DNA of 64,000 bases. It comes from Deuterostichococcus epilithicus (Eukaryota; Chlorophyta; Trebouxiophyceae; Prasiolales; Stichococcaceae). The notes under the pieces are model-generated. The model ran no database searches. It saw only the letters and a program-made list of their open reading frames with translations, and was not told where the DNA came from. A program made the position numbers and the translations under genes. Positions 1 to 64,000 of this stretch are shown piece by piece. Position 1 is the stretch's first letter; every line of letters begins with the position of its first letter. The DNA is taken from contig JAVTLE010000010.1 in the NCBI GenBank assembly GCA_033439295.1, positions 434,001-498,000 on the forward strand. The letters are read 5' to 3'.

Positions 1-186
1 AGCTGCAGCCGGCACCTGCTCAGCAGTCAGGGTTTAGAGTGTAGGGCAGGGGCAGGCGCCTGCACCTGGCCAGCGGCGCCGAAGGCCAGTCGACCGCCAG
101 CAGGAAGCATGCAGCATTCTGGGACAGGACACCAGTCATGACACAGTTCACAGTTTGCATTTTGTGACAATGCCGCAAGTGTGTTG
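1..186. repeat. Direct-repeat copy of intron sequence at 5028-5210
   Basis: The first 186 bases match about 5028-5210 in the same orientation. Shared blocks include AGCTGCAGCCGGC, CCTGCTCAGCAGT, GGCCAGCGGCGCC, GTCGACCGCCAGCAG and TGTGACAATGCCGCA. Both copies carry telomere-like GGGTTTAG motifs. The right-hand copy is the 3' part of an intron in the gene at about 2.8-6.5 kb. The left-hand copy lacks the exon that follows there, so it is probably a piece of a duplicated gene or intron continuing off the window. Confidence 0.8.
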
Positions 187-480
187 GCTCTGAAAACTAT
201 GATCTCACCTCACACCAACTAATAACTTCCACCGCATTCAGTGAATATTGACCCACTGTTTAAACGGACAACAGCAGCGGACAACATCCGCGGCCAGCAA
301 GAACTCTGATGCACCTTGCACTTGTACGACGACCGAACTTCGACCTGGCCACAACAGACCGACTGCAGCAGTTGACGGCGGTCACTGCACGCACATCGTT
401 GCAGGACAGTGTCCGCAATCTGCATTCGTCTGCCGCTGCATTTCCGCTCCGATTGATACATACCGCGGCCTTAGACTGTG

Positions 481-2467
481 TCAGCCGATAATATCGAGCT
501 CCTTGAAGGACGACGGGGCCTCGAACACAACCGTCCCGCTGGCCCCTGCCGCCAGCTGGCTCGTCGTCACCCTGACAACCTGCGGCGGCCCCAGCTGGTA
601 CCCGAAGAATGTGGTGCGATCCACAAGTGCATAGGCCGCCTCTCCCGCAGGTTCCAAGGATGCGACAAAGTTGATGTCTCTGAACGTGTTGCCGCTGGTG
701 CTGTACGGCTTGCGGCCCTTGGCAAAGCTGAAGACCTGCAAGGATGGACGTTGACCTTCATAGCGCGTCAGCGATTCAGGTGTGCACAATCATCAATTTC
801 GGCTGCGTGGTGCCTGATGGTGGGCAGCGTAGCATTCATGCTGCATGGTATATGCTGCAGCTGCGCAGATGGTGTATTCCTCAGGACGAACTTCGCATCA
901 ACTCTCAGTTGCTCGAAGCTGTGAGAAGCGCGCCTGTCCACCCGCGGCAGGATTTGATGCCGCAGGTTCACGTAGATCAAGTCCCACCCCGAGAAACTTC
1001 GTCGGAGTGACAGCTGCGGCACCTACAAGATCAAACTCCAAGGCCGGCTGCGCGTAGGTTTTCACGAGCGTCAGGGTGCCTGACGACCCACCCCCTGTGA
1101 TGGTGATCCGACTGATCCAGCAGAATTCTGCTGGATCTTCTACCTGCGGCAGCGACAACAACACCCATGGCGCCATGGTATGCCAATCACAGCCTTGATG
1201 CTGTTCCAAGATCGACGTGTACTGCAGCAGTGGCGCAAGCAGGCCACAGCCATACTTTACGTGGACAGGGCTGTAGACATGCTACCGAGTTGCCAGATTC
1301 GTGCATTAGAGACATGACCGAGCCCACCGTATCCCAATTCCGATATACGCAGTGCACAGCGTGTGGTGTGCCGGACACCACCGACAGGCCAAGCAACACA
1401 ACGGCGCCTGAAGTCGTTGCGTAGCCGCACTGCGTGCATTTGATGAACCTCTTCAGTCAGACATCATTTGTCCACAACACTGGCGGCTGCTGGCAGACGA
1501 AGGCGACTTTGGCTTGACAGCGCAAAGCATGCCATGACAAGCACCTTCAAGCCCTTGCTGATGCTGGTGACAGAGCAACCATCAGTCTGGTCTGGGGCTT
1601 CATCCGCACAACATATTGTGGCGATGCGGAAGATACACCCACCGTTCCATTTCCAATTATCCCGCGCGGTCCGACGGTCAGCCTGCCCAGCTTGCCACCA
1701 GCTTTAGGAATGTACGAGTAACTCCAGATGCCGCTCGCAAATGATGTAATATCGCACGCTGGTTGTGAGCAATCAACCGCCAGCACTATTGTGTAGCCGG
1801 TGGCCGCCGTGCCAACAATCTTGATGCTGCCATCCAGGTGCACGCACGGAGACTGCCTGGTGCCGAGGCCCTTCAAAGGGAGTGTTCCAATCACCTGCGT
1901 AGCCAGGCAGCAGCATTTGCGACTGTTGATGAAGCCTGCAGCAACAAAGCGCAGCCAGATGCACAGCCGCAATCTGCTGTAACCAACACACTGGCTGTGC
2001 ACGTGTCTGGACGAGGCCCACCTTGGGCTTGTTGCCCATGATTCTCGCGAGGACCAAACTAGTGCTAATCAAGGTGTCTCCAACCCAGGTGCCGGCCACC
2101 ACTGCAACCAGGCCGTCTGTGCTGACCGCGCTACCGCCGCCGTAGACCAGCTTTGCTGGCAGTTTGAGCGTGGTCCTGAGTTTGCCAGCAGGCGAAAAAA
2201 CCTGCGTTAATCACCAATTGCCATCAGCCAGTGTGGGGCAGGCTCTCTAGGGCGAATACCACAACAAGCTATGAGTGTGCAGCGCAGGAGCTGATTGGTG
2301 CCAGCATGCCATATCAAATAAATCGCTACACCCACCTTGATCTGGCGTTTGTATCTCGAGGTCAACATCAGATCGCCGCGCTGCACAGGCGATCCACTGC
2401 TGCCGTCGAACAAGACACAGCAGAGAGTAAAAAGTATCATCAGGACCTGCGTCACGTGGGACGACAT
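481..2467 (-). CDS. Predicted secreted protein, 350 aa, function unknown (5 exons)
   Basis: I do not recognise the family. Exons that join in phase 0 are 2336-2467, 2022-2201, 1643-1894, 988-1221 and 481-735. All junctions are GT-AG, and the total is 1053 nt including the stop. The ATG at 2467 is the first in frame. It begins a hydrophobic segment (VLMILFTLCCVLF) preceded by a short polar stretch, which looks like a secretory signal peptide. The rest is rich in G, T, S and V with alternating hydrophobic residues, for example DGLVAVVAGTW, DGSIKIVGTAATGYTIVLAV and GTLTLVKTYAQPALEFDLV. This suggests a beta-rich extracellular or propeller-like fold, but that is inference. An in-frame GTAGAAG within exon 4 could act as a donor, but the frame stays open through it. 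No enzyme motif is visible. Confidence 0.6.
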
Positions 2468-2815
2468 GCTCGCCAAAACTGCCAACAGAAAGAGTTGGGC
2501 AGAGTATGTTACGAAAAGGCTGGCAGACCCTCCGCAAGCAGAATCGCCCTGCTTTGCACCAGTACAACACAGCCTTGCACCAGTACTGTACCGGTTTACG
2601 CGTCTAATACGTCGTACAATAAAGGCAAGGCTCTCTTTCGATCAATTTCCCGAAGGCTGAACGGCAATTGCTGACAAAAGCCAAAAACGTTCACTTGACT
2701 GCGATTTGGCTCCACTTATCCACCCAGTCAGTGGTCACTGCTTGTATACCCAACATAAATGCGAGATGCGAGATGCAGCTATGGTGCATCGTTTGAGCCC
2801 TGACACCAGCAGCGG

Positions 2816-5800
2816 TGTACCTGGCGCAGCACCTGCTCATGCAGCACATGGCGCCCCCGTCGCAGGCACATGCCCAGGCAGCCGGCGTGGCCGCCGGGAC
2901 TGGCTGGCAGCCGCGCATTCTGTGCGGATCTGGAGGACGAGAACCAGGACGTTGCGGCATTTTGAATCGCGGTGTGCTACGCGGCGCAGCTATCAAAATC
3001 TATCAAAGAAAAGCCAGCCTGCTGAGATACAGTGCTATCAGATGCCCGCCAAACGCTGCATGAGTTCCGACAGGTCGCTGCGGCAGACGCATTGCCGCCG
3101 TGCAGTCAGACACTGCATCACCAAATTGCCTCTTCCACCGTCTTCAGGTGTTCATCTCGGTGATATGAGGATGCCAGGCAGCTGCACGCTGCCGGCGGGA
3201 TGCATCATTGCAGCATTGCATCGCATGCAGCAATGATGATGATGCTCCCGGCTCACGATTCGTGGTCAACAGCAGGCGTACGGCTGCGAATGTAGGTGCG
3301 TGGTGCACTTCGCACTGGCAGCGAGTGGTGCTGTGGCAGGCGTGCGGCGTTACCAGGCTGGCAGAGCGGCATGCCACCGGTGTATCAGCTGATGCAGCCG
3401 CTCGTGCTGCACACTCTGGACGCTGCAGCGGCACGCCCCTGCAGCGGCAGCAGCGGTAGCGGCGGCGCCGGCGCGGCTAGCGGAGGTAGCGGCGGTGCGC
3501 ACCCGAGCGGCGGCGGTTTGTGGCTGTCCAGGATGTCGCAAAGCTGTTCTTTCAGCCCCCAGACCTGCCGCTTGAGCTGGGTGGGGGGGGAGATTGCCTA
3601 GCTAGATTGCAGCGCTCTGACATTTGCCGCGAGCCGTGCGCAGGCCTGCTGGCAGCCGTCGCAAGGGTGGTGTCGCCGCTCGTGGTGCGCTCCATGACAA
3701 CGCTGTATGCACCAGCATCGCTAAGACTGCTGCGGCCGGCATGCGGCTGGGCAGAGTCGGCGCACCTGTGTCGTTGGCTGCCAGCCTGGCAACACCCAAT
3801 GCGGCGGCAGGGCTCACAGCGGCGTCATTGTCCCAGCGCTCGCTGCCGCGGGCCCCGGCCGCTGGCCTGCACGCCGCGCCGTACGCGCTCACCAAGGCGC
3901 TTCCCGCCGTCTACGGCCTGGGCTCGGCGCCCGCCGCCGCTGCGCCGCTGATTGGCGTGCAGACTGCTGCCGACAGCGGCGGCCCTGGCGCCCGGTGCGC
4001 CAAGCAGGATGCGAGCCGTGCTGCTAGTACGGGAGCCACTGGTGGTACTCCGGCGGTGCACCAGCGTCTGTAAGAGCAGCAGCCCGCAGGTGAGTATCAG
4101 TACACGAGTGTCGACAGCAGTAGCGAGGTTCTGGCAACAGAAAGGAAATTTATTTGCTCCTCTCGGCAGTGCGTGTTCTTCTGTCAAAGTACTGAGTGAG
4201 CTGGCTGCCTGGTGATTCTGACTGATATTGGACATTCGGGCAAGGCCGCCGCTGCATCAATTTGGGCTGATGACATGCCTTGTTGTCATGCAGATCCACC
4301 TCTAGCATTTTTTAACGGTGAGGATGACTGATCGCCAACATGCAGGAGCTGACGGCTGAAGGGCGCCTCAAGCTGAGCACGCCTGACATGAGATACTGCC
4401 CAGCCTGCAGGTTTGCTCAAAAGCATAGATGGCCCGCCCACCGGCTGCAACTGTGGCTCACAGCGGAAAAGGAGCATCTCAGCAGACGGCGCACGACGGG
4501 GTTTAAATAAGCAGGGTTCATTCCGACCGATGTGGGTTGAGACATACAGCACATCGCAGGAGCTCAGCTGCAGTGGTCGTGGCATGTATAAAGCTGCCTC
4601 AACTCCACTTTGTCATGGCAATACAACTGAATCAGACGCCCCCGCAGCAGGAGCAACTGTGCGCAACGGCGGCTGTTAGGCGGCGGCGCCGTCCGCGCGG
4701 GTCCCTGCCGGCGCACCGCTGCCGATGGTCCGAGAGGCACTGCAGCCAGCGAGCCCTGCACTGCTGGCGATGCTGGGCGCCAACACCAGGTGAGTGTTTT
4801 ATCTTGGGTGCAGGGTGTCTCTCTACTAACCCAAACTCTCTCCAAGATTAAAGCGCATGCCAGGACCGGTTTGACATCATGGCGGCGTCCTTGTTCGGCC
4901 AGCAGAAGCCGCGTCCCGATCATGGGCTGTCATTTGATTGCACGAGGCGTGTTAACGTCTCAGGATCTGATTTTAGTTGAGGCCTCGCCCTGACGTTGTT
5001 GCAGCAGTCAGGCGTTGAGGGGGCGGCAGCTGCAGCCGGCCCCTGCTCAGCAGTAAGGGTTCAGGGTTTAGGGTGGGCGCCTGCGCCTGGCCAGCGGCGC
5101 CAGATACTGCCCTGTCGACCGCCAGCAGAGAGCATGCAGCATTCAGGGACGGAAAACCATTCACAACGGAGCTCACAGATTGCGTTCTGTGACAATGCCG
5201 CAGGTTTGTTGAGGCGCTGGCGGGCAACGGTCCAATGGCATGGGCAGCCGCTGCGAGGTGGCTGCGGGACCGGCTGCCGGTGTGCGAGCGAGGCGAGCTG
5301 GTCCCCCTCATCGACTCGGTGGGGCCTCTTCACGATCGAAATGCGTAGGATGCCGGACAGGGATCGCATCTGCTTGCCCTCTCATCGCAAGCCTTAAGTA
5401 GCTCACGGTCACCAGATGCACCGGAGCTGGGCGCTGCTGCCACATGTGGCAGTGGAAAGTTGAGAGCGTCGGCTTCGTCCCAGAATTCGCATATGAAGCG
5501 TCGTCCATTGACTGCCGATGCATAACTACCCTGCTCTTGTCCTATCTTGGGCAGAACCCGTTTCGTTTGTAGACCCTGCATTGCAGAGCACATCCTGAGG
5601 GTCTTTTCACTCTAGGCTAGTCTTCACAAACCGGCAATATCAACAGGCTCGAGGAGCGGGCTGGTCGCACAGGTGTCGGAGAGGATCCAGCTGCAGGTAC
5701 AGCTGCGGCAGCGAGCACAGCCACCGCCGCCACCGCCGGCCTCTGGCACCGCTGCTGGCGCCTGCGCATTGACGATCCAGGTAATTGCGGGGTTTGCTCA

Positions 5801-6491
5801 GCCACAACTGCTGCATGCGTTCTGCAGCATGGCGGCAAATTTGCAGCGGCGCAGTGCCAGCCGCTGCACTAGGCTGAGGCCCTGCGAAGTAAGGTTTTGA
5901 CCCCTGAAATCTACCACCGCAGCATCCCTCAAAGCACACCACCGGCATCGATTGCCATTTGTGGCATCCTGGCGCAAAACGTGTCCTGGTCGTCAGACAG
6001 CTCCTGCATGGGGCACCGACTACTGCTATTGCGGCCTGCCAAAGTGCCCTGCTGCAGCGTGATGCGGAGGGCCAGACACAGGGGGGGGGCGCAATGCGGC
6101 TGAAGCGGGAAAGCGGCAGCAGCGCAACGCCAAAAGGAAGGCCAAGCGCAAGGGTAAGGCGGCCGNAGCCGCGGCCGCCGCCGCCGGCCCCGACGCCAAC
6201 CCTGCCGCCGCCGGCCTGGGGCCAGCTGAGGGCGCCGCCGCCGCTCAGCTCATCCCTGCCGCCACACCAGTCGGCAGGCTGCCTGCTGGCGCCGCCGAGC
6301 CGGCACCTTCGACGCATGGCTCAGCAACCGGCCAGCGGCTGGATTTCACCCATCTGGGGCTGCCAGCCATGCGGTTGCCGCAGCGTTGGCGCACCCTGAA
6401 GCGTCAGCCGTCGCTCCGTCTTGGCAAGTGGTGGCGGTGGCGGTGGATAGGGCCTGAAATCGCGGCAGAGGCGGAGGCGGTTCCAGCTTAG
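2816..6491 (+). CDS. Unrecognised multi-exon protein, model incomplete
   Basis: Three consecutive exons join cleanly: 4680-4789 (contains PLPMVREALQPASPALLAML), 5204-5318 (NGPMAWAAAARWLRDRLPV) and 5673-5780 (VSERIQLQVQLRQRAQ, then a Pro run). A probable last exon of about 6085-6491 encodes a Lys/Arg block (NAKRKAKRKGKAA), then an Ala/Pro-rich tail, ending at TAG 6489-6491. Coding-like pieces further upstream include about 2818-2890 (VYLAQHLLMQHMAPPSQ), about 3500-3580 (FVAVQDVAKLFFQPPDLPLE), about 3700-4075 and about 4340-4410 (MQELTAEGRLKLSTPDM). I could not join these in phase, so they may belong to this gene or to a separate upstream one. A run of nine G near 6081 and an N near 6166 make the last exon's frame uncertain. 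The intron 4790-5203 holds the repeat also seen at 1-186. Family unknown. Confidence 0.45.
5028..5210. repeat. Second copy of the 1-186 direct repeat, inside an intron
   Basis: This is the 3' part of intron 4790-5203. It has a telomere-like stretch (AAGGGTTCAGGGTTTAGGG, about 5055-5073) and ends next to the acceptor GCCGCAG. It is similar base by base, with small indels, to the first 186 bases of the window. Confidence 0.8.
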
Positions 6492-7023
6492 GAGCAGCCA
6501 CTGCCTGTGGCTGGCATTGATGTCCTGACGGACGCCAAAGTGGGCATGCTGATGTGTCTGCCATGAGCCAGCAGCTCGGGTGTTTGATTCAGATTTAGGT
6601 GTACAGAATGCGGGACGAAAAAGTTTCAATGCACCAGTATCAGCGAGGCCGCACACCATACGACTCAAGCTGCTGGCACTGTTGCTGTTGCAGAAAACAC
6701 GTCCGCATGAACGTTCAGGTCGATGGCCCTCCACAGCATCAGACTCCTGCTTGTGGAATACCCACACATGCAACAGCGCAGGGCCACCCGCCAGGATTGC
6801 TACATTGTACGCTGCGCTGCCAAGCCGCCTGCCGCTGCTCTGCAAAGCCGCCTGTATATGGCAGCCGACAATAACCAGCAGTCAGGGTAGCACATGGCAT
6901 CCCTGCCAGCTGCAGGGCCGGCCACAGCGCGGTGCTTCCACACGAAGCGGCAAATTCCGCTTCTTGTGCACAGACGCCTGCCGCCAGCCACCACCGCCGC
7001 AAACGTTGCTACCCGCCAGCCGC
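6492..7023. other. Intergenic, convergent gene ends
   Basis: This stretch lies between the stop of the gene ending at 6491 (+) and the stop of the small membrane-protein gene at 7024 (-). I see no convincing exon in it. The long open frames here are not supported by splice sites or recognisable protein sequence. It probably holds the two 3' untranslated regions. Confidence 0.4.
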
Positions 7024-7439
7024 TCACTGGCCGGCCGGCTTGGCCCAGACCTCGTCGTCGGAGGTGGGATGGTCGCCGCTCCGCAGGGCAGCGCCGTTGC
7101 CATGGCCCGACCGCATAAACCCGCGGCGGTGGATGTACACCTTCAGAGGGGAGGAAACTTGCGCTCATGTGAGCTCCACAGCGTGCCCCACTGCTATCAA
7201 GTGTGTGCGCCAGTCCTGTGACACAATCGTACCTGCCAGAACCACGAGCCAAGTCCAGCCATGATGACTCCAGCTGCGAGACCTGCATAAGCGGCCAGCT
7301 CTCTCAAACAATGCAGATGCACAGGAGCGTGCAGGTAGCGCAGCAAGCAAGCCAGCGCTTGCGACCGGTCGCAGGCTCCATCAGTGTCACCTGTGAACAG
7401 CCCTGCAATGAGACCTTTGTAGAAGCGGTCGTCTTCCAT
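7024..7439 (-). CDS. Small predicted single-span membrane protein, about 107 aa
   Basis: Exon 1 runs 7439-7233 from ATG. It ends in a strongly hydrophobic helix (LAAYAGLAAGVIMAGLGSWFW) directly before a donor (CAG|GTACG). Exon 2 (7140-7024) starts after a long pyrimidine-rich acceptor (CCTCCCCTCTGAAG). It encodes a polar, charged tail (VYIHRRGFMRSG ... DDEVWAKPAGQ) and a TGA stop. The junction is phase 0. An extra intron inside exon 1 is possible, from GGTGACACTG to GAGAG, which would shorten the protein to about 80 aa. The shape, a short N-terminal part plus one membrane span plus a basic tail, is like many small organelle membrane subunits. I do not recognise a family. Confidence 0.5.
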
Positions 7440-8073
7440 GCTGTTGTGCTACAGTATGCTGTCGCAAGGCAAGCAGGGGCTGCCGCGACTTGACCCTGGG
7501 TGCACGCTGGAAGACAAGAGCGCCCCTGCACTCAACACATTTAGATGGCCTCTCTCAGCCGCGTGATGTCTCCGCAGCACGATAGACGAGGCCAGAACGA
7601 AGCTGTGAAGTGTCGTGAGGTGCTGGCAAATTCGAGATGCCGCGAAGCTTTTGTGTGTGCTGCCGCAGCCGAGATGGCTCGATAGCCGCCTTCGATGAGT
7701 ATTCCGTGCTTTCGCGGCCAGCAAATGGTCAAATGACAACTGCACCTTGTTGCACCTCTGCATCTGCTGATCTGCAAGCCCTCTCGTACGAATCTCAAGC
7801 GACAGCCAGATTGTCAGTCTTCTTGTCGCATGGCCAATTTCCCAGCCACAACTCTGGGAAACAAACAGTCGCGATTGCAGCAGAATCGCCCACTGCTTGA
7901 ATAAACTTAGCATTCGCAGGTCGCGGAGTGCCATTGAGTTGACCAAGCCCTCCGCCACGCGGTGCAGAGCCGATGTGCCTGGTCTGAGTCAAGCTTCCAA
8001 CTTCAGGAAGCTCGATTGCACAAGGCCCTGGGCTCCAAGCGCCGCAGCGTCCCTGTGACGGTCAGCCCTGAAC
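7440..8073. other. Intergenic, divergent promoter region
   Basis: This lies between the start of the minus-strand small membrane-protein gene (7439) and the start of the plus-strand coiled-coil gene (8074). Both genes are read away from it, so it should contain two promoters. I see no TATA-like box or other motif I would defend. The open frames here have no coding character. Confidence 0.4.
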
Positions 8074-9313
8074 ATGGTTGGCCAGCGGCAAACGCCGGAC
8101 TCGGGCTTAGCGCAGGACCTGGCCTCCAAATACAAACGTGCCAAGGGCATGTTAAGAGAGCAGGCAAGCAATCGGACTCAGTTGTCGTATCAGTACGGCA
8201 CGCCAAACCCTGCCGTGCCGCTGCTCAGCCTTAGGAGTCACAGATGCGGCATGGCCTGACTGATGCCCCAAGCTCGTCGCCAGAAATTTTGACGACTTTC
8301 GCGGCACATTACAGATCGAGTCGAACCAGGCGCTTCGGGCGGCTCTGCGGGAGGAGGAGCGGCAGCGGCGGATGCTGGCGGACGGCCTGGAAGCGGAGCG
8401 CGAGCAAAGGCAGGCAGCCCAGCGCCGCATCGCCGAGCTGGTGAGGGGCTCCTGCATGCTGCGGTGCTGGTCACGGTGCTCCACTGCTGTGGCTCAGGCA
8501 GTGGCATGCAATTGATACGGGCATGCGTCCAATGCGGACTCGTTGGTTAGTGGGGCGCCGCTGTGCAGCTTTGAGCAAGGACGCGCAAGCTGCTCAGTCT
8601 CGGCCCATTGCGCGCCAACAGAAGGGTCTGTTGCTCAAGCTTTTCTCGCTAGTGAATGCGAGCAGCGTGTGCAGGAGGCTGTGCTGGCAGAGCGGTGGGC
8701 GGCAGCGCCGCAGCAGGCAGATGCACAGATGCAGGTGTGCAACAGAAATGTCTTCAGTGGAACAGACCTCCTCAATGCATACATCCTCAATGCATACAAC
8801 TCAGAAGCACGCACGGCCGTGGACTCCAGCCCAGTGGCCTTGCATTTAGCTTGGACGCAAGCATGCCAGTCCTGCTGCACGACAGATGCTGCAGCCCCCA
8901 TGCCCTGCACTTGAACTGTTTTGCATTGTTGTTTACCCATCATGTGACTGTCGCAGGCTGATGAGTGTCAGCAGGCAGCTCAAGCTCAGCTGGCGGGCGC
9001 CCGCTCGGCTGGCGACTGGGTGCAGGGCAGGCAGCAGCCACGCGGACCAGCGGCAGCAGCAGCCCAGGCACCCAGCGGCATCGGCAGCGCTGCCGAAGGC
9101 GGCACATTGTCAACGCCAGCAGCAGCGGGGGGCGATGAGCAAATCGAGGCGGCGGTGGCGGCAGCGGTGGCCGCTGTGACAGAGCAAGCGCAGGCACAGC
9201 AACAGCAGCTCTGCGACGAAATGCTGGCGGCGCTGCGGCGTCTGCAGGCGGAGGCACGTGATCTTGCGTCCCAGACGCATGCGGCGACCCAATCACGGCG
9301 TGCGCCGCAATGA
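8074..9313 (+). CDS. Coiled-coil protein, 214 aa (4 exons, one GC-AG intron)
   Basis: Exons 8074-8163, 8315-8440, 8663-8734 and 8957-9313 join in phase 0 to a 645-nt reading frame. The ATG at 8074 begins MVGQRQTPDSGLAQDLASKY. Residues 30-100 are a strongly charged alpha-helical coiled coil (ALREEERQRRMLADGLEAER, QRVQEAVLAERW). A Gly/Ala/Gln-rich linker follows, then a second helical stretch near the C-terminus (EMLAALRRLQAEARDLASQ). Intron 1 has a GC donor (GAGCAG|GCAAGC), which is required to keep the frame. Intron 3 contains a short direct repeat (CCTCAATGCATA, twice near 8770-8795). No catalytic motif is present. A scaffold or cytoskeleton-associated role is possible but is inference from composition only. 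Confidence 0.75.
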
Positions 9314-9783
9314 CAGCTGGGTCAGCGCCAGGCTTCAACCAGTTGTTGATGTCCTGTGCTGGATGGCGGCGCCAAACCTGTTGATGCCGTGTGCTGGTGC
9401 ATAGGGAGACAGGTCACCAACACCCCTTGTTTCTGCTTCCCGATTGGTTTCATCCCATATTCAGGTAGGTACCTGCCATCGGTACACAGAAGGCAGTCAA
9501 TGTTGTGTCTCCATTGTCTGATGCTCGGAAACCATCACACGCCGTTCTTTTTTGCTTGCAAACCACCCGCCACACATGTGCGTACCTACCGTACTCGACC
9601 TCGAAGCCCGGCTTCCGCATGTCAGACACCCCCCTCGTCCGAAGTCTGCCGGCAAAGATGGGTGTGCGTTTGTGGGCATGCTTTCGCTTTGTCGTCTCAA
9701 TACAGCTCTACCTGGCATCGAAGACCCGCAACTAGGATGCCTAGAAAGCACCCCTGCTCAACCCGGCCCACGCCACTGCATCC
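9314..9783. other. Intergenic, convergent gene ends
   Basis: This is a gap between the stop codon of the coiled-coil gene (9313, +) and the stop codon of the Ala/Gln-rich gene (9784, -). It is slightly less GC-rich than its surroundings. I see no exon in it. Confidence 0.4.
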
Positions 9784-12336
9784 TCAGTAGCCAAAGAACT
9801 GCGTCGCGCGCCGCTTGCGCACGGGGCGCCCATTGGCGCCGCGCAGCTGCGCAAACACACCGCGGCCGCCGCCGTCCGGGGGGCTGCCATCGGCAGCGCA
9901 CCACTCGCCGTCCAGCTTGGCGAGGCGGCCCAGCAGCGCTGGCGTCGCCGCCAGCAGCTTGCGCTTCTGGCCCCTGAGAGGCACATCAGTCATACAGGGT
10001 CAACGCGGACTGCTCTCATCCTTCAGCCGCAGACGCAGCATCGGGGTGCAACTGGCAAGCAGTCTGTACATGGCAGTGACGCCCTCACGACGGCTGTCAG
10101 TGCAGCGTTCATGACTTGCTAGGCCCTGCAGCCCTGACTGATTTTTAGCAAGGCGACGTATTGACCGCCTGCAGGTTGGCTGCTCTGCTCCAGAAAATCA
10201 ACCTGTGCGGCTTGGCAGGCTCCGGGGACGCAAAGGCCGCCGCGTTCTCCTGCTGCGGCGGCTCCGCCTCCGCCACTGCTGGCAGGGGCTCCGCCTTGGG
10301 GCACTCTGCCACCGCCGCTTCCGCTGCCTCCGCTACCGGCTCCGGCGCTGCCGCTGGCGCCTGTGCTGCGCCCTCCTTTGCAGGCTTGCCCTTACGCGGC
10401 TGTGCCTCCCGCTGCTTCTTGGCGCGCCTGCGCGGCTGCAGTGGCTGCGGCTGGGACGGCTCCTGCGCAGGCTGCGGCGCCGGCTGTGGCTGCTGGACTG
10501 CAGCATCTGGCGTCTGCTGCCACAGTGACGGCAGTGCCGGCTGCTGGGCTGCATGTTTTGCAGACTTCTCCTCCTCCTCCTGCTGCTGCTGCCGCTGCCG
10601 TGGCGGCGGCTCTGCTTGGGCCTGCGGAGCCTCTGCCGCCGGACCTGCCTGCCCCTGCCCTTGCACCCGCTCTGACGGGCTCGCTGAAGCTGACTGCGCC
10701 ACCACCTCAGGCTGTGTTGACGCATAGGCAGCTGGCTCCGACCGCTGCGGAGGTGACGCTGCCTGCTGCTCTGGTGCTGTGGCCCTGGGCGGGTCTGATG
10801 TTTGCGCCGCCTGCGCTGCGGCTGTCGCCTTCCTGCTGTTGCCTGCTGCTCGCTTTTGGCGTGGCTTGCGAACTGCCTTCTGCTTTCGCACAGCCTGCCG
10901 ATTGGTCAGATGATGTCAGAATTGCCGAAGTATATCAATGTGATGAGATTTCACCGCTGCAGCCAGTGCCCGGCTGCATGCAACACCGGATTGCAGCAGG
11001 CCCAACAGCCATCGCAGCAACAGGCAAGCGACATTGCCTGGTTGCTTCGACACGTTCCAGCAATGATGCGCAACGGGCGTCGTGCCCACCTTCGATTTCT
11101 GTGCCGCAGCTGCCTGCGCAGCAGCTTCGCCAGCCGGTGAGGTAGCGGCCGTCCTACCGAGTGCCTCTGTGGGCGGCTGCTGGTCGTGCGGCATTCCGTC
11201 AGCGCCTGGCGCCGACTGTGAGTCCATATGAGCCTGCTGTGTTGCCGCTGCACCAGCGCTGGCGAGCTGCTGCGGGGATGCTGCATTGGGCGCCGAGGGT
11301 GCCGCCGGCGACGCACTGGCGCCGCCTGCCTCGCGCCGCCCGACAGCCTCTGGAGGCTGCTGCGATCCGGCCGCCACCGCAGCCTCGTCCGGCGCTGGCT
11401 GGCTGCATGTGAGCGCCTCCCGCTGCCCTGCCTGGCTGCAGTGCACATCATGCGCATCGCCAGGGGATGCGCCAATAGTGCTGCAAAACGCGAGCGGCGA
11501 CGGCCGTCCGGCCCCGCCGCTGCCTGTCTGCCGCCTGCGCGTGGCATCTGCTGACGCCTGCGTCGACGCCTGCGACATGAGGTTGGTGCGCTCTGGCGAG
11601 GAGGCGCCATTCGCAGGCGAGCCACGGCCCTGCACTGGCGAGCTGCCGCCTGCGACGGCGGGTGCTGCCGCCATCGCGAAACCATCTCCAGGGGCAGAAA
11701 CGCCACTTTGCTGCGCCGCTCGCTTGCTGCCGCCGGTGCCACTGTCGCTTTGTGGGCTGGCGGCCTGCGACGCTTGCTGGCGCACTGCGGATGAGGGTGT
11801 GGAGCGCTGGAAGAGCGCCCTGCCAACCGTTGCTGATGGCTCCCCGGATCCAAGGTTGCTCTGCGAGACAGACGAGACACTAGTCGGCAATGCTGGTGAA
11901 CATGCCACGGACTTGTGCCTGCTAGCCAGAGGGCCCAGCCATGCGCGGCGAGCCTGCTCAACCCCATCACAGCTTCCAGCCGACTCACTGCGAAGTGTGT
12001 AAGTTCACAGGATACACGACCAACCTGAGACGCCGGCTGGCCGGGCAAAGGAGGCAGGGCGCCGGCACGAATGCGCGCCAGCGCCACATCATGGGGCGTG
12101 CCGCGCCGCACCTTTGCGCCGCTGTCCACCCCCACCGCCGCCTGCGGGAACGTGAAACATATGGTGTCAGATCTGCCGCTAGTGTGCACCAGATCCAGCC
12201 CCGCGAATGGCACATGCACCATACCAGCTTCCTCCTCAGGCACAATGCTGTTGATGCTGACTGCGCCGTCAAACCTCAAACCTTCTCCCACCTCACGCGG
12301 ACCCAAACCAGCTGCCCCTGTGCAGAGCGGCGCCAT
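9784..12336 (-). CDS. Ala/Gln/Pro-rich low-complexity protein, about 665 aa
   Basis: Exon A (12025-12336) starts at ATG 12336 and holds the only ordered-looking part (FDGAVSINSIVPEEE, VHVPFAGLDLVHTSGRSDTI, TPHDVALARIRAGALPPLP). Exon B (11090-11860) and exon C (about 10165-10894) are very rich in A, Q, P, S and E, with basic patches such as RRRAKKQREAQPRKGKPAK. Exon D (9784-9973) encodes GQKRKLLAATPALLGRL and a C-terminus RKRRATQFFGY before the stop. A-B and B-C join in phase 0. The C-D junction is not settled, because the phase that keeps exon D's frame needs a weak donor near 10161. The kinesin stop lies only 34 bases upstream of this ATG, so the two could be parts of one gene. Nuclear or RNA-linked low-complexity protein is a guess; no family recognised. 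Confidence 0.65.
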
Positions 12337-12370
12337 CCACAACCTTGCACGATGTCAGGCCGTCAGCACG

Positions 12371-15300
12371 TCAGTACACCAACATGGGGGGGCTCTCCAG
12401 CAGCGTGCAAGCAGGCCTCGCCTTCAGGATGTTGAGCAGCGCCGGGTTGGAGGGCGTGGCCGCGGCGCACAGCTGCCCCATGGCGGCGTCCAGGCGGCCG
12501 CGCAGGCCCGCCGCCTCCGCCCGCGCCACGCCCAGCTGTTGCTCCAGCATTTCCCGCTGCATGTCCTCGTTCACCTGTGGCGGGCAACCGATGGAAGATT
12601 ACTCGAAGAGGGAAGCATGCAGCTGCCATGCGTCCCTACACGTCCAGCGTCCCTGCTCTCAGCGTGTTTCAGTCCCACGCGCTGCTCCTTCCAAAGCGGT
12701 CTTTATTCTCCGCCTACTGCGCCTCGCTACTCTCCCCCCTCCCATCCTAATTGGACCGTCAAACACATGCACACCCGCGCAGGACACCAGGTTGTCTCAC
12801 AGCTGATCGCCTGCTGCGGTGGCAGGTTGCGCCCTGGATGCCGCATTGAAAACCTACAATCGCCTTGCACCCACACAACGGTTGCCAGCTAGGCTCTTGA
12901 CGTCTCATGGGAAGCCAGGTAGCATGCGGTCGGCCTGCCCACCTGCTGCTGCAGCAGGTCGCCATCGATGCCCTGCCGCAGCGCAGCCTCAGCTGCCACC
13001 AGCTCCTCATTCTCTGCCTCCAGCTCCGCCACCTGCGTGGTGGGGCAAACAAACGTATTGCGGATGGTCCCGTCTGCAACACCTGCTTCCCTGATCAAGT
13101 GCCTTGCTGCTGTAGCTCCGACAGCTGAGCTGGCGTTTCAGCACGACGGCACCAGCAGCAACGCTCCTGACCCTGCCGGCTTTCAGCTGGGACTGGCGGC
13201 GCCCTCGATGGGCCTCAAAGCCCGACCTCACCCGCAGCTGCAGCTCGGCCGCCCGCTGCTGCCTGTCCCGAAGCCGGCCGTGGGTCTCCGCCAGTTGCAC
13301 TCGCGCCTCGGTGGCCGCCGACTCAGCAGCGCCCGCCCTGGCTTCAGCGGCAACGCGCGCGGCGCCTGCCTCCTCCAGTCGCCGCTCCAGCTCGCCCACG
13401 CGCGTCCCCTGTACTGCAGCAGCTCGCCTCTGCAGCCACATTATTCCAGGAAAGGCTACTGTTGCTGTTGTCACGCGGCTGATGGCAGCTAACACCAATC
13501 TCTCCAGAGGCGCAATTCCTGCGTGCTCTGCCTGATACATAAGTCTCTCTTGTTCGCGTCGTCTGCACCAGACCACCACGAGCGTACATTTCGGGTCTCC
13601 TGATTGCTTGGCGCACCTGGTCCGAGGCAGACGTCTGATGGGTGGCGCCCTGTGACGCGGACGGCGTCAGGTCGGCCGCCGCGCGAGCGCCGTCGCCAGC
13701 ACCACGGCCGCCGCCCGCGCCCGAGTCCCCCCGAAGCTTCTTAATCTCCGCTGCCAGCCGCTCCTGCAGCAAAATGAGTCAGCGCCGTCTCCTCAATTTG
13801 CCCTTGCGCGGGAGCTCAGCACTAGTCCACCCCTGCATACTCGGTTGTGCACACCATTACGTAGATGTGCGGTGGCGTGCCCTGCACGACCAGGCGCAGT
13901 CGACGCCGCGTGTGCTTGGCCTTGCAGCACGAGACCGGCCACCCAGGTTGAGCTTGTGCCTCAGAGTGACGGCTGCCGCGGCCGGGGGCCACGCACCTTG
14001 TAGTTGGCCTCCATCTGGCACAGCAGCTCCCGCATCTCGCCCGCCACCTCATCCCGCACCTCCGACTCCGACAGCGCCGCGCCTGCATCCGCCCGTTGGA
14101 GCTGCAGGATGCAGCAAATTCAACACCGTTCAGAATCGGAGCTCTCAGAAACACTGGCTGCCTTGGGGGTACGCGGCGGTTCGCCTCAGCTGGCCAGGGC
14201 TGCCGGCATGTTCCACAGTGCCATCATCTGTGCGGCGCCGCTGCACTTCTCGGAGAGGGTGCATGTGAGGGTTCTGCACATCTCAGAATGGCAGCCGGCA
14301 GTCGGAGCGCTGCAGGTTGAGCTGCGGACGGGATTTAATCGCCGCACCTCGCCCTGCAGGGCGTCGACCTGCTGCTGTAGGTCTGCCACATGCTGTTCCA
14401 GGGCCGCCCGCTCCGCTTCCGCTGCTGCATCCTCCCTGTGCGACCAGCGCTGTGAGTCAAGTGCGTCATGAATGATAGCCAATTGCCGCAGTCCCTGACG
14501 CATTCAAGCTGCCTTGCTCGAGCTGCTGACAGGATCTGCATGATAGTGCTCCTCAAGAACGGCAGGGGAAAAGGCTGCATTGGGGCCCACATATCTGGCT
14601 TTCCCTCTCTATTTCTGTCTATTACTGATTCCAGATCCATAACATGCACCCGAGAGCTCGGATGAGACTCCTGCGTCTGTTGGCGCTGCTTAATGAGAGT
14701 CTGCATTGGCACTTTCCAACTCGTGGAATTGCAGCCAGGTTATTGCTCTGTGCGCACCTGAGCGACAGCTGCAGGTGCTCTGCCGCGAAGCCGCCCGGGC
14801 GCGGCCGCTTTGCACCCAGCGCCGGGCTGGCGGCCCTTGTGCCGGCGCGCCGCCCCGGCGGCTCCAGCCGCGCACAGTTGCCAATCTGCATCGCCATCGC
14901 TGCGTACTGCGAGAGGCAGGATCAGCCAACACCCATCAGAGTCAGCCGCTGCAGGCTTCTAGGACGTACAGGTGCAAGGAAATTACGATGCTCAAAACCC
15001 AAAAGTGCGAGTCAGTGCAGGTCGTGCCGGGCGGGTGCATATGCAGACGCGCAGTTGGCGATTCGAGAGGCCACTGGCGATCAGGGCTGTGCCGCAGCAG
15101 CGGCTGGAGAAGGAGCTCGCCTTCAGCACGTGCGAAGTCTCATCGTAGTTGCGGGCGCAGGGGCTGACATTCACAGATAGCAGGATGCGGCCCCATCCGT
15201 GCAGCACGTCTCGGAACAGGTGTGTCACCTGCAGGACACCAGGCGCAGGGTTTGCTGATTGTCACAGTCTGAACTGCAGGTTGCCGAGCCGCCGCTTAAC

Positions 15301-18300
15301 AGGTTGCAGGAAGAAGCACGAACTCGTAAGGTGTCCACAGCACTGTCATGCGTGTATGTGCATTATGCGTCATGCCATGGTTACTTCTCTGCAATGCCCT
15401 AGTTCCTTGGCATGCGAGCCAATACAGCAACAGTGCGGCAGCAGGAATGCGCACCCGGGCCTCCCTGTAGGGGACCAGGCGCTGCTCCGCTGCCTGGTGC
15501 TGCTGGTTCCACCGCAGCGCCTCCAGGCACCGGCCCAGCGTCATCAGGGACGCATTGATGGCCACGCTCTCCCTGGCCAGCGGTATGTTGGGAGGGTTTT
15601 GTCATTCTGGCATGGCCGTGCATGACCTGCCCGTCCGTTTGAGCAGGATTATGTCCTCTTGCAGTTGATGGCGTGTGCATATTCGCATGCATGGCGACTC
15701 AAACCCGATAGCATGCAGCACAGGTGCATTGTGGGCCAGGAGAAGGTGAGCGTGCACTTCAGGCGGGCGCCGTGGTTGCCGGTGCGACCGGAGCGCTCCG
15801 AGCCGGCCAGGTCGACGAACGACAGCCGCCGCAGCTCGCCACCCTGTGCCAGGCAGTAGCCGAGGTGACCTTCTGTATCGCCAGGCACCTCACATGCCAC
15901 CCAGCGATTCTTACCGGATGCAAGGCCGAACTTCCAAGGCGCTCCGGCCGCAGCTTGCAGCGTGCCAGGCGTGACAGCTGCTTCGCAGATCAACTTTTGT
16001 CCCTTACAGCTTCCACATTTGCATGCCTCAGCCGCACCTGCGGCGTGTTGACCATGATGGTGAAGATGGAGTGCGACCGGCTGGAGGCCTGATTGAGCGC
16101 CGTGCGTGCCTTTTGCCTTGCGCGGCTGCCACGCCGCAACACCTCCACTGCCTCCTCTGCGCTCACCACCAGCACCTACAGCATGCATCAAGGTGTTCAA
16201 AAGGGGATGGTAACGGATGCGGAACATGCTGGCCTCCGCCACGTGCGGCTGTCATGCCGGAACACCTCCGCCGCCATGTCCGCGCTCGGCACCGGCGCCT
16301 GCGGTCCTTGGAGATCATGCGGTGGGGTACGACCTCATCTAGAAGACAATCGCATCCTGCTCGACGCTATGCCCTCCACCGCTGCGATGAGATCGGATCT
16401 CGTTTTTCGTGGTGGGTCAGGCCAACCTAAGTTGGTCTGACAGACCCTCAACGAGCTGTGCGTCCAGGTCAATACCTGGCAAAGTCGTGCTGCGGGCATC
16501 TGCTCGCCTTGCTGATCGTCTGGTCCCGTTGCACAGGGTTCCTATTCGCACCTCCTGCAGGCCGTCCACAAAGACGCGCCCCTGGGAATCTTCCTTCAGT
16601 CGCAGCGCCGGGCGGCCGGCTATGGGCGCTGGCTCCGGCCGCAGCAGGTCGAAGATGCTCTCGTTGTAGATCTGCGAACAGCGCAGCGCTCTTTATACGT
16701 TGCTCGTTGACGGAAATAGCCCAGTTCTGGAGACACAAGGCGCCTGCGACGCGAGAGAGCCTCCCATGTTGCCGCCTAATGACACCGTGCACTAAAACCC
16801 AGGGTGCAAACATGGCAGCCGCAAGAACACAAACGCACCTCGTAGTTGCAGACGGAGATGTTTAGGTCCAGTCCCTGCTTCTGCACCTCCTGCGACCCGA
16901 ATATACTGTAAATGTGTTGGCATCATGCATTCATGAGATATGTTAACAGGCAGATGTAACGGCGGGCGGCTGTCCTCTGGTGGAACCGAGCAGCGAGCAA
17001 GGTATGTATGTGGTCGAGACCACGGACGATGCAGGCTTGACAGGCACATGCACAGCAGGTGCGCGCACCGAGAACAGCATCGCGAGCGATTGCGGCAGTA
17101 CGCCAGGTGCGGCCTTGGTGCCCTGCATGCAGCCGGCAAATGGCTGGAGATCAATATGACTCCTGGCATGGCCTGCATGATGCTGATGACAGCGCCCAGC
17201 AACGGGCTCGCTGCCTGCCACCACTGGCAAGCCATGATGCTGGTATGACGACTGTGCGCAGTGTAGCCTGTCCCCACCTCGATGGTGAACGTTTTGCCGG
17301 CGGCTGAGATGCCGTATGCCATGACCACCGAGCTGCACGGCTCCTCACCCAGCAGCTCCCGCACCTGAGCAGGCGGCGCCCAGGCATGCTAGCTTGGACG
17401 GGAACTCGACTGACGACCGACATCACGGGCCTAATGTTGCAGCCCCACAGACCCTTACACACGACCTTGCAAGCAAAAGGCAGCTGGCGCGGCCGCAGCG
17501 GGCGAGCAGCAGGCGCCCATGACGCAGCACGGCGCGGCGCAGGGCTGGGCTGCTCGCTCAGGAGGCGCCGCAGCGAGTGGGAGGCGAACCATGCTGGCGG
17601 CTGTCAGGCCGAAATACTGCTCCTGGGTGGTCTCCTGGCCGCACACGCGCGTGAAGTGGTACGTCTGCCCCCTGTCCCCGTTTTTGTACCTTCGCATCAC
17701 AGTACTGGCAGCATTAAATACTCAAATGTTCCACAGGACAAGCATGGTCACTGCTTCTGGGGAGAGACACGGCGGCTTTGCGAGCCCCTAATGGACCCTG
17801 TGGGCAGATGCTCGACAGCGGCGACAGACAGCTGCAGGAATGTGCAATGGAAGCTGTACGGGACAGCGCTGCGCCCCGCTGCGCACCCTTGAGAGGCCTC
17901 CGGCGCGGCTATGGCGATGCTGGTGCCCGACAGCGCGTGGATGCTGATGGACGGGTCCCACTGCGGCAGCGGGCCACCCGCCGGCGGGCGGATGCGCAGC
18001 ACCACCTGCAAGTAGGTTCGTGTGCATCGGAACAGCTGCACCAAGCACTGCCATTCAGGCGTTCATCTTTTGCACCTCATGCTCGTGAGGCATGGCGTGG
18101 GTGTTTAAGCCTGGATTTTGGGCCTGAAAGCCGTGCAGGCTGCTCTGTGTTACAGATGTACAGCATTGTTACTATTCCGACCGTGCATGGTCGAGCATCC
18201 TGCAGCTGGCGGTGTGGCTGTGCTCTGGGGCAGCGCTTCCCCGCAGCGCGCTCAGCGTGCTCAGCGGCGCACCTGCCTTGGTCACGAGACTCTGGGCCCG

Positions 18301-18923
18301 AGGAGTTCTGGAACAACAGGGTCCTGCATGTATGCTGCAGCATTCCGCACCTGCATGCGCTCCAGGTCCAACATGCAGCCTTGAGCGCCTGCCACCGCCA
18401 GGCCATGAGGCTGCCTGACCGCGTCGTCCTTGGGTCTGCCTCCAAACAGCGATGAAAGGTTCCTGCGAGACGTAAAGAGGCTTGTAGTATCATCAGGACG
18501 GCGAGCATAACAGTCTTAGCTTGGTTTGCAGCGTGAAAGACCTCAAGGTGAGGTTACCACTGGAGTGTACCTTGGGAACAGCTCCGAGTGCCTCGCATCC
18601 GGCGCGACATCACTCAGCTGAGCTTCGGCTTGTTTGCAAGCTTCATCAGCTGCCATGTTGAAGCCCTGCTGCAGGTCGGGCGTGTTTACGCTGCCATGTG
18701 TACCGATCGTGTGGCCGGCTGTCGAGGTCATACTTCCATACGGATGTAGCAAAGTTCCGGCAGGGCCCGGTACGCTAGGAAACAACCTCCAAGCAGCACG
18801 AGAGCCCTCGGGTGCTGCGCGACGTACCTGAAATGTTGCGCCGATGCTGACTTGCACGACAGCTGCAAGCTGTGATTTCGTAATATTGCATTGAGACCTA
18901 GGTTTCAGCGGGAAAAGGCCCAT
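12371..18923 (-). CDS. Kinesin motor protein, 802 aa, possibly kinesin-6-like
   Basis: Nineteen exons chain in phase: 18571-18923, 18351-18462, 17887-18005, 17590-17671, 17278-17364, 17069-17122, 16839-16889, 16552-16671, 16038-16175, 15758-15843, 15455-15572, 15121-15228, 14758-14906, 14348-14435, 13997-14101, 13617-13763, 13232-13429, 12943-13032 and 12371-12574. The motor domain follows an N-terminal extension of about 155 residues. It begins at VVLRIRPP and has the P-loop AYGISAAGKTFTIE, then LNISVCNYEIYNESIFDLL. Switch I is NQASSRSHSIF and switch II is LSFVDLAGSERSGRTGN, followed by INASLMTLGRCLEALRWNQ and VPYREAR. The neck region (VNVSPCARNYDETSHVLK) leads to a coiled-coil tail ending in PPMLVY. 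The RTGN-type switch II and TLGRCLEALRWNQ recall kinesin-6, but that is tentative. Intron 12 has a GC donor (CTGAAG|GCGAGC). Confidence 0.93.
16244..16300 (-). repeat. Decayed copy of a kinesin exon 5' end in the upstream intron
   Basis: This stretch resembles 16121-16177, the 5' end of the kinesin exon 16038-16175. The shared core is CGGCTG-CA-GCCG-AACACCTCC on the plus strand. Read on the minus strand it would encode SADMAAEVFRHDSRT against SAEEAVEVLRRGSRA in the exon. It lies in the intron just 5' of that exon and includes the acceptor-proximal side. Confidence 0.85.
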
Positions 18924-19119
18924 CGTCGAGCTTTGACCTTCCAAACACAGTGTCCTTTCCAGCCAGGTCTGATGACTGGTCAGACATCAGACCTCGCCTG
19001 TATGACAGACAGGACCGGTGGCAAGAACCAGAGCTGCTGCCGCACATGGGACGCTGCGGCGCTCCTGCGGCACCGGTGCTTCTGCCCAGAATGTAGCACG
19101 GCAATCGCCTGCGTCATAC

Positions 19120-22100
19120 TCAGCGATTGAACGCGCCCTTCCACTGCTTCTTCTGCCGCTTGTCGGCCGCTGCTGCCTTCTGCTGCATCTTCGCCAGCTC
19201 CCGCTCCACGTCGCCAGCGAGCGAGGGGTCCACCTCTGCCACCTGCCTGCGCAGAGATTCGTGCAATTCGCAATCCGAAATTGGTCTCATGAAGGCCAGC
19301 AAGGCCAGACGAAATCTGCAATGCAGAGCGCTGAGGCAGCGCCACACTTGAGACCGATCAGAGACAGAACAGCCGCCTGGGCGTCTGCTGCTCCGGTCGA
19401 GCAAAACCGCAGCACGATGCTGCCGCATACTCTCAGGAACTTACATGGTGCTGCATGATTCTGTTCCACTCACCTGAAGTCCTCCTCGGCGTCCTCGGCC
19501 TGGCCCAGGAAGGCGCGCACCGTCGCGCGCCGCCACAGCGCCTTTGGGTGGTCCGGCACCTCCCTGCAGTCGAGGTTTGTGCATTCATCATGGAGCGGAC
19601 GATGCTGTCCTGATCACGCTTGCATGCTGGGACGCGTCTCGATGCCGCCTGTGTTCCACAAAAGAGCCCAGCAGGGCAGCTGGTGACGACTGCGCACAAG
19701 GAGACCGCATTGAGCAGCAATTTCGACGCTTCCGGCTGCACTCAGTACCAAAGCATGGGGAGGCTCCGCACTTGAGGGCCTTGTCGGCCCACTTGAGCGC
19801 TTCCGTGAAGTTCTCCTGCCGCTGTGCCGCCAGCGCCAAATTGATCATGCAGCTGGCCTTGGTGCCATCCACTGCCTGCCACAGCGCACCACAAGCTGTT
19901 CAGAGGTGTTGCCGGCAAGGGGAGGAGTGCGAGAAGAATGAGACCTGGCAAGCGGAGCTCAGTGGCATCCAGTGGTGCTACTGGAAGACAGCAGCAGAGC
20001 TGCGACTACAGCAGCTGCCTGCTGTCGGTGCAGGCTCTTTGTGCAGGATGCAACACAAAGAGGCAGCAGAAGTAGCATGCACTGCATGACACGTTTGTCA
20101 CAAACGCAGCATTCAACGAGTATGCGGACCTTGCGCTCCTCTTCGTTGCCAAAGGCGAAGATCTGGTTCAGCAGCTTCAGTGCCTTGAGCCATTTTGTGA
20201 TCGCGTGGCTCACGAGGCCCTGCACACAATGATGCATGCCCACTGAAATGCTGCACTTCAGCTTGCACTGCTGGTGTCAGATGGAGGCCTGCAGGGCATT
20301 TGGTGCATGTGTGTATGTGAAAGTGCAGAAAAGCCAGCGCTTCTTAGCCCAACCATATGACAGCACTTCCAGGAGTCGCAGCCGCCATGCACATGCTGCC
20401 AGGAGCCCTCGCCTGCTTGAACACCACGTTGCCCTGGTCCTTGAGCTGCGTGCCGCGCGCCAGCAGCTCTGCCGAGGACAGCTGCGTCGCGTGCGCCTGG
20501 CAAAGCGGTGGCACAGAATGCGTCAGGTGCAGCATGTGCTAAAGCATGTGCTGGAGGTCGGGCAGGGGCAGTGCTGGCGGACGAAGGTTCTGTGCACTCG
20601 GCAAGCCTGCAATGATGCACACAGGCGCACTTCTGAGTGCTTGAGGGTTGTTTAGGTCCAATCAAGGAGAAGATAGCCTGAAGGGCTCACTTGGCGTTCA
20701 AAGTCCAGGAGTTCCACCTCCCATTCCACTGCCGAACTGTCTGATAGTCCCTGCACACCATTGATTGCCCTGTGGAGGGGTCTCCAGCTGAGGAGCATGC
20801 TTGTGTCGCCAGCTGTGCGCATCCTCTTGCATGCGCCAGCTGCAGCAGGGCGGCCGTTTCACCACACTGTCAGCCGCACCCTGCAGCAACGGCCGCCCCG
20901 ACCTTGTGCCGCACACGCTGCACGCTGGCGTCAGCTGTGCAGCGACACTGCCTCACCTCTGGGCGGTCAGGGCGGCCAGCGTAGGCGTATGTCGAGGCGG
21001 AGCGCACCAAAGACACCTCCCCAGGCGTCATCAGCCGCACCGCCATGTCCAGTCCCTCCGGCACCATGCCCATGCCTGGGCGCCCAGGTGCATTCAGCTA
21101 TAGCGAGGGTCGAAACAACATTAGAATCCCTCCTGATTCAATGCGATCATGGGCGTCACGATGGCACCGCCATGCCCAGGCCCCCCGGCACCACGCCCAT
21201 GACCGGCGGCAGTTGTGTGCGTTGGTTGTTTGACCAAGGAGGGTGCTGACTGAAAACCTCTAGAACCTGGGCTTGCCATGTGTGATGCAACCATCAGCGC
21301 GGCGCTGTGCCCAGGCCCTCCGGCCATATGCGTCCCTGCTCCCAGCATCAGGGCACGTGGCTTTGTTTCCGGAGCGGGTTCACGTCAAAAGGGATTCCTC
21401 TGCTGCGCCTCTGCGTCAAAGGGCGCCATGCCGACTCTGCTTGTGCGACCGGTGCCAAGCTCCGGTAGCACCCAGCGGAGCACTGCCGGGTAGCCGTCAC
21501 GCAGGAGCACAGCCCCCCTGGGGCAATCCCGCCTCGAAATGCATGCAGCCCGAGTCTTGCTGAGTCCTGCTGAGTCTTGCCCGAGTCTTGCTGAAGGAAA
21601 TTTGACCAGCTTTTCGTCGTGTTCGATCCGTCATGTTGCTTTCAGGACCAAGGGTCACTCATCCAAAGGATTTCACAGGCAACGGACCCTCTTCTCTCAA
21701 CCTGGTGCAGGGTATGCGCACCTGTCTGGAACTCCAAGGGTGCCGCCGCACCGTCATCACCCCGGGTGTCCAGCAGGGTCCGCTGAGACTCCGGCTCGAT
21801 GACCCTGCGCTGGCGGTAAGAACTAGAGGTCCGGAAAAGTGCATAAACAGGCACGTGCCGCAAAACCTACGACTAGGTAATCTCAATCTTCAGGTTCATA
21901 GTGTGACACGGCGCGCAGGACCATCACATGCTAGCAGGCAGTGATACGAGGAAGTCTCGTTAGAGTGCAGACCGTCTAATCGCAGAGGCGCAACAGCCAG
22001 GCCTGATGCTTTTGTTCTGTGACAAGGGCAACAGGCATCCCGCTGAACGCCTCTGCGACTTCTGACTGCATGTCCGCATTGATGCAGAACTCTTCCCGTC

Positions 22101-24962
22101 CAGTCGGAGGCTCAGCAGGCGGTCAATCGGCACCATCCAAACTACTCGTTGGTTTGTGCTGTCACATGCAGATTCCTGTGCCAGCAACACAGCGAATGGG
22201 GGCTCATGCAAAGGAATTGTTGGCAAAAGCACTTGTAGTGGACGCGGACGGAGGAGTCCTCGATGGGACAGTCGATGGGAAACTCCCCGCGGCCGTCCCT
22301 GACGCGCCGCTTGACGACAGCGCCGTCGCCTGTCATGTCCCGCACCTGTGGCACGCGCATCATTCATTGAAGCAGACACATGGCGACTGGACTCGAGAAG
22401 CCAGGACGGCAAGTGGTCCAAAAGAACATAAGTTTGGCCCATGGTGCGACTGCTTGCCGTGCTGACAACTGCAGCCAGCTTCCGCGCACCGAATCCGATT
22501 GTCGCTGGAGGGTTGCATCCTGCCGTGTGCCAGGCTGCGCAGCCGAGGCCTGCCTAGGCCAGATGCAATACCCGCAACGCGGGGAAAGGAAGAGGAGAAA
22601 AGGCGGAGCACACCTGGATCATGGACTCCAGAGTGAGCTCAAACTCCACTCTGTCGGATGTGCCAGGCGGCGACGGGATGAGGCTGTCTGCGCCGGCCGG
22701 CACCGCCGCCTCACGCGCGCAGCTAATCACGGCGTGCTCGCCCCGTGTCATGACTGCCAGTCCCTCTTCCACTGCCACTGGCACATTGCCGCTGCCTGTG
22801 CACACGTTGCATCCAGCAGCGTCTCACTATTCTGCTCGACTCCGTTGCAGAGCTCAGCCTTTGGACAGGGGGATCCTGTACCTGCCGAGTGCGTTGCCAT
22901 GGATGCATGCTGGGCTCGTCGGTAGCACTCAGAGCCAAGCACTGGAGCCGCGTGCACCCCCCACTGCAGCATGGCATCCAGCAGCTGGCTGTCAGGGAAA
23001 TCCCAGGCGACGCACCCATGGTGAAGTGCAGAGGCTGGCCGCTAGGCGTCTCGAAGTAGGGCGGCGTGCTGCACTGGCTGCCGTCCATCGCAGGAAGGCG
23101 CGCCTTGACGGCGACTGCTACCTACTCCCCGGAAGGGGGGAGTATCACCTTCAGAACGACTTTCGTGGGGCCGACGCTGTTCCAACCCTGCCGCCGGGAC
23201 ACCAAGGCAACAGCCAAGCCCGCCGCGCGTGCTGTCTAACATCGCTGTGCAGAAACGTTTGGGTTGCAGCTCTGTGACCGGCAACCTTCCCAGGAAGCAG
23301 ACACACGGCTGACGCCGCGATCAGGAGACGTCTTGCACTTCTTTCAGGGGCCCGACTGGTGCAGTGCAGAGCAGAGCAGATGCTGGTCTTCAGATGATGG
23401 ACTGCGCACCTCGAACGGCGCGCGGGGCGACTCCCAGACATCGCCGCGATTGAGGCTGCGCCTGAACATGTCCTCGCTGCTGCCCACCAGATCCACTTCA
23501 TCCTGCACGAAATCAGTGCATTTGATTGAGACATTCCTTACCTACCATTGCTGATCATATGCATCAGCCGGACAGGTGCTGATTTGGTCGCAGTGCGGTG
23601 GCAGGCCAAATCGCTTTGATTGGAAGGTCATGGAAAGGGGTGCTGCGGCATGCGCCAGCATTGCAAGCCCAGCAGCAATCAACCGTAGCGGCTGCCTGTG
23701 TGTGCTGAAACTTGGGGTGCGAGATGAAGTGGTGGCAGGGGCAGACTGTGCGGCAGAGCATCATTGAGGCTGCGGCAAGGCTCCTGGCTTCCGGCCAAAC
23801 TGCATGCCTGAGGCTGGCCGTCATGACTCCCCAGTCTACAGACAGAGCCTTTTCCGACTCCACGAGGCTTCCTGCCTCACCTTGCGGAAGCACTGCAGCA
23901 GCTCGATGGTGAACTGCAGCTCCTGGCTGGTGGGCGCATCCTTCGGCGGCGGCAGCTGGCAGTCCCTGTGCTTGTAGGCGTAGCGCGGGTGCACCGACAG
24001 CCCAAACACGTCGCCCACTCTGGCGTCTGCATCCACGGGATCAAGGGGGCATTCGTGGCGCTCGTTGGATCATCCCAGCCCTTCAGACGCAGGATGTATG
24101 CGGCACCGCCTGGCAGGGCTTGACCGCCTCTATCAGAGCCTGTTACTATGAACTGTTTTCTGGAACCGAGCAGCAGCCATGACGATCGGGGCACTTGCCA
24201 CGCCGCCCAGCACTTGCAACACTCGGTTCTCAGTTCGTCCATAAGTGTTCGTGGCCGCTGCCAGGGTCGCTCACTCAGGAGAGCAATCTCCCAGGCGCGC
24301 GGCACTCGGCGGCCCTTGCCGATGATGAAAGGCAGCGGCAGTCCTGCGCCGCCCTCCGCCTGCCACGTGGACTGCAGCAGCTGCCCATCTGTCGTCTTGA
24401 CATTGTAGTGCACATAGACCTGCAGTCCAGGTGGCGTCAAGGTGGAAGACCGCACCCAGCTATGGCCATCGGCATGGCTGAAGGCAAGTCATACATTTGC
24501 CATCATTCGTCCAAAGTATGTACAGCACTCGACTCACCAGGTCGCCATCCACAGGCGTCGCGCCGCCTTGGCTCTGCCGCAAGTGCACCTTTCTGACGAG
24601 GCCAGAATCGACGGCATCCTGCTCCCTGGGTCAGGCGCAACAGACAGGTATTTGTGCTACTCCATTCGTGTGTCATCTCCGCTCATCAAACCGCATCGAA
24701 TCGTACTGACTGGCAAATTTTATTCTGTACTACAGCACAGACGTCCCAGGTGCAGCCGTGCCCACGGCGCAGGGCGAGCTGCCACCCTGAAGCCGCGCCA
24801 TTTCATGCAACTCAAGTGTGCGACCTGTCGGAAACGAGTACCAGAAGCGCACCTCAGTGCAGTGTCCTTCTTCTGGTCCTTGTCGTCAATTTCGGGCTCA
24901 AAGTCCGGGATCTCCAGCGGCGCCCGCAGCTCCGCAAACCAGTCTGCCAGCGCCTGCGACAT
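19120..24962 (-). CDS. PAS1: PASTICCINO1-like FKBP peptidyl-prolyl isomerase with TPR, 581 aa
   Basis: Seventeen exons chain in phase: 24853-24962, 24538-24592, 24275-24419, 23881-24026, 23410-23502, 23149-23187, 23016-23121, 22614-22795, 22233-22345, 21722-21804, 20957-21075, 20691-20750, 20413-20496, 20130-20219, 19772-19875, 19474-19563 and 19120-19246. Three FKBP-like units are visible. The first is VYVHYNVKTTDGQLL to ELQFTIELLQCF, with the Tyr of HPRYAYKH. The second is VAVAVKARLPAMDGSQC to VEFELTLESMIQ. The third is introduced by the PAS1-type stretch VKRRVRDGRGEFPIDCPIED, then DTRGDDGAAAPLEF, VPEGLDMAVRLMTPGEVSLV and VEWEVELLDFE. TPR helices follow (LKDQGNVVFKQ, NLALAAQRQENFTEALKWADKAL, ALWRRATVRAFLGQ), with a basic end. 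Length and domain order match plant PAS1, an FKBP linked to very-long-chain fatty-acid elongation and cell division. The intron after exon 13 uses a GC donor. Confidence 0.92.
21151..21206 (-). repeat. Decayed copy 1 of the PAS1 exon 20957-21075 5' end
   Basis: This closely matches 21022-21080, with shared blocks GGCGTCA, GCACCGCCATG and CCGGCACCA-GCCCATG. It covers the exon's 5' end and acceptor side and lies in the intron 5' of that exon. Minus-strand reading: MGVVPGGLGMAVPS against MGMVPEGLDMAVRL in the exon. Confidence 0.88.
21291..21345 (-). repeat. Decayed copy 2 of the same PAS1 exon edge
   Basis: A second, more diverged copy lies about 90 bases further into the same intron. Shared elements are CATCAGC-C, a G-CC-GTGCCCAG-CCCTCCGGC block, and a trailing pyrimidine-rich stretch. 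A different short repeat (GAGTCTTGCT units) follows at about 21545-21595. Confidence 0.65.
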
Positions 24963-25537
24963 GCTGGCGGGCGCCGCGGCGCGCGCCGCTTGCAACCGCT
25001 GCCGCTGCAGCCGGTGCACGAGATGTGTCGGTCTTAAACGGCTGGAACTTGTAGATGTGACAAGAAAGCGTGTGGAGAGTGTGCCCTCGGACAGCCTACA
25101 GTCACTGCCGCGGCGGCAGCGTGCGGCACAGCCTGGCAGTTGAGGACGTTCAGCGCTCTTCAATTTGCACAGGAATAGCTTGCGATATCGACTCGCTTGC
25201 TGATCATGCGTGCCGAGGTGTGTGATTCTGTTGCACTTGCTGTTTGCACGCTCTATACCAATAGGTTGTATCGAGCTCCAAGCAGTGTCCCAGCAGCTTG
25301 CGCGCCTTGGCGCTGACTGTTGGGTTCAGAGGACCAATGTGATACTTGAAACATGTGCCGAGGCATCGCTTCAGCTGCCTGCCCAGCAGCAAAGCCCTTG
25401 TCTGTACGTGACCCAGCTCCAAATTGCACCAGCGGTGCACATTGCCTCCCATTACCGTCGCGCTGACACCATCAGCATAGCACACGATCTCTGCCAAACA
25501 GTTCATTGATCTCTTCACAAAAAGCGCAGCGGTCATC
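24963..25537. other. Intergenic, divergent promoter region
   Basis: This lies between the PAS1-like start (24962, -) and the FabZ start (25538, +). Both genes are read outward. I see no exon here and no promoter motif I can defend. Confidence 0.4.
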
Positions 25538-27008
25538 ATGGCGGGGTGCCTGCAGTCCACAGCCGCACTCCAGTGCCGGCAGTCCACCCGGTGCCCGGGC
25601 ACGACATTGGCAGCCAGCCGCCCCGCAGCGCTGATCAGCCACCGGCGATCATGCGGCAGCGCCTCCCGACAGCGCTTCGTCGCGCGCGCCGAGGCGGAGG
25701 CAGCACCAGCAGCCGAGCTGCCACTGGAGAGGAGTGGCAACAACTTTACAGCCCTGAAAGACATCGAGGCAATCAAAAAGGTCCTTCCGCACAGGTACAA
25801 GCTTTTGATACCCTTTGCTGCCAGCAGAGCCACGCGATCACCTGAAGCAAATGGACAGATCCCTAGATCACCTCCTGCGACGGCCAGATCACCGCGGCAC
25901 TGCAAGCCTGTTTGACAGAATGCTGCACGGCTGCACAGGTTCCCATTCCTCCTGGTGGACCGCGTGGTGGAGTGCGAGTTCCAAAAGTACGCTGTCGGCT
26001 ACAAAAACATCACCATGAATGACAACTTTTTCACCGGCCACTTCCCGGAGCGCGCCATCATGCCAGGCGAGATACTATCTGCTTGTGGCTGCTTTTCCAC
26101 ATGCACGCTTGACTAGTGCATTTCAAAGCGTCGTTGAGACCAATCATGATTGGTTCTCGCGCGAGGAGCGCGTCAGCACAGCATTATGGCTCTGCCCGCC
26201 GTGCGGCGCCTGGCATACATTTTGCACTCCTGCAATTTGTGCAAGTTAGTGTTAGCGGAGGTGTCACTGGAGGTGGACCTTCAGAGGCGTGTCACCGGCT
26301 TGTGAACAAGACTGCGCTCACAGCATCTGCACCGATTGGAAAGCATGCGCGGCAACCCCGCAACATGGCTTGATCGAAGGAGTGCCGCAAGTGAAGGGGG
26401 ATGGCGCGGCTGGGCGGCATCGTACTTTCTGTTATGACGGCACTCTCGAACCTGTAGCCTCATGAAGACCAGTTGCGATTCTGCGGCTTTCACACGAACG
26501 CAGGTGTGCTGCAAGTGGAGGCGATGGCGCAGCTGGGCGGCATCGTGATGCTGGACCCGGAGGCGCCGTCCAAGGAACAGTTCTTCTTTGGCGGCATTGA
26601 GAAGTGCCGCTTCAAGAAGCCCGTCGTCCCTGGCGACACCCTGGTGCGCTTCTGAACCTACTCAGCTCGCCCGCTGTTTGGGTTTGAACAGCCAAGATAG
26701 TGAATGCTGCAGAGACTGGGCGTCAGCCGCACCGCAAAGCTCCAAACATTGAGATGTCCCCCTGTTGGGTGCCAGGGAGCACACAGTGACGTGCGGAGCT
26801 GGACACCGTTGCGTCAAGCATCCTGAAACTGCACCTGCCATCAATGAGACAGCACTGCTGATGCCGCCTACTGCCGCCGCCGCAGATGATGCGTGTGGAC
26901 GTCACAAAGTACAACAAGCGCTTTGGCATCGTCAAGATGAGTGCCAAAGCGTACGTCGGGCCCGACGTAGTGTGCGAGGCCGAGCTCACATTGGCGATGG
27001 GCTCATGA
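25538..27008 (+). CDS. fabZ: 3-hydroxyacyl-ACP dehydratase FabZ, plastid-targeted, 215 aa
   Basis: Exons 25538-25794, 25939-26066, 26504-26643 and 26886-27008 join in phase. The first about 65 residues are rich in R, S and A with few acids until the end, like a plastid transit peptide. The mature part starts near [19 protein letters not shown]. The FabZ core is [14 protein letters not shown], then the active-site stretch [15 protein letters not shown] with the catalytic His, then [16 protein letters not shown] with the catalytic Glu. It ends in [21 protein letters not shown]. The enzyme removes water from 3-hydroxyacyl-ACP in type II fatty-acid synthesis. Intron 2 begins with GC (CCAG|GCGAGA); only this donor gives [12 protein letters not shown] in frame. 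The same intron carries a decayed copy of exon 3's beginning. Confidence 0.95.
26381..26430 (+). repeat. Decayed copy of FabZ exon 3 5' end in intron 2
   Basis: This matches 26502-26551. The shared core is GCAAGTG-AGG-GATGGCGC-GC and CTGGGCGGCATCGT. In the exon it encodes the catalytic segment [10 protein letters not shown]. In the copy the reading would be [15 protein letters not shown], with the glutamate codon disrupted. It sits about 75 bases before the real acceptor. Confidence 0.9.
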
Positions 27009-27445
27009 GCGGTGCAGGACTACAAGAACAGACCGCCCTGTGAGAGATCCAGAGACATCCGCTAGGCAAAAAGTGAGTGTGATTTAGCAAGCGTGGACGC
27101 ACTCAGCATCGGCTTGGAGAGCATGGTGTCGGGAAACAGTCTTCCTGACATCTCGAGTGGGCTGACAGGCTGACGACGCAAGCCTGTGAGAGCAAACAAT
27201 ACAGATGACTGGTGGCCGGGCGACAGGAGTGCAGCATGACCGAGACCTTGCTGAGTAGACCTCAGAAGACTGCTAAAACTGTTCCGGGAGCACAAATTGG
27301 TTTTGACAACGGGTGGAGCAAAACAAAAGGCGCTGATCATGCGCACTGTAACTTGCAGTGATGAAACACCTGCAAAACAACGTGGAGGCTGGCTGCTTCC
27401 TTCCCCTTTGTGGTGCAGCTCTGGGTTGAACAGCTCACACCGCGC
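27009..27445. other. Intergenic, convergent gene ends
   Basis: This gap lies between the FabZ stop (27008, +) and the FRA10AC1-like stop (27446, -). It is slightly AT-richer and shows no coding signal. It presumably holds both 3' untranslated regions. Confidence 0.4.
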
Positions 27446-29681
27446 TCATTCAAAGAGGCCCTGGAAGAAAGCCTCCACTTCGGATTCCACACCGCCAAGG
27501 GTCCCGCCATCTGCAGCGAACCGTCTGCTGGTACTGGCGCTGCGTGGCGAGACCGGCGCCGCAGCTGCGACCTGGGGCCGCTGGACCTCTGGCGATGCAG
27601 AGGCGCCGGCATCCACGCCATGGGCCGCCGGCTGCGGCGCACCGCCGCTGAGCCCCTGCTGCGGCTCCTCATCAGAGGCGGCGCCCCCAGAACTGCTCCC
27701 GTCGGCAGAGCCGCCCCGGTCCGACTTGGCGCGCTTGCGCGCGGCGGACTTTCTGCTGGTCCTGTCTCCTGATCGCCGCTTCTTCGCTGCCCGCTTCTCC
27801 TCCTTCTGCCGCTGCTTCTTCTGGGCCTGTAACGCCGTGAACCAGCTCAAACAGCTGCGAGGTGGCGCAGAAAAGCTGATGAGTGCCGCTCAGCAAGCAA
27901 AATGTACAGTGGCAGCAACAACGAGAACCGCAGAGGACACAGAGAGCATGCTGCCGTGAACAAGTTGCGAAACTCTACAAAATTTGGTTCTAATATCCCA
28001 TGTTTGACCTCCAGTGCCTGCTGTTCTTCTGCAGCCGAGCTGCACCGCATGCTTCGGGCTGCAGCACCGTTTCCAGGGTGCGATATCTGGTAAAGTGCAC
28101 AAACTCCCACTGGCAACTCACCTCCAGGGCCTGCTGGTTCTTCTGGTGGTTGAGCTGCAGCGCGTGCTTTGGACACAGGCGCAGCTTCACCAGCGCCGCC
28201 TTTTGAACGCCTGCCTCCGCATATGAGAAGTTCACCTGCATCAGAGGTGGGTCCTGCTGTTGGAAGCTGTCAAAAGCGTCTCGCGGTCAGCAGTGCCAGC
28301 TTCCGGTGGAATCGGGGCTGCTGCCCCCCTGGGACCTCCTCCAGCGCAGCATGATGGGGTGCGCCATTCCCCGAGACAATCACGCGACTCAGCTTCACCC
28401 GACGGCGGGTGATGGGCAGTGGGTGCTGGCCGTGACACAGGTCCCGAGACTCGCGAGGCCAGCTGTGGGCTTCACAGGCCCTGATGGATCAGGTTGCCAC
28501 ACAGCCACGTGCGGCTCTCGGCACGGACCTCGAAGGACGCAAGGCCGGTGCGCTGGTCGCAGCCGCGGGCGCCGCACACAAACTGGCCCCGACCAGCCAC
28601 CACCTCCTGTTCCGTGCGCCACCGCAGCCCCACCCTGCCCTCCTGCGAGCAGTCAACGCTGATCGGTCGAAGCAAGGCTGAAGCGCCACGACTGCCAATG
28701 GAACTCTCAGCGGTACCGTCAGAGCTGCCCGACAGAAAGCTGGCTGCCTGGCCACGCCGGATGCCTGCAGCCATTGGCTTCACGGCGCCAACATGCCGCA
28801 CCTTGAACCTCAAGCTGCCTGACAGAATCACGACGTGATCTTGGGAAGTTTTTCATCTGCATATGGGTCAATCAGATGGGTGATGCACAGTGCAACTGCT
28901 CATCTCTGCCTGCTCAACTCTTCCTGAGCGCCCACCTTGCAGCGCGACAGGTCGGCGATGCAGTACTCGCGGAACAGCTTGGCGTAATACTTTCGGGCAA
29001 GGTTTACCTCCCAGCCGCCCGGCGCGTCATCCGCCTCGTCCCTGATGAACCTGCCTCGATTGCTGAGCGTGTCAGGAATAACACGTCATGATGCAATGCA
29101 ATGCAAAACTGATACGCCCTGCTGCACATTGGAGTGCCCTGCATTGTGGAGCGTTCAAGGAGCCATTCCCAAAACAGGGCGAGTGCAGCAATGCTCTTGA
29201 GGTGTCTGGAAAGTCATCGTCACCGCTGGCGCAATCCAGATATCACAACCCAAGGAAGCACCTGTAGTTCTCCCGGAGGATGTCATAATCCGTCTTGGCA
29301 GTGGGGTTGGCGCCGGCCGCGCCGCCGCCGGTGCGCCCGTGCCCGTAGTAGTGAACCACGTTGGCCAGAAAGTGCTTGTGCCGCTCCCAGGCGTTCATCC
29401 CCAGCAGTGAGCTGCGGTGGGCACGGTCCTCTGCCGCCTGTCGATTAGAGCAGGGCAGTTCATGAGGCTATCCTGATGCATGACGGTTCTGCCTCCTGGT
29501 GCAGCACTCTACGCTGCAGACGATCACGTCCGTGCATGTGCCTTGTGCACCAGATGCGGTGCCGTGACACAGGAGAGCTGTCGGCTGATGTCTGAACACT
29601 GCAAGCATGACTCCAGGTAGAAGTCGTGCAAGCTGCAGGCCTTCATGGACGCACCACGCGGGCGGCATTGAAGTTGGCCAT
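27446..29681 (-). CDS. FRA10AC1-family nuclear protein, 308 aa
   Basis: Exons 29655-29681, 29262-29437, 28936-29050, 28529-28642, 28122-28235 and 27446-27826 chain in phase, giving 308 residues (human FRA10AC1 is close to that length). The first exon is only 27 nt (MANFNAARV). Diagnostic blocks in order are NAWERHKHFLANVVHYYG, KTDYDILRENYRFIRDE, ARKYYAKLFREYCIADLSRC, GLRWRTEQEVVAGRGQFVCG and VNFSYAEAGVQKAALVKLRL. The cysteines of CGARGCDQ and LRLCPKH look like a zinc-binding set. The C-terminal 127 residues are Lys/Arg-rich then Ser/Gly-rich. The family is nuclear and linked to the spliceosome in other eukaryotes. That role is family knowledge, not visible here. Confidence 0.92.
28007..28072 (-). 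repeat. Decayed copy of FRA10AC1 exon 3' end plus donor
   Basis: Resembles 28120-28178, the 3' end and donor side of exon 28122-28235. On the plus strand both contain CCTCCAG-GCCTGCTG-TTCTTCTG and a GAGCTGCA-CGC-TGCTT block. It lies 3' of the exon, inside the following intron. Read on the minus strand the copy gives PKHAVQL against PKHALQL in the exon. Confidence 0.88.
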
Positions 29682-29877
29682 GGTGCAACGACAGGCGGCT
29701 ATGTGTCAACATCAAGGTACCTGCGCACAGCAGGCGCACATGATTCGAAAACATGTCCTGGCAACTGGGAGGCAGCATGCCGAGGCACGCCGTGACGACC
29801 TGCTGGCGAGCGTGCTTGTTCATGCACATGCTCATCGATGTTGCGCAGCGTTTTGAGACAACGACCGGCGGCGCCAC

Positions 29878-30262
29878 TCACGGCGCGAGGCCGTCTGGCA
29901 GGCGCTGCGTCTTGGCAAAGCGCAGCAGCGGATCCTCTGACGCTGCGCTGATGGTTGCGCCGTTCTCTGTATCCGCCCGCTCAAAGAGGACCTCTGCAGG
30001 AAGGCATCATACGTTTGTAGATCCGCAACGGCCTCCTCAGCATGCATCCGGCGTTCTTGTACAAAAGCTAGCTGCCTTGAGCGGATGCTGTCTGTGCAGC
30101 AGCAGTGCTGCAGTCTTGCGGTGCCGCACCCTTGCCGCTGAGTGACTTGTCGCTGAAGTACTTGAGCCGAGCCTGCATGGACAGCTGGACGTACAGGCGA
30201 TTGTAGTGCTTCTGCACGGCCGCCTCCTCCTCTGTTGCCTTGCCGTCTGCCTTCGCAGCCAT
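29878..30262 (-). CDS. Small acidic/basic protein, 82 aa, unknown
   Basis: Two exons, 30130-30262 and 29878-29993, join in phase 1 through a GTGCGG donor and a TGCAG acceptor to 249 nt including TGA. The ATG at 30262 gives MAAKADGKATEEEAAVQKHY, then NRLYVQLSMQARLKYFSDKS and LFERADTENGATISAASEDP, ending RLPDGLAP. No membrane span or signal is visible, and the middle is probably helical. It sits 196 bases upstream of the FRA10AC1-like start and is read in the same direction. A longer 5' extension is possible, because coding-like fragments (for example RSKWSPAGRQILAALIFLEH near 30460-30550) lie upstream. I could not join them. Family not recognised. Confidence 0.55.
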
Positions 30263-30797
30263 GTGCAAATGAGGTTGCAGCAATGGAGGCACAGTCACAG
30301 TCTGGTGGGCGAGTGGAAAGTGTAGCGCGCTGCCACCTGCCAGTCACCCAGCTCTCGGAATAAGCTGATGCACAGAATGTTTCTGTGAGCACGGCACGCA
30401 ATTGCATACCTTGTGCAAAGATGTTGTGATCTGCCACATGGGGACCCTGCGCTGGTTACCTGTTCGGAGTCTCCAAGTGTTGAAGGGTGCTCGAGGAATA
30501 TGAGGGCTGCCAGGATTTGGCGTCCAGCGGGGCTCCACTTGCTGCGGTCTCCCGTGACGGACCGTGGGGGCCTCCTCGGCTGCGAAGCCTCACGAGTGCA
30601 GCAAACGTCGCAGGCGCGCTGTTGCGAGCTGCGCAGCACCTCGCTTGGCAGCCTGCATAAAAGGCCCCTGCAGCTGGGAGATGGGTGCTGAAGCAGCCCT
30701 TCGGGCCCCGACCCAGCTGCTGTGGTTCCCGGGCAGCGTTGCCAGGCGCCCCTAACAGCAAGCGACACTTGCAGCTGGCGTTGTAGCCGCCCGCGCC
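30263..30797. other. Intergenic, divergent promoter region
   Basis: This lies between the small minus-strand gene (start 30262) and the WNK kinase (start 30798, +). A fragment on the minus strand near 30460-30550 looks weakly coding and has a donor-like GTAACC after it. A non-annotated 5' exon of the small gene cannot be excluded. Confidence 0.35.
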
Positions 30798-33700
30798 ATG
30801 AGCACAGCCAGCAGTAGTGGGACGGCTTTGCCAGTCCAGCCGGTGGCAGGGCAGCAGCCGGCGGGCCCGCAGCCGGCAGGCAGCCCACGGAGCTCGTACG
30901 AGCTGCAGCAGCCGATGCAGCATCAGCAGCAGCCCGACCCGGACGCCAGTGAGGGCGAGGACGAAGAAGGCCCCGAGCCGGTAGAAACATACGGGGGCCG
31001 ATACTCCCGCTTCGACCAGGTCCTGGGCCGCGGCGCTTTCAAGACGGTGGGTGTTCTGGCCCGATCGCTGACTGCGCACATCCTCAGCACCGCACGGTCG
31101 CTCTGCCGCGGCCCCTGCAAGCTACCTACGGCAGCGAGCAGGCCTCGTGCCTGCTCATGCCTGTGCCGGCTTGCTTGTAGTCGTGATTGAACCACCGAAA
31201 GCTGCATTGGGAACCATACTGGGCGTTCGACCCGGACTGGTTTCCGCCCATGGCAAGATTTGGAAGCAGCGATAAACAACGATTGCACCGCTTCACTTCA
31301 ATAGCAGCCGCTTGCGTTTAGAGCCCCTGTTGTTCTTCCTTTCGCAATCCGAGCATCTGGTCTGTTGGGCAGCAAGCTGGCCCGATGGTTGCTCAGGCCA
31401 CGAAACGTGGAGACTTGCTCTGTGCACCATCTTGGCTTGTACTGCCGCCAGGGCGCCGGCCAATAGTGTCTGTGGCACACCCAATCCTGCTGCTGCCGCT
31501 ATCGGATGTCCAGGCGCCACACTGCGGTGCAACTTCCACAGCGCCACAAGTTACTAGCAGACCCACCCTGTTGCCGCAGCTGGATGTCTGCCGCTGAGGC
31601 GGCTGGCGACGCTGTTCTGCTTATCGTGCCCGTTCTCAGGGCGGCAGCTGACACGCGGGGATGCGACGCGGTGGCGAGGGGAGCAACCGGGATGTCAGCA
31701 GGACATGGGCAGGGCACACAGCCACGCACCTCCGCCCTGCCCACCAACTTTGCCTCGACGCTTCACTCAGCAAACCCCAACACCCCTGTGTCCATGCCCG
31801 CAGGTGTACAAGGCCTTCGACGAGGAGGAGGGCACGGAGGTGGCATGGAACCAGGTCCGCGTGGTGGAGCTGGTGAACAGCAAGGAGGAGCGGGACCGGC
31901 TGTTTGCAGAGATCCGGGTGCTGAAGCAGCTGAAGCACAAGAACATCATGAGCTTCCACGACTCGTGGCTGGACTCAAAGTCCATGTGCGTCAACTTCAT
32001 CACCGAGCTGTTCACCTCCGGCACACTGCGCCAGTGAGTCCTCGTTTCCCACCTCCTGAATTGCTTGAACTTTCTGCTTTCGCTCCTGAGTCCTTGTGTT
32101 CCATGGGCATGTACTTAGTGGGCACCGCGCCGCTGCAAGCTGCCTGTTCCCTTGAGCGCACTGCACAGCTTCTGCAATCGACTTCTGAGGCTGCCCATCA
32201 AGCGTCTGCATTGGACCTCTGCTCTTGGCCAAATGCGTGGTCGGTGCACCCCGTCAGGTACCGCAAGCGCCACAAGCACATCGACGAGGAGGTGCTGAAG
32301 CGGTGGGCGTGGCAGATCCTGTGCGGCCTGGTTTACCTGCATGGGCACAACCCGCCCATCATCCACCGCGATCTCAAGTGCGACAACATCTTCATCAACG
32401 GCTCCCAGGGCGTTGTCAAGATCGGCGACCTGGGCCTGGCCACGCTGCTGCGCGCGCGCACGGCCCCGCAGTCCGTGCTCGGTGAGAGTTCCGCCCCCGG
32501 CTGGCCGTGGCGGCCATGTCTGCTGCAGCTCCTCCTGCGGCACAAACAGTGGTGCCGCAGCCACATCGATCCAGCAAAAACCGGTCTGTGCAATGTCCCT
32601 GGTGGATGCGAGGCAGGGCTACGACACATACAAGGCAGCCAGCGGGGCTGAGCGGGCGCCCCCCTGCTCGGTCGGCATCCCACGACCCTAATCGTTGTTA
32701 ACCCTGATCTTTTGCGCGCCACTCCCCCAGGCACCCCGGAGTTCATGGCGCCGGAGCTGTACGAGGAGGAGTACGACGACCGGGTGGACGTCTACTCCTA
32801 CGGCATGTGCCTCCTGGAGCTGGCCACCATGGAGTATCCCTACGCCGAGTGCCGCAACGCTGCGCAGATCTACCGCAAGGTCACCCTGGTGCGGCCACCT
32901 TTGCTGCTGGTGTCGCTGCTGCTGTCTGCTGGCATGCTCTGCTCCTTTTGTGCAGCTGCTTCTGGCTGCTTGGCAGCTGATTGCTGTGCACGCTTCGTCA
33001 CTGGCGGGTGTAAGGCCGCCTGGATTTGTAGGGTCTGGCCAGTGCATGCGGCTGACCCCAACAATGCGGTCAAGCCTGCGCGCGCTCGCGTCATTGCAGC
33101 GCCTCCCTGTGGGCACCCCTCTCTCGGAGCTGTCAGCCTCGTTGTGGTAAAGCAGCACACTCCTCCAGCATGGTCGGCTGCAGCCCTTGTGCGCACACCC
33201 TCGCCACTCGCAGCGCCACATCTCCACAGGTCCCCTGCAAGATCAGTCTCGCGAACGCTCGGATCCCTAAACCCTGAACCCTTCGAGCAGGGCGTGCGGC
33301 CGGCAGGGCTGGGCAAGGTGCCTAGCCGTGAGCTGGCAGACTTCATTTCGGTGTGCATCGGGACGCGGGAGGGGCGCCCGCGCTCGCGCCAGCTGCTGAA
33401 ACACCCCTACTTCGACAGCATCCGGGAGCGCGCCTCCGCTCGAGCCGAGGCGCTGTCCGCCACCACCAGCCAGGTGCGATTTTCTTGTGGATCTGGTTGC
33501 TGCGGCGGGCTTCGCTTCAAGTGGCAGCTGAAAACGTCTTGGCCCTCCACTCTCGAGGTCGGAACAGTCACCGGGACCTTCGTCTGCTGTCATTAGCCCT
33601 GCGAATTGGGAGTGCTGCTGCACATTTTGAGAGAGCTGAAACAGCCTTCCAGTCGCCTCCGAATGCATCACCGGCACTCTGCTGTCAGCCGAGGTGCCTG

Positions 33701-36700
33701 CAGCCGTGCTCTTGAGTCGCAGCGTAATTAAGCACAGCGCCTCCTGGTTTTAGAGCATGTTCCCCCTCCAAGCTGCTGCTGATGTTGTCGCGTCCATCCC
33801 CACAGGTGGACATGTTCTCGGACTACGCCAGCGTGTCCTCCTCCTCGGCCGGCAACGTGTCCCGCTCCTCCTCCTTTGTGGGCGACGCCGGCGACGTGGC
33901 CCTGATCGGCGCGCTGGGCGGCTCCGGCGACCCACACTCGGACGAGTCCACCGCTGGGCGGCAGCCCGGTGGCGGCGGCGGTCCGCCCGGCAGCCCCGGC
34001 GGCGGGCCCCCGGGCAGCCCCGGCACCGCCAGTGGCGCCGCGGGCAGCAGCGTCNNGATGAGCCCGGCGGCCAGCGGGGCGCTGTCGCCGCCGCGGCGCA
34101 CTGCGAGCGCCGCGGTCGACGCCGGCGTCCTGCCGGGTCGGAATGTCGCCGCCGCAGGCGCCAAGCGCGAGCTGACCGGCAGCCTGCAGAGGTGCCCATC
34201 TTCACCGGTTGCGCTTCCATCTGCAGTCGGCCAGATGCTCCTGCAGCATCGGTGCAGGCGCACTGCTTTGTGCCGCTACCATTTTTTTGACCCAGGCATG
34301 CTTCCAGGCCGCATACTTGCTGAGGAAGGCCAGCGACCTGGTCCGCCGCGGCAAGGCACTCCAGAGCTCTCCATGCACTTGTTACCCGCGCTTCCAGCCT
34401 GAGTCCTTGCCCGCGGCTGCAGTGCGGTGGAGAGCCTGCACACCATTGCGGAGTCACTGCCGGGGCTGCTGGGCGATGGCACCGACAGCCCCGCCCGCAA
34501 CGCCGATGGCTCCTCCCGCAGCTCCCTGGCGCAGATCAGCCCCGAGCAGGAGGCCGCCAACGCGCTGGTGCGTGTCTGGTCTGCTGCTGCTTCTCTGCTG
34601 CCTTCTTATCTGTCAAAGCCTTGCAGGATGATGCTCGTTGATATCGATTTTGACCACAAGCACGACTTGGCCCGTTGTCTGATCCCTCACCACGTGAGCA
34701 ACGTCTCTGTGCTACCACCGCGACTGCTTTCTGGCGGCCGAGACGCGACTGCATAAGCATGTGGGTTACCCTAGTGCGAGCATATAGGTTTGAAGTTAAT
34801 GCCTTCCTGTCTGCAGGCTCACCCGGACCGCGAGTTCAGGGTGCGCGGCAAGCTGCAGGCCGACATGGAGAAGCTCAACCTGCGCCTCCGCATCGCCGAG
34901 CCCGAAGGTGCGCCTCAAGTGCTTAACGACTCAATGCACCGGGCTGTCGCAACACCTGAATGCCCTCGGCGCTCGTGCATGTGGTCTGCCTTTGTGCAGT
35001 CGGCCAAAGAGCAGATCCCCTTGGGCTGCAATGGCCGCTGGACTTTGCAATGCCCCACGGCCAGCGCACACACAGCAGCGAAGCTGGCACATGCTCGCCA
35101 GCGTCTGATCCCCATTCCACCCCCGCTGCCGACCTACATCGCACAGAACCTGTCCATTCGGCTGCAAGGTGGCACCGCCGGGGAGGTCCATCAAGACAGT
35201 GGAGAGTGATCTCGATCTTGGCTCAAACCTCAGAATCTCGACCCCCTATCTACAGAACTTTTTTCGCAATTGCAAATGTTCCTATCTCCTGTACTGCAGG
35301 CCCCGCCAAGACGGTCGAATTCGACTTCGACTTGGGCGCCGACACCGCAATGAGCGTCGCCAGCGAGATGGTGGAGGACCTGTCCCTGTCGGCGGAGGAC
35401 GCTCGCTCCATCGCCGCCGCCATCCGTGAGGAGATCAAGCTCCTGACGGGGCTGCTGCACCGGCGCGGCGACGATAGCCTCGCCTCCAGCTCCGGCGGGG
35501 TGCGCACTCATTTGGTTTTGGGGGTCCGCAATTTTTGGGGGGTTTCTGTATTGCTGTGTTGCCACATCCATGCCGCGTAAGTGTGGGGCCTGCACAACGC
35601 ATTTGTGCACGAGTGCACGGTCTACTGCTTGAATGCCCTGCGCCGTTGCTCCGTGCTTCAAAACTCTGCACCTGCTGCGCTGGCGCTTGATCAGTCTGCC
35701 ATTCGTGCGGGCACGGCAGCTGGGTCTTTGCGTCTAGGTCGGCTGGCGGCTTCCATCGGCCTCGTTTGGGGCGCATCTCCAGCTCCTGTGCTCATCCAAC
35801 ATGCCAAGTACCCCCTACAAACCCTGGCCTGGTATTCTGAGACCTGGCCTCTGCAGGACGCCCTGGCGGACTCGTCCAGCCCGCCAGAGGCGGAGGAGCA
35901 GCAGTGCGCTGATCACGAGCTGCACCACCAGTTCGACGAGGACGACGCCGACATGGCGCCGGCGCCCCAGTCGCCGCAGCAGCAGCAGCAGCAGCCACAT
36001 GACGGCCTGCCGCCGGCTGGCGCCCGAATACAGGCAGCAGAGCACCCCTTCGAGCCGGGCGGGCGGCGCGAGCGCGGCCGCGTGTCTTTCGACGAGTCCT
36101 CGTCTCACGCAGCTCACTTGCAGCAGCCGCGGTGGCAGCCGCAGGCATCAATGCACGCGGCGGCGGAAGACGACCAGCCGGCGGCGCAGGGCTTCCCCTA
36201 CCTGCGCACCCCCAGCGGCCACAGCCTGTCTGCTGGTGCCAGTCCGATCGCGGCTGATGGCGGCGGCGCGTTCGGCAGCCCCATGCGCGGCGGTAGCCCC
36301 GTCTTCCCCTCCGACGAGGCCATGGGCGCCCACAGCGGCGCCAGCGGGTACGCCAGCGGCAGCGGCGGCGGCGCCTTTAGTGGCGGCGGCGGCAGCGACG
36401 GCGGCGGCTCCGCCATGAGCCTGGACAGCCTGGGCCACGGGCACCATGCAGACGGCCACGGCCTGGCGCACAGCGCGAGCGCCAAGACCCTGAAGGGGCT
36501 GGACAGCGAGGAGCTCAGCAGCCAGCTGGGCCTCGTCGGCGTGAAGCGCTCTGGCAGCGGCGTGCTGTCGCCGCCCCGCGCCCCCGACCGCAAGGTGCGC
36601 CATGGCTGGTCACTTCCTTTCCAGCGTTGAGCACCACAACGAGAACACTGGGAGCTGCAGGACCCAGGGTCTTTTGGTTGTCGCAAGGCCGCTGCACAGG

Positions 36701-37317
36701 TCTCTCGGGGTCGTGGGCTTTTGTTCGGTGGCTTGGGTCCACCAGAATTGCTGCGGAGCAAGCTGGCAGTTGTTCAGGCCTCCTGCGACTGCATTCATGT
36801 ACAGCGCTTACAAAAGGGAGCAACAATCTGCATGTCCAGAAAGCAACCGCCGACATGCTGTCGTCCGGCTGTGCCCCTGCAGGTGCCCCTGACGAAGCTG
36901 TTTGAGGATGCGGGGCACATCACAGCGTTGCCGCCGGCGCGCCGCAACGGCCTGCTGCACACCGCCTCGGTGCCGGCCTCCTTCGATGCCGCCGCCAACG
37001 CCCTGATGGGCACTTCCCCCCGCGCCAGCAGCGCTGTCGGCGGGTCTGGCGGCGCCGGGACCGGCGGTGGCCGCAGCATGGCAGCAGGCAGCTTCTCGGG
37101 GGTCGTCCGCCCGATGTCCACAGGGTCGATGCAGCAGCCGCTGCCGCCGCTGCCACCGCACCACAGCGGCGGCGCCGCATCGACGCACTTTGCGTCTGGC
37201 GGCGGCGGCGGCGAGCGCGCCGCCGTGCAGGCTTCGACGGCGACGTCGGTGCCGGCGGCGGTGGCGGGCGGCCTCTCTGGCCTCGCGCATCGGCTACCAG
37301 GCATGGGCCAGCGCTGA
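30798..37317 (+). CDS. WNK: WNK-type serine/threonine kinase with OSR1-C-like domain
   Basis: Exons 30798-31046, 31804-32033, 32258-32481, 32731-32879, 33291-33473, 33806-34191, 34423-34567, 34817-34907, 35300-35499, 35857-36594 and 36883-37317 chain in phase, giving about 1000 residues. After about 70 low-complexity residues comes the kinase domain: [15 protein letters not shown] with the Lys in the glycine loop, and EVAWNQVRV where other kinases have the catalytic Lys. This displacement defines WNKs. [10 protein letters not shown] (catalytic loop), [11 protein letters not shown] (DLG instead of DFG) and [16 protein letters not shown] follow. Exon 9 ([20 protein letters not shown]) resembles the OSR1/PF2-like domain of WNKs. 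The rest is Ser/Gly/Pro-rich, probably disordered. WNKs control ion transport, osmotic response and, in plants, clock and flowering. Two N are at about 34055-34056. Confidence 0.95.
33266..33283. repeat. Telomere-like motif in a WNK intron
   Basis: The intron 32880-33290 contains CCTAAACCCTGAACCCTT about 8 bases before the acceptor. This is the complement of the plant-type telomere unit (TTTAGGG). Similar motifs occur near 28-46, 5055-5073, 40699, 41123 and 63493. Confidence 0.75.
35166..35235 (+). repeat. Decayed copy of WNK exon 9 5' end
   Basis: Resembles the start of exon 35300-35499. Both encode a KTVE-D-DLG pattern: the copy reads [14 protein letters not shown], the exon [13 protein letters not shown]. 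It lies in the intron 5' of the exon, about 65-130 bases before the real acceptor. Confidence 0.82.
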
Positions 37318-38327
37318 CGCGGCGGCAAGACGGCGCCTAGGTTTGTGCGAGAGGTGCCGCCACGTGCCGCAGATGTCCGGGGCTTCAGACCAGCAGAGGA
37401 AATCGCCATGGGACCCGGGCTGATGAGGCAGCGGCCAGGGCTGGTAGACTGCTGCGATTCGGCAGGGTTGCCGCGCCCGACACCCTCCCAGATCTCCAGG
37501 GGGTTGCACCCAGCTGGGCCGCCGCGCCGCACAATTTCAGTGCCACTTCAGGAGAGGCATATTTGGGGATATCCAGCCAGGCTTGCGCAGGGCGCACACA
37601 TTCAGAATTTTCCGGCGCCGGTGTTTTGTCGGCCGCACGCGCGCACAGAAGGCCAATTATTGGTCGAGCCCTTTTTTGGGGAATGCAGCTCTCGAGGTCG
37701 TGTCTTCGAGTGATTAGAGAGGATTTTTTGCAGCGTTGTTTAGCTTTTGTTTGGTACAAGGAACGTAGATGATGGGGCTCGATTCTTGAAGCAAGTTCGG
37801 CACGGTCCTGCATGGTGGCGAGAAGAATGGCCATGAGCCTCTTCCCCTGCCGCTATCTCCGGCGGCACCGGTGATCCACATCGGTCCTTCAGCCACGCTA
37901 TCCCCGGCCAGATACTCTCTCTGATTTCACTGCAAGCGACAAGTGTTCAGGTGCCACGATGTATCAGCAGCACTGCGCGGCCTGTCGGTCCATTTCGCTA
38001 CTCGCTGCTTTCTTACTCATAGCGCGCGTTTCCAGAGGCATTTCATTCTCTTTTCCGACCAAACTGCTCACGAGTTCCAACCGATCACTGACGCACCTCT
38101 CTGAGAATACGCCTGGAAGCCTGAAAATTTCCTTGCTCCAACTCGTTTGTTGACCAACTGGGAAGGGTGGCAACTCACCGATGTGATCCCGTCAGAAGCA
38201 TACATGTGCAGCGGCCACAGCGCGCTGCGCCACGCACCATGGTCCCTGTCCCCTACCCCTGTCAACCCCAGGCATCACTACACCACGTTTACCTCCACCA
38301 CCGGCCGCGGAGTCGGCATTGCCACCG
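37318..38327. other. Intergenic, convergent gene ends, about 1 kb
   Basis: Between the WNK stop and the ZPR1 stop. I see no exon with splice support. The open frames, for example 37385-37834 on the minus strand, have no recognisable protein. The part from about 37560 to 38150 is less GC-rich and has several T-rich runs, as expected for 3' untranslated and termination regions of two converging genes. Confidence 0.45.
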
Positions 38328-41300
38328 TCAGGCTTCGCTGCCACTCCCTCCCGAGGCATCGGCGGATGCCTCGGCGCATGGTGCAGAGCCGTCGCCGTCG
38401 TGCAGCTTCAGGTGGTCGATGCCGAACTCCGCGTCTTCCTCCGCCGAGCGCTCATACTCCTCGGATTCCAGCCGCGGGTCGGCTGCGGCGTCCTCCGTCA
38501 GCGGTGCGATGAAGGAGTTGGCCAGCGGGTCCCTGTTGAAACACGCAGAGGTTTGTCAACGGACGGAGGGCCGTCAAGGGCCGACGTATGGCCGAGCCCA
38601 ACTGGAGGGTGCAGCTCGAGTACAGACGGAGGGTTGTCAAGCTCCCTTCATGCTGGAAAGCCGCGCGGGTGTCGAGGTCCGCTCGATTCACAAGCTTCCA
38701 CAGCGCCGTGCGCACTCAGCTCTTTTCAATGAACCCAGCACCGGAGTGCCTGGCGGTCTTTGCTGATGCCAGCCGCGACCCCTGCAGCGACTTGGTTCAG
38801 TGGGCTCCGAAAGATGAGGTCGCAGCCGAGACGCACCTGATGACGAGCGTCCACGGCTCGTCCAGGCGTGCAAAGGTGTCCAGGCGGGCAAAGAACTCGG
38901 TGTAGCGCGCCTTCTGCCCCGGCTCAGCGCTGTCGCCCAGGCTGAAGCTGCGCATGCGCTTGAACGAGTCCTGCGGCGGTGCGGGAAAGGCGAGCCTAAA
39001 AAGTTAAACGACACAGCAGGCTTTTGATGGAAGGCATGCCCATTAAAAGACATGCCCGCTCTCAGGCACCCCGTCCCATGCTCTGGGCTGGCACGCGGTC
39101 GCATGGTTGTGATGCATGTGATGCGACGTGATGCATTGGGGTCGTCACGCCCTCTCAATTTTGAAAGGACCCCTTGCTTGCATCATGGGTGCACCTGGCC
39201 CGAATGGCACGTGGATCGAGCTAGCCCGGGTGGACCGGCTAGCGAGCCAGCAGTCAGATCTGTACATTGGCACAGGCACGCTCCTCGCAGAGTCCGCAGT
39301 CGCTTGCCTTAGTGGCAAGCCGCTTCTAGGCGCATGTGAAGTGCAGACCGGCTTTGCTGCGTTTCTTGGGGCTGCTATCGTTCGAGGTGGCATCAAGGTA
39401 TAGAAACGAGCACGATTTCGTCAACCTTCAATGCCACTCCGCACAATGGCAGCCCCCAGAAACGCAGCAAAGCCGGTCTGCACTTCACATGCGCCTAGAA
39501 GCGGCCTGCTGCTGAGGTACGTTCTTGCTGACGCAGCAAGGAGCGTGATGCAGAGGCCGATGTGACAGATCTGACTGCAGGCCTGCCAGCGGGTCCACCC
39601 GATGGATGTGCATGCCAAAGCGGGCTGGGGCCCTCGAGTGCAACCCCGCAGCCCGATCTCGTACCACCACTGTGCTGCGCAGCTGAAACCGTCATATGAT
39701 CACGCAGCAGCTCCGTGCTGCCACCGACAGCCCAGACCTTGTGGAAATTAAGGCGCCGCACCTGCACGCTGGTGAGGAGGCCCTCTACGGTGGTAATGAG
39801 GCCGCCCAGGGACCCGGTGCTGGTGTGCAGGTCCAGTTCCGCGATGTACACCTCTGCGGTGTCGGACTTGATCACGTCGCGGCTCAAGTCCTCCTTTTCG
39901 GTCACCTGGGATGGTGAGGTACCGTCAGGGGTAATAAGATACAGTCAGGGCATAAATGCGTGTGACTAAGAAACAACCTTCCGCTGTGTTTGGACTTGAT
40001 GACGTAGCTGGAAGGGTCACCCTTCTCGCACACCTACGGTGCTAGACTGATCACGGGGGCCCGCTGGTGCGGCATGCCATGCATGCGAGTCACGTCAGAC
40101 GTTTGCGCCATGTCAGAAACTTGCTGACACCCTCGGCGGTGTTGGGCTGCATGACGCCGCGGCTGAGATCCTCCTTCTCCATCATCTGGTGGCGCAGGGA
40201 GGCGTCATGATAATTTGAGTTGTGCTTGCAGCAGAACGCATCACAGAGTGACGGTGCTATCTGTTGCTTGTCATCGCCTGAGACGACTGCGAATGTGTAG
40301 GACGGCCCCGCAACCTGTGTCGCTGAACAGGAGCGGCAGGCCGCGACCTGCATGCCATGCTGCCACCCAAAGTGAGGCGGAACAGGGCAGACGCACCTGG
40401 CGAGCAAGCAGAGTGACAGCCCACGAAAGAGGCAGCTAAGGAACAAAAACCGGGCGCGGCGCACCTGCAGCGTGATGACGCGCCCGGCGTTGCTGAAGCC
40501 GCCGCCGGGCTTGACCTCGCTGTCGCGGTAGCCGCACGCGTCGCAGGCGTTGGACATGATGATGACGTCCTTGAAGTGCGGGATGGCGGTGTGGAACATG
40601 CGGGTGTCGCACACTGCGCCGCACGCGTAGCAGTGCCCCGGCAGCTCCACCACCTGCGGCAGCGGCGCGACAAGCACTCAAAGATTTGCAATTTGAGCGT
40701 TTAGGGTTTGAGGCCGATGGGCCGACCCGGGGCCCATCAACAGCGGTGGCTCAGAACTTTTTGTGCTGACTGCACTGGCTTGCAGAACCGTACATCAAGC
40801 CTTGGTGGGGAGGGTCTGTGAGTGCCAGCATTACCGCCTTGGCGGCCAGCATGGGAGCGCTAATGCCACGCAAGCGACTGAAGCCTGTCGGCGCCTCTGC
40901 TGACGGCATATGGGCCTGGAAATGAAGCATAGACGGAGTGCCCCTTTACGAAACTGAGAAAACTTGCACCTCTTCCGGCGTCGCGCTGAACCTGTCAACC
41001 AGGCTGGCCGCGCCGCCTGCGGCGCGGATGCCGCCAAAGTGTCGCAGCGCCGGCGCGCCAACCGGCTTTGCGCCATGGTGCAGCTCCCAGTCCTTGACGC
41101 CCGCGCCCTCGGGTGCCTGCAGATTTAGGGTTTGAAAATCGTACAGAGCCTTACTATTGCGAGTGCAACACGGATAGTCTGAAGCTGTAGGGTTGAAGGC
41201 TATCGATCTGAGATGGCGGCCGCCCCTTGCAAAGCGGCCTGGTGTGAGGCGCACTGTGCAGGACCGGTCCCTGTTCCCATTGATACCGCCGCCTTACACC

Positions 41301-43136
41301 CAACAGCATTGCTCGTGTCTGGGGCATCTTGGCAAAGCTTCCAAGGGCGGAGCATGGCTATTGCCCTGGCACCCAGACCACATGCAGAGTCAGGTCTCAC
41401 CTGGTCGCCTGGCCCCGACACGGGCGCCGCCGTCGCCTCGCCTTCACCACCGCCGCCCTCGGGCCCTGGCGCCGTCGACAGGCCAATGGCCTCCGACTGC
41501 TCCAGGGTGCGGTCGTAGTGTTCCACTGACAGCGAGGTGTCATCTGCTTCCCCCGGCTCCACATGGCTGCACCCCGCGGGGTCGTCTGCGGCAGGCATGA
41601 GAGGGTCTTGGGGACCTGCTTTGCCAACCACTGTGAGGGAAGCGCTGCCAATGTTTGCGACGCTTGGAAAGCAGCAACCAGCTTGAGTGCATTGGGGCTA
41701 GGCTGATGCTCTGTGCCCATGGCTGTGCCGAGGGTGAGCGTGAAGTCGCGCTCTGCGGCCTGTGTGTCTGTCTGAGCAGGGTGCGTGGACAGGCCTGGGA
41801 GGCCAGCCCCTGACGCAAGCGCTGTGCACGAGGGAGCTGGCAATCGCACCAAGGGTGAGCGTGAAATCGCGCTCGGCGGCGGCGCAGGCGTCCAGCTGGT
41901 CCAACACCGCATCGAGCGCCGCCGCGGTGTCAGGGTCCGCCTCCCTCCGCTGCTCCTGCAGCTCCCTGCAGGTTGGAAAACTGCCGTCAGTGTGACGTCC
42001 TCGAGTGCTGCTTGCCTTTCAAGTCTCCATTGCCGCCCTGTGGATTGCTACCAGGCCGTGCCATGGATCTTGCAGAGCGACGGACTCTCTGCTGTGAAGG
42101 AGGCGCCGCCTGTCCTAGGCCCGACGGGTGCTTGCCTGATGCTGGAGGAGGCGTCCGTGAGCATTCCCTCCAGGGTGGTGATGACGCCCGCCTGCGTGCC
42201 CGGCGGGATCTCGAACTGCAGCTCCGGCACCGTCGCCGTCGCATGGTTGGACTTGACGATCTGGCGCCGCAGCAGATCCTGCCGCCCCTTGGCGACCTGC
42301 GCATTGTTGAAGCACGGCGTCCGCGATGCTTTGTCTGGGAGCATGCATTCACGGTGCTAGTGCAGAAAAACTTGAGGAGCACGGCCAAAGCCCACTACAT
42401 CGGGAGGTGGCAGACTGAGCGGGGCCAGCTTGCATAGCGCTTGTTGTTTGAAGTGACCATGGCCGTGGCATATGCAGGCGCGCCTTCAGCGTGTGGCGGG
42501 AGCCACGCTCGCCGTAGGCGCCTGCGAACTGCACCTCGCTGTTCCTGCAATCGCACACGCGAATGGGAACTTGAGGTATCTGGACCTGGGCAAACACATG
42601 ACAGCCGACCAGCCAGCATCACACAGCGGAGTTGCCGGCAAATTTGACTGTATACTACCGACCTGAAGCCACACTCCTGGCACTCGAAGGACGCGATCAG
42701 TAGCTCCCGGAAATGCGGGATGTCCACCAACAGCATCGTGGTGGTGCCCTGCAAGGTGGGGGGCAATCGTGCCGCAGTCACTTCAGTAAGAGTGTTACAG
42801 GCAGAAGCTCCACGATGGATGGCTGGAGGATCTAGGCTGGGACTGTAACCACAGGCAGCCAGACACCCTACTGTTGCATGCTGAAGCATGTGGCTGACAG
42901 ATTTTGCGCCGTCTGCCGCATGCACAGTGCACCGCCATGCGCATGTCGATAGCTTGCACGCCGACGCATAAGAACATGCTTGGAAGTCTTCAGACGCATA
43001 CCGTCTCATGGCACCGCATGCATAGCGACTGCAGCTGCAGGGGTTGCGAATCGCCATCTGCTGTGTTGATGTGTATCGCTGATTTGGTCTCGTTCTGCTG
43101 TAGCTCCGACACACCCGCATGCTCTAGCGTAGCCAT
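38328..43136 (-). CDS. ZPR1: ZPR1 zinc-finger protein, 518 aa
   Basis: Eleven exons chain in phase: 43002-43136, 42663-42748, 42484-42544, 42136-42296, 41850-41965, 41401-41585, 40970-41116, 40465-40653, 39768-39905, 38837-38970 and 38328-38532. Two zpr1 modules are visible. Module 1 has a C4 finger (LCMRCHET ... FECQECGF) with IPHFRELLIASF, then VPELQFEIPPGTQ, GVITTLEGML and DDPAGCSHVEP. Module 2 has the finger CYACGAVCDTRMF and CDACGYRDSEV with IPHFKDVIIMSN, then TEKEDLSRDVIKSDTAEVYI, GLITTVEGLL and DPLANSFIAPL. It ends in an acidic tail. ZPR1 binds eEF1A, aids its folding and links growth signals to the nucleus. Two introns use GC donors (after exons 3 and 4). The intron 38971-39767 holds a long foldback, and other introns hold decayed exon copies. 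Confidence 0.95.
39225..39620. repeat. Long foldback (inverted repeat) inside a ZPR1 intron
   Basis: Arms 39317-39399 and 39424-39506 are reverse complements of each other. They share an almost uninterrupted core that includes CGCTTCTAGGCGCATGTGAA and CAGACCGGCTTTGCTGCGTT. A loop of about 24 bases separates them. Weaker pairing continues outward to about 39225 and 39620 (for example CAGTCAGATCTGT in arm 1). Both arms also read as the same peptide core (LLGACEVQTGFAAFLGAAIV), so the source may once have been coding. The element lies in the ZPR1 intron 38971-39767 and would be transcribed with it. Confidence 0.92.
39976..40022 (-). repeat. Partial decayed copy of ZPR1 exon 39768-39905
   Basis: CGCTGTGTTTGGACTTGATG followed by ACGTAGCTGGAAGGGTCACC resembles the exon's plus-strand text from GCGGTGTCGGACTTGATCACG to GGTCACC. 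It is shorter than the other copies and lies in the intron 5' of the exon, between it and the copy at 40120-40192. Confidence 0.6.
40120..40192 (-). repeat. Decayed copy of ZPR1 exon 39768-39905 5' end
   Basis: On the minus strand this reads MMEKEDLSRGVMQPNTAEGV. The exon reads VTEKEDLSRDVIKSDTAEVY. Nucleotide similarity is high across about 70 bases, including CGCGGCTGAGATCCTCCTTCTC against CGCGGCTCAAGTCCTCCTTTTC. It lies in the intron 5' of the exon. Confidence 0.9.
41726..41760 (-). repeat. Decayed copy of ZPR1 exon 41850-41965 3' end plus donor
   Basis: Plus strand GAGGGTGAGCGTGAAGTCGCG then CTCTGCGGCC matches AAGGGTGAGCGTGAAATCGCG then CTCGGCGGC at the exon's 3' end. Minus-strand reading: AAERDFTLTLG in both. 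It lies in the intron 3' of the exon, so here the duplicated edge is the donor side. Confidence 0.9.
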
Positions 43137-43637
43137 TGAAGCTCCTCGGAAGTGGCGAACCTCTGTGCACGCGCAGATGGCCTGCTGAACGCCGGAGCCG
43201 ACTGGGACGCAGCTAACGCTTTCGTAGCAGGTGCACTGATGATCGATGGGAGAACGCCGTCTGTGTAGTGAGGATATCAAGCATGCTTTCGATGCTGAGT
43301 GTGGCGTGTCCTGATGGGGCATGGGAATCACAGGGCTTGTCGATGCGATCGCTGGTCTCAACGTAAACTTTTGTACGATCAGTCCCAAGAATGGCATTGC
43401 CGCAGTTGCGTTGGTAGGCGGAGAGCAGCAAGCACTGTCCTCGCAACGACGGAGGGTGTCTCCAGCGCGCAGGCGAGTAGAATGCAATCAAGTCTAGAAT
43501 GCATGGCCAAGCAGCATGCACAAAGGAGGCCAAAGGTACAGCAACTTAGCGGCTCGGACATTCCTCATCCCCTCGTCAACGGGCCTCGTGGGCGGACCGT
43601 CATCACAAAAAGACCCACATGACCCTGTGCAGCTGCA
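43137..43637. other. Intergenic, divergent promoter region
   Basis: Between the ZPR1 start (43136, -) and a possible plus-strand gene from 43638. The ZPR1 reading frame stays open upstream of its ATG to about 43487, but nothing upstream resembles ZPR1. No promoter motif is clear. Confidence 0.4.
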
Positions 43638-44766
43638 ATGAATGCTGCGCCTGCCCCCGCCATAAGCCCTCAGCAGCGTTTTTCGCCGGCTGCAAATGCG
43701 CCAGGCGTGCAGCTGCCGAACGGGAGGGAGCAGCCTGTGCCGCCAGCGGCCGGGGCCAGCATGATACGTGCGTTCTTTACCGCAAGACCACGGCGGTGGC
43801 TACCATGGGGGTGGATGAAAATGGGCAGCAATGGTGTGGACTCCGGTCTGCTGTTGCTAGACGGCTTCCGGTGGCAATGGGTGCTGGTATGAACATGCCC
43901 CATCTGCATGAGAGATGTTCCGCTGACGAAGGCACCTCACACAGGCACTGCTTACGAAGCAACCGACCGCAAGCGTGGCTGCAGTGTTTGAGTGCTCACC
44001 GGCCGGTCCGGCAGCGCATCCTAGTAACAGCCCGCCACCAGGGCGGTCACGACGGCAAAGCAGACCTGCTACAGAGCAATTGGCGCAATGTCGGTCGCCA
44101 ACTCCACACTACTCCTCTACTACTGCGCAAGGTACACCGCCGCTGCCTCGCCAACTGCCAGCGCAGAGCGTCCAGCGGAATGAGTTCCTGGCACTTTCGA
44201 GGTGGGATGAGACTGCTATATGTTGCGGGCCACGCTGCATGCAAGCTGGCGGCAGGGATGACGAGATGAAAAGGTCAGCACCATGCGGCGGCGCTGAGTG
44301 GCGTCAGGGTTTTTCAGCAAATGCCGACTTGCACTGTATCAGTGTACAGGTGTAGGTCCTCATCGGGGACTTTAAGGGCTCTCATCGCTGTGTCAACTGT
44401 CAATCTAGCATCTGCTCGGCAAGCCTGCACGCTTGTCAGCGGCGAAGGCAGCGGTAATGGCCAGCAAACAGCAGTGGCAGACTGCCCACAAGCTTCTGCT
44501 GATTACCGATGTTCACCAGTAGAAGTGTTTTATAGTTCGGCGGCTTCTCGTCGATCGAGAATGACCACGTACGGTTGTCTCCTGTGAAGGTGGTGCTGAT
44601 GGCATCAGTCTGAGCCCTAGTAGTGTTATCTACGGTGGATATTTGACATCAAGTGCCCAGCAGTACAGGTATTTGCGAAGCTGCAAACGGAAAGACATCA
44701 GCACAGTGTTCTTCATCGACCTCGAAGACCTTGAGGCAGACCCACACCCAACACACACAACAAGCT
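43638..44766 (+). CDS. Possible small gene, unrecognised, model uncertain
   Basis: An ATG at 43638 opens MNAAPAPAISPQQRFSPAAN and reaches a GTGCGT donor near 43768. Compatible phase-1 pieces follow. The first is about 44015-44133 (LFECSPAGPAAHPSNSPPPG, Ser/Pro/Arg-rich). The second is about 44309-44351 (GFFSKCRLALYQCT). A further piece near 44668-44766 reads YLRSCKRKDISTVFFIDLED in a different phase and then stops. The last piece has a faint look of an MCM N-terminal segment, but nothing else supports that. The protein may be a short disordered one, a decayed gene, or two genes. It lies between ZPR1 and the LRR gene and converges with the latter. Confidence 0.3.
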
Positions 44767-44994
44767 GACCCTCGACCCTTCGTGTGGCACATTACCGTTC
44801 GTGTTCTCATATCCGCAAGGACAACCTGTAGCAGCCGCGTCAGCGCTCACTGCTGCGCTTCCGAAATCAGGCATCTAATCTACCAACTGGCAGCAAAGTA
44901 CTCAGGATGCTGCAAGACATCTCATGCGGTGCACGAGCAGCAAACGCCGCCTGGTTCGATTGCCACGAACCAACAAAAAGGTCTACCACAGTCC

Positions 44995-47900
44995 TCAAGC
45001 ACCCGTGTTCAGGCGGATGTAGGGGTAGGCAAAGGCGTCGCGTCGCGGCCTATTGCTGGCAACGACGCCGCCGCCGCAGCCGGCCCGCACCAAGTTGATC
45101 TGTCGCAGCTGCGGCAGGCAGCACAGGGCCTCCATGCCCCTGCAGCAGGACGACCAAAACCAAGGTCCGGCGTTTGGACGTCACTCAAAGGCAGCTGACA
45201 GCACAATCCACTATCGCAGCTCAGCCAAGAGCAGCACGGGTTTGCCGTCATCTGCTCCGCGGCCAACGGTGCAGTAGCTTGTTCTCATGGGGCAAAGATG
45301 GGGCACTGAAGCAAAGACAACGCAGCTAAAGGCGAAGCCGGAGTGAGCTACAGAGCTGCCTAAGATAGACACAATTGTCACACGGAGGTTCAGGCTGAAC
45401 GATGCTGCGAGGACACGCCTTGGGGTGACTCGTGGGCACCATCTCAAGGCCAGCTTCCGCAACCGCTGCAGGCGCGTCAGCTGCTGCAGGCCGGCGTCTG
45501 TCACCTTGGATTTCTGGAGATCCACCCCAGTGAGACCGGTCAGCGCTTCGACTGCCGCCATGGACGCCACCGACATGCGCAGAAGGTTGCCGCCAAGGCA
45601 CAGCGCTTGCAGGCGCGGCGCTGCAGTCAGTGACTGCAGCCCCTCTACCGGAGCCTGGTAGCAAACGTGTCAAGTCATCGTCAAACTCCCTCAATCTTGC
45701 ACTGCTCCCAGATGTTCCCTGACAGCGCACTTTCAAGCCACAATTTACAGGCTTTGAGACTTCTTTGCTGAGGAACTTTCGCTCTTGATTGGTATGCTGG
45801 CTCCTTGAAACTGCCACTTGCGCCAGCTGCCCTCGTCTTGTGGCAAGTAATGAGCTGGTGCAGTCGGAATCGCGAGAGCTGCCTGGCAGCACCCTCACCG
45901 GCGTGCTGTCATACATGGTGCCGTACAGGTTGAGACATGTGAGCCCCGTCGCCAGCGCCAGCGCCGTCATGCCACTGGTTTCAAAGCCATATCTCAAACT
46001 CGCGCTGAACTCTCCAAGGCCGGTACTGATGCCAGGCAGGCGAGCGCGTCAAAGGGCAGACCGATCTCGCTGGCGCACAGCACCTTGAGCACCGTGAGGC
46101 GCTGCTGCATCTCGGAGCAGGTTCTGCGGCGCAACAATCACGCTCTCGCTCTGTTCATGAGGCTTGCCATATTTGAATAATAGTGACTGCCATCATGCAA
46201 ACCGGCCTGTTGGTTCGTACGTAGCAGGGCAAGGTTCAATGTTCCACTCCGTCCTTCACTTCACAGTAGTGATCCTCCGAGCCTTGATGCGCAGTCAACT
46301 GTACACATTAGCACGACCCAAACTGATGGCACGAAGGAAATGAAGGGTGCATCTGCATCTCGTATTCATGCGTCTGCGGGAACTCACCGCACTGTCACAG
46401 CGTCTTGGCAGCCGCTGATATCGAGGCTGGTCAGCGCTGGGAAACGGCAAACGATGTCCAGCAGGCCGGCTTCCGACAGAGACGATGTGCCGCTGAGATC
46501 CAGACACTGCAGGCGGTCGTGCGGCCACTGCGCCGTGCATGGACGCAGGTCCTGCACCTGCGGCAAACGGTGCAGCATCTGCCACCTCGCCGCCCAAAAT
46601 TGTGCATGCTCGCAAACTATGATTTGCTCAAAATAATAACTCTGATATATCCGCTCCAGACCGCAATACAATCATCCCTTATGTGACATTGCTGTTGGCA
46701 CATCCAGTCTGACATACGTACAGCATGCATAGCCCCCAGTGCATCTGCAGGATATGCGACAGAGGGTCACGCTGCGGCACCTTTGATCACTCGGCATTTG
46801 GCGAAGCTTACGGCAGTGCGTGAGGGCGGTCAGGCCCGCAGCGCCGACAAGCCAGTCCAACTTTAACCGTGCCGCACTGCTGAAATAGCCAAAATTTTAC
46901 AAACAGCTCCTCAAGGACTGTCAGGCGCTTCAATATTGCAGCAGGGCCGGCGCCTGCAGAGAGTCTTGTATTTGTTATTTTGGCAGTGATCCTGCAGTCA
47001 CCAGACAGGTATCCCGATTTTCGTCAAATTCTGAGATATATATCTCCCCAATCTCAAGAAATTAACGTGAGGCAGCTGATGGGAATTACGGGTCTTGAGG
47101 CGAGATAAGAGAATATCAGACGAGATTCGGTTTGCATGCGACAGTGTGTTTGTACCGTTCAGGCGGGTCGAAAGCGCCATTCCATCCAGGTGCAGCACCC
47201 GCAGCTGCGTCATCGCCGCCAGCACCGCAGCGAGTGGCACAAGCTGCACGGTGCAGCACTCGGTCAGCACCTGCCGCGTCACCGCCGTCAGGCCTGACAG
47301 CCCTTCACCTGTCAGCGAGCTGGAGTCTGTCAGGTCCAGGTCGGAGAGCGATGGGCATGTCTGCCCGATGCACCATACTGTCTGCACGCAGGAGCACATA
47401 CACCTTGGGTAAAAGCTCGATAGCTTGCATCGAGGCGAACCAACCCAGAAAATTCAGCTGATCACCAGAAAATTCAGTATGCATGCGCGAATCAAGCATG
47501 TGCACATTATCGAGTGAGGCATGCAATGATAACCAAGACTTGGGGCATGCCCACTAACGGCAGCCCACCCTGCTCGCATTGAAATTGAGACCAGCGCGCA
47601 AAGATGTGTCAGCTCGCAAAGATAGCGCAGCCCGCTGGTGGATAGCCTTGCTCGGCCAAGGTCCAGGCTAGTTAGCAGCGGCTGCAGTGGAGCCAGCTGC
47701 GCCAGGCAGGTGCTGGTCTGTGAGGCTGTTGCCATCGTGAAAGGTCAACTCCTGTGACCGGGGCACACGAATCGATCAGGCGCTGCCTACTGATCCCTTC
47801 GTCCACTACTGCTGCTCGACTCCAACCAATCAGCTGCTGCCATCGCATATGCTCAGGCCCGTGCTGCGATACAGACACATAGCTGTACTCCATTCTGTAT

Positions 47901-48575
47901 ACAAGCAAACACGTGACACACCTGCAGTGCCGTCAGGGCCGCGATACCAAGACACGCGCCTTTTGTGGGGGACAGACACCTGCTTCGCGAAACCGATTCC
48001 TTGTTTTAGCTCTGCGAGATCGTGTTGTAAGGAAAGGCGATTTTCTGTATTAGGCATCACACACACACCGCGCCCTACTGGACTGCAGTGGGCTGGACCA
48101 AGGCCATGCCAGCAGCAAGAGTGTCTGTATCACCTCAGGGCGCCCAGGTGCAACCGCGTCATTCCAGGCAGGTGCTGCCGTTGGAGGGCGGCAGCAGAGA
48201 CCTTGTCGTACTGAGCCGCGTTGCTCAGGTCACACACTTGCTGGGAATGCTGCAGCGGGCTCCGCTTTGTGCAGGCTGCTTGGCTGCAGCGGGCCGTGCC
48301 AGCTCTCTCCCACGGCGACGCGCAAGCAGCGGTTGACTAGCCGCAGCAACGCTAGATCCCGAGGCTGCGACCCAGACTCCCTGAGCGCCAGCAAGTGTGC
48401 GTGCTCTAGTGAAGGGCAGCTCCGGCGACTCTAGCAGACTGTGCCGGCAGGAACACTCGGTCAATGTCCACTTGACGATTGCGAGCACAATGAGCAGCTG
48501 CATTTCCGCCGGCAAAGCCTGGAAGCCCGCGGCAGGTACCCATATGGCTTCAGGGTTCGGCCCCAGATCAGCCAT
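44995..48575 (-). CDS. Leucine-rich-repeat protein with F-box-like start
   Basis: Exon 1 (48477-48575) starts MADLGPNPEAIWVPAAGFQA and continues LPAEMQLLIVLAI, like the first helix of an F-box. Exon 2 (48134-48240) gives VCDLSNAAQYDKVSAAALQR and GMTRLHLGALR. LRR-type exons follow at about 47590-47725 (LLTSLDLGRARLSTSGLRYL), 47190-47380 (LSDLDLTDSSSLTGEGLSGL), 46390-46600 (LQCLDLSGTSSLSEAGLLDI), 46020-46125, 45890-45990 (GLTCLNLYGTMYD) and 45400-45660 (LTGVDLQKSKVTDAGLQQLT). The last exon (44995 to about 45150) ends at TGA. The LxxLDLSxT-LSxxGLxxL pattern is the cysteine-containing/AMN1-like LRR class typical of F-box LRR substrate receptors. A ubiquitin-ligase role is inference; the F-box is only partly visible. 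Internal boundaries are approximate. Confidence 0.8.
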
Positions 48576-49166
48576 GCCTTTTATTTTGTTGCAGCAGTTC
48601 CGCGAGGGTCCGAGGAGGTCGCGAGACGGGCAGTGATGCGGAGACGTCGGAGCAGCCGTTATGGCAAGAGTTCAGCAAAGTGTGGACAATGGACTGGGGC
48701 ACGAGGCAATTGCACGCGTGCTTCCGCCTGCAAGTGCATAACCGGATTGCGCAAGCCCGTGGATTCGCTGTTTGGCGGGGCTCATGACGTCAGCGCAGGG
48801 TTTTGAGAGCATCAGGCACTCACCCGCAAGCAGAAGCTGGCATTCACCCCACGAAACGGCGTCGTTATGCCCACATTTCAACCGGATTTGACTTGAAGGA
48901 GTGGTTTGCTTTTGAGTACCGCGGCAGTTCCCCCTGTGCAATTGCGTCACTCACCTCATATCAGTTGCAGGAGTGACAATTTCCACCGCTATGCTTCGGT
49001 TCAATGACGCAGGTTAAGCCGCAGACCCTCTCGCAGACCCCCTAGAACTTCACGCAACAGTTTTTGTGCTGTTAGACTGCTCGCCAGACTGGCGGTCACT
49101 AGGCCTGAGAGGTTGCGCATAAACTGGAGCGGCTTCAGATCATCTTACAGGGAAGCCTTGAGCAGC
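48576..49166. other. Intergenic, divergent promoter region
   Basis: Between the LRR gene start (48575, -) and the YVH1 start (49167, +). Both genes are read outward. I see no exon or clear regulatory motif. Confidence 0.4.
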
Positions 49167-52100
49167 ATGTCGGTGGGAGGCTCTGTCCAGGGCCAGGCGC
49201 CGGATGAAGTGCGGCCAGGTGAGGGATGGTCTCTCTGCAATGTTGTAACTGCCATGCATTTCAGCGCACCGCCAGCTCAGGTGCTGCTGCATTCGAAATC
49301 TGCAATTGCTGCAGAAGCCCAATCAAGTGAAGTCGCCACAGGATGATTTGTCACGCATGATCGAACGTCAGCGGTCTTCAGGCATCAATACAGGTTTGCA
49401 ACTGCCACTCACCTTAATCCAGTCCTCTCCGCCGATGCAGGCCTGTTCCTGGGCGGCTACTATGCGCTGTCGCACGTGGCGGAGCTGGGTGTGACGCACA
49501 TCTTGTCCGTCGTCAATGGCGAGATGAGCCGCAACATGTGTGCCGAGCTGCTGGGCGCTAACACGCAACCAATCGTGCGACACCATGTGGACCTGCAGGA
49601 TGTGGAAACTTCCAACCTGCTGGTGCGAGACCTACGCCCTACTGAAGAACCCACACGAGAATGTGCTGCGCCTTGACATGAAGTTGACATGAAGCAACCA
49701 GCCACCTTGTGGCACATGTGCTTGCGCCACCGGTCTGGCGGCAATGGCAGTGTGTTCCTGGCGGCCTGACATGCGCATAGTGGCTCGCATTCCATCCTCT
49801 TGCTCTCTTGCGCGCAGTCGCACCTGCCGGGCTGCATTGACTTCATCTCCAAGGCGCTGGCCGGTGGCGGCAAGGTGCTGGTGCACTGCGCCGCCGGCGT
49901 GTCACGCTCAGCCACGGTGCGGGCTCTGTGATTGCTCTCGACGAACATCAATTGGATGCACCGAGACTGAGCAAGAAGTTGCAGATATGCTTGCAGCACA
50001 CCGGATCTGGGGGCACATCAGACTGTGTCAGGATATTCGAAGGATCTCACAGCACTGACCACAGCCAGGGTCTTGCGTGTGTGCCATCGCTGGTGTGACT
50101 GGCTATGCAACCACAGGGTGTGCCACATTTACGAGTAAACCCTGTTGTGCCTGCACGATATCGGCATATGCCGAGGGCTTGGTGGCCAAAGGCATTGATG
50201 CGGAGCTGGCTGCACCGAGCACTTGACCGAAACACTCCTGCGAAACCTGTGATGAGCCCTGAAAATCCCTGGAACTCGCAAGCGGTTGACAGCGTACATA
50301 TTGGTGAGCGAGGGCATGGACACAGAGCTGGCCGTACTGTAGCGATTGAGCTACTGTGCAAACCCTGAAGCTCATTTTCACCGCAGACGGTGACGGCGTA
50401 CGTGATGGTGAGCGAGGGCATGGATGCGGAGCTGGCGCTCAAGTACGTGCAGATGAAGCACCCGCCCGCATGGCCCAACCAGGGCTTCCGCTACCAGCTC
50501 AAGCTGTTCGAAGGTGCGCAGCCAGGGCCGCCACCTCCGCCACAAGCTCAATCTCTTTGCAGGTCTTTTCGAAATTGTGCAGGGCCCGGAAATGGCCTCG
50601 GGACGGTCTTGCCGGGGGCTGTGCTGCTGTCGCTGGCAGCGCAGCATGTGATATGAGCCAGGTGAGTCCGGCCCCTCGGAGACTCTGGCGTGACCTAATG
50701 GCGCGGCTGTGTTGCTGGAAGCGCCATTCAGACTGTGGATCTTGCAGATCGTACAGTGTCACCGCAACACGCGCTCAGTCTGGCGCATGTTGCGCGCCAC
50801 AACTGCAGCTTCACGTCCTGGACAGTGGCCGCCAGTTACTGTTGATGCCGGTGTACTCGGATGAACACTTGAACAAACTTTGTTTTTCTGTTCGGCCCAC
50901 AGACACCGGCGGCAAGCCACACTGGGAAGTTTCCGCTGAATTGCCTAGAAGCACTTAAGCCTCAAATCTACTGTCTCGGTCGTCTTCCCTTCTCGATTGA
51001 CAACTAACACCCTGTCTCTGTGTTACTCAACAGATATGGGCTGCAAGCTGGATCCGGAGTACCCGCCCTATAAGCGCTTCCTGCTGAACACGATGACGCA
51101 GGACAGCTTTGGCGGCCAGGCGGCGCTGCCTGCGCCGAGCGAAAAGGACAACCAGAAGCAGGTGCTGTCCGGCATGGCCGCCCTGCTGTCACCAAGCCCG
51201 AGCCAGAGCAGCTGCCTGCCAGCGCCAAGCCGCAAATGCATCCCGTGCTGTGGCTAAGCATGGCTGTTCAGTGCTGTGGCTGTTCAGAAGAGGCCTTTCG
51301 GTCTGTGACACTGCAGCAGGGGCTCCCACACTCCAGCATCCAGTTTCAAGTTGTATCCTTCTCAAGAGAGAGAGAATGTTGAGGCGAACGGTGACTCCGG
51401 CAGACGACTTACCGGTGCCGCAAGTGCCGCTCGCTGCTGCTGACGTCTGCAAACGTCGTGGACGCGGAGGCGGGCCCCAGCGAGGACGCCGGCGACTGGC
51501 GCTCCCGCTACTCCGGCGGCGACGCCAACGGTGAGCTTGCCAGCTTGTCGGTCTGATGATGGCAGTCCGCTAGCAGCGGATGATGGTGGTTTTCATGACG
51601 GTATCGGTTGAGCCATGCGCCTGTAGTGACGCAGGCCTTTCGAGGAACTTTCGTGGGACAAACCCTATGGGACGCAAATGTCCTACTACATGTCTGCAGT
51701 GGGCCTTGGAGAGTGCTATTGGAGGTCAATAACACGATGGAGGCTAAGGCTCCATGGAAGCAGCCAGCAACCAAATATTCTTTCTATTGGTGCTAGGCGC
51801 AGGCGAGCAGCGGGCGGAGGCGACGGCGCTCTTTGTGGAGCCGCTGCGCTGGATGGACGGCGTGCTGGGGGAGGTGCAGGGCAAGCTCAACTGCCCCAAG
51901 TGAGCGTCCGCCTGATTGTTCATGTTGTTCAAGTTGCTCGCAAGCTGGCCCCCAGGGGCTTGCATCATGTAGCAGTCGGCCCACTGACGATGTGCCAAGA
52001 GCGCTACCCCACAGCGCATAAACTGTCTGGGAGGCGAACGGCAGCTGTCGAGTCGTTCACCGTTTACCCCGTCTGCACTGGCCCTGCACAGCTCCTACGC

Positions 52101-53072
52101 TCCTCTCCGGCAGCGAAAAGTATTTCTGCAGACTGATCATTGAGCACAGTCAGCCTTGTTGGTGCGGAGGATCATCACTTGGCTGCCGATATTGGTTTAG
52201 TGTTTCTGTCAATAGTGAAACCTTTCTTGTCTGCAGGTGCGCGGCGCGGCTGGGCACCTTCAACTGGTCCGGCATGCAGAGCAGCACCGGCAGGTGGGCA
52301 GCCTCTCCTCTCCTCCCCTCACTAATGAGTGGCGCATGCCAGGTCCCTCGATACTGCATGTCTGCAGCATGCGAGATCGAGAGGCACATGATGCTCCCGG
52401 TGTCCTGGAGCGCCGCCGTGGTGCTCAAAAGCGCCACCACACACCCCCGGCTCGGCTGCTGCTCTGCAGGCGACACAGTCTGCTGCTGCTACTACTGACT
52501 TCGAGATGGTGTTTGTGTCCTGCTGCGCTGATAGGTGGGTGACCCCCGCCTTCCAGCTGAATGCATCCCGACTGGACGCCGAGGCACCCGGCGGCCTGGC
52601 GGCGCTGGCGGGCCTGCGCATCGCGCAGCCGCGCAGCGGTGGCCAGCCAGTGCAGCTGCCAGCGGCCGCCGGCCCGCCCGAGGCGGCGGCCGCAGGCGCC
52701 GCTCTGGACGCGGAGCGCGCCAAGCAGGCGCAGCGTCCAGCTGCAATACCGGCTGCAGTGGAGCAGCCGTCCGCCGCTGCTCTGGACGCAAAAGCGCAGC
52801 CGCCAGTGGTACCTCCGACTGCGCAGCACCCCAGCTCGCATGCAGGCTCACGGCCGTCGCCGGCCGCACAGCCGCAGGTGCCGCAAACGGATGGTACGGC
52901 GGCGGCCGCGGCGCAGAAGGCGGGCGAGTCCCACCCCAATGGTGTAGGAGGTGCGGCATCCGGTCCAGCTGCGGAGAAACCGGAGGTGGCAATGAGAGCG
53001 CAGGCATTGGCGGACGCAGCAGAGGCCGCCGCGGCGGTCGCCCACGCTGCAAAGCAGACTCGCACGATTTGA
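49167..53072 (+). CDS. YVH1: YVH1/DUSP12-type dual-specificity phosphatase with zinc domain
   Basis: Exons 49167-49218, 49441-49622, 49818-49916, 50387-50513, 51034-51161, 51404-51530, 51803-51899, 52237-52293 and 52535-53072 chain in phase, giving about 470 residues. The phosphatase domain has GLFLGGYYALSHVAELGVTH, ILSVVNGE and the active-site loop VLVHCAAGVSRSAT (HCxxGxSRS), then MKHPPAWPNQGFRYQLKLFE. The C-terminal part has YRCRKCRSLLLTSANVV, ALFVEPLRWM, GKLNCPKCAARLGTFNWSGM and WVTPAFQLNASRLD, as in YVH1/DUSP12. YVH1 acts in 60S ribosome maturation, where the zinc domain matters. Here two cysteine positions appear changed (SSTG where CSCG is usual, and Ala before LFVEP). The end is a long Ala/Gln-rich extension. 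Intron 3 holds two decayed exon copies. The end of exon 5 (51161) is the in-phase choice; the frame stays open past it. Confidence 0.94.
50161..50220 (+). repeat. Decayed copy 1 of YVH1 exon 50387-50513 5' end
   Basis: Contains GGCATTGATGCGGAGCTGGC against GGCATGGATGCGGAGCTGGC in the exon. Reading: AEGLVAKGIDAELAA against YVMVSEGMDAELAL. It lies in the intron 5' of the exon. Confidence 0.72.
50282..50338 (+). repeat. Decayed copy 2 of YVH1 exon 50387-50513 5' end
   Basis: Very close to the exon start. ACAGCGTACATATTGGTGAG followed by CGAGGGCATGGACACAGAGC aligns with ACGGCGTACGTGATGGTGAG followed by CGAGGGCATGGATGCGGAGC. Reading: TAYILVSEGMDTELAV against TAYVMVSEGMDAELAL. It lies about 50 bases before the real acceptor. 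Confidence 0.92.
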
Positions 53073-53664
53073 TGATTTTGTCAGCGCGAGGTGGCAGTGT
53101 AGTGCGGAGTCCCCGGAGCTGATCCATAGGTGCCAGGCTTCTGGCAGTCGAAGGAATGCGGCAAGCTGGGGCCGCTGGGGCTGGGGGGAATCACGCCAAC
53201 AGGCGCCAGAATGCATTGGACGTGCACTCGATGGAAGTGCGCTGCCTGCGGTGACAGTAAGATCAGGGTCGACAAGGCACAACCTTTGCCTTGCCAGGAT
53301 TGTGCTCTGCGTGATCTCGACTGGCTGGCATTGCTTCAAAGAGACATAAAGCAAGGTCAGATGCGTCTTAAATCTGTTCCTTGCGCACCATCTCCCAAAA
53401 CCGCTCTATATGTCTAGTGTCGATAGCACCTGGCAGCGCCAGACTCGGCCGCAAACACGGTTCCAATTTGCAGCAAGCCTCTCTTTCGGAAAATGGCGTG
53501 GCGGGGCTCGGCAATGGCGGCGGCGGCAGCGGCGCAGCTCACGTGACATGCTATAGATCGTGAAAGCACCAACGAATGACACGCTTCTGCTGATGCTGTG
53601 TGTGCAGCTCGCGTAAGCAAGAACTGCGTGTGCAGCTCGCAGCTCCTTTCCAGCCTGGGCGCCG
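53073..53664. other. Intergenic, convergent gene ends with short repeats
   Basis: Between the YVH1 stop (+) and the histidine-phosphatase stop (-). The part 53590-53664 carries repeated copies of the neighbouring exon's end (listed separately). I see no other coding signal. The frame 53130-53417 (+) has several Cys but no splice support. Confidence 0.45.
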
Positions 53665-53700
53665 CTAAAGGTATTGCGTGTGTAGCTCGCAGTTCTTGAG
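53595..53700 (-). repeat. Repeated copies of the PGAM-like terminal exon end
   Basis: The terminal exon ends (minus strand) with AACTGCGAGCTACACACGCA. Just past the stop codon lie further copies: GAGCTGCGAGCTGCACACGC at about 53640, then GCGAGCTGCACACACAGC at about 53605. In the exon this encodes NCELHTQYL. In the copies it reads SCELHTQFL and a shorter piece. Confidence 0.85.
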
Positions 53701-56681
53701 GGTGGGGCCGCGGCCAGCGGACACGAACTCCCGAAACAGCGTCGCATGCCCGATGCACACGATGACCTTGTGCGGCTGCGCCTCCAGCAGCTTGCGCAGC
53801 CTGCCCACCCGCACCTGTACAGGCAACACCGCGAAAGTGTGCTGGAACCTCAATTTCAATGATTGCATGGTCTGATGCAGACTATCGAACCTGAATGTCT
53901 GAAACCCTGTGTGAACCTTGGATTACATGCTGGCCGGCAATGCCAGTAGCGCGGCTCTCGCCGCCCACAGGATGAGGTTCTACATGCGCGCCGCAGCCCC
54001 CGCAGAGGTGCCGTCCCGCCTTGTGAACCTGGAGGAACAAGGGATCGGCGGCCCACCCGCAGGGCGGCGTGCGACTCGTGCGCGCCCATGCGGCCCTGCG
54101 CGGCGCAGTTCGCGTCCGGCCGATGCCACCACCGCTCCGGCAGGGCCGCCAGGTGCGGAGCCAGCTGCAGGAAGCAGAGGTGGTAACGGAAGCTGTCACG
54201 AGCTGAGCTTCGGCGACCAGAACAGCGAACAAGCTGTGCGATTGGAGTCAGACTGGAATCAAATCCCGCATGTGCAGACGCAGCCACGTGGCCGCAGGCT
54301 AGGCTCAGGAAGCACCCATCAAGGTACCACGAAGCACCAAGGGGAAGCACCATGGGGAAGTCCTTCCGCAGCTGGGAGGCCGGGGAGCCGACATCGCCGG
54401 AGGTCGCACAGTGCTCCGCCAGCTCCCTGCAGGACAGCGCAGGGCGTCAAGCAGCCATGCCACTCTCGACAGCATGCGCGTGAGACCTGCATGGTAGCGC
54501 ACCCCGCAATCCAAACCTTGCCGGCGGACCCTGCCGGTGCGCCGAACCTCACAAGCATGGCCTGTCGCCTGGCAGTGGGCGCCTGCAGCTGGTCGCCGTA
54601 TCACTGGACGACTCCCGTCTGGCATGGACCCGTTGTCAGAATTTGCGCCATGTAATGAAGGACGCGAGAGATCCTCGACGCACCTGGTGATGACGACCTG
54701 AGGCGCGCCGGCGGCGGCGGTGCCATCCTCGCGCAGCCGCCCGGCCGTCGGACACGCCAGTAGGAACGTCTCCATCGAGCGGCTGAGCGGGGACAGCACA
54801 TACAGTGCCTCCTGGAGGGCAGCAGATGACTGGAGCTTGAGTCGGAAGACAAATGAGCTTCGTGAGTCAAAGTTCAGCGCAGAGGTGCCTCTCCCGCCCG
54901 CCAAGCAATACCTGCAGGGGACACCACTGGTCAACAGGAGGCTGCCTGCACCGGAGCATGCCGGCCACCATTCCTTTCGTACTTCCGCAGGTTGCTGCGA
55001 GTCTTCTGCGCGGCATAAGATGGTGCGCACGGTGCCCTCGGGCGTGGCAATCTGCTGGAAGCAGCCCTGCCATGGATCATCGAGAGCACGGCAGCGCACC
55101 CGTGTGTTGGACATCTTGCACAGCTTTGCCCGCAGGTCCCTCGCCTGCAAAAGACTGTGTCTGTGCTTGAGTCTTGGCAGGTGCACGCAAGTACACGCCA
55201 GATTGCCAGTGCAAGGGCGAGCAGCATGGCGGTTGGGGTCATGCTATCAGGATCGGCACAGGGTATGGCAGCCACGCGCCTGCTGCTTGCCGATCGCCGT
55301 CAGCCTCGCGTCAAAGATGGTAGGGTCCGCAAAGCTGCGCGCATCGGCGGTGGCGGCATTGAACGCCGACTGCCCGTGCCGTATTAGATGAAGCACCTGC
55401 AGGCAGACAGGCAGTCTCAGGCGCTTGTACGATGCTGTGGTTGGGAAGCTGGCTCATCCTGTGGTGCTCTCAACTGTTGACGTCGGTTTGCACCGTCCTA
55501 TACTGAGCTGCATCGTCCTAAATCACATGAATAGTAACGGCACGTGCAGCTGTGCCAGCAGGATTGGCACTGCAGGCACTCCCTTGTCATGGCGCCCGCT
55601 AAAGCTGGGAGCGGGCCCGCTTCTGGGTCATAGGCACTTCCAGATAAAGTCCTTGCTTCTGCGGCGTGCATCATGCACAACAGCACTTCATAAGTGCGGC
55701 CGCACGGCCGCGGGGAACGCGCCACAGGCCGCTCACCTTGCGCTGGTTCTTCGGCTTGAAGATGCCGAAGAGCTGCTTGCCGGCCGACGCCTGGGACGCA
55801 ATGACGTCGCAGCCCGGCTCGTCCTCTCGGCCGAGCTCCGGGGTGCACACCGCCGAGCCACCGGTGTGCTGCTGCCATGCGATGCGGGGCGTCGCGGCTG
55901 CCGGTGGAGACAGCAGCCCCGCCTTGCCCAGGGGAGATGGGGAGGCCCCCTTGGCAAAGGCTCTTGCCAGCGGTGATGCCGTTTCCCGCCTTGCCGCTGG
56001 CGCAATCGCGCCGGCGTTGCCGCTGCCGCTGCCACCCTGGGAACGCGGCGAGGGCCGTAATGAGCTCCTCGATGGCGGCTCGCCCTGTTCGGGCTCGCTC
56101 TCTGTCTGCAGGTGGCCACTCAAGGAAGCTCGCCATCTTTGTCAAATCCTCAGCATGTGCACATTCTGGGCAGCAGGGCGCTTCGGACTGTTGATATGCA
56201 ATGCCCAGTGATGACCATTCCGAAGTCTCGCGACGGGGTGCGGTTCAATAAATTGCAAGCAGGCACGATTCTTGCTGTCCATCGCAGCCGCCAAGATCAG
56301 CAGTGAGCTCACCTGTGAGGATGGGCACGCCTGCGACTGTGTGCGGGTGTATGCCTGGGAGCACCGTATCGTGAACTCAAACTCGTCCTCCTCGTTCGGA
56401 GGGCTGAGCGGCGCATTGCCTGCAGGGGCCAAAAAGCACGAGACGTCTGGGCATCATCCGCAAGTTGCCAGATTATGGATGGTGTGCGGCGGCAGTTGGT
56501 GTCGGTATCAGCACGCACCGTCCGGCTGCGGCGTCTGCAGGACCTGGGAGCACAGGTGGCGCTCCACCGACTGAAGCTTCCGCTGCACGGAGTCAGATAC
56601 GCCCCCACTTCCCCTTTCCTCCTTCCTCAGGCCCAGGAACCCCAGCGGCGAGTTTGCCGGCGTGACATCAGATGAGGGACC
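53665..56681 (-). CDS. Histidine-phosphatase (phosphoglycerate-mutase-like) protein, 5' end open
   Basis: Exons 56519-56681, 56313-56419, 55737-56105, 55280-55396, 55100-55144, 54684-54811, 54351-54426, 54057-54164 and 53665-53814 chain in phase, giving 420 residues from the first exon seen. The start codon must lie in an exon further upstream that I could not find. The N-terminal about 210 residues are acidic/Ser-rich, including PNEEDEFEFTIRCS and GKQLFGIFKPKNQRK. The catalytic domain starts VLHLIRHGQSAFN (RHG motif) and continues IFDARLTAIGKQQ, YVLSPLSRSMETFLLA and MGAHESHAALR. The second histidine motif is KVIVCIGHATLFREF. The FDARLT and SPLSR pattern fits plant PGM-like proteins rather than glycolytic mutases; substrate unknown. 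The intron after exon 55280-55396 has a GC donor. An additional exon between 53814 and 54057 is possible. Confidence 0.85.
54335..54362 (-). repeat. Tandem micro-duplication across a splice donor
   Basis: On the minus strand the donor CCATG|GTGCTTCCCC is followed at once by a near copy, CCTTG-GTGCTTCG, and then by GATGG-GTGCTTCC. So three GGTGCTTC donor-like units lie in about 45 bases. The first keeps the reading frame to the next exon. Confidence 0.7.
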
Positions 56682-57236
56682 CTGCAAGCGGCATCAAACT
56701 CTGTCGCCATCATGCATACATGCTCACAACGTGCCCAGATGCACTGTTGGGTGGTACTGGTCGCCGCGCACCGGTGCTGCGTCATATTCGGCAGGGTGGG
56801 TACGCTGACGCTTATTGTGTGGTAGGCTGGGACTGTTGCTAGTTGACCGAGGCTGGTAATACCGGTGCATAATGGCGAACGAATGCAAGCCGTTGCTGTG
56901 CGCTTTGTCACACAGTCGCAACGAGCGGCTGCACCTCTGCAGTTCATCTCGGTTGCACATTTTCCCCCTTCAAAATGTAGGTTCAAATTTGGCGCAAAGG
57001 TGGAAGCCGGTTAATCCATATTCACGTTGTGTCGTATTGACCTTGAAAATTTAGCTGCTGTTACCAGCCCCAGCCCCGATCGCACGAAAGCCCTGCTCAA
57101 TCTTGGTGCGTTCCTACTGCTTCGAAGACCCTCATGCTCGGCGACCGCCTGGTTTTCCCTCTTGATCGCATACGATTACAGGCACCAGATTAATCTCCGT
57201 GTGACGGTCGCGTTGCAGTGACGCGGACTTGAGCTC
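56682..57236. other. Divergent promoter region and unplaced first exon
   Basis: Between the first exon seen of the histidine-phosphatase gene (-) and the H2B-like gene start (57237, +). The start codon and first exon of the former should lie here, but I cannot choose one. The part 56750-57060 is AT-richer than the coding regions and is probably promoter. Confidence 0.4.
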
Positions 57237-58170
57237 ATGGCGGATGGCGACGCCGCGATCGCAGCTGAACTGCTGGCGTGCATTGACAGCGCAGGCTGTG
57301 AGTCTGCACAGCGGCGCGACCAGACGTGCACCAGCCATAACGAGCTGCAATCAGCACAGCATCCGCAGCACGGCAGTCGTGCTGGCGAGCCGTTGGAAGC
57401 TAGCGAAGCCACTGCCGCTGGTGCCGCCGCTAGCACCACGCATGTGCACAACTCTGACGATGCTGACGACCCGGCGGAGGACATGAAAGCCTGCCTGTTC
57501 AGCCTGCTGCAACGCAAGTGTCCGGAGCTGAAAATTACCTGCAATGCGCTTGGTATGCTGGAGGGCCTGCTGGACCAGGTAATGGAGTGCAAACTGTCGT
57601 GCAAGGCTGGCTCTCAAGTACACACTTCTGCAGCGAGAAGCGTATACACTTCCGCACATACTGGCTGATGCAGGCTAGGCCACCACTTTCTCGCAGATCG
57701 TGCAAAAGGTGCTGGCGGAGGCACTCTTACAGACCGAGGCGGCAGACGCTGGCGACCCTGAGCCACTCACCAGCCTGGCCATCCAACAGGCGAGCAGGCG
57801 TTTGCATGAAGAACCCGCACGCTTGTAGAATCACCACCGGCGGATGTATCGGCCCTGGGCCACACCCTTATGGGGCACCAGATGAGCCGCAACTCATCCC
57901 CAGAATGGCCTCCTATTGTCGTAAAAGTCGAAGGAGGATCGATGCTGGGAATCACTGGCATCCTGATGCACGCAGGCGGTGAGGAAGCTGTTGCCCAACG
58001 AGCAGTTGCGTCCGTACCTTCCGACGGCGACAAAGCAGGCCTGGCACATGGACAAACAGAGCTTGCGGGGGATCAAGCGGCGGCGGGCAGAGGCGACGGA
58101 GGAAGATTTTGAAGGCGAGCTGCAGCTTGAACCAAATGCTGATGCAGCGTTCACGTCAGATGACAAGTAA
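57237..58170 (+). CDS. Histone-fold protein resembling histone H2B, divergent, 209 aa
   Basis: Exons 57237-57578, 57697-57789 and 57976-58170 join in phase 0. ATG at 57237. After about 70 low-complexity residues (Ala/Asp-rich) come CLFSLLQRKCPELKITCNAL, GMLEGLLDQIVQKVLAEALL, an insert (QTEAADAGDPEP), then LTSLAIQQAVRKLLPNEQLR and PYLPTATKQAWHMDKQSL. These align in order with H2B alpha-1/alpha-2, loop 2 (TITSREIQTAVRLLLPGEL) and alpha-C. The tail is acidic and basic (GIKRRRAEATEEDF). The acidic N-terminal region replaces the usual Lys-rich H2B tail. It may be an H2B variant or another histone-fold factor. Intron 2 uses a GC donor (CAACAG|GCGAGC), and the AVRKLLP junction depends on it. Confidence 0.7.
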
Positions 58171-58253
58171 GAATGATGTGTCTAGATTGTGTGGGCAGTC
58201 ACCCAAACTGAGCTATTTGCGCCCCTCTTGCATCATTGCCACATATTCGAATG

Positions 58254-61200
58254 CTACCAGCCTAGCAGTGCAAAAGACATGGGCGCCAATTCTGCCACTG
58301 TCCACCCGATGCTTGCGTATGCGGCGAACCGCGCTGTGACCACCACATCCATTGGCCGCCCCTTCTCATCGACCGGAATGCCATAGCGGTCCCACTCTGC
58401 GCTCTTGCTGAGGCTGTGCTGCGGTGGCTGCCACAGGCGCCGCAGCTGCACCTGCGCGGCCTCAGTTTCGGGTCATCAAATGCGGCCAATCATGACAGAA
58501 GTTGCCGCGTGTTCCTTGCTGAAGCAGCAGCAGCCCAAAGTTCACTTGCAATGCGAGAAGACACACTGCATAACCGTTCGTATCATGTCATAAGGGATGG
58601 ATGGGGACAGCACGCATGTTTTGAGAAGGAGCGCACCGGGAAGAACAGGTACAATGGCGGGATAAAGAATAATGCGACAGACTTGGCGACCGTCTGAATG
58701 GCCGCGATCAGCAGATAACCTGCACAGCAGTGCAGATTGCGAGTCTAGATAGTAAACAAAAATGTGAAGCAGTCATGACGTGGCACAGTCAGCCGACAGA
58801 CCGCCGGGCGATGGCCATCCGGCGGGTGAGAGGAACATCAGCGGCAGATGCTGTAAATGCGAATTGGCTTTCACAAAGCCCTGTTTGAAAGTCTGCTACA
58901 GGGAACCGCACCGATGCCAAGCCGGCGCAGCACCGCCCAGGCGCCTCCCTGAGACACGAGCGAGCCCCACACCGGGCCCAGGAAGAGGATCTGCCCGTAT
59001 GCACGGCAGAGCCCGGTGGCGGTGCCGAACGCCACCGCCACGAAAGCCGTCGAGTCAGCATATGACGGTGTGTGCCGCACCGGCCGCGGATGACACCGCA
59101 GCAGCACTATCATCGCCAGCAGCTGCACAATTGTGAATGGCCTGTTGTCATGCAGATGTGCAGCAGTGATTCGCACGTTGCAAACTAATACAACCCATTG
59201 GAACGCTGATACCCAGGTCTCGACCGCTTCTACATGCTGCTATGAGCAGGAGCACAATGGAGCAGCGGCACGACAGTGCTATGAGAACAGCGGGCTGCAA
59301 TAAGCAACTGCTTTGCAGCTGGCCGAGCTGCCGATCGGGCCAGAGAAGGCATCGGGGCTCACTAGCAGCGGCACAGCCACAGCCGGCCTCGTGTTGACGA
59401 TGAAAACTTCCAGCTCATCTGTGTGAGCAGGCGCAGACACCAGTCAGCGCGCCTGATGAAGTCCAAGTGCCGTCTCACTGAAGCATGCCTTGCCAAATTA
59501 TGTCGTGCTGTCACTCTAGACAAGTTCTGGTGACACACTCACCATCGACTGTGATGAAGAAATTCAGAACGGCGACGCCGCCGAGCATGCCACCGAGCAC
59601 ATCAATTGGCTGCAGACCACGAAACAGCACTGAATTGGTCGTTTCATTTGATTCGATCACGAACACCTCGCATTTGCTCACTTCATGGGCAACTGGCCAG
59701 CCACATATCCAATGTGACCACCATGGCAGACGCCGGCAATAGAGGCCTCAGAGTGGGCAGCGTCCTCACCGTGTGCATGCCAAGGTACATTCGCGAAAAT
59801 GCAATGAATGCGATCCACACCGAAGCGAGCACGTACAGGCACCGTCCTGTGAACGTGTCGATGAAGCCTTGCTCCTGCGCAAATGATGAAAAGGTCGCAT
59901 TGTGAACAAGATCCCCGCTGGCAGAGGAAATCAGTGGTGATACGCACATGACAAGCACAGGGCATGCAAGCACTGGAGACACGCACGTGATGGGTCGTGC
60001 AAGTTTTGGGTCGGAGGCAGTGCAGGCCGCGCACCAAAGAATAGTATATCATGTAGTAGTTGAGCACGCAGGAGTTGAGTGTGTGGGATGACGGCAGGCC
60101 AAACTCCTGCAGGTACCACGTCACAGCTTTGCAGAGAACCAGACAGCAGCACGATCGAGCGTCTGGCCTGTTGGCCACAACAGCTTAGACAGCAGGTTTT
60201 ACCACAATCGCACAACATCACGACCAGTGCAGCACCCATCCACACTTGGGCGATGTGGCACAGCAGGCCAAGCTGCCAATGGCTCATTTGTCAGGCATGT
60301 GTCAGTTCGGAGACCTGTCCCCGTTCGTCAGGTCCGCATCCGACTTGCAAGGCAGCAGAAGCATGCCTGCGCGCTGCTGATGAGCTCGCCGGTTTGCTGG
60401 TGCGGCACTACCCGCGGCTGCCCGTCTACAACCGCCACACCCGCGGGCCGCGGAGCGCACACCAGGTCCTACAGGGATCGCTTCCCTGTCGTCAGTGGAT
60501 GCGTGATGCGCCCCCAAAGCTGGAGGCAATTGATGGCTGTACATGCAGACGCGTCTGCATGCTGGCTTCAGGTTGCTGGCGAGTGACCAGCGACGGATCA
60601 GGCGGATTATGCCCTCAATTCCCGGCTGCATGCCAGCCTATTGCAAGGCGTCCTACTGCCACCTGTCCTGTCGGCATGTTCGCCGTAGTGCATCGAACAT
60701 CCTGGAGCGCACTTTCATGGCGTTGCCCACGAACATGGCGAAAGCCAGGAGGAAGATCAGGCGCCAGCCCAGCTGGGGACTCACTGCCTGCGCGTCACAC
60801 TGGTATGAGATGTGCGCTTGTTGAGCGGCACTGGCGGCCAGGCACGACACCAGTGGCTGCAGCTCTCCCACATTGCAACAAGGGACCTTCGTCGTGTCCA
60901 CCCAGCCTGTCGGCATTGGCTGTGTGGACCATTTCTTTTGCAGTGCCCCGATGACGCACCCAGAATACCGCCGGCAGGAAGCTGACGTAAAACTCCACAC
61001 TGACTGTGAGGCAGCACCTGCAGACGCTTCGTCGTGGTAATTCATGAGCAAGCACGTCGAAGCAGCAACAGACGGTCTTCAAGCCTGCTCCTTTCGGATT
61101 GTGCCAGGATCCTCACGATCTCTGCACATGGGAATTTGCCGCACAGCCACGTTACCATGAGCAGATGGACGTCAGCACCGGGTGCCGCAGCGCCTGAAGC

Positions 61201-61379
61201 TGCTGCACGCGCTGCACGCCGCGCTCGACGTGGAACAACACCCACGGCCGCACCGCAGCCCGGAACACGCCGTGCACCGGCGGCAGGAACAGCGGCACAA
61301 ACAGGCACGCTGCCAGGCTCCGGCTGACCCAGGTTTCGAAAGGCAGCCCCGAGGCGGCGGCCACCGTCTCATCTTTCAT
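58254..61379 (-). CDS. Sphingosine-1-phosphate-type phosphatase (PAP2), multi-span membrane
   Basis: Exon 1 (about 61156-61379) starts at ATG 61379 with MKDETVAAASGLPFETWVSR and a hydrophobic helix (LAACLFVPLFLPPVHGVF). Further exons encode VEFYVSFLPAVFW, LGWRLIFLLAFAMFVGNAMK and, at about 60366-60475, DLVCAPRP. Then come EFGLPSSHTLNSCVLNYYMI at about 60040-60111, FIAFSRMYLGMHT at about 59771-59876, PIDVLGGMLGGVAVLNFFIT at about 59530-59604, and helices to the C-terminus (58254-58451, ending SFALLGW). All three PAP2 motifs are present: K-x6-RP (KDLVCAPRP), PSSH, and SR-x5-H-x3-D (SRMYLGM-H-TPI-D). The catalytic side would face the ER lumen, as in LCB3/SPP-type phosphatases that act on long-chain-base phosphates. 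The intron after ISSAQ needs a GC donor. The junction before the last exon is not resolved. Confidence 0.9.
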
Positions 61380-62551
61380 GTTTCAGGCAGCACAGCTCTA
61401 TCTGGAAGGACGCTTTGGCGCCACAAGCAGCTGTCACGGCGGCGACAGCAGCAGCCAGGAGGCGATCACATACGCAGCCTCATGTCAGAACCAAACTAGC
61501 GGAAGTGAAGCTGCATCTGTCAAAGACGTGCTGATGTTATTGCACAGCAGGAAGGAAGCAGTTGCTGCTGCAGACCGGGTGCAAATTGTGGAAGCGTTGT
61601 AGAACCGTGCGCTGCGACAGCCGCAGCGCTGATCTATAAGAATTATAGTTGAATTGCCAGCCGGCTTGTGTGTTGTGCAGTGCTGCGTCTTACCTGCGGC
61701 TGTGGATTCCTGTGCTGCTGGGGGAGGTCACCTTTCTGCTTGTTTACACCTCTGCTTCGTTTCGACAAGGAGTCGCAATTGCAGCAGATCTCAGCAGAAG
61801 GCGCAGGGACACCTTGATTCCGAGACAGCACAGAATCGTTAGTGAGCTGCTGCAGGCCGCCGCCGCTTGTCGTCGCGAAGTCGGGGTGGCAGACAAATCG
61901 TTTCGATCCGGCAAACATCATGTCGCCGTCACCAGAAGCCTCGCCCGCAAAGTCGAGGTCCAGGTAATCATGACCTGCAATCTGGTGAATGTGCAAAGGC
62001 GGCTGCATGTCGAAGCCACTGTGCTGGAAATTGTGCAACATCACCCTGACACCGTCTTGCAAGGTCTGACACAGCCACGCATCACAACGAAGGCTTGCCA
62101 TTCTGTGTGCACAGGAGCCGGAGCCTTTCGAGGGCGCGGAGCGCGACGCCCAAGTCCCGGAGCCGCTCGCGTGAGCCGCTGCACCTTTTCCCGCCCCCTC
62201 CGCTGCAGCGCCCATCAAAACCAAAGCTTCCGTTTGCGCAGCAGCGCCGGCGGCGGCCGAAACACTGACGAGGCCATCGGCCAGGGCGCTCTGCTCGAGG
62301 CGTGAGCCTCATCGCTGCCGCAGCGGCCATGCCGCTGTCCCAGCCGGGCCGTCGCTACTGCTGCTGCTGCTGCTGCTGCCACCACCTGCTTGCTGCACCT
62401 CCCGCATAGTCAGCGGCGCACCCAGCTGCCTGCTCATGCTGCTGCTGCTGCTGCTGCCCGCACACGTGCAAAGCCACAGCCTGGTCGCGTCCTCCCCGCG
62501 TGCGTGGTCTGCGGCATAATTTGCCACGCGAGGTAGGGCGTCTTCCTGCGA
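61380..62551. other. Unresolved region with competing open frames and Ser/CTG tracts
   Basis: Two long frames face each other: 61649-62305 (+, 218 codons) and 61643-62224 (-, 193 codons). The minus one has somewhat more protein-like sequence (HIHQIAGHDYLDLDFAGEAS). Neither has a recognisable domain. A further minus frame, 62309-62554, would start MSQEDALPRVANYAADHARG and contains two poly-Ser runs from CTG/CAG repeats. I cannot decide which, if any, is expressed. Confidence 0.3.
62353..62456. repeat. CTG/CAG trinucleotide tracts
   Basis: Two tracts of seven to eight CTG units lie at about 62356-62379 and about 62437-62456. On the minus strand they encode runs of six to eight Ser within an open frame (62309-62554). 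Such tracts are common in green-algal coding DNA. Confidence 0.8.
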
Positions 62552-62891
62552 CATGTTTGGGCCAGCAAATGAGCAGCGTGCCATCCTTCAGGCAATGCAG
62601 ATTGGCGGCCAGCGGCTGGCTTTAACGCTTGGTGATATACTGTCCATGCCACAGGAGATCCCATCATACAGGGAGAGGCGTGCATTGTGCCTCAGCAGAG
62701 CTTTGTACACTGTTCTGATGTTTCAGCCTGACCTGGGCTGTGCGGTGCTTGCACAGTTTCGCGCGGACGTGTGCGCAGCCGCAGCCGCAGTCCCATCAGG
62801 TGAGTTAAGCCCTGCACAGCCACTCGGTCGATGTGCACAGTGAGCCTCGCCACGCAAGCCATGTGCTGAAGATCGGCCTCCTGAGAGCTCT

Positions 62892-64000
62892 TTGCATGGC
62901 GCTGCTGTGTACTACATGCACCAGTTTGTGGCTTCAATAAGCTTCAAGCTCAGATGTGAGGAGCTCAAAAACCGCAGGCGGCGCTCGCGCAGCAATAGCA
63001 GCCCCCGCCGCCGCTCGCGCACGCCGGTCCGCCGCTCCCGCAGCCGCTCCCCCCGCGGCGGCGGCGGCGAGCCCTACTGGCAGGTTCGCACTCTCGAGAT
63101 GCCTCAGCAGCCTGCCTTTCGTCGTCGCTGTCCCCTTCTGCAGTCCTGGGGTTGGCCAGCCGGCAGTCACTTACATGTTTATGCAGTGCGGCAGGCAGAT
63201 GTGGAGGACATGCACCTGACAGTGATAGCTGCAACACCCTATTCCATGCTGCATTCACCATTGCGCTGTGCTTCGTGTGCTCCACCTTCTGCCTGCCGTG
63301 CCACCCCTACCGCAGTCCTGCGCATTTCGTGTTACACGACTCTGCTTACTTTCCGTGTGCACCAGAAAAAGCTGAACCGCCTGATTGATGACGGCGTCGT
63401 GCGCGCGGGCGAGATCGACAACCGCACGCTGGATGCCCTCGAAGGTGCGCGGGCCCGTGAAACAGCCTGCAAACAATTCGCAGTTGCGGGAGCTAAGGGT
63501 TTAGGGCTTGCAGTGATCAGCAGTTGTCACCTGTTTGCTCAAGGCTCGCACACAAATTGCCATGCACTGCCGTGCAGACCTGTCGGCAGAGCTGGCGGAG
63601 TGTGCCATTGAGCGCTTTGCGGAGGCCAACTTCAGGAACATCAACAACAAGAGCGGCTTCCTCATGGTGGGTTTATGGCCATGCGACAAACATTGGGCCG
63701 CGTGCTGCAAGTGACTGGCGCCTTCATGTGAAGCATCTGGAGAGTCTGCAGGGGCCATGTCGTGGTACGGGCAGCGGCGCCAGCCTTGAGCTCTCGCTCT
63801 GCAAGGCTTCGACTTGAGCTCATCACCCGAGCCGAAGGCACGTTTCGACTGGATCAGGTGGTCACCTCAGATCCTTCATCGTGCTTGCGCAGGGCATTAT
63901 CCGGCGGGTGAAGGAGGACGGTCCCGACACTGGCGACAATGTCAACTTCGACCTGTTGTCACGCTCCGTGCGCCACCGGCTGCGCGACCTCATGGACGAT
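62892..64000 (+). CDS. RS-rich RNA-binding protein with hnRNP-Q-type acidic domain (partial)
   Basis: The first clear exon ends at 63083. It encodes ELKNRRRRSRSNSSPRRRSR then TPVRRSRSRSPRGGGGEPYW, an SR-protein-like RS stretch. Exons 63366-63444, 63578-63666 and 63893-64000 (cut by the window end) join in phase. They encode KKLNRLIDDGVVRAGEIDNR, TLDALEG, DLSAELAECAIERFAEANFR, NINNKSGFLMGIIRRVKEDG and a further helical piece. The LIDxGVVRxxEID...NKSGFLMGIIRRV pattern is the acidic helical domain of hnRNP Q/R-like proteins. RRM domains would be expected past the window but are not visible here. The start is unresolved. An upstream frame from ATG 62553 (MFGPANEQRAILQAMQIGGQ) reaches a donor at about 62800 but does not join in phase. 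Nuclear RNA-processing role inferred from family. Confidence 0.7.

What the first reader, a model, noticed from the sequence alone, without database searches (positions are those of the whole stretch)
1..64000. Recurrent decayed duplications of exon edges inside neighbouring introns
At least eight genes (kinesin, PAS1-like, FabZ, FRA10AC1-like, WNK, ZPR1, YVH1, PGAM-like) carry one or more mutated copies of the beginning or end of an exon in the adjoining intron, or just past the stop codon in the PGAM-like gene. Each copy spans the splice-site side of the exon. Orientation and side agree: 5' exon edges are copied into the upstream intron, 3' edges into the downstream intron. Seen directly by comparison. 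The inference is repeated tandem duplication across exon-intron borders, with the outer copy decaying. This could create intron sequence, decoy splice sites or alternative isoforms. I know of no description of such a density.
Basis: partly seen in the sequence, partly recalled or inferred. Interest (0 to 1): 0.88.

Follow-up and report, generated by a model that had tools for sequence, protein, structure and literature searches.

The report
Exon edges copied into neighbouring introns
In the parts examined of this alga-like genome, stretches of roughly 30 to 90 bases at the ends of exons recur as decaying copies about 120 bases away inside the neighbouring intron, mostly in long introns, which suggests one way in which introns grow.

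Summary
Of 580 predicted exon edges in 314 kb, 20 have a same-strand copy in their own adjacent intron; length-matched other introns and reverse-complemented introns give 0. Six of the eight genes named are confirmed (kinesin-like, PAS1-like, FabZ-like, FRA10AC1, ZPR1, YVH1); PGAM-like is weak; WNK was not found. The nearest copies lie 82-161 nt away (median 122, 24 edges), begin within about 14 nt of the splice junction and cover 30-87 nt of exon. They drift without coding constraint; 9 of 24 edges show ladders. Introns of 400-600 nt carry a copy in 10 of 25 cases, those of 60-200 nt in 0 of 88.

Best explanation: recurrent tandem-type duplication across splice junctions, hidden by splicing, which lengthens introns. 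Ladders and intron-length arithmetic support it.

One result contradicts plain duplication plus neutral decay: the intron half is recognisable in 3 of 24 pairs (1 of 20 outside locus L007, where 13.6-19.1 were expected), although the exon half is 76-97% identical. Faster turnover, concerted evolution, or copying anchored at the junction remain open. No function is shown.

The parts
16122..16177 (-). kinesin-like gene, 5' edge of an exon (first exon base about 16175); original
   Evidence: exon placed by eye, not in the gene model
16245..16300 (-). copy of that edge in the upstream intron, lag 123, 43/56 in the edge alignment
21037..21074 (-). PAS1-like (FKBP-TPR) gene, 5' edge of exon 20957-21075; original
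21164..21201 (-). copy in the upstream intron, lag 127, 34/38
21291..21324 (-). weak second copy, lag 262, 27/33
   Evidence: score 31; reverse-complement controls of the 24 edges reached at most 24
26496..26546 (+). FabZ-like gene, 5' edge of exon (first base 26504); original
   Evidence: exon edge placed by eye
26372..26423 (+). copy in the upstream intron, lag 124, 44/51
28120..28172 (-). FRA10AC1 gene, 3' edge of exon 28122-28241; original
28007..28057 (-). copy in the downstream intron, lag 113-115, 43/51
39851..39909 (-). ZPR1 gene, 5' edge of exon 39762-39905; original
40131..40189 (-). outer copy in the upstream intron, lag 280, 48/62
39978..40035 (-). weak nearer copy, lag 128, 45/55 with gaps
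   Evidence: score 29
41849..41880 (-). ZPR1 gene, 3' edge of exon 41850-41965; original
41728..41759 (-). copy in the downstream intron, lag 121, 29/32
50382..50436 (+). YVH1 gene, 5' edge of exon (first base about 50387); original
   Evidence: edge placed by eye
50277..50332 (+). copy in the upstream intron, lag 105, 46/55
50180..50210 (+). second copy, lag 226, 26/31
50536..50564 (+). weak candidate copy of the 3' edge at 50487-50515 (YVH1), score 28
   Evidence: at score 28 or more sees 29 edges against 1.4 expected
53625..53645 (-). weak candidate copy, past the predicted stop, of 53675-53695 in the PGAM-like last exon, 19/21

Best explanation
The genome undergoes recurrent short tandem-type duplications with units of about 80-160 bp. 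A unit that straddles a splice junction runs from some 30-87 nt inside the exon to some tens of nt inside the intron. After the event two copies of the splice site exist; splicing stays at the one touching the intact exon, so the protein is unchanged, and the displaced exon-edge copy becomes intron and drifts. Repeats of the event with the same unit give ladders, and the intron grows by about 120 nt each time. Shown here: position, side, orientation, spacing, ladders, lack of coding constraint, association with long introns. Inferred: that each event was a tandem duplication that included the intron half, that splicing ignores the copies, and that break repair or replication slippage made them. 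Unexplained: why the intron half is unrecognisable in most pairs.
For: 20 of 580 edges with a copy in their own intron against 0 in controls; 12 of 302 against 0 with conservative models. All copies direct; 0 of 467 exon interiors beyond 60 nt from the edge match the same intron, as expected if a contiguous unit spans the junction. Ladders at 9 of 24 edges, successive spacing mean 128 SD 18, with exon-side ends agreeing within ladders more than by permutation (8 ladders, p 0.0085 and 0.0031). Subtracting whole units returns the 17 carrying introns to a median of 279 nt against 233 for the other 275 (p 0.46); subtracting exon parts only leaves 393 (p 2.6e-5). Two edges of L007 keep the intron half too (72-75%). 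Tandem pairs nearly as long as their lag occur in unassigned sequence: 80 of 83 nt in L016, 133 of 157 nt in L029.
Against: The intron half is recognisable in 3 of 24 pairs, 1 of 20 outside L007, against 13.6-19.1 of 20 expected for neutral decay, 7.6 if flanks evolve twice and 4.3 if three times as fast. The closest pair, L008 9767-9807/9894-9934 (95%), is sharply bounded on both sides. Aligned identity falls to background about 10 nt into the intron. The length test is biased to some degree because a copy needs room. Few intron-intron pairs were seen (4 of 46), though both members then decay.
Confidence: 0.55

Rival explanations
1. Junction-anchored copying: a process copies only the exon edge with its splice signal into the adjacent intron about 120 nt away; the intron half was never part of it. 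A templated insertion during break repair or replication that ends where the GC-rich exon gives way to the intron is one possible form.
For: Intron half missing in 21 of 24 pairs; sharp ends in the closest pair; exon edges 68% GC against 60% for introns; copies begin within -14 to +7 of acceptors.
Against: Does not explain ladders with agreeing exon-side ends or the length added per copy; two L007 edges keep the intron half.
Confidence: 0.22
2. Old tandem duplications kept alike by gene conversion: the exon part of the copy is repeatedly overwritten from the constrained exon, while the intron halves, once misaligned by indels, drift beyond recognition.
For: Explains exon halves of 76-97% with unrecognisable intron halves; in four ladders the copies resemble the exon more than each other; scores are nearly bimodal, 20 edges at 40 or more and 22 at 30 or more.
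Against: In the two L007 ladders the copies resemble each other at least as much as the exon. Star-like relations also follow from plain decay. My mosaic test is confounded by loose alignment and not relied on.
Confidence: 0.13
3. The copies are functional alternative splice sites or regulatory decoys kept by selection.
For: 12 of 16 acceptor copies keep AG (by eye). The nearest L007 copy can be read in frame for 40 codons into the real exon.
Against: Mismatches nearly even over codon positions and frame-breaking gaps; 3 of 8 donor copies keep GT; 7 of 24 nearest lags are multiples of 3.
Confidence: 0.05
4. Artefact of assembly or of the ab initio gene models.
For: No reads or transcripts were available; terminal exons of the models are often doubtful.
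Against: Most copies differ from the exon by several per cent to a quarter and lie on many contigs; the signal is there without gene models; 8 of 9 predicted products match Pfam domains.
Confidence: 0.03
5. Protein repeats, introner-like elements, or intron gain by duplication of an AGGT-bearing exon segment.
For: All three can give short direct repeats near splice sites (recalled; the AGGT model also in PMC4974935).
Against: 7 of 24 nearest lags are multiples of 3; 22 spacers show no repeat family in 314 kb and two stretches match only themselves genome-wide; the copies face their own exon rather than the opposite end of the intron.
Confidence: 0.02

Closest known systems
Tandem duplication crossing an intron-exon boundary, potato RdRp gene (Ma, Lan and Niu 2016, PMC4974935; passages seen)
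   Same: A direct tandem duplicate of intron tail plus exon head, with splice signals inherited from the parent structure.
   Different: One case, and it created a new intron; here existing introns seem to be lengthened, at many loci, in ladders, and the intron half is mostly unrecognisable.
Intron gain by duplication of an AGGT-bearing exon segment (model described in PMC4974935 and PMC2891723; passages seen)
   Same: Short tandem duplication hidden by splicing.
   Different: There the intron is the duplicated exon segment, with a length equal to the lag; here the copies face their own exon inside longer introns.
Small tandem duplications from fill-in of 3' overhangs at breaks by Pol alpha-primase with CST (PMC8355091; abstract and outline seen)
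   Same: A DNA-level source of short direct tandem duplications.
   Different: Mammalian cells and Cas9 breaks; no link to splice junctions in the abstract. Whether it acts here is inference.
Exon-intron border repeats in the Chlorella hexose transporter gene HUP1 (1991; recalled only, not seen)
   Same: If my recollection is right, the same anatomy in one green-algal gene.
   Different: Could not be checked: no paper describing it turned up in the library.

Membership tests
Tandem duplication across an exon-intron border | Direct orientation, copy on the intron side of its own exon, unit containing the junction | tested here: met
Tandem duplication across an exon-intron border | Similarity covers the whole unit, intron half included | tested here: not met
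   3 of 24 pairs, 1 of 20 outside L007; met in two L007 edges
Tandem duplication across an exon-intron border | Intron grows by a whole unit per event | tested here: met
   with an ascertainment caveat
Tandem duplication across an exon-intron border | Empty site in a relative | not testable with these tools
   no relatives of this genome are held
Intron gain by AGGT segment duplication | Intron head resembles downstream exon head, intron tail resembles upstream exon tail | tested here: not met
   of the 20 copies, each lies on its own exon's side or nearer to it than the far end in the positions printed, the two farthest being L017 1985 and ZPR1 39906
Introner-like elements | Family of similar introns or inserts at many loci | tested here: not met
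   22 spacers against 314 kb: besides self and own-ladder matches, four matches of 16-31 nt at E 0.014-0.041; two stretches genome-wide, self only
Protein repeats | Lag a multiple of 3 with both copies coding | tested here: not met
   7 of 24 nearest lags; gaps of 1, 2 or 4 nt in copies
Alternative splice sites | Use in transcripts | not testable with these tools
   no transcripts available

The most novel reading that the evidence does not exclude
A junction-anchored copying process repeatedly deposits exon edges, with their splice signal but without the adjoining intron, about 120 nt into the neighbouring intron, and is a main engine of intron growth in this lineage.
Probability: 0.22. Interest if true: 0.85.

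Novelty: new variant of a known kind. Interest (0 to 1): 0.62.

Why it matters
Where intron sequence comes from, when no transposon is involved, is poorly known. Here a recurrent process leaves recognisable marks: 12 of 37 introns of 400 nt or more carry exon-edge copies, against 0 of 88 under 200 nt. That makes intron growth in this lineage testable by comparing relatives and by cDNA. The missing intron half is a sharp anomaly that simple tandem duplication does not predict.

Tried and rejected
Protein repeats: rejected by lags and frame-breaking gaps. Introner or other dispersed elements: no support (only two stretches were searched genome-wide). AGGT-type intron gain: copies are on the wrong side. 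RNA- or cDNA-templated origin: set aside by argument, because donor-side and acceptor-side copies are mirror images and some include up to about 14 nt of intron. Branch-point and pyrimidine signals at copies: inconclusive. Mosaic test for gene conversion: formally significant (combined p 0.028 and 2e-6) but confounded by the loose scoring used; not relied on. Copies at predicted CDS starts and stops: at score 40 or more 1 of 78 starts and 2 of 72 stops against 0 of 150 reverse-complement controls, not interpretable because the ab initio terminal exons are doubtful. In the alignment of the L007 ladder two intronic copies look 95% alike in the exon part and unrelated in the intron part; I judge one copy to be 13 nt out of register (one search has a 12/12 match at the shifted place) and do not use it. 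Literature: ten searches listed no paper whose title or abstract start describes exon-edge copies at such density; passages shown from three algal genome papers do not mention it. Subscription papers are mostly not held.

Gene finder: with a free intron length the IG-penalty versions turned 70-78% of the sequence into intron and were replaced by a fixed length prior. Dropped or added rows: introns without both flanking exons or under 60 nt were left out (323 introns to 290, 580 edges). Four edges (kinesin-like, FabZ-like, YVH1, L008 9797) were added by hand to the 20 for the flank and lag tests, hence 24. The split at L007 was made after seeing the data. One ladder (L021) was left out of the permutation of exon-side ends because the query was capped at 75 nt. 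Ladder ends, lags and unit lengths were typed.
Full report
What was examined. The window is C9:434001-498000 of a 46.8 Mb eukaryotic genome in 21 contigs, 57-65% GC in 4-kb blocks. TTTAGGG repeats stand at ends of C1, C3, C4 and C5, the contigs in a capped listing. With gene content and splice signals this suggests a green alga; the taxon is my inference. I added 25 stretches of 10 kb from 13 contigs, 314 kb in all, under 1% of the genome.

The signal without gene models. The window has 7 same-strand pairs under 2 kb at 35 bits or more (lags 105-127 and 280); opposite-strand pairs are 7 with starts under 50 nt apart and 4 beyond 10 kb. In 170 kb elsewhere there are 48 same-strand pairs at 38 bits or more, 23 of them at lags 50-175, 7 at 200-300 and 14 beyond 1 kb, against 6 opposite, 5 of them under 50 nt. 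A further 80 kb gives 16 (9 under 600 nt, 7 beyond 2 kb) against 5 (1 under 50 nt, 4 beyond 5 kb). One Markov resample of the 250 kb gives 0 against 3.

Gene models. A hidden Markov gene finder, started from a rough GT-AG consensus and a guessed codon table and trained on these sequences alone, settled on donor AG|GTG(C/A)G and acceptor (C/T)GCAG|G. It predicts 323 introns, median 233 nt. Of nine products given to Pfam, some cut short and two joined by hand, eight match domains: FKBP-TPR, Fra10Ac1, ZPR1, DSPc, kinase, poly(A) polymerase, HRQ1-type helicase and the cysteine-rich repeat of GLG1-type proteins. The PGAM-like one matches none.

Where the repeats lie. Of 46 same-strand pairs with lag under 400 at 38 bits or more, 25 are exon-intron, 7 exon-unassigned, 6 exon-exon, 4 intron-intron and 4 unassigned-unassigned, the last including the kinesin-like case. 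Exons are 25% of the sequence. Part of this excess is expected, because an exon holds one member of the pair still.

Test against chance. Each exon edge (up to 100 nt of exon plus 15 of intron) was aligned with its own adjacent intron: 20 of 580 edges reach score 40, against 0 with ten length-matched other introns per edge and 0 with the reverse complement. Conservative models give 12 of 302 against 0 and 0. Exon interior more than 60 nt from the edge gives 0 of 467. Next and previous introns give 0.

Anatomy. Aligned blocks begin between -14 and +7 at acceptors and end 31-87 nt into the exon; at donors they run from -73..-31 to -4..+13. Adding three window edges and one L008 edge that the models missed gives 24 edges. 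Their nearest copies lie 82-161 nt away, median 122, 7 of 24 a multiple of 3. Nine of 24 show two or three copies at score 24 or more (reverse-complement controls at most 24), some of them weak. Successive spacings average 128, SD 18. In L007 one 763-nt intron holds three copies of the downstream exon's edge and two of the upstream exon's edge. Three of the 17 carrying introns have copies of both edges.

Decay. Mismatches between exon and copy are 56/327, 49/327 and 68/325 at codon positions 1 to 3, and the 16 gaps are of 1, 2 or 4 nt. In four ladders (ZPR1, YVH1, L017, L021) the copies resemble the exon more than each other; in the two L007 ladders they resemble each other at least as much. 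The copies thus show no coding constraint.

Intron length. 0 of 88 introns of 60-200 nt carry a copy, 4 of 131 at 200-300, 1 of 34 at 300-400, 10 of 25 at 400-600, 2 of 12 above 600. Subtracting whole units brings the 17 carrying introns to a median of 279 nt, not different from the 233 of the other 275 (p 0.46). Subtracting exon parts only leaves 393 (p 2.6e-5). So each event seems to have added exon part plus spacer, with the caveat that a copy needs room to be found.

The contradiction. If a whole unit was duplicated, the intron halves should be alike at about twice the divergence of the exon half. They are in 3 of 24 pairs (two in L007, one in L019), outside L007 in 1 of 20, as many as chance gives. 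Simulation predicts 13.6-19.1 of 20 for neutral decay depending on indels, 7.6 with flanks twice and 4.3 with flanks three times as fast. Earlier forms of the test gave 4 of 20 and 3 of 20; exon-side flanks, a control, gave 3 of 19. Without L007, ungapped identity is 0.84 over the first 10 exon bases, 0.76 over the first 5 intron bases, 0.40 over the next 5 and background beyond 10; gapped flanks are not distinguishable from mismatched pairs (p 0.13). At acceptors positions 5-15 still show 0.40-0.46 against 0.28-0.30, so a little intron was included. Spacers match no family in 314 kb; two stretches searched genome-wide match only themselves.

Reading. I judge tandem-type duplication across splice junctions most likely (0.55), because it explains junction anchoring, side, ladders with agreeing exon-side ends (similar ends could in part reflect the shared query) and the length added. 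Tandem pairs almost as long as their lag occur in unassigned sequence (L016, L029). The lost intron half needs an extra assumption: fast turnover, or conversion of the exon part. Copying of exon edges alone (0.22) explains the flanks but not ladders or lengths. No function is shown; one L007 copy can be read in frame for 40 codons to the real exon.

Against what is known. The closest published case found is the potato RdRp duplication crossing an intron-exon border (PMC4974935, passages); tandem duplication in intron gain is also discussed for Drosophila (PMC2891723, passages), and a break-repair source of small tandem duplications in PMC8355091 (abstract and outline). I recall, unchecked, a 1991 report of border repeats in the Chlorella HUP1 gene. 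If right, the anatomy has been noticed in one gene, and what is added here is its density, the ladders, the link to intron length and the missing intron half.

Noticed in passing
window 1000-2000; C9:420809-421803, 423285-424188, 429835-430850: The start of the window is one of at least four tandemly arranged related stretches on C9 (70-77% identity, same strand).
   Followed up: no
L013:9289-9463, L029:9321-9503, L021:2127-2277: Pairs labelled exon-exon have lags 75, 99 and 120, multiples of 3, as expected of in-frame duplications inside exons; the gene model of L021 is doubtful there.
   Followed up: partly
L007:7319-7510: The nearest exon-edge copy in this intron lies 120 nt upstream and reads in frame without stop into the real exon, so an in-frame alternative acceptor is conceivable.
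   Followed up: partly
L028:3715-5130: Several exon-exon pairs at lags 212, 264, 278 and 496 in one predicted minus-strand region, possibly a repeat protein.
   Followed up: no
L008:9767-9934: A 41-nt block, 95% identical at lag 127, spans a donor site with sharp ends on both sides; the youngest-looking copy and the hardest for plain tandem duplication.
   Followed up: yes
window 6810-6854, 33973-34024, 54331-54360: Short perfect or near-perfect tandem repeats of 23, 24 and 13 nt, unrelated to the exon-edge copies as far as seen.
   Followed up: no
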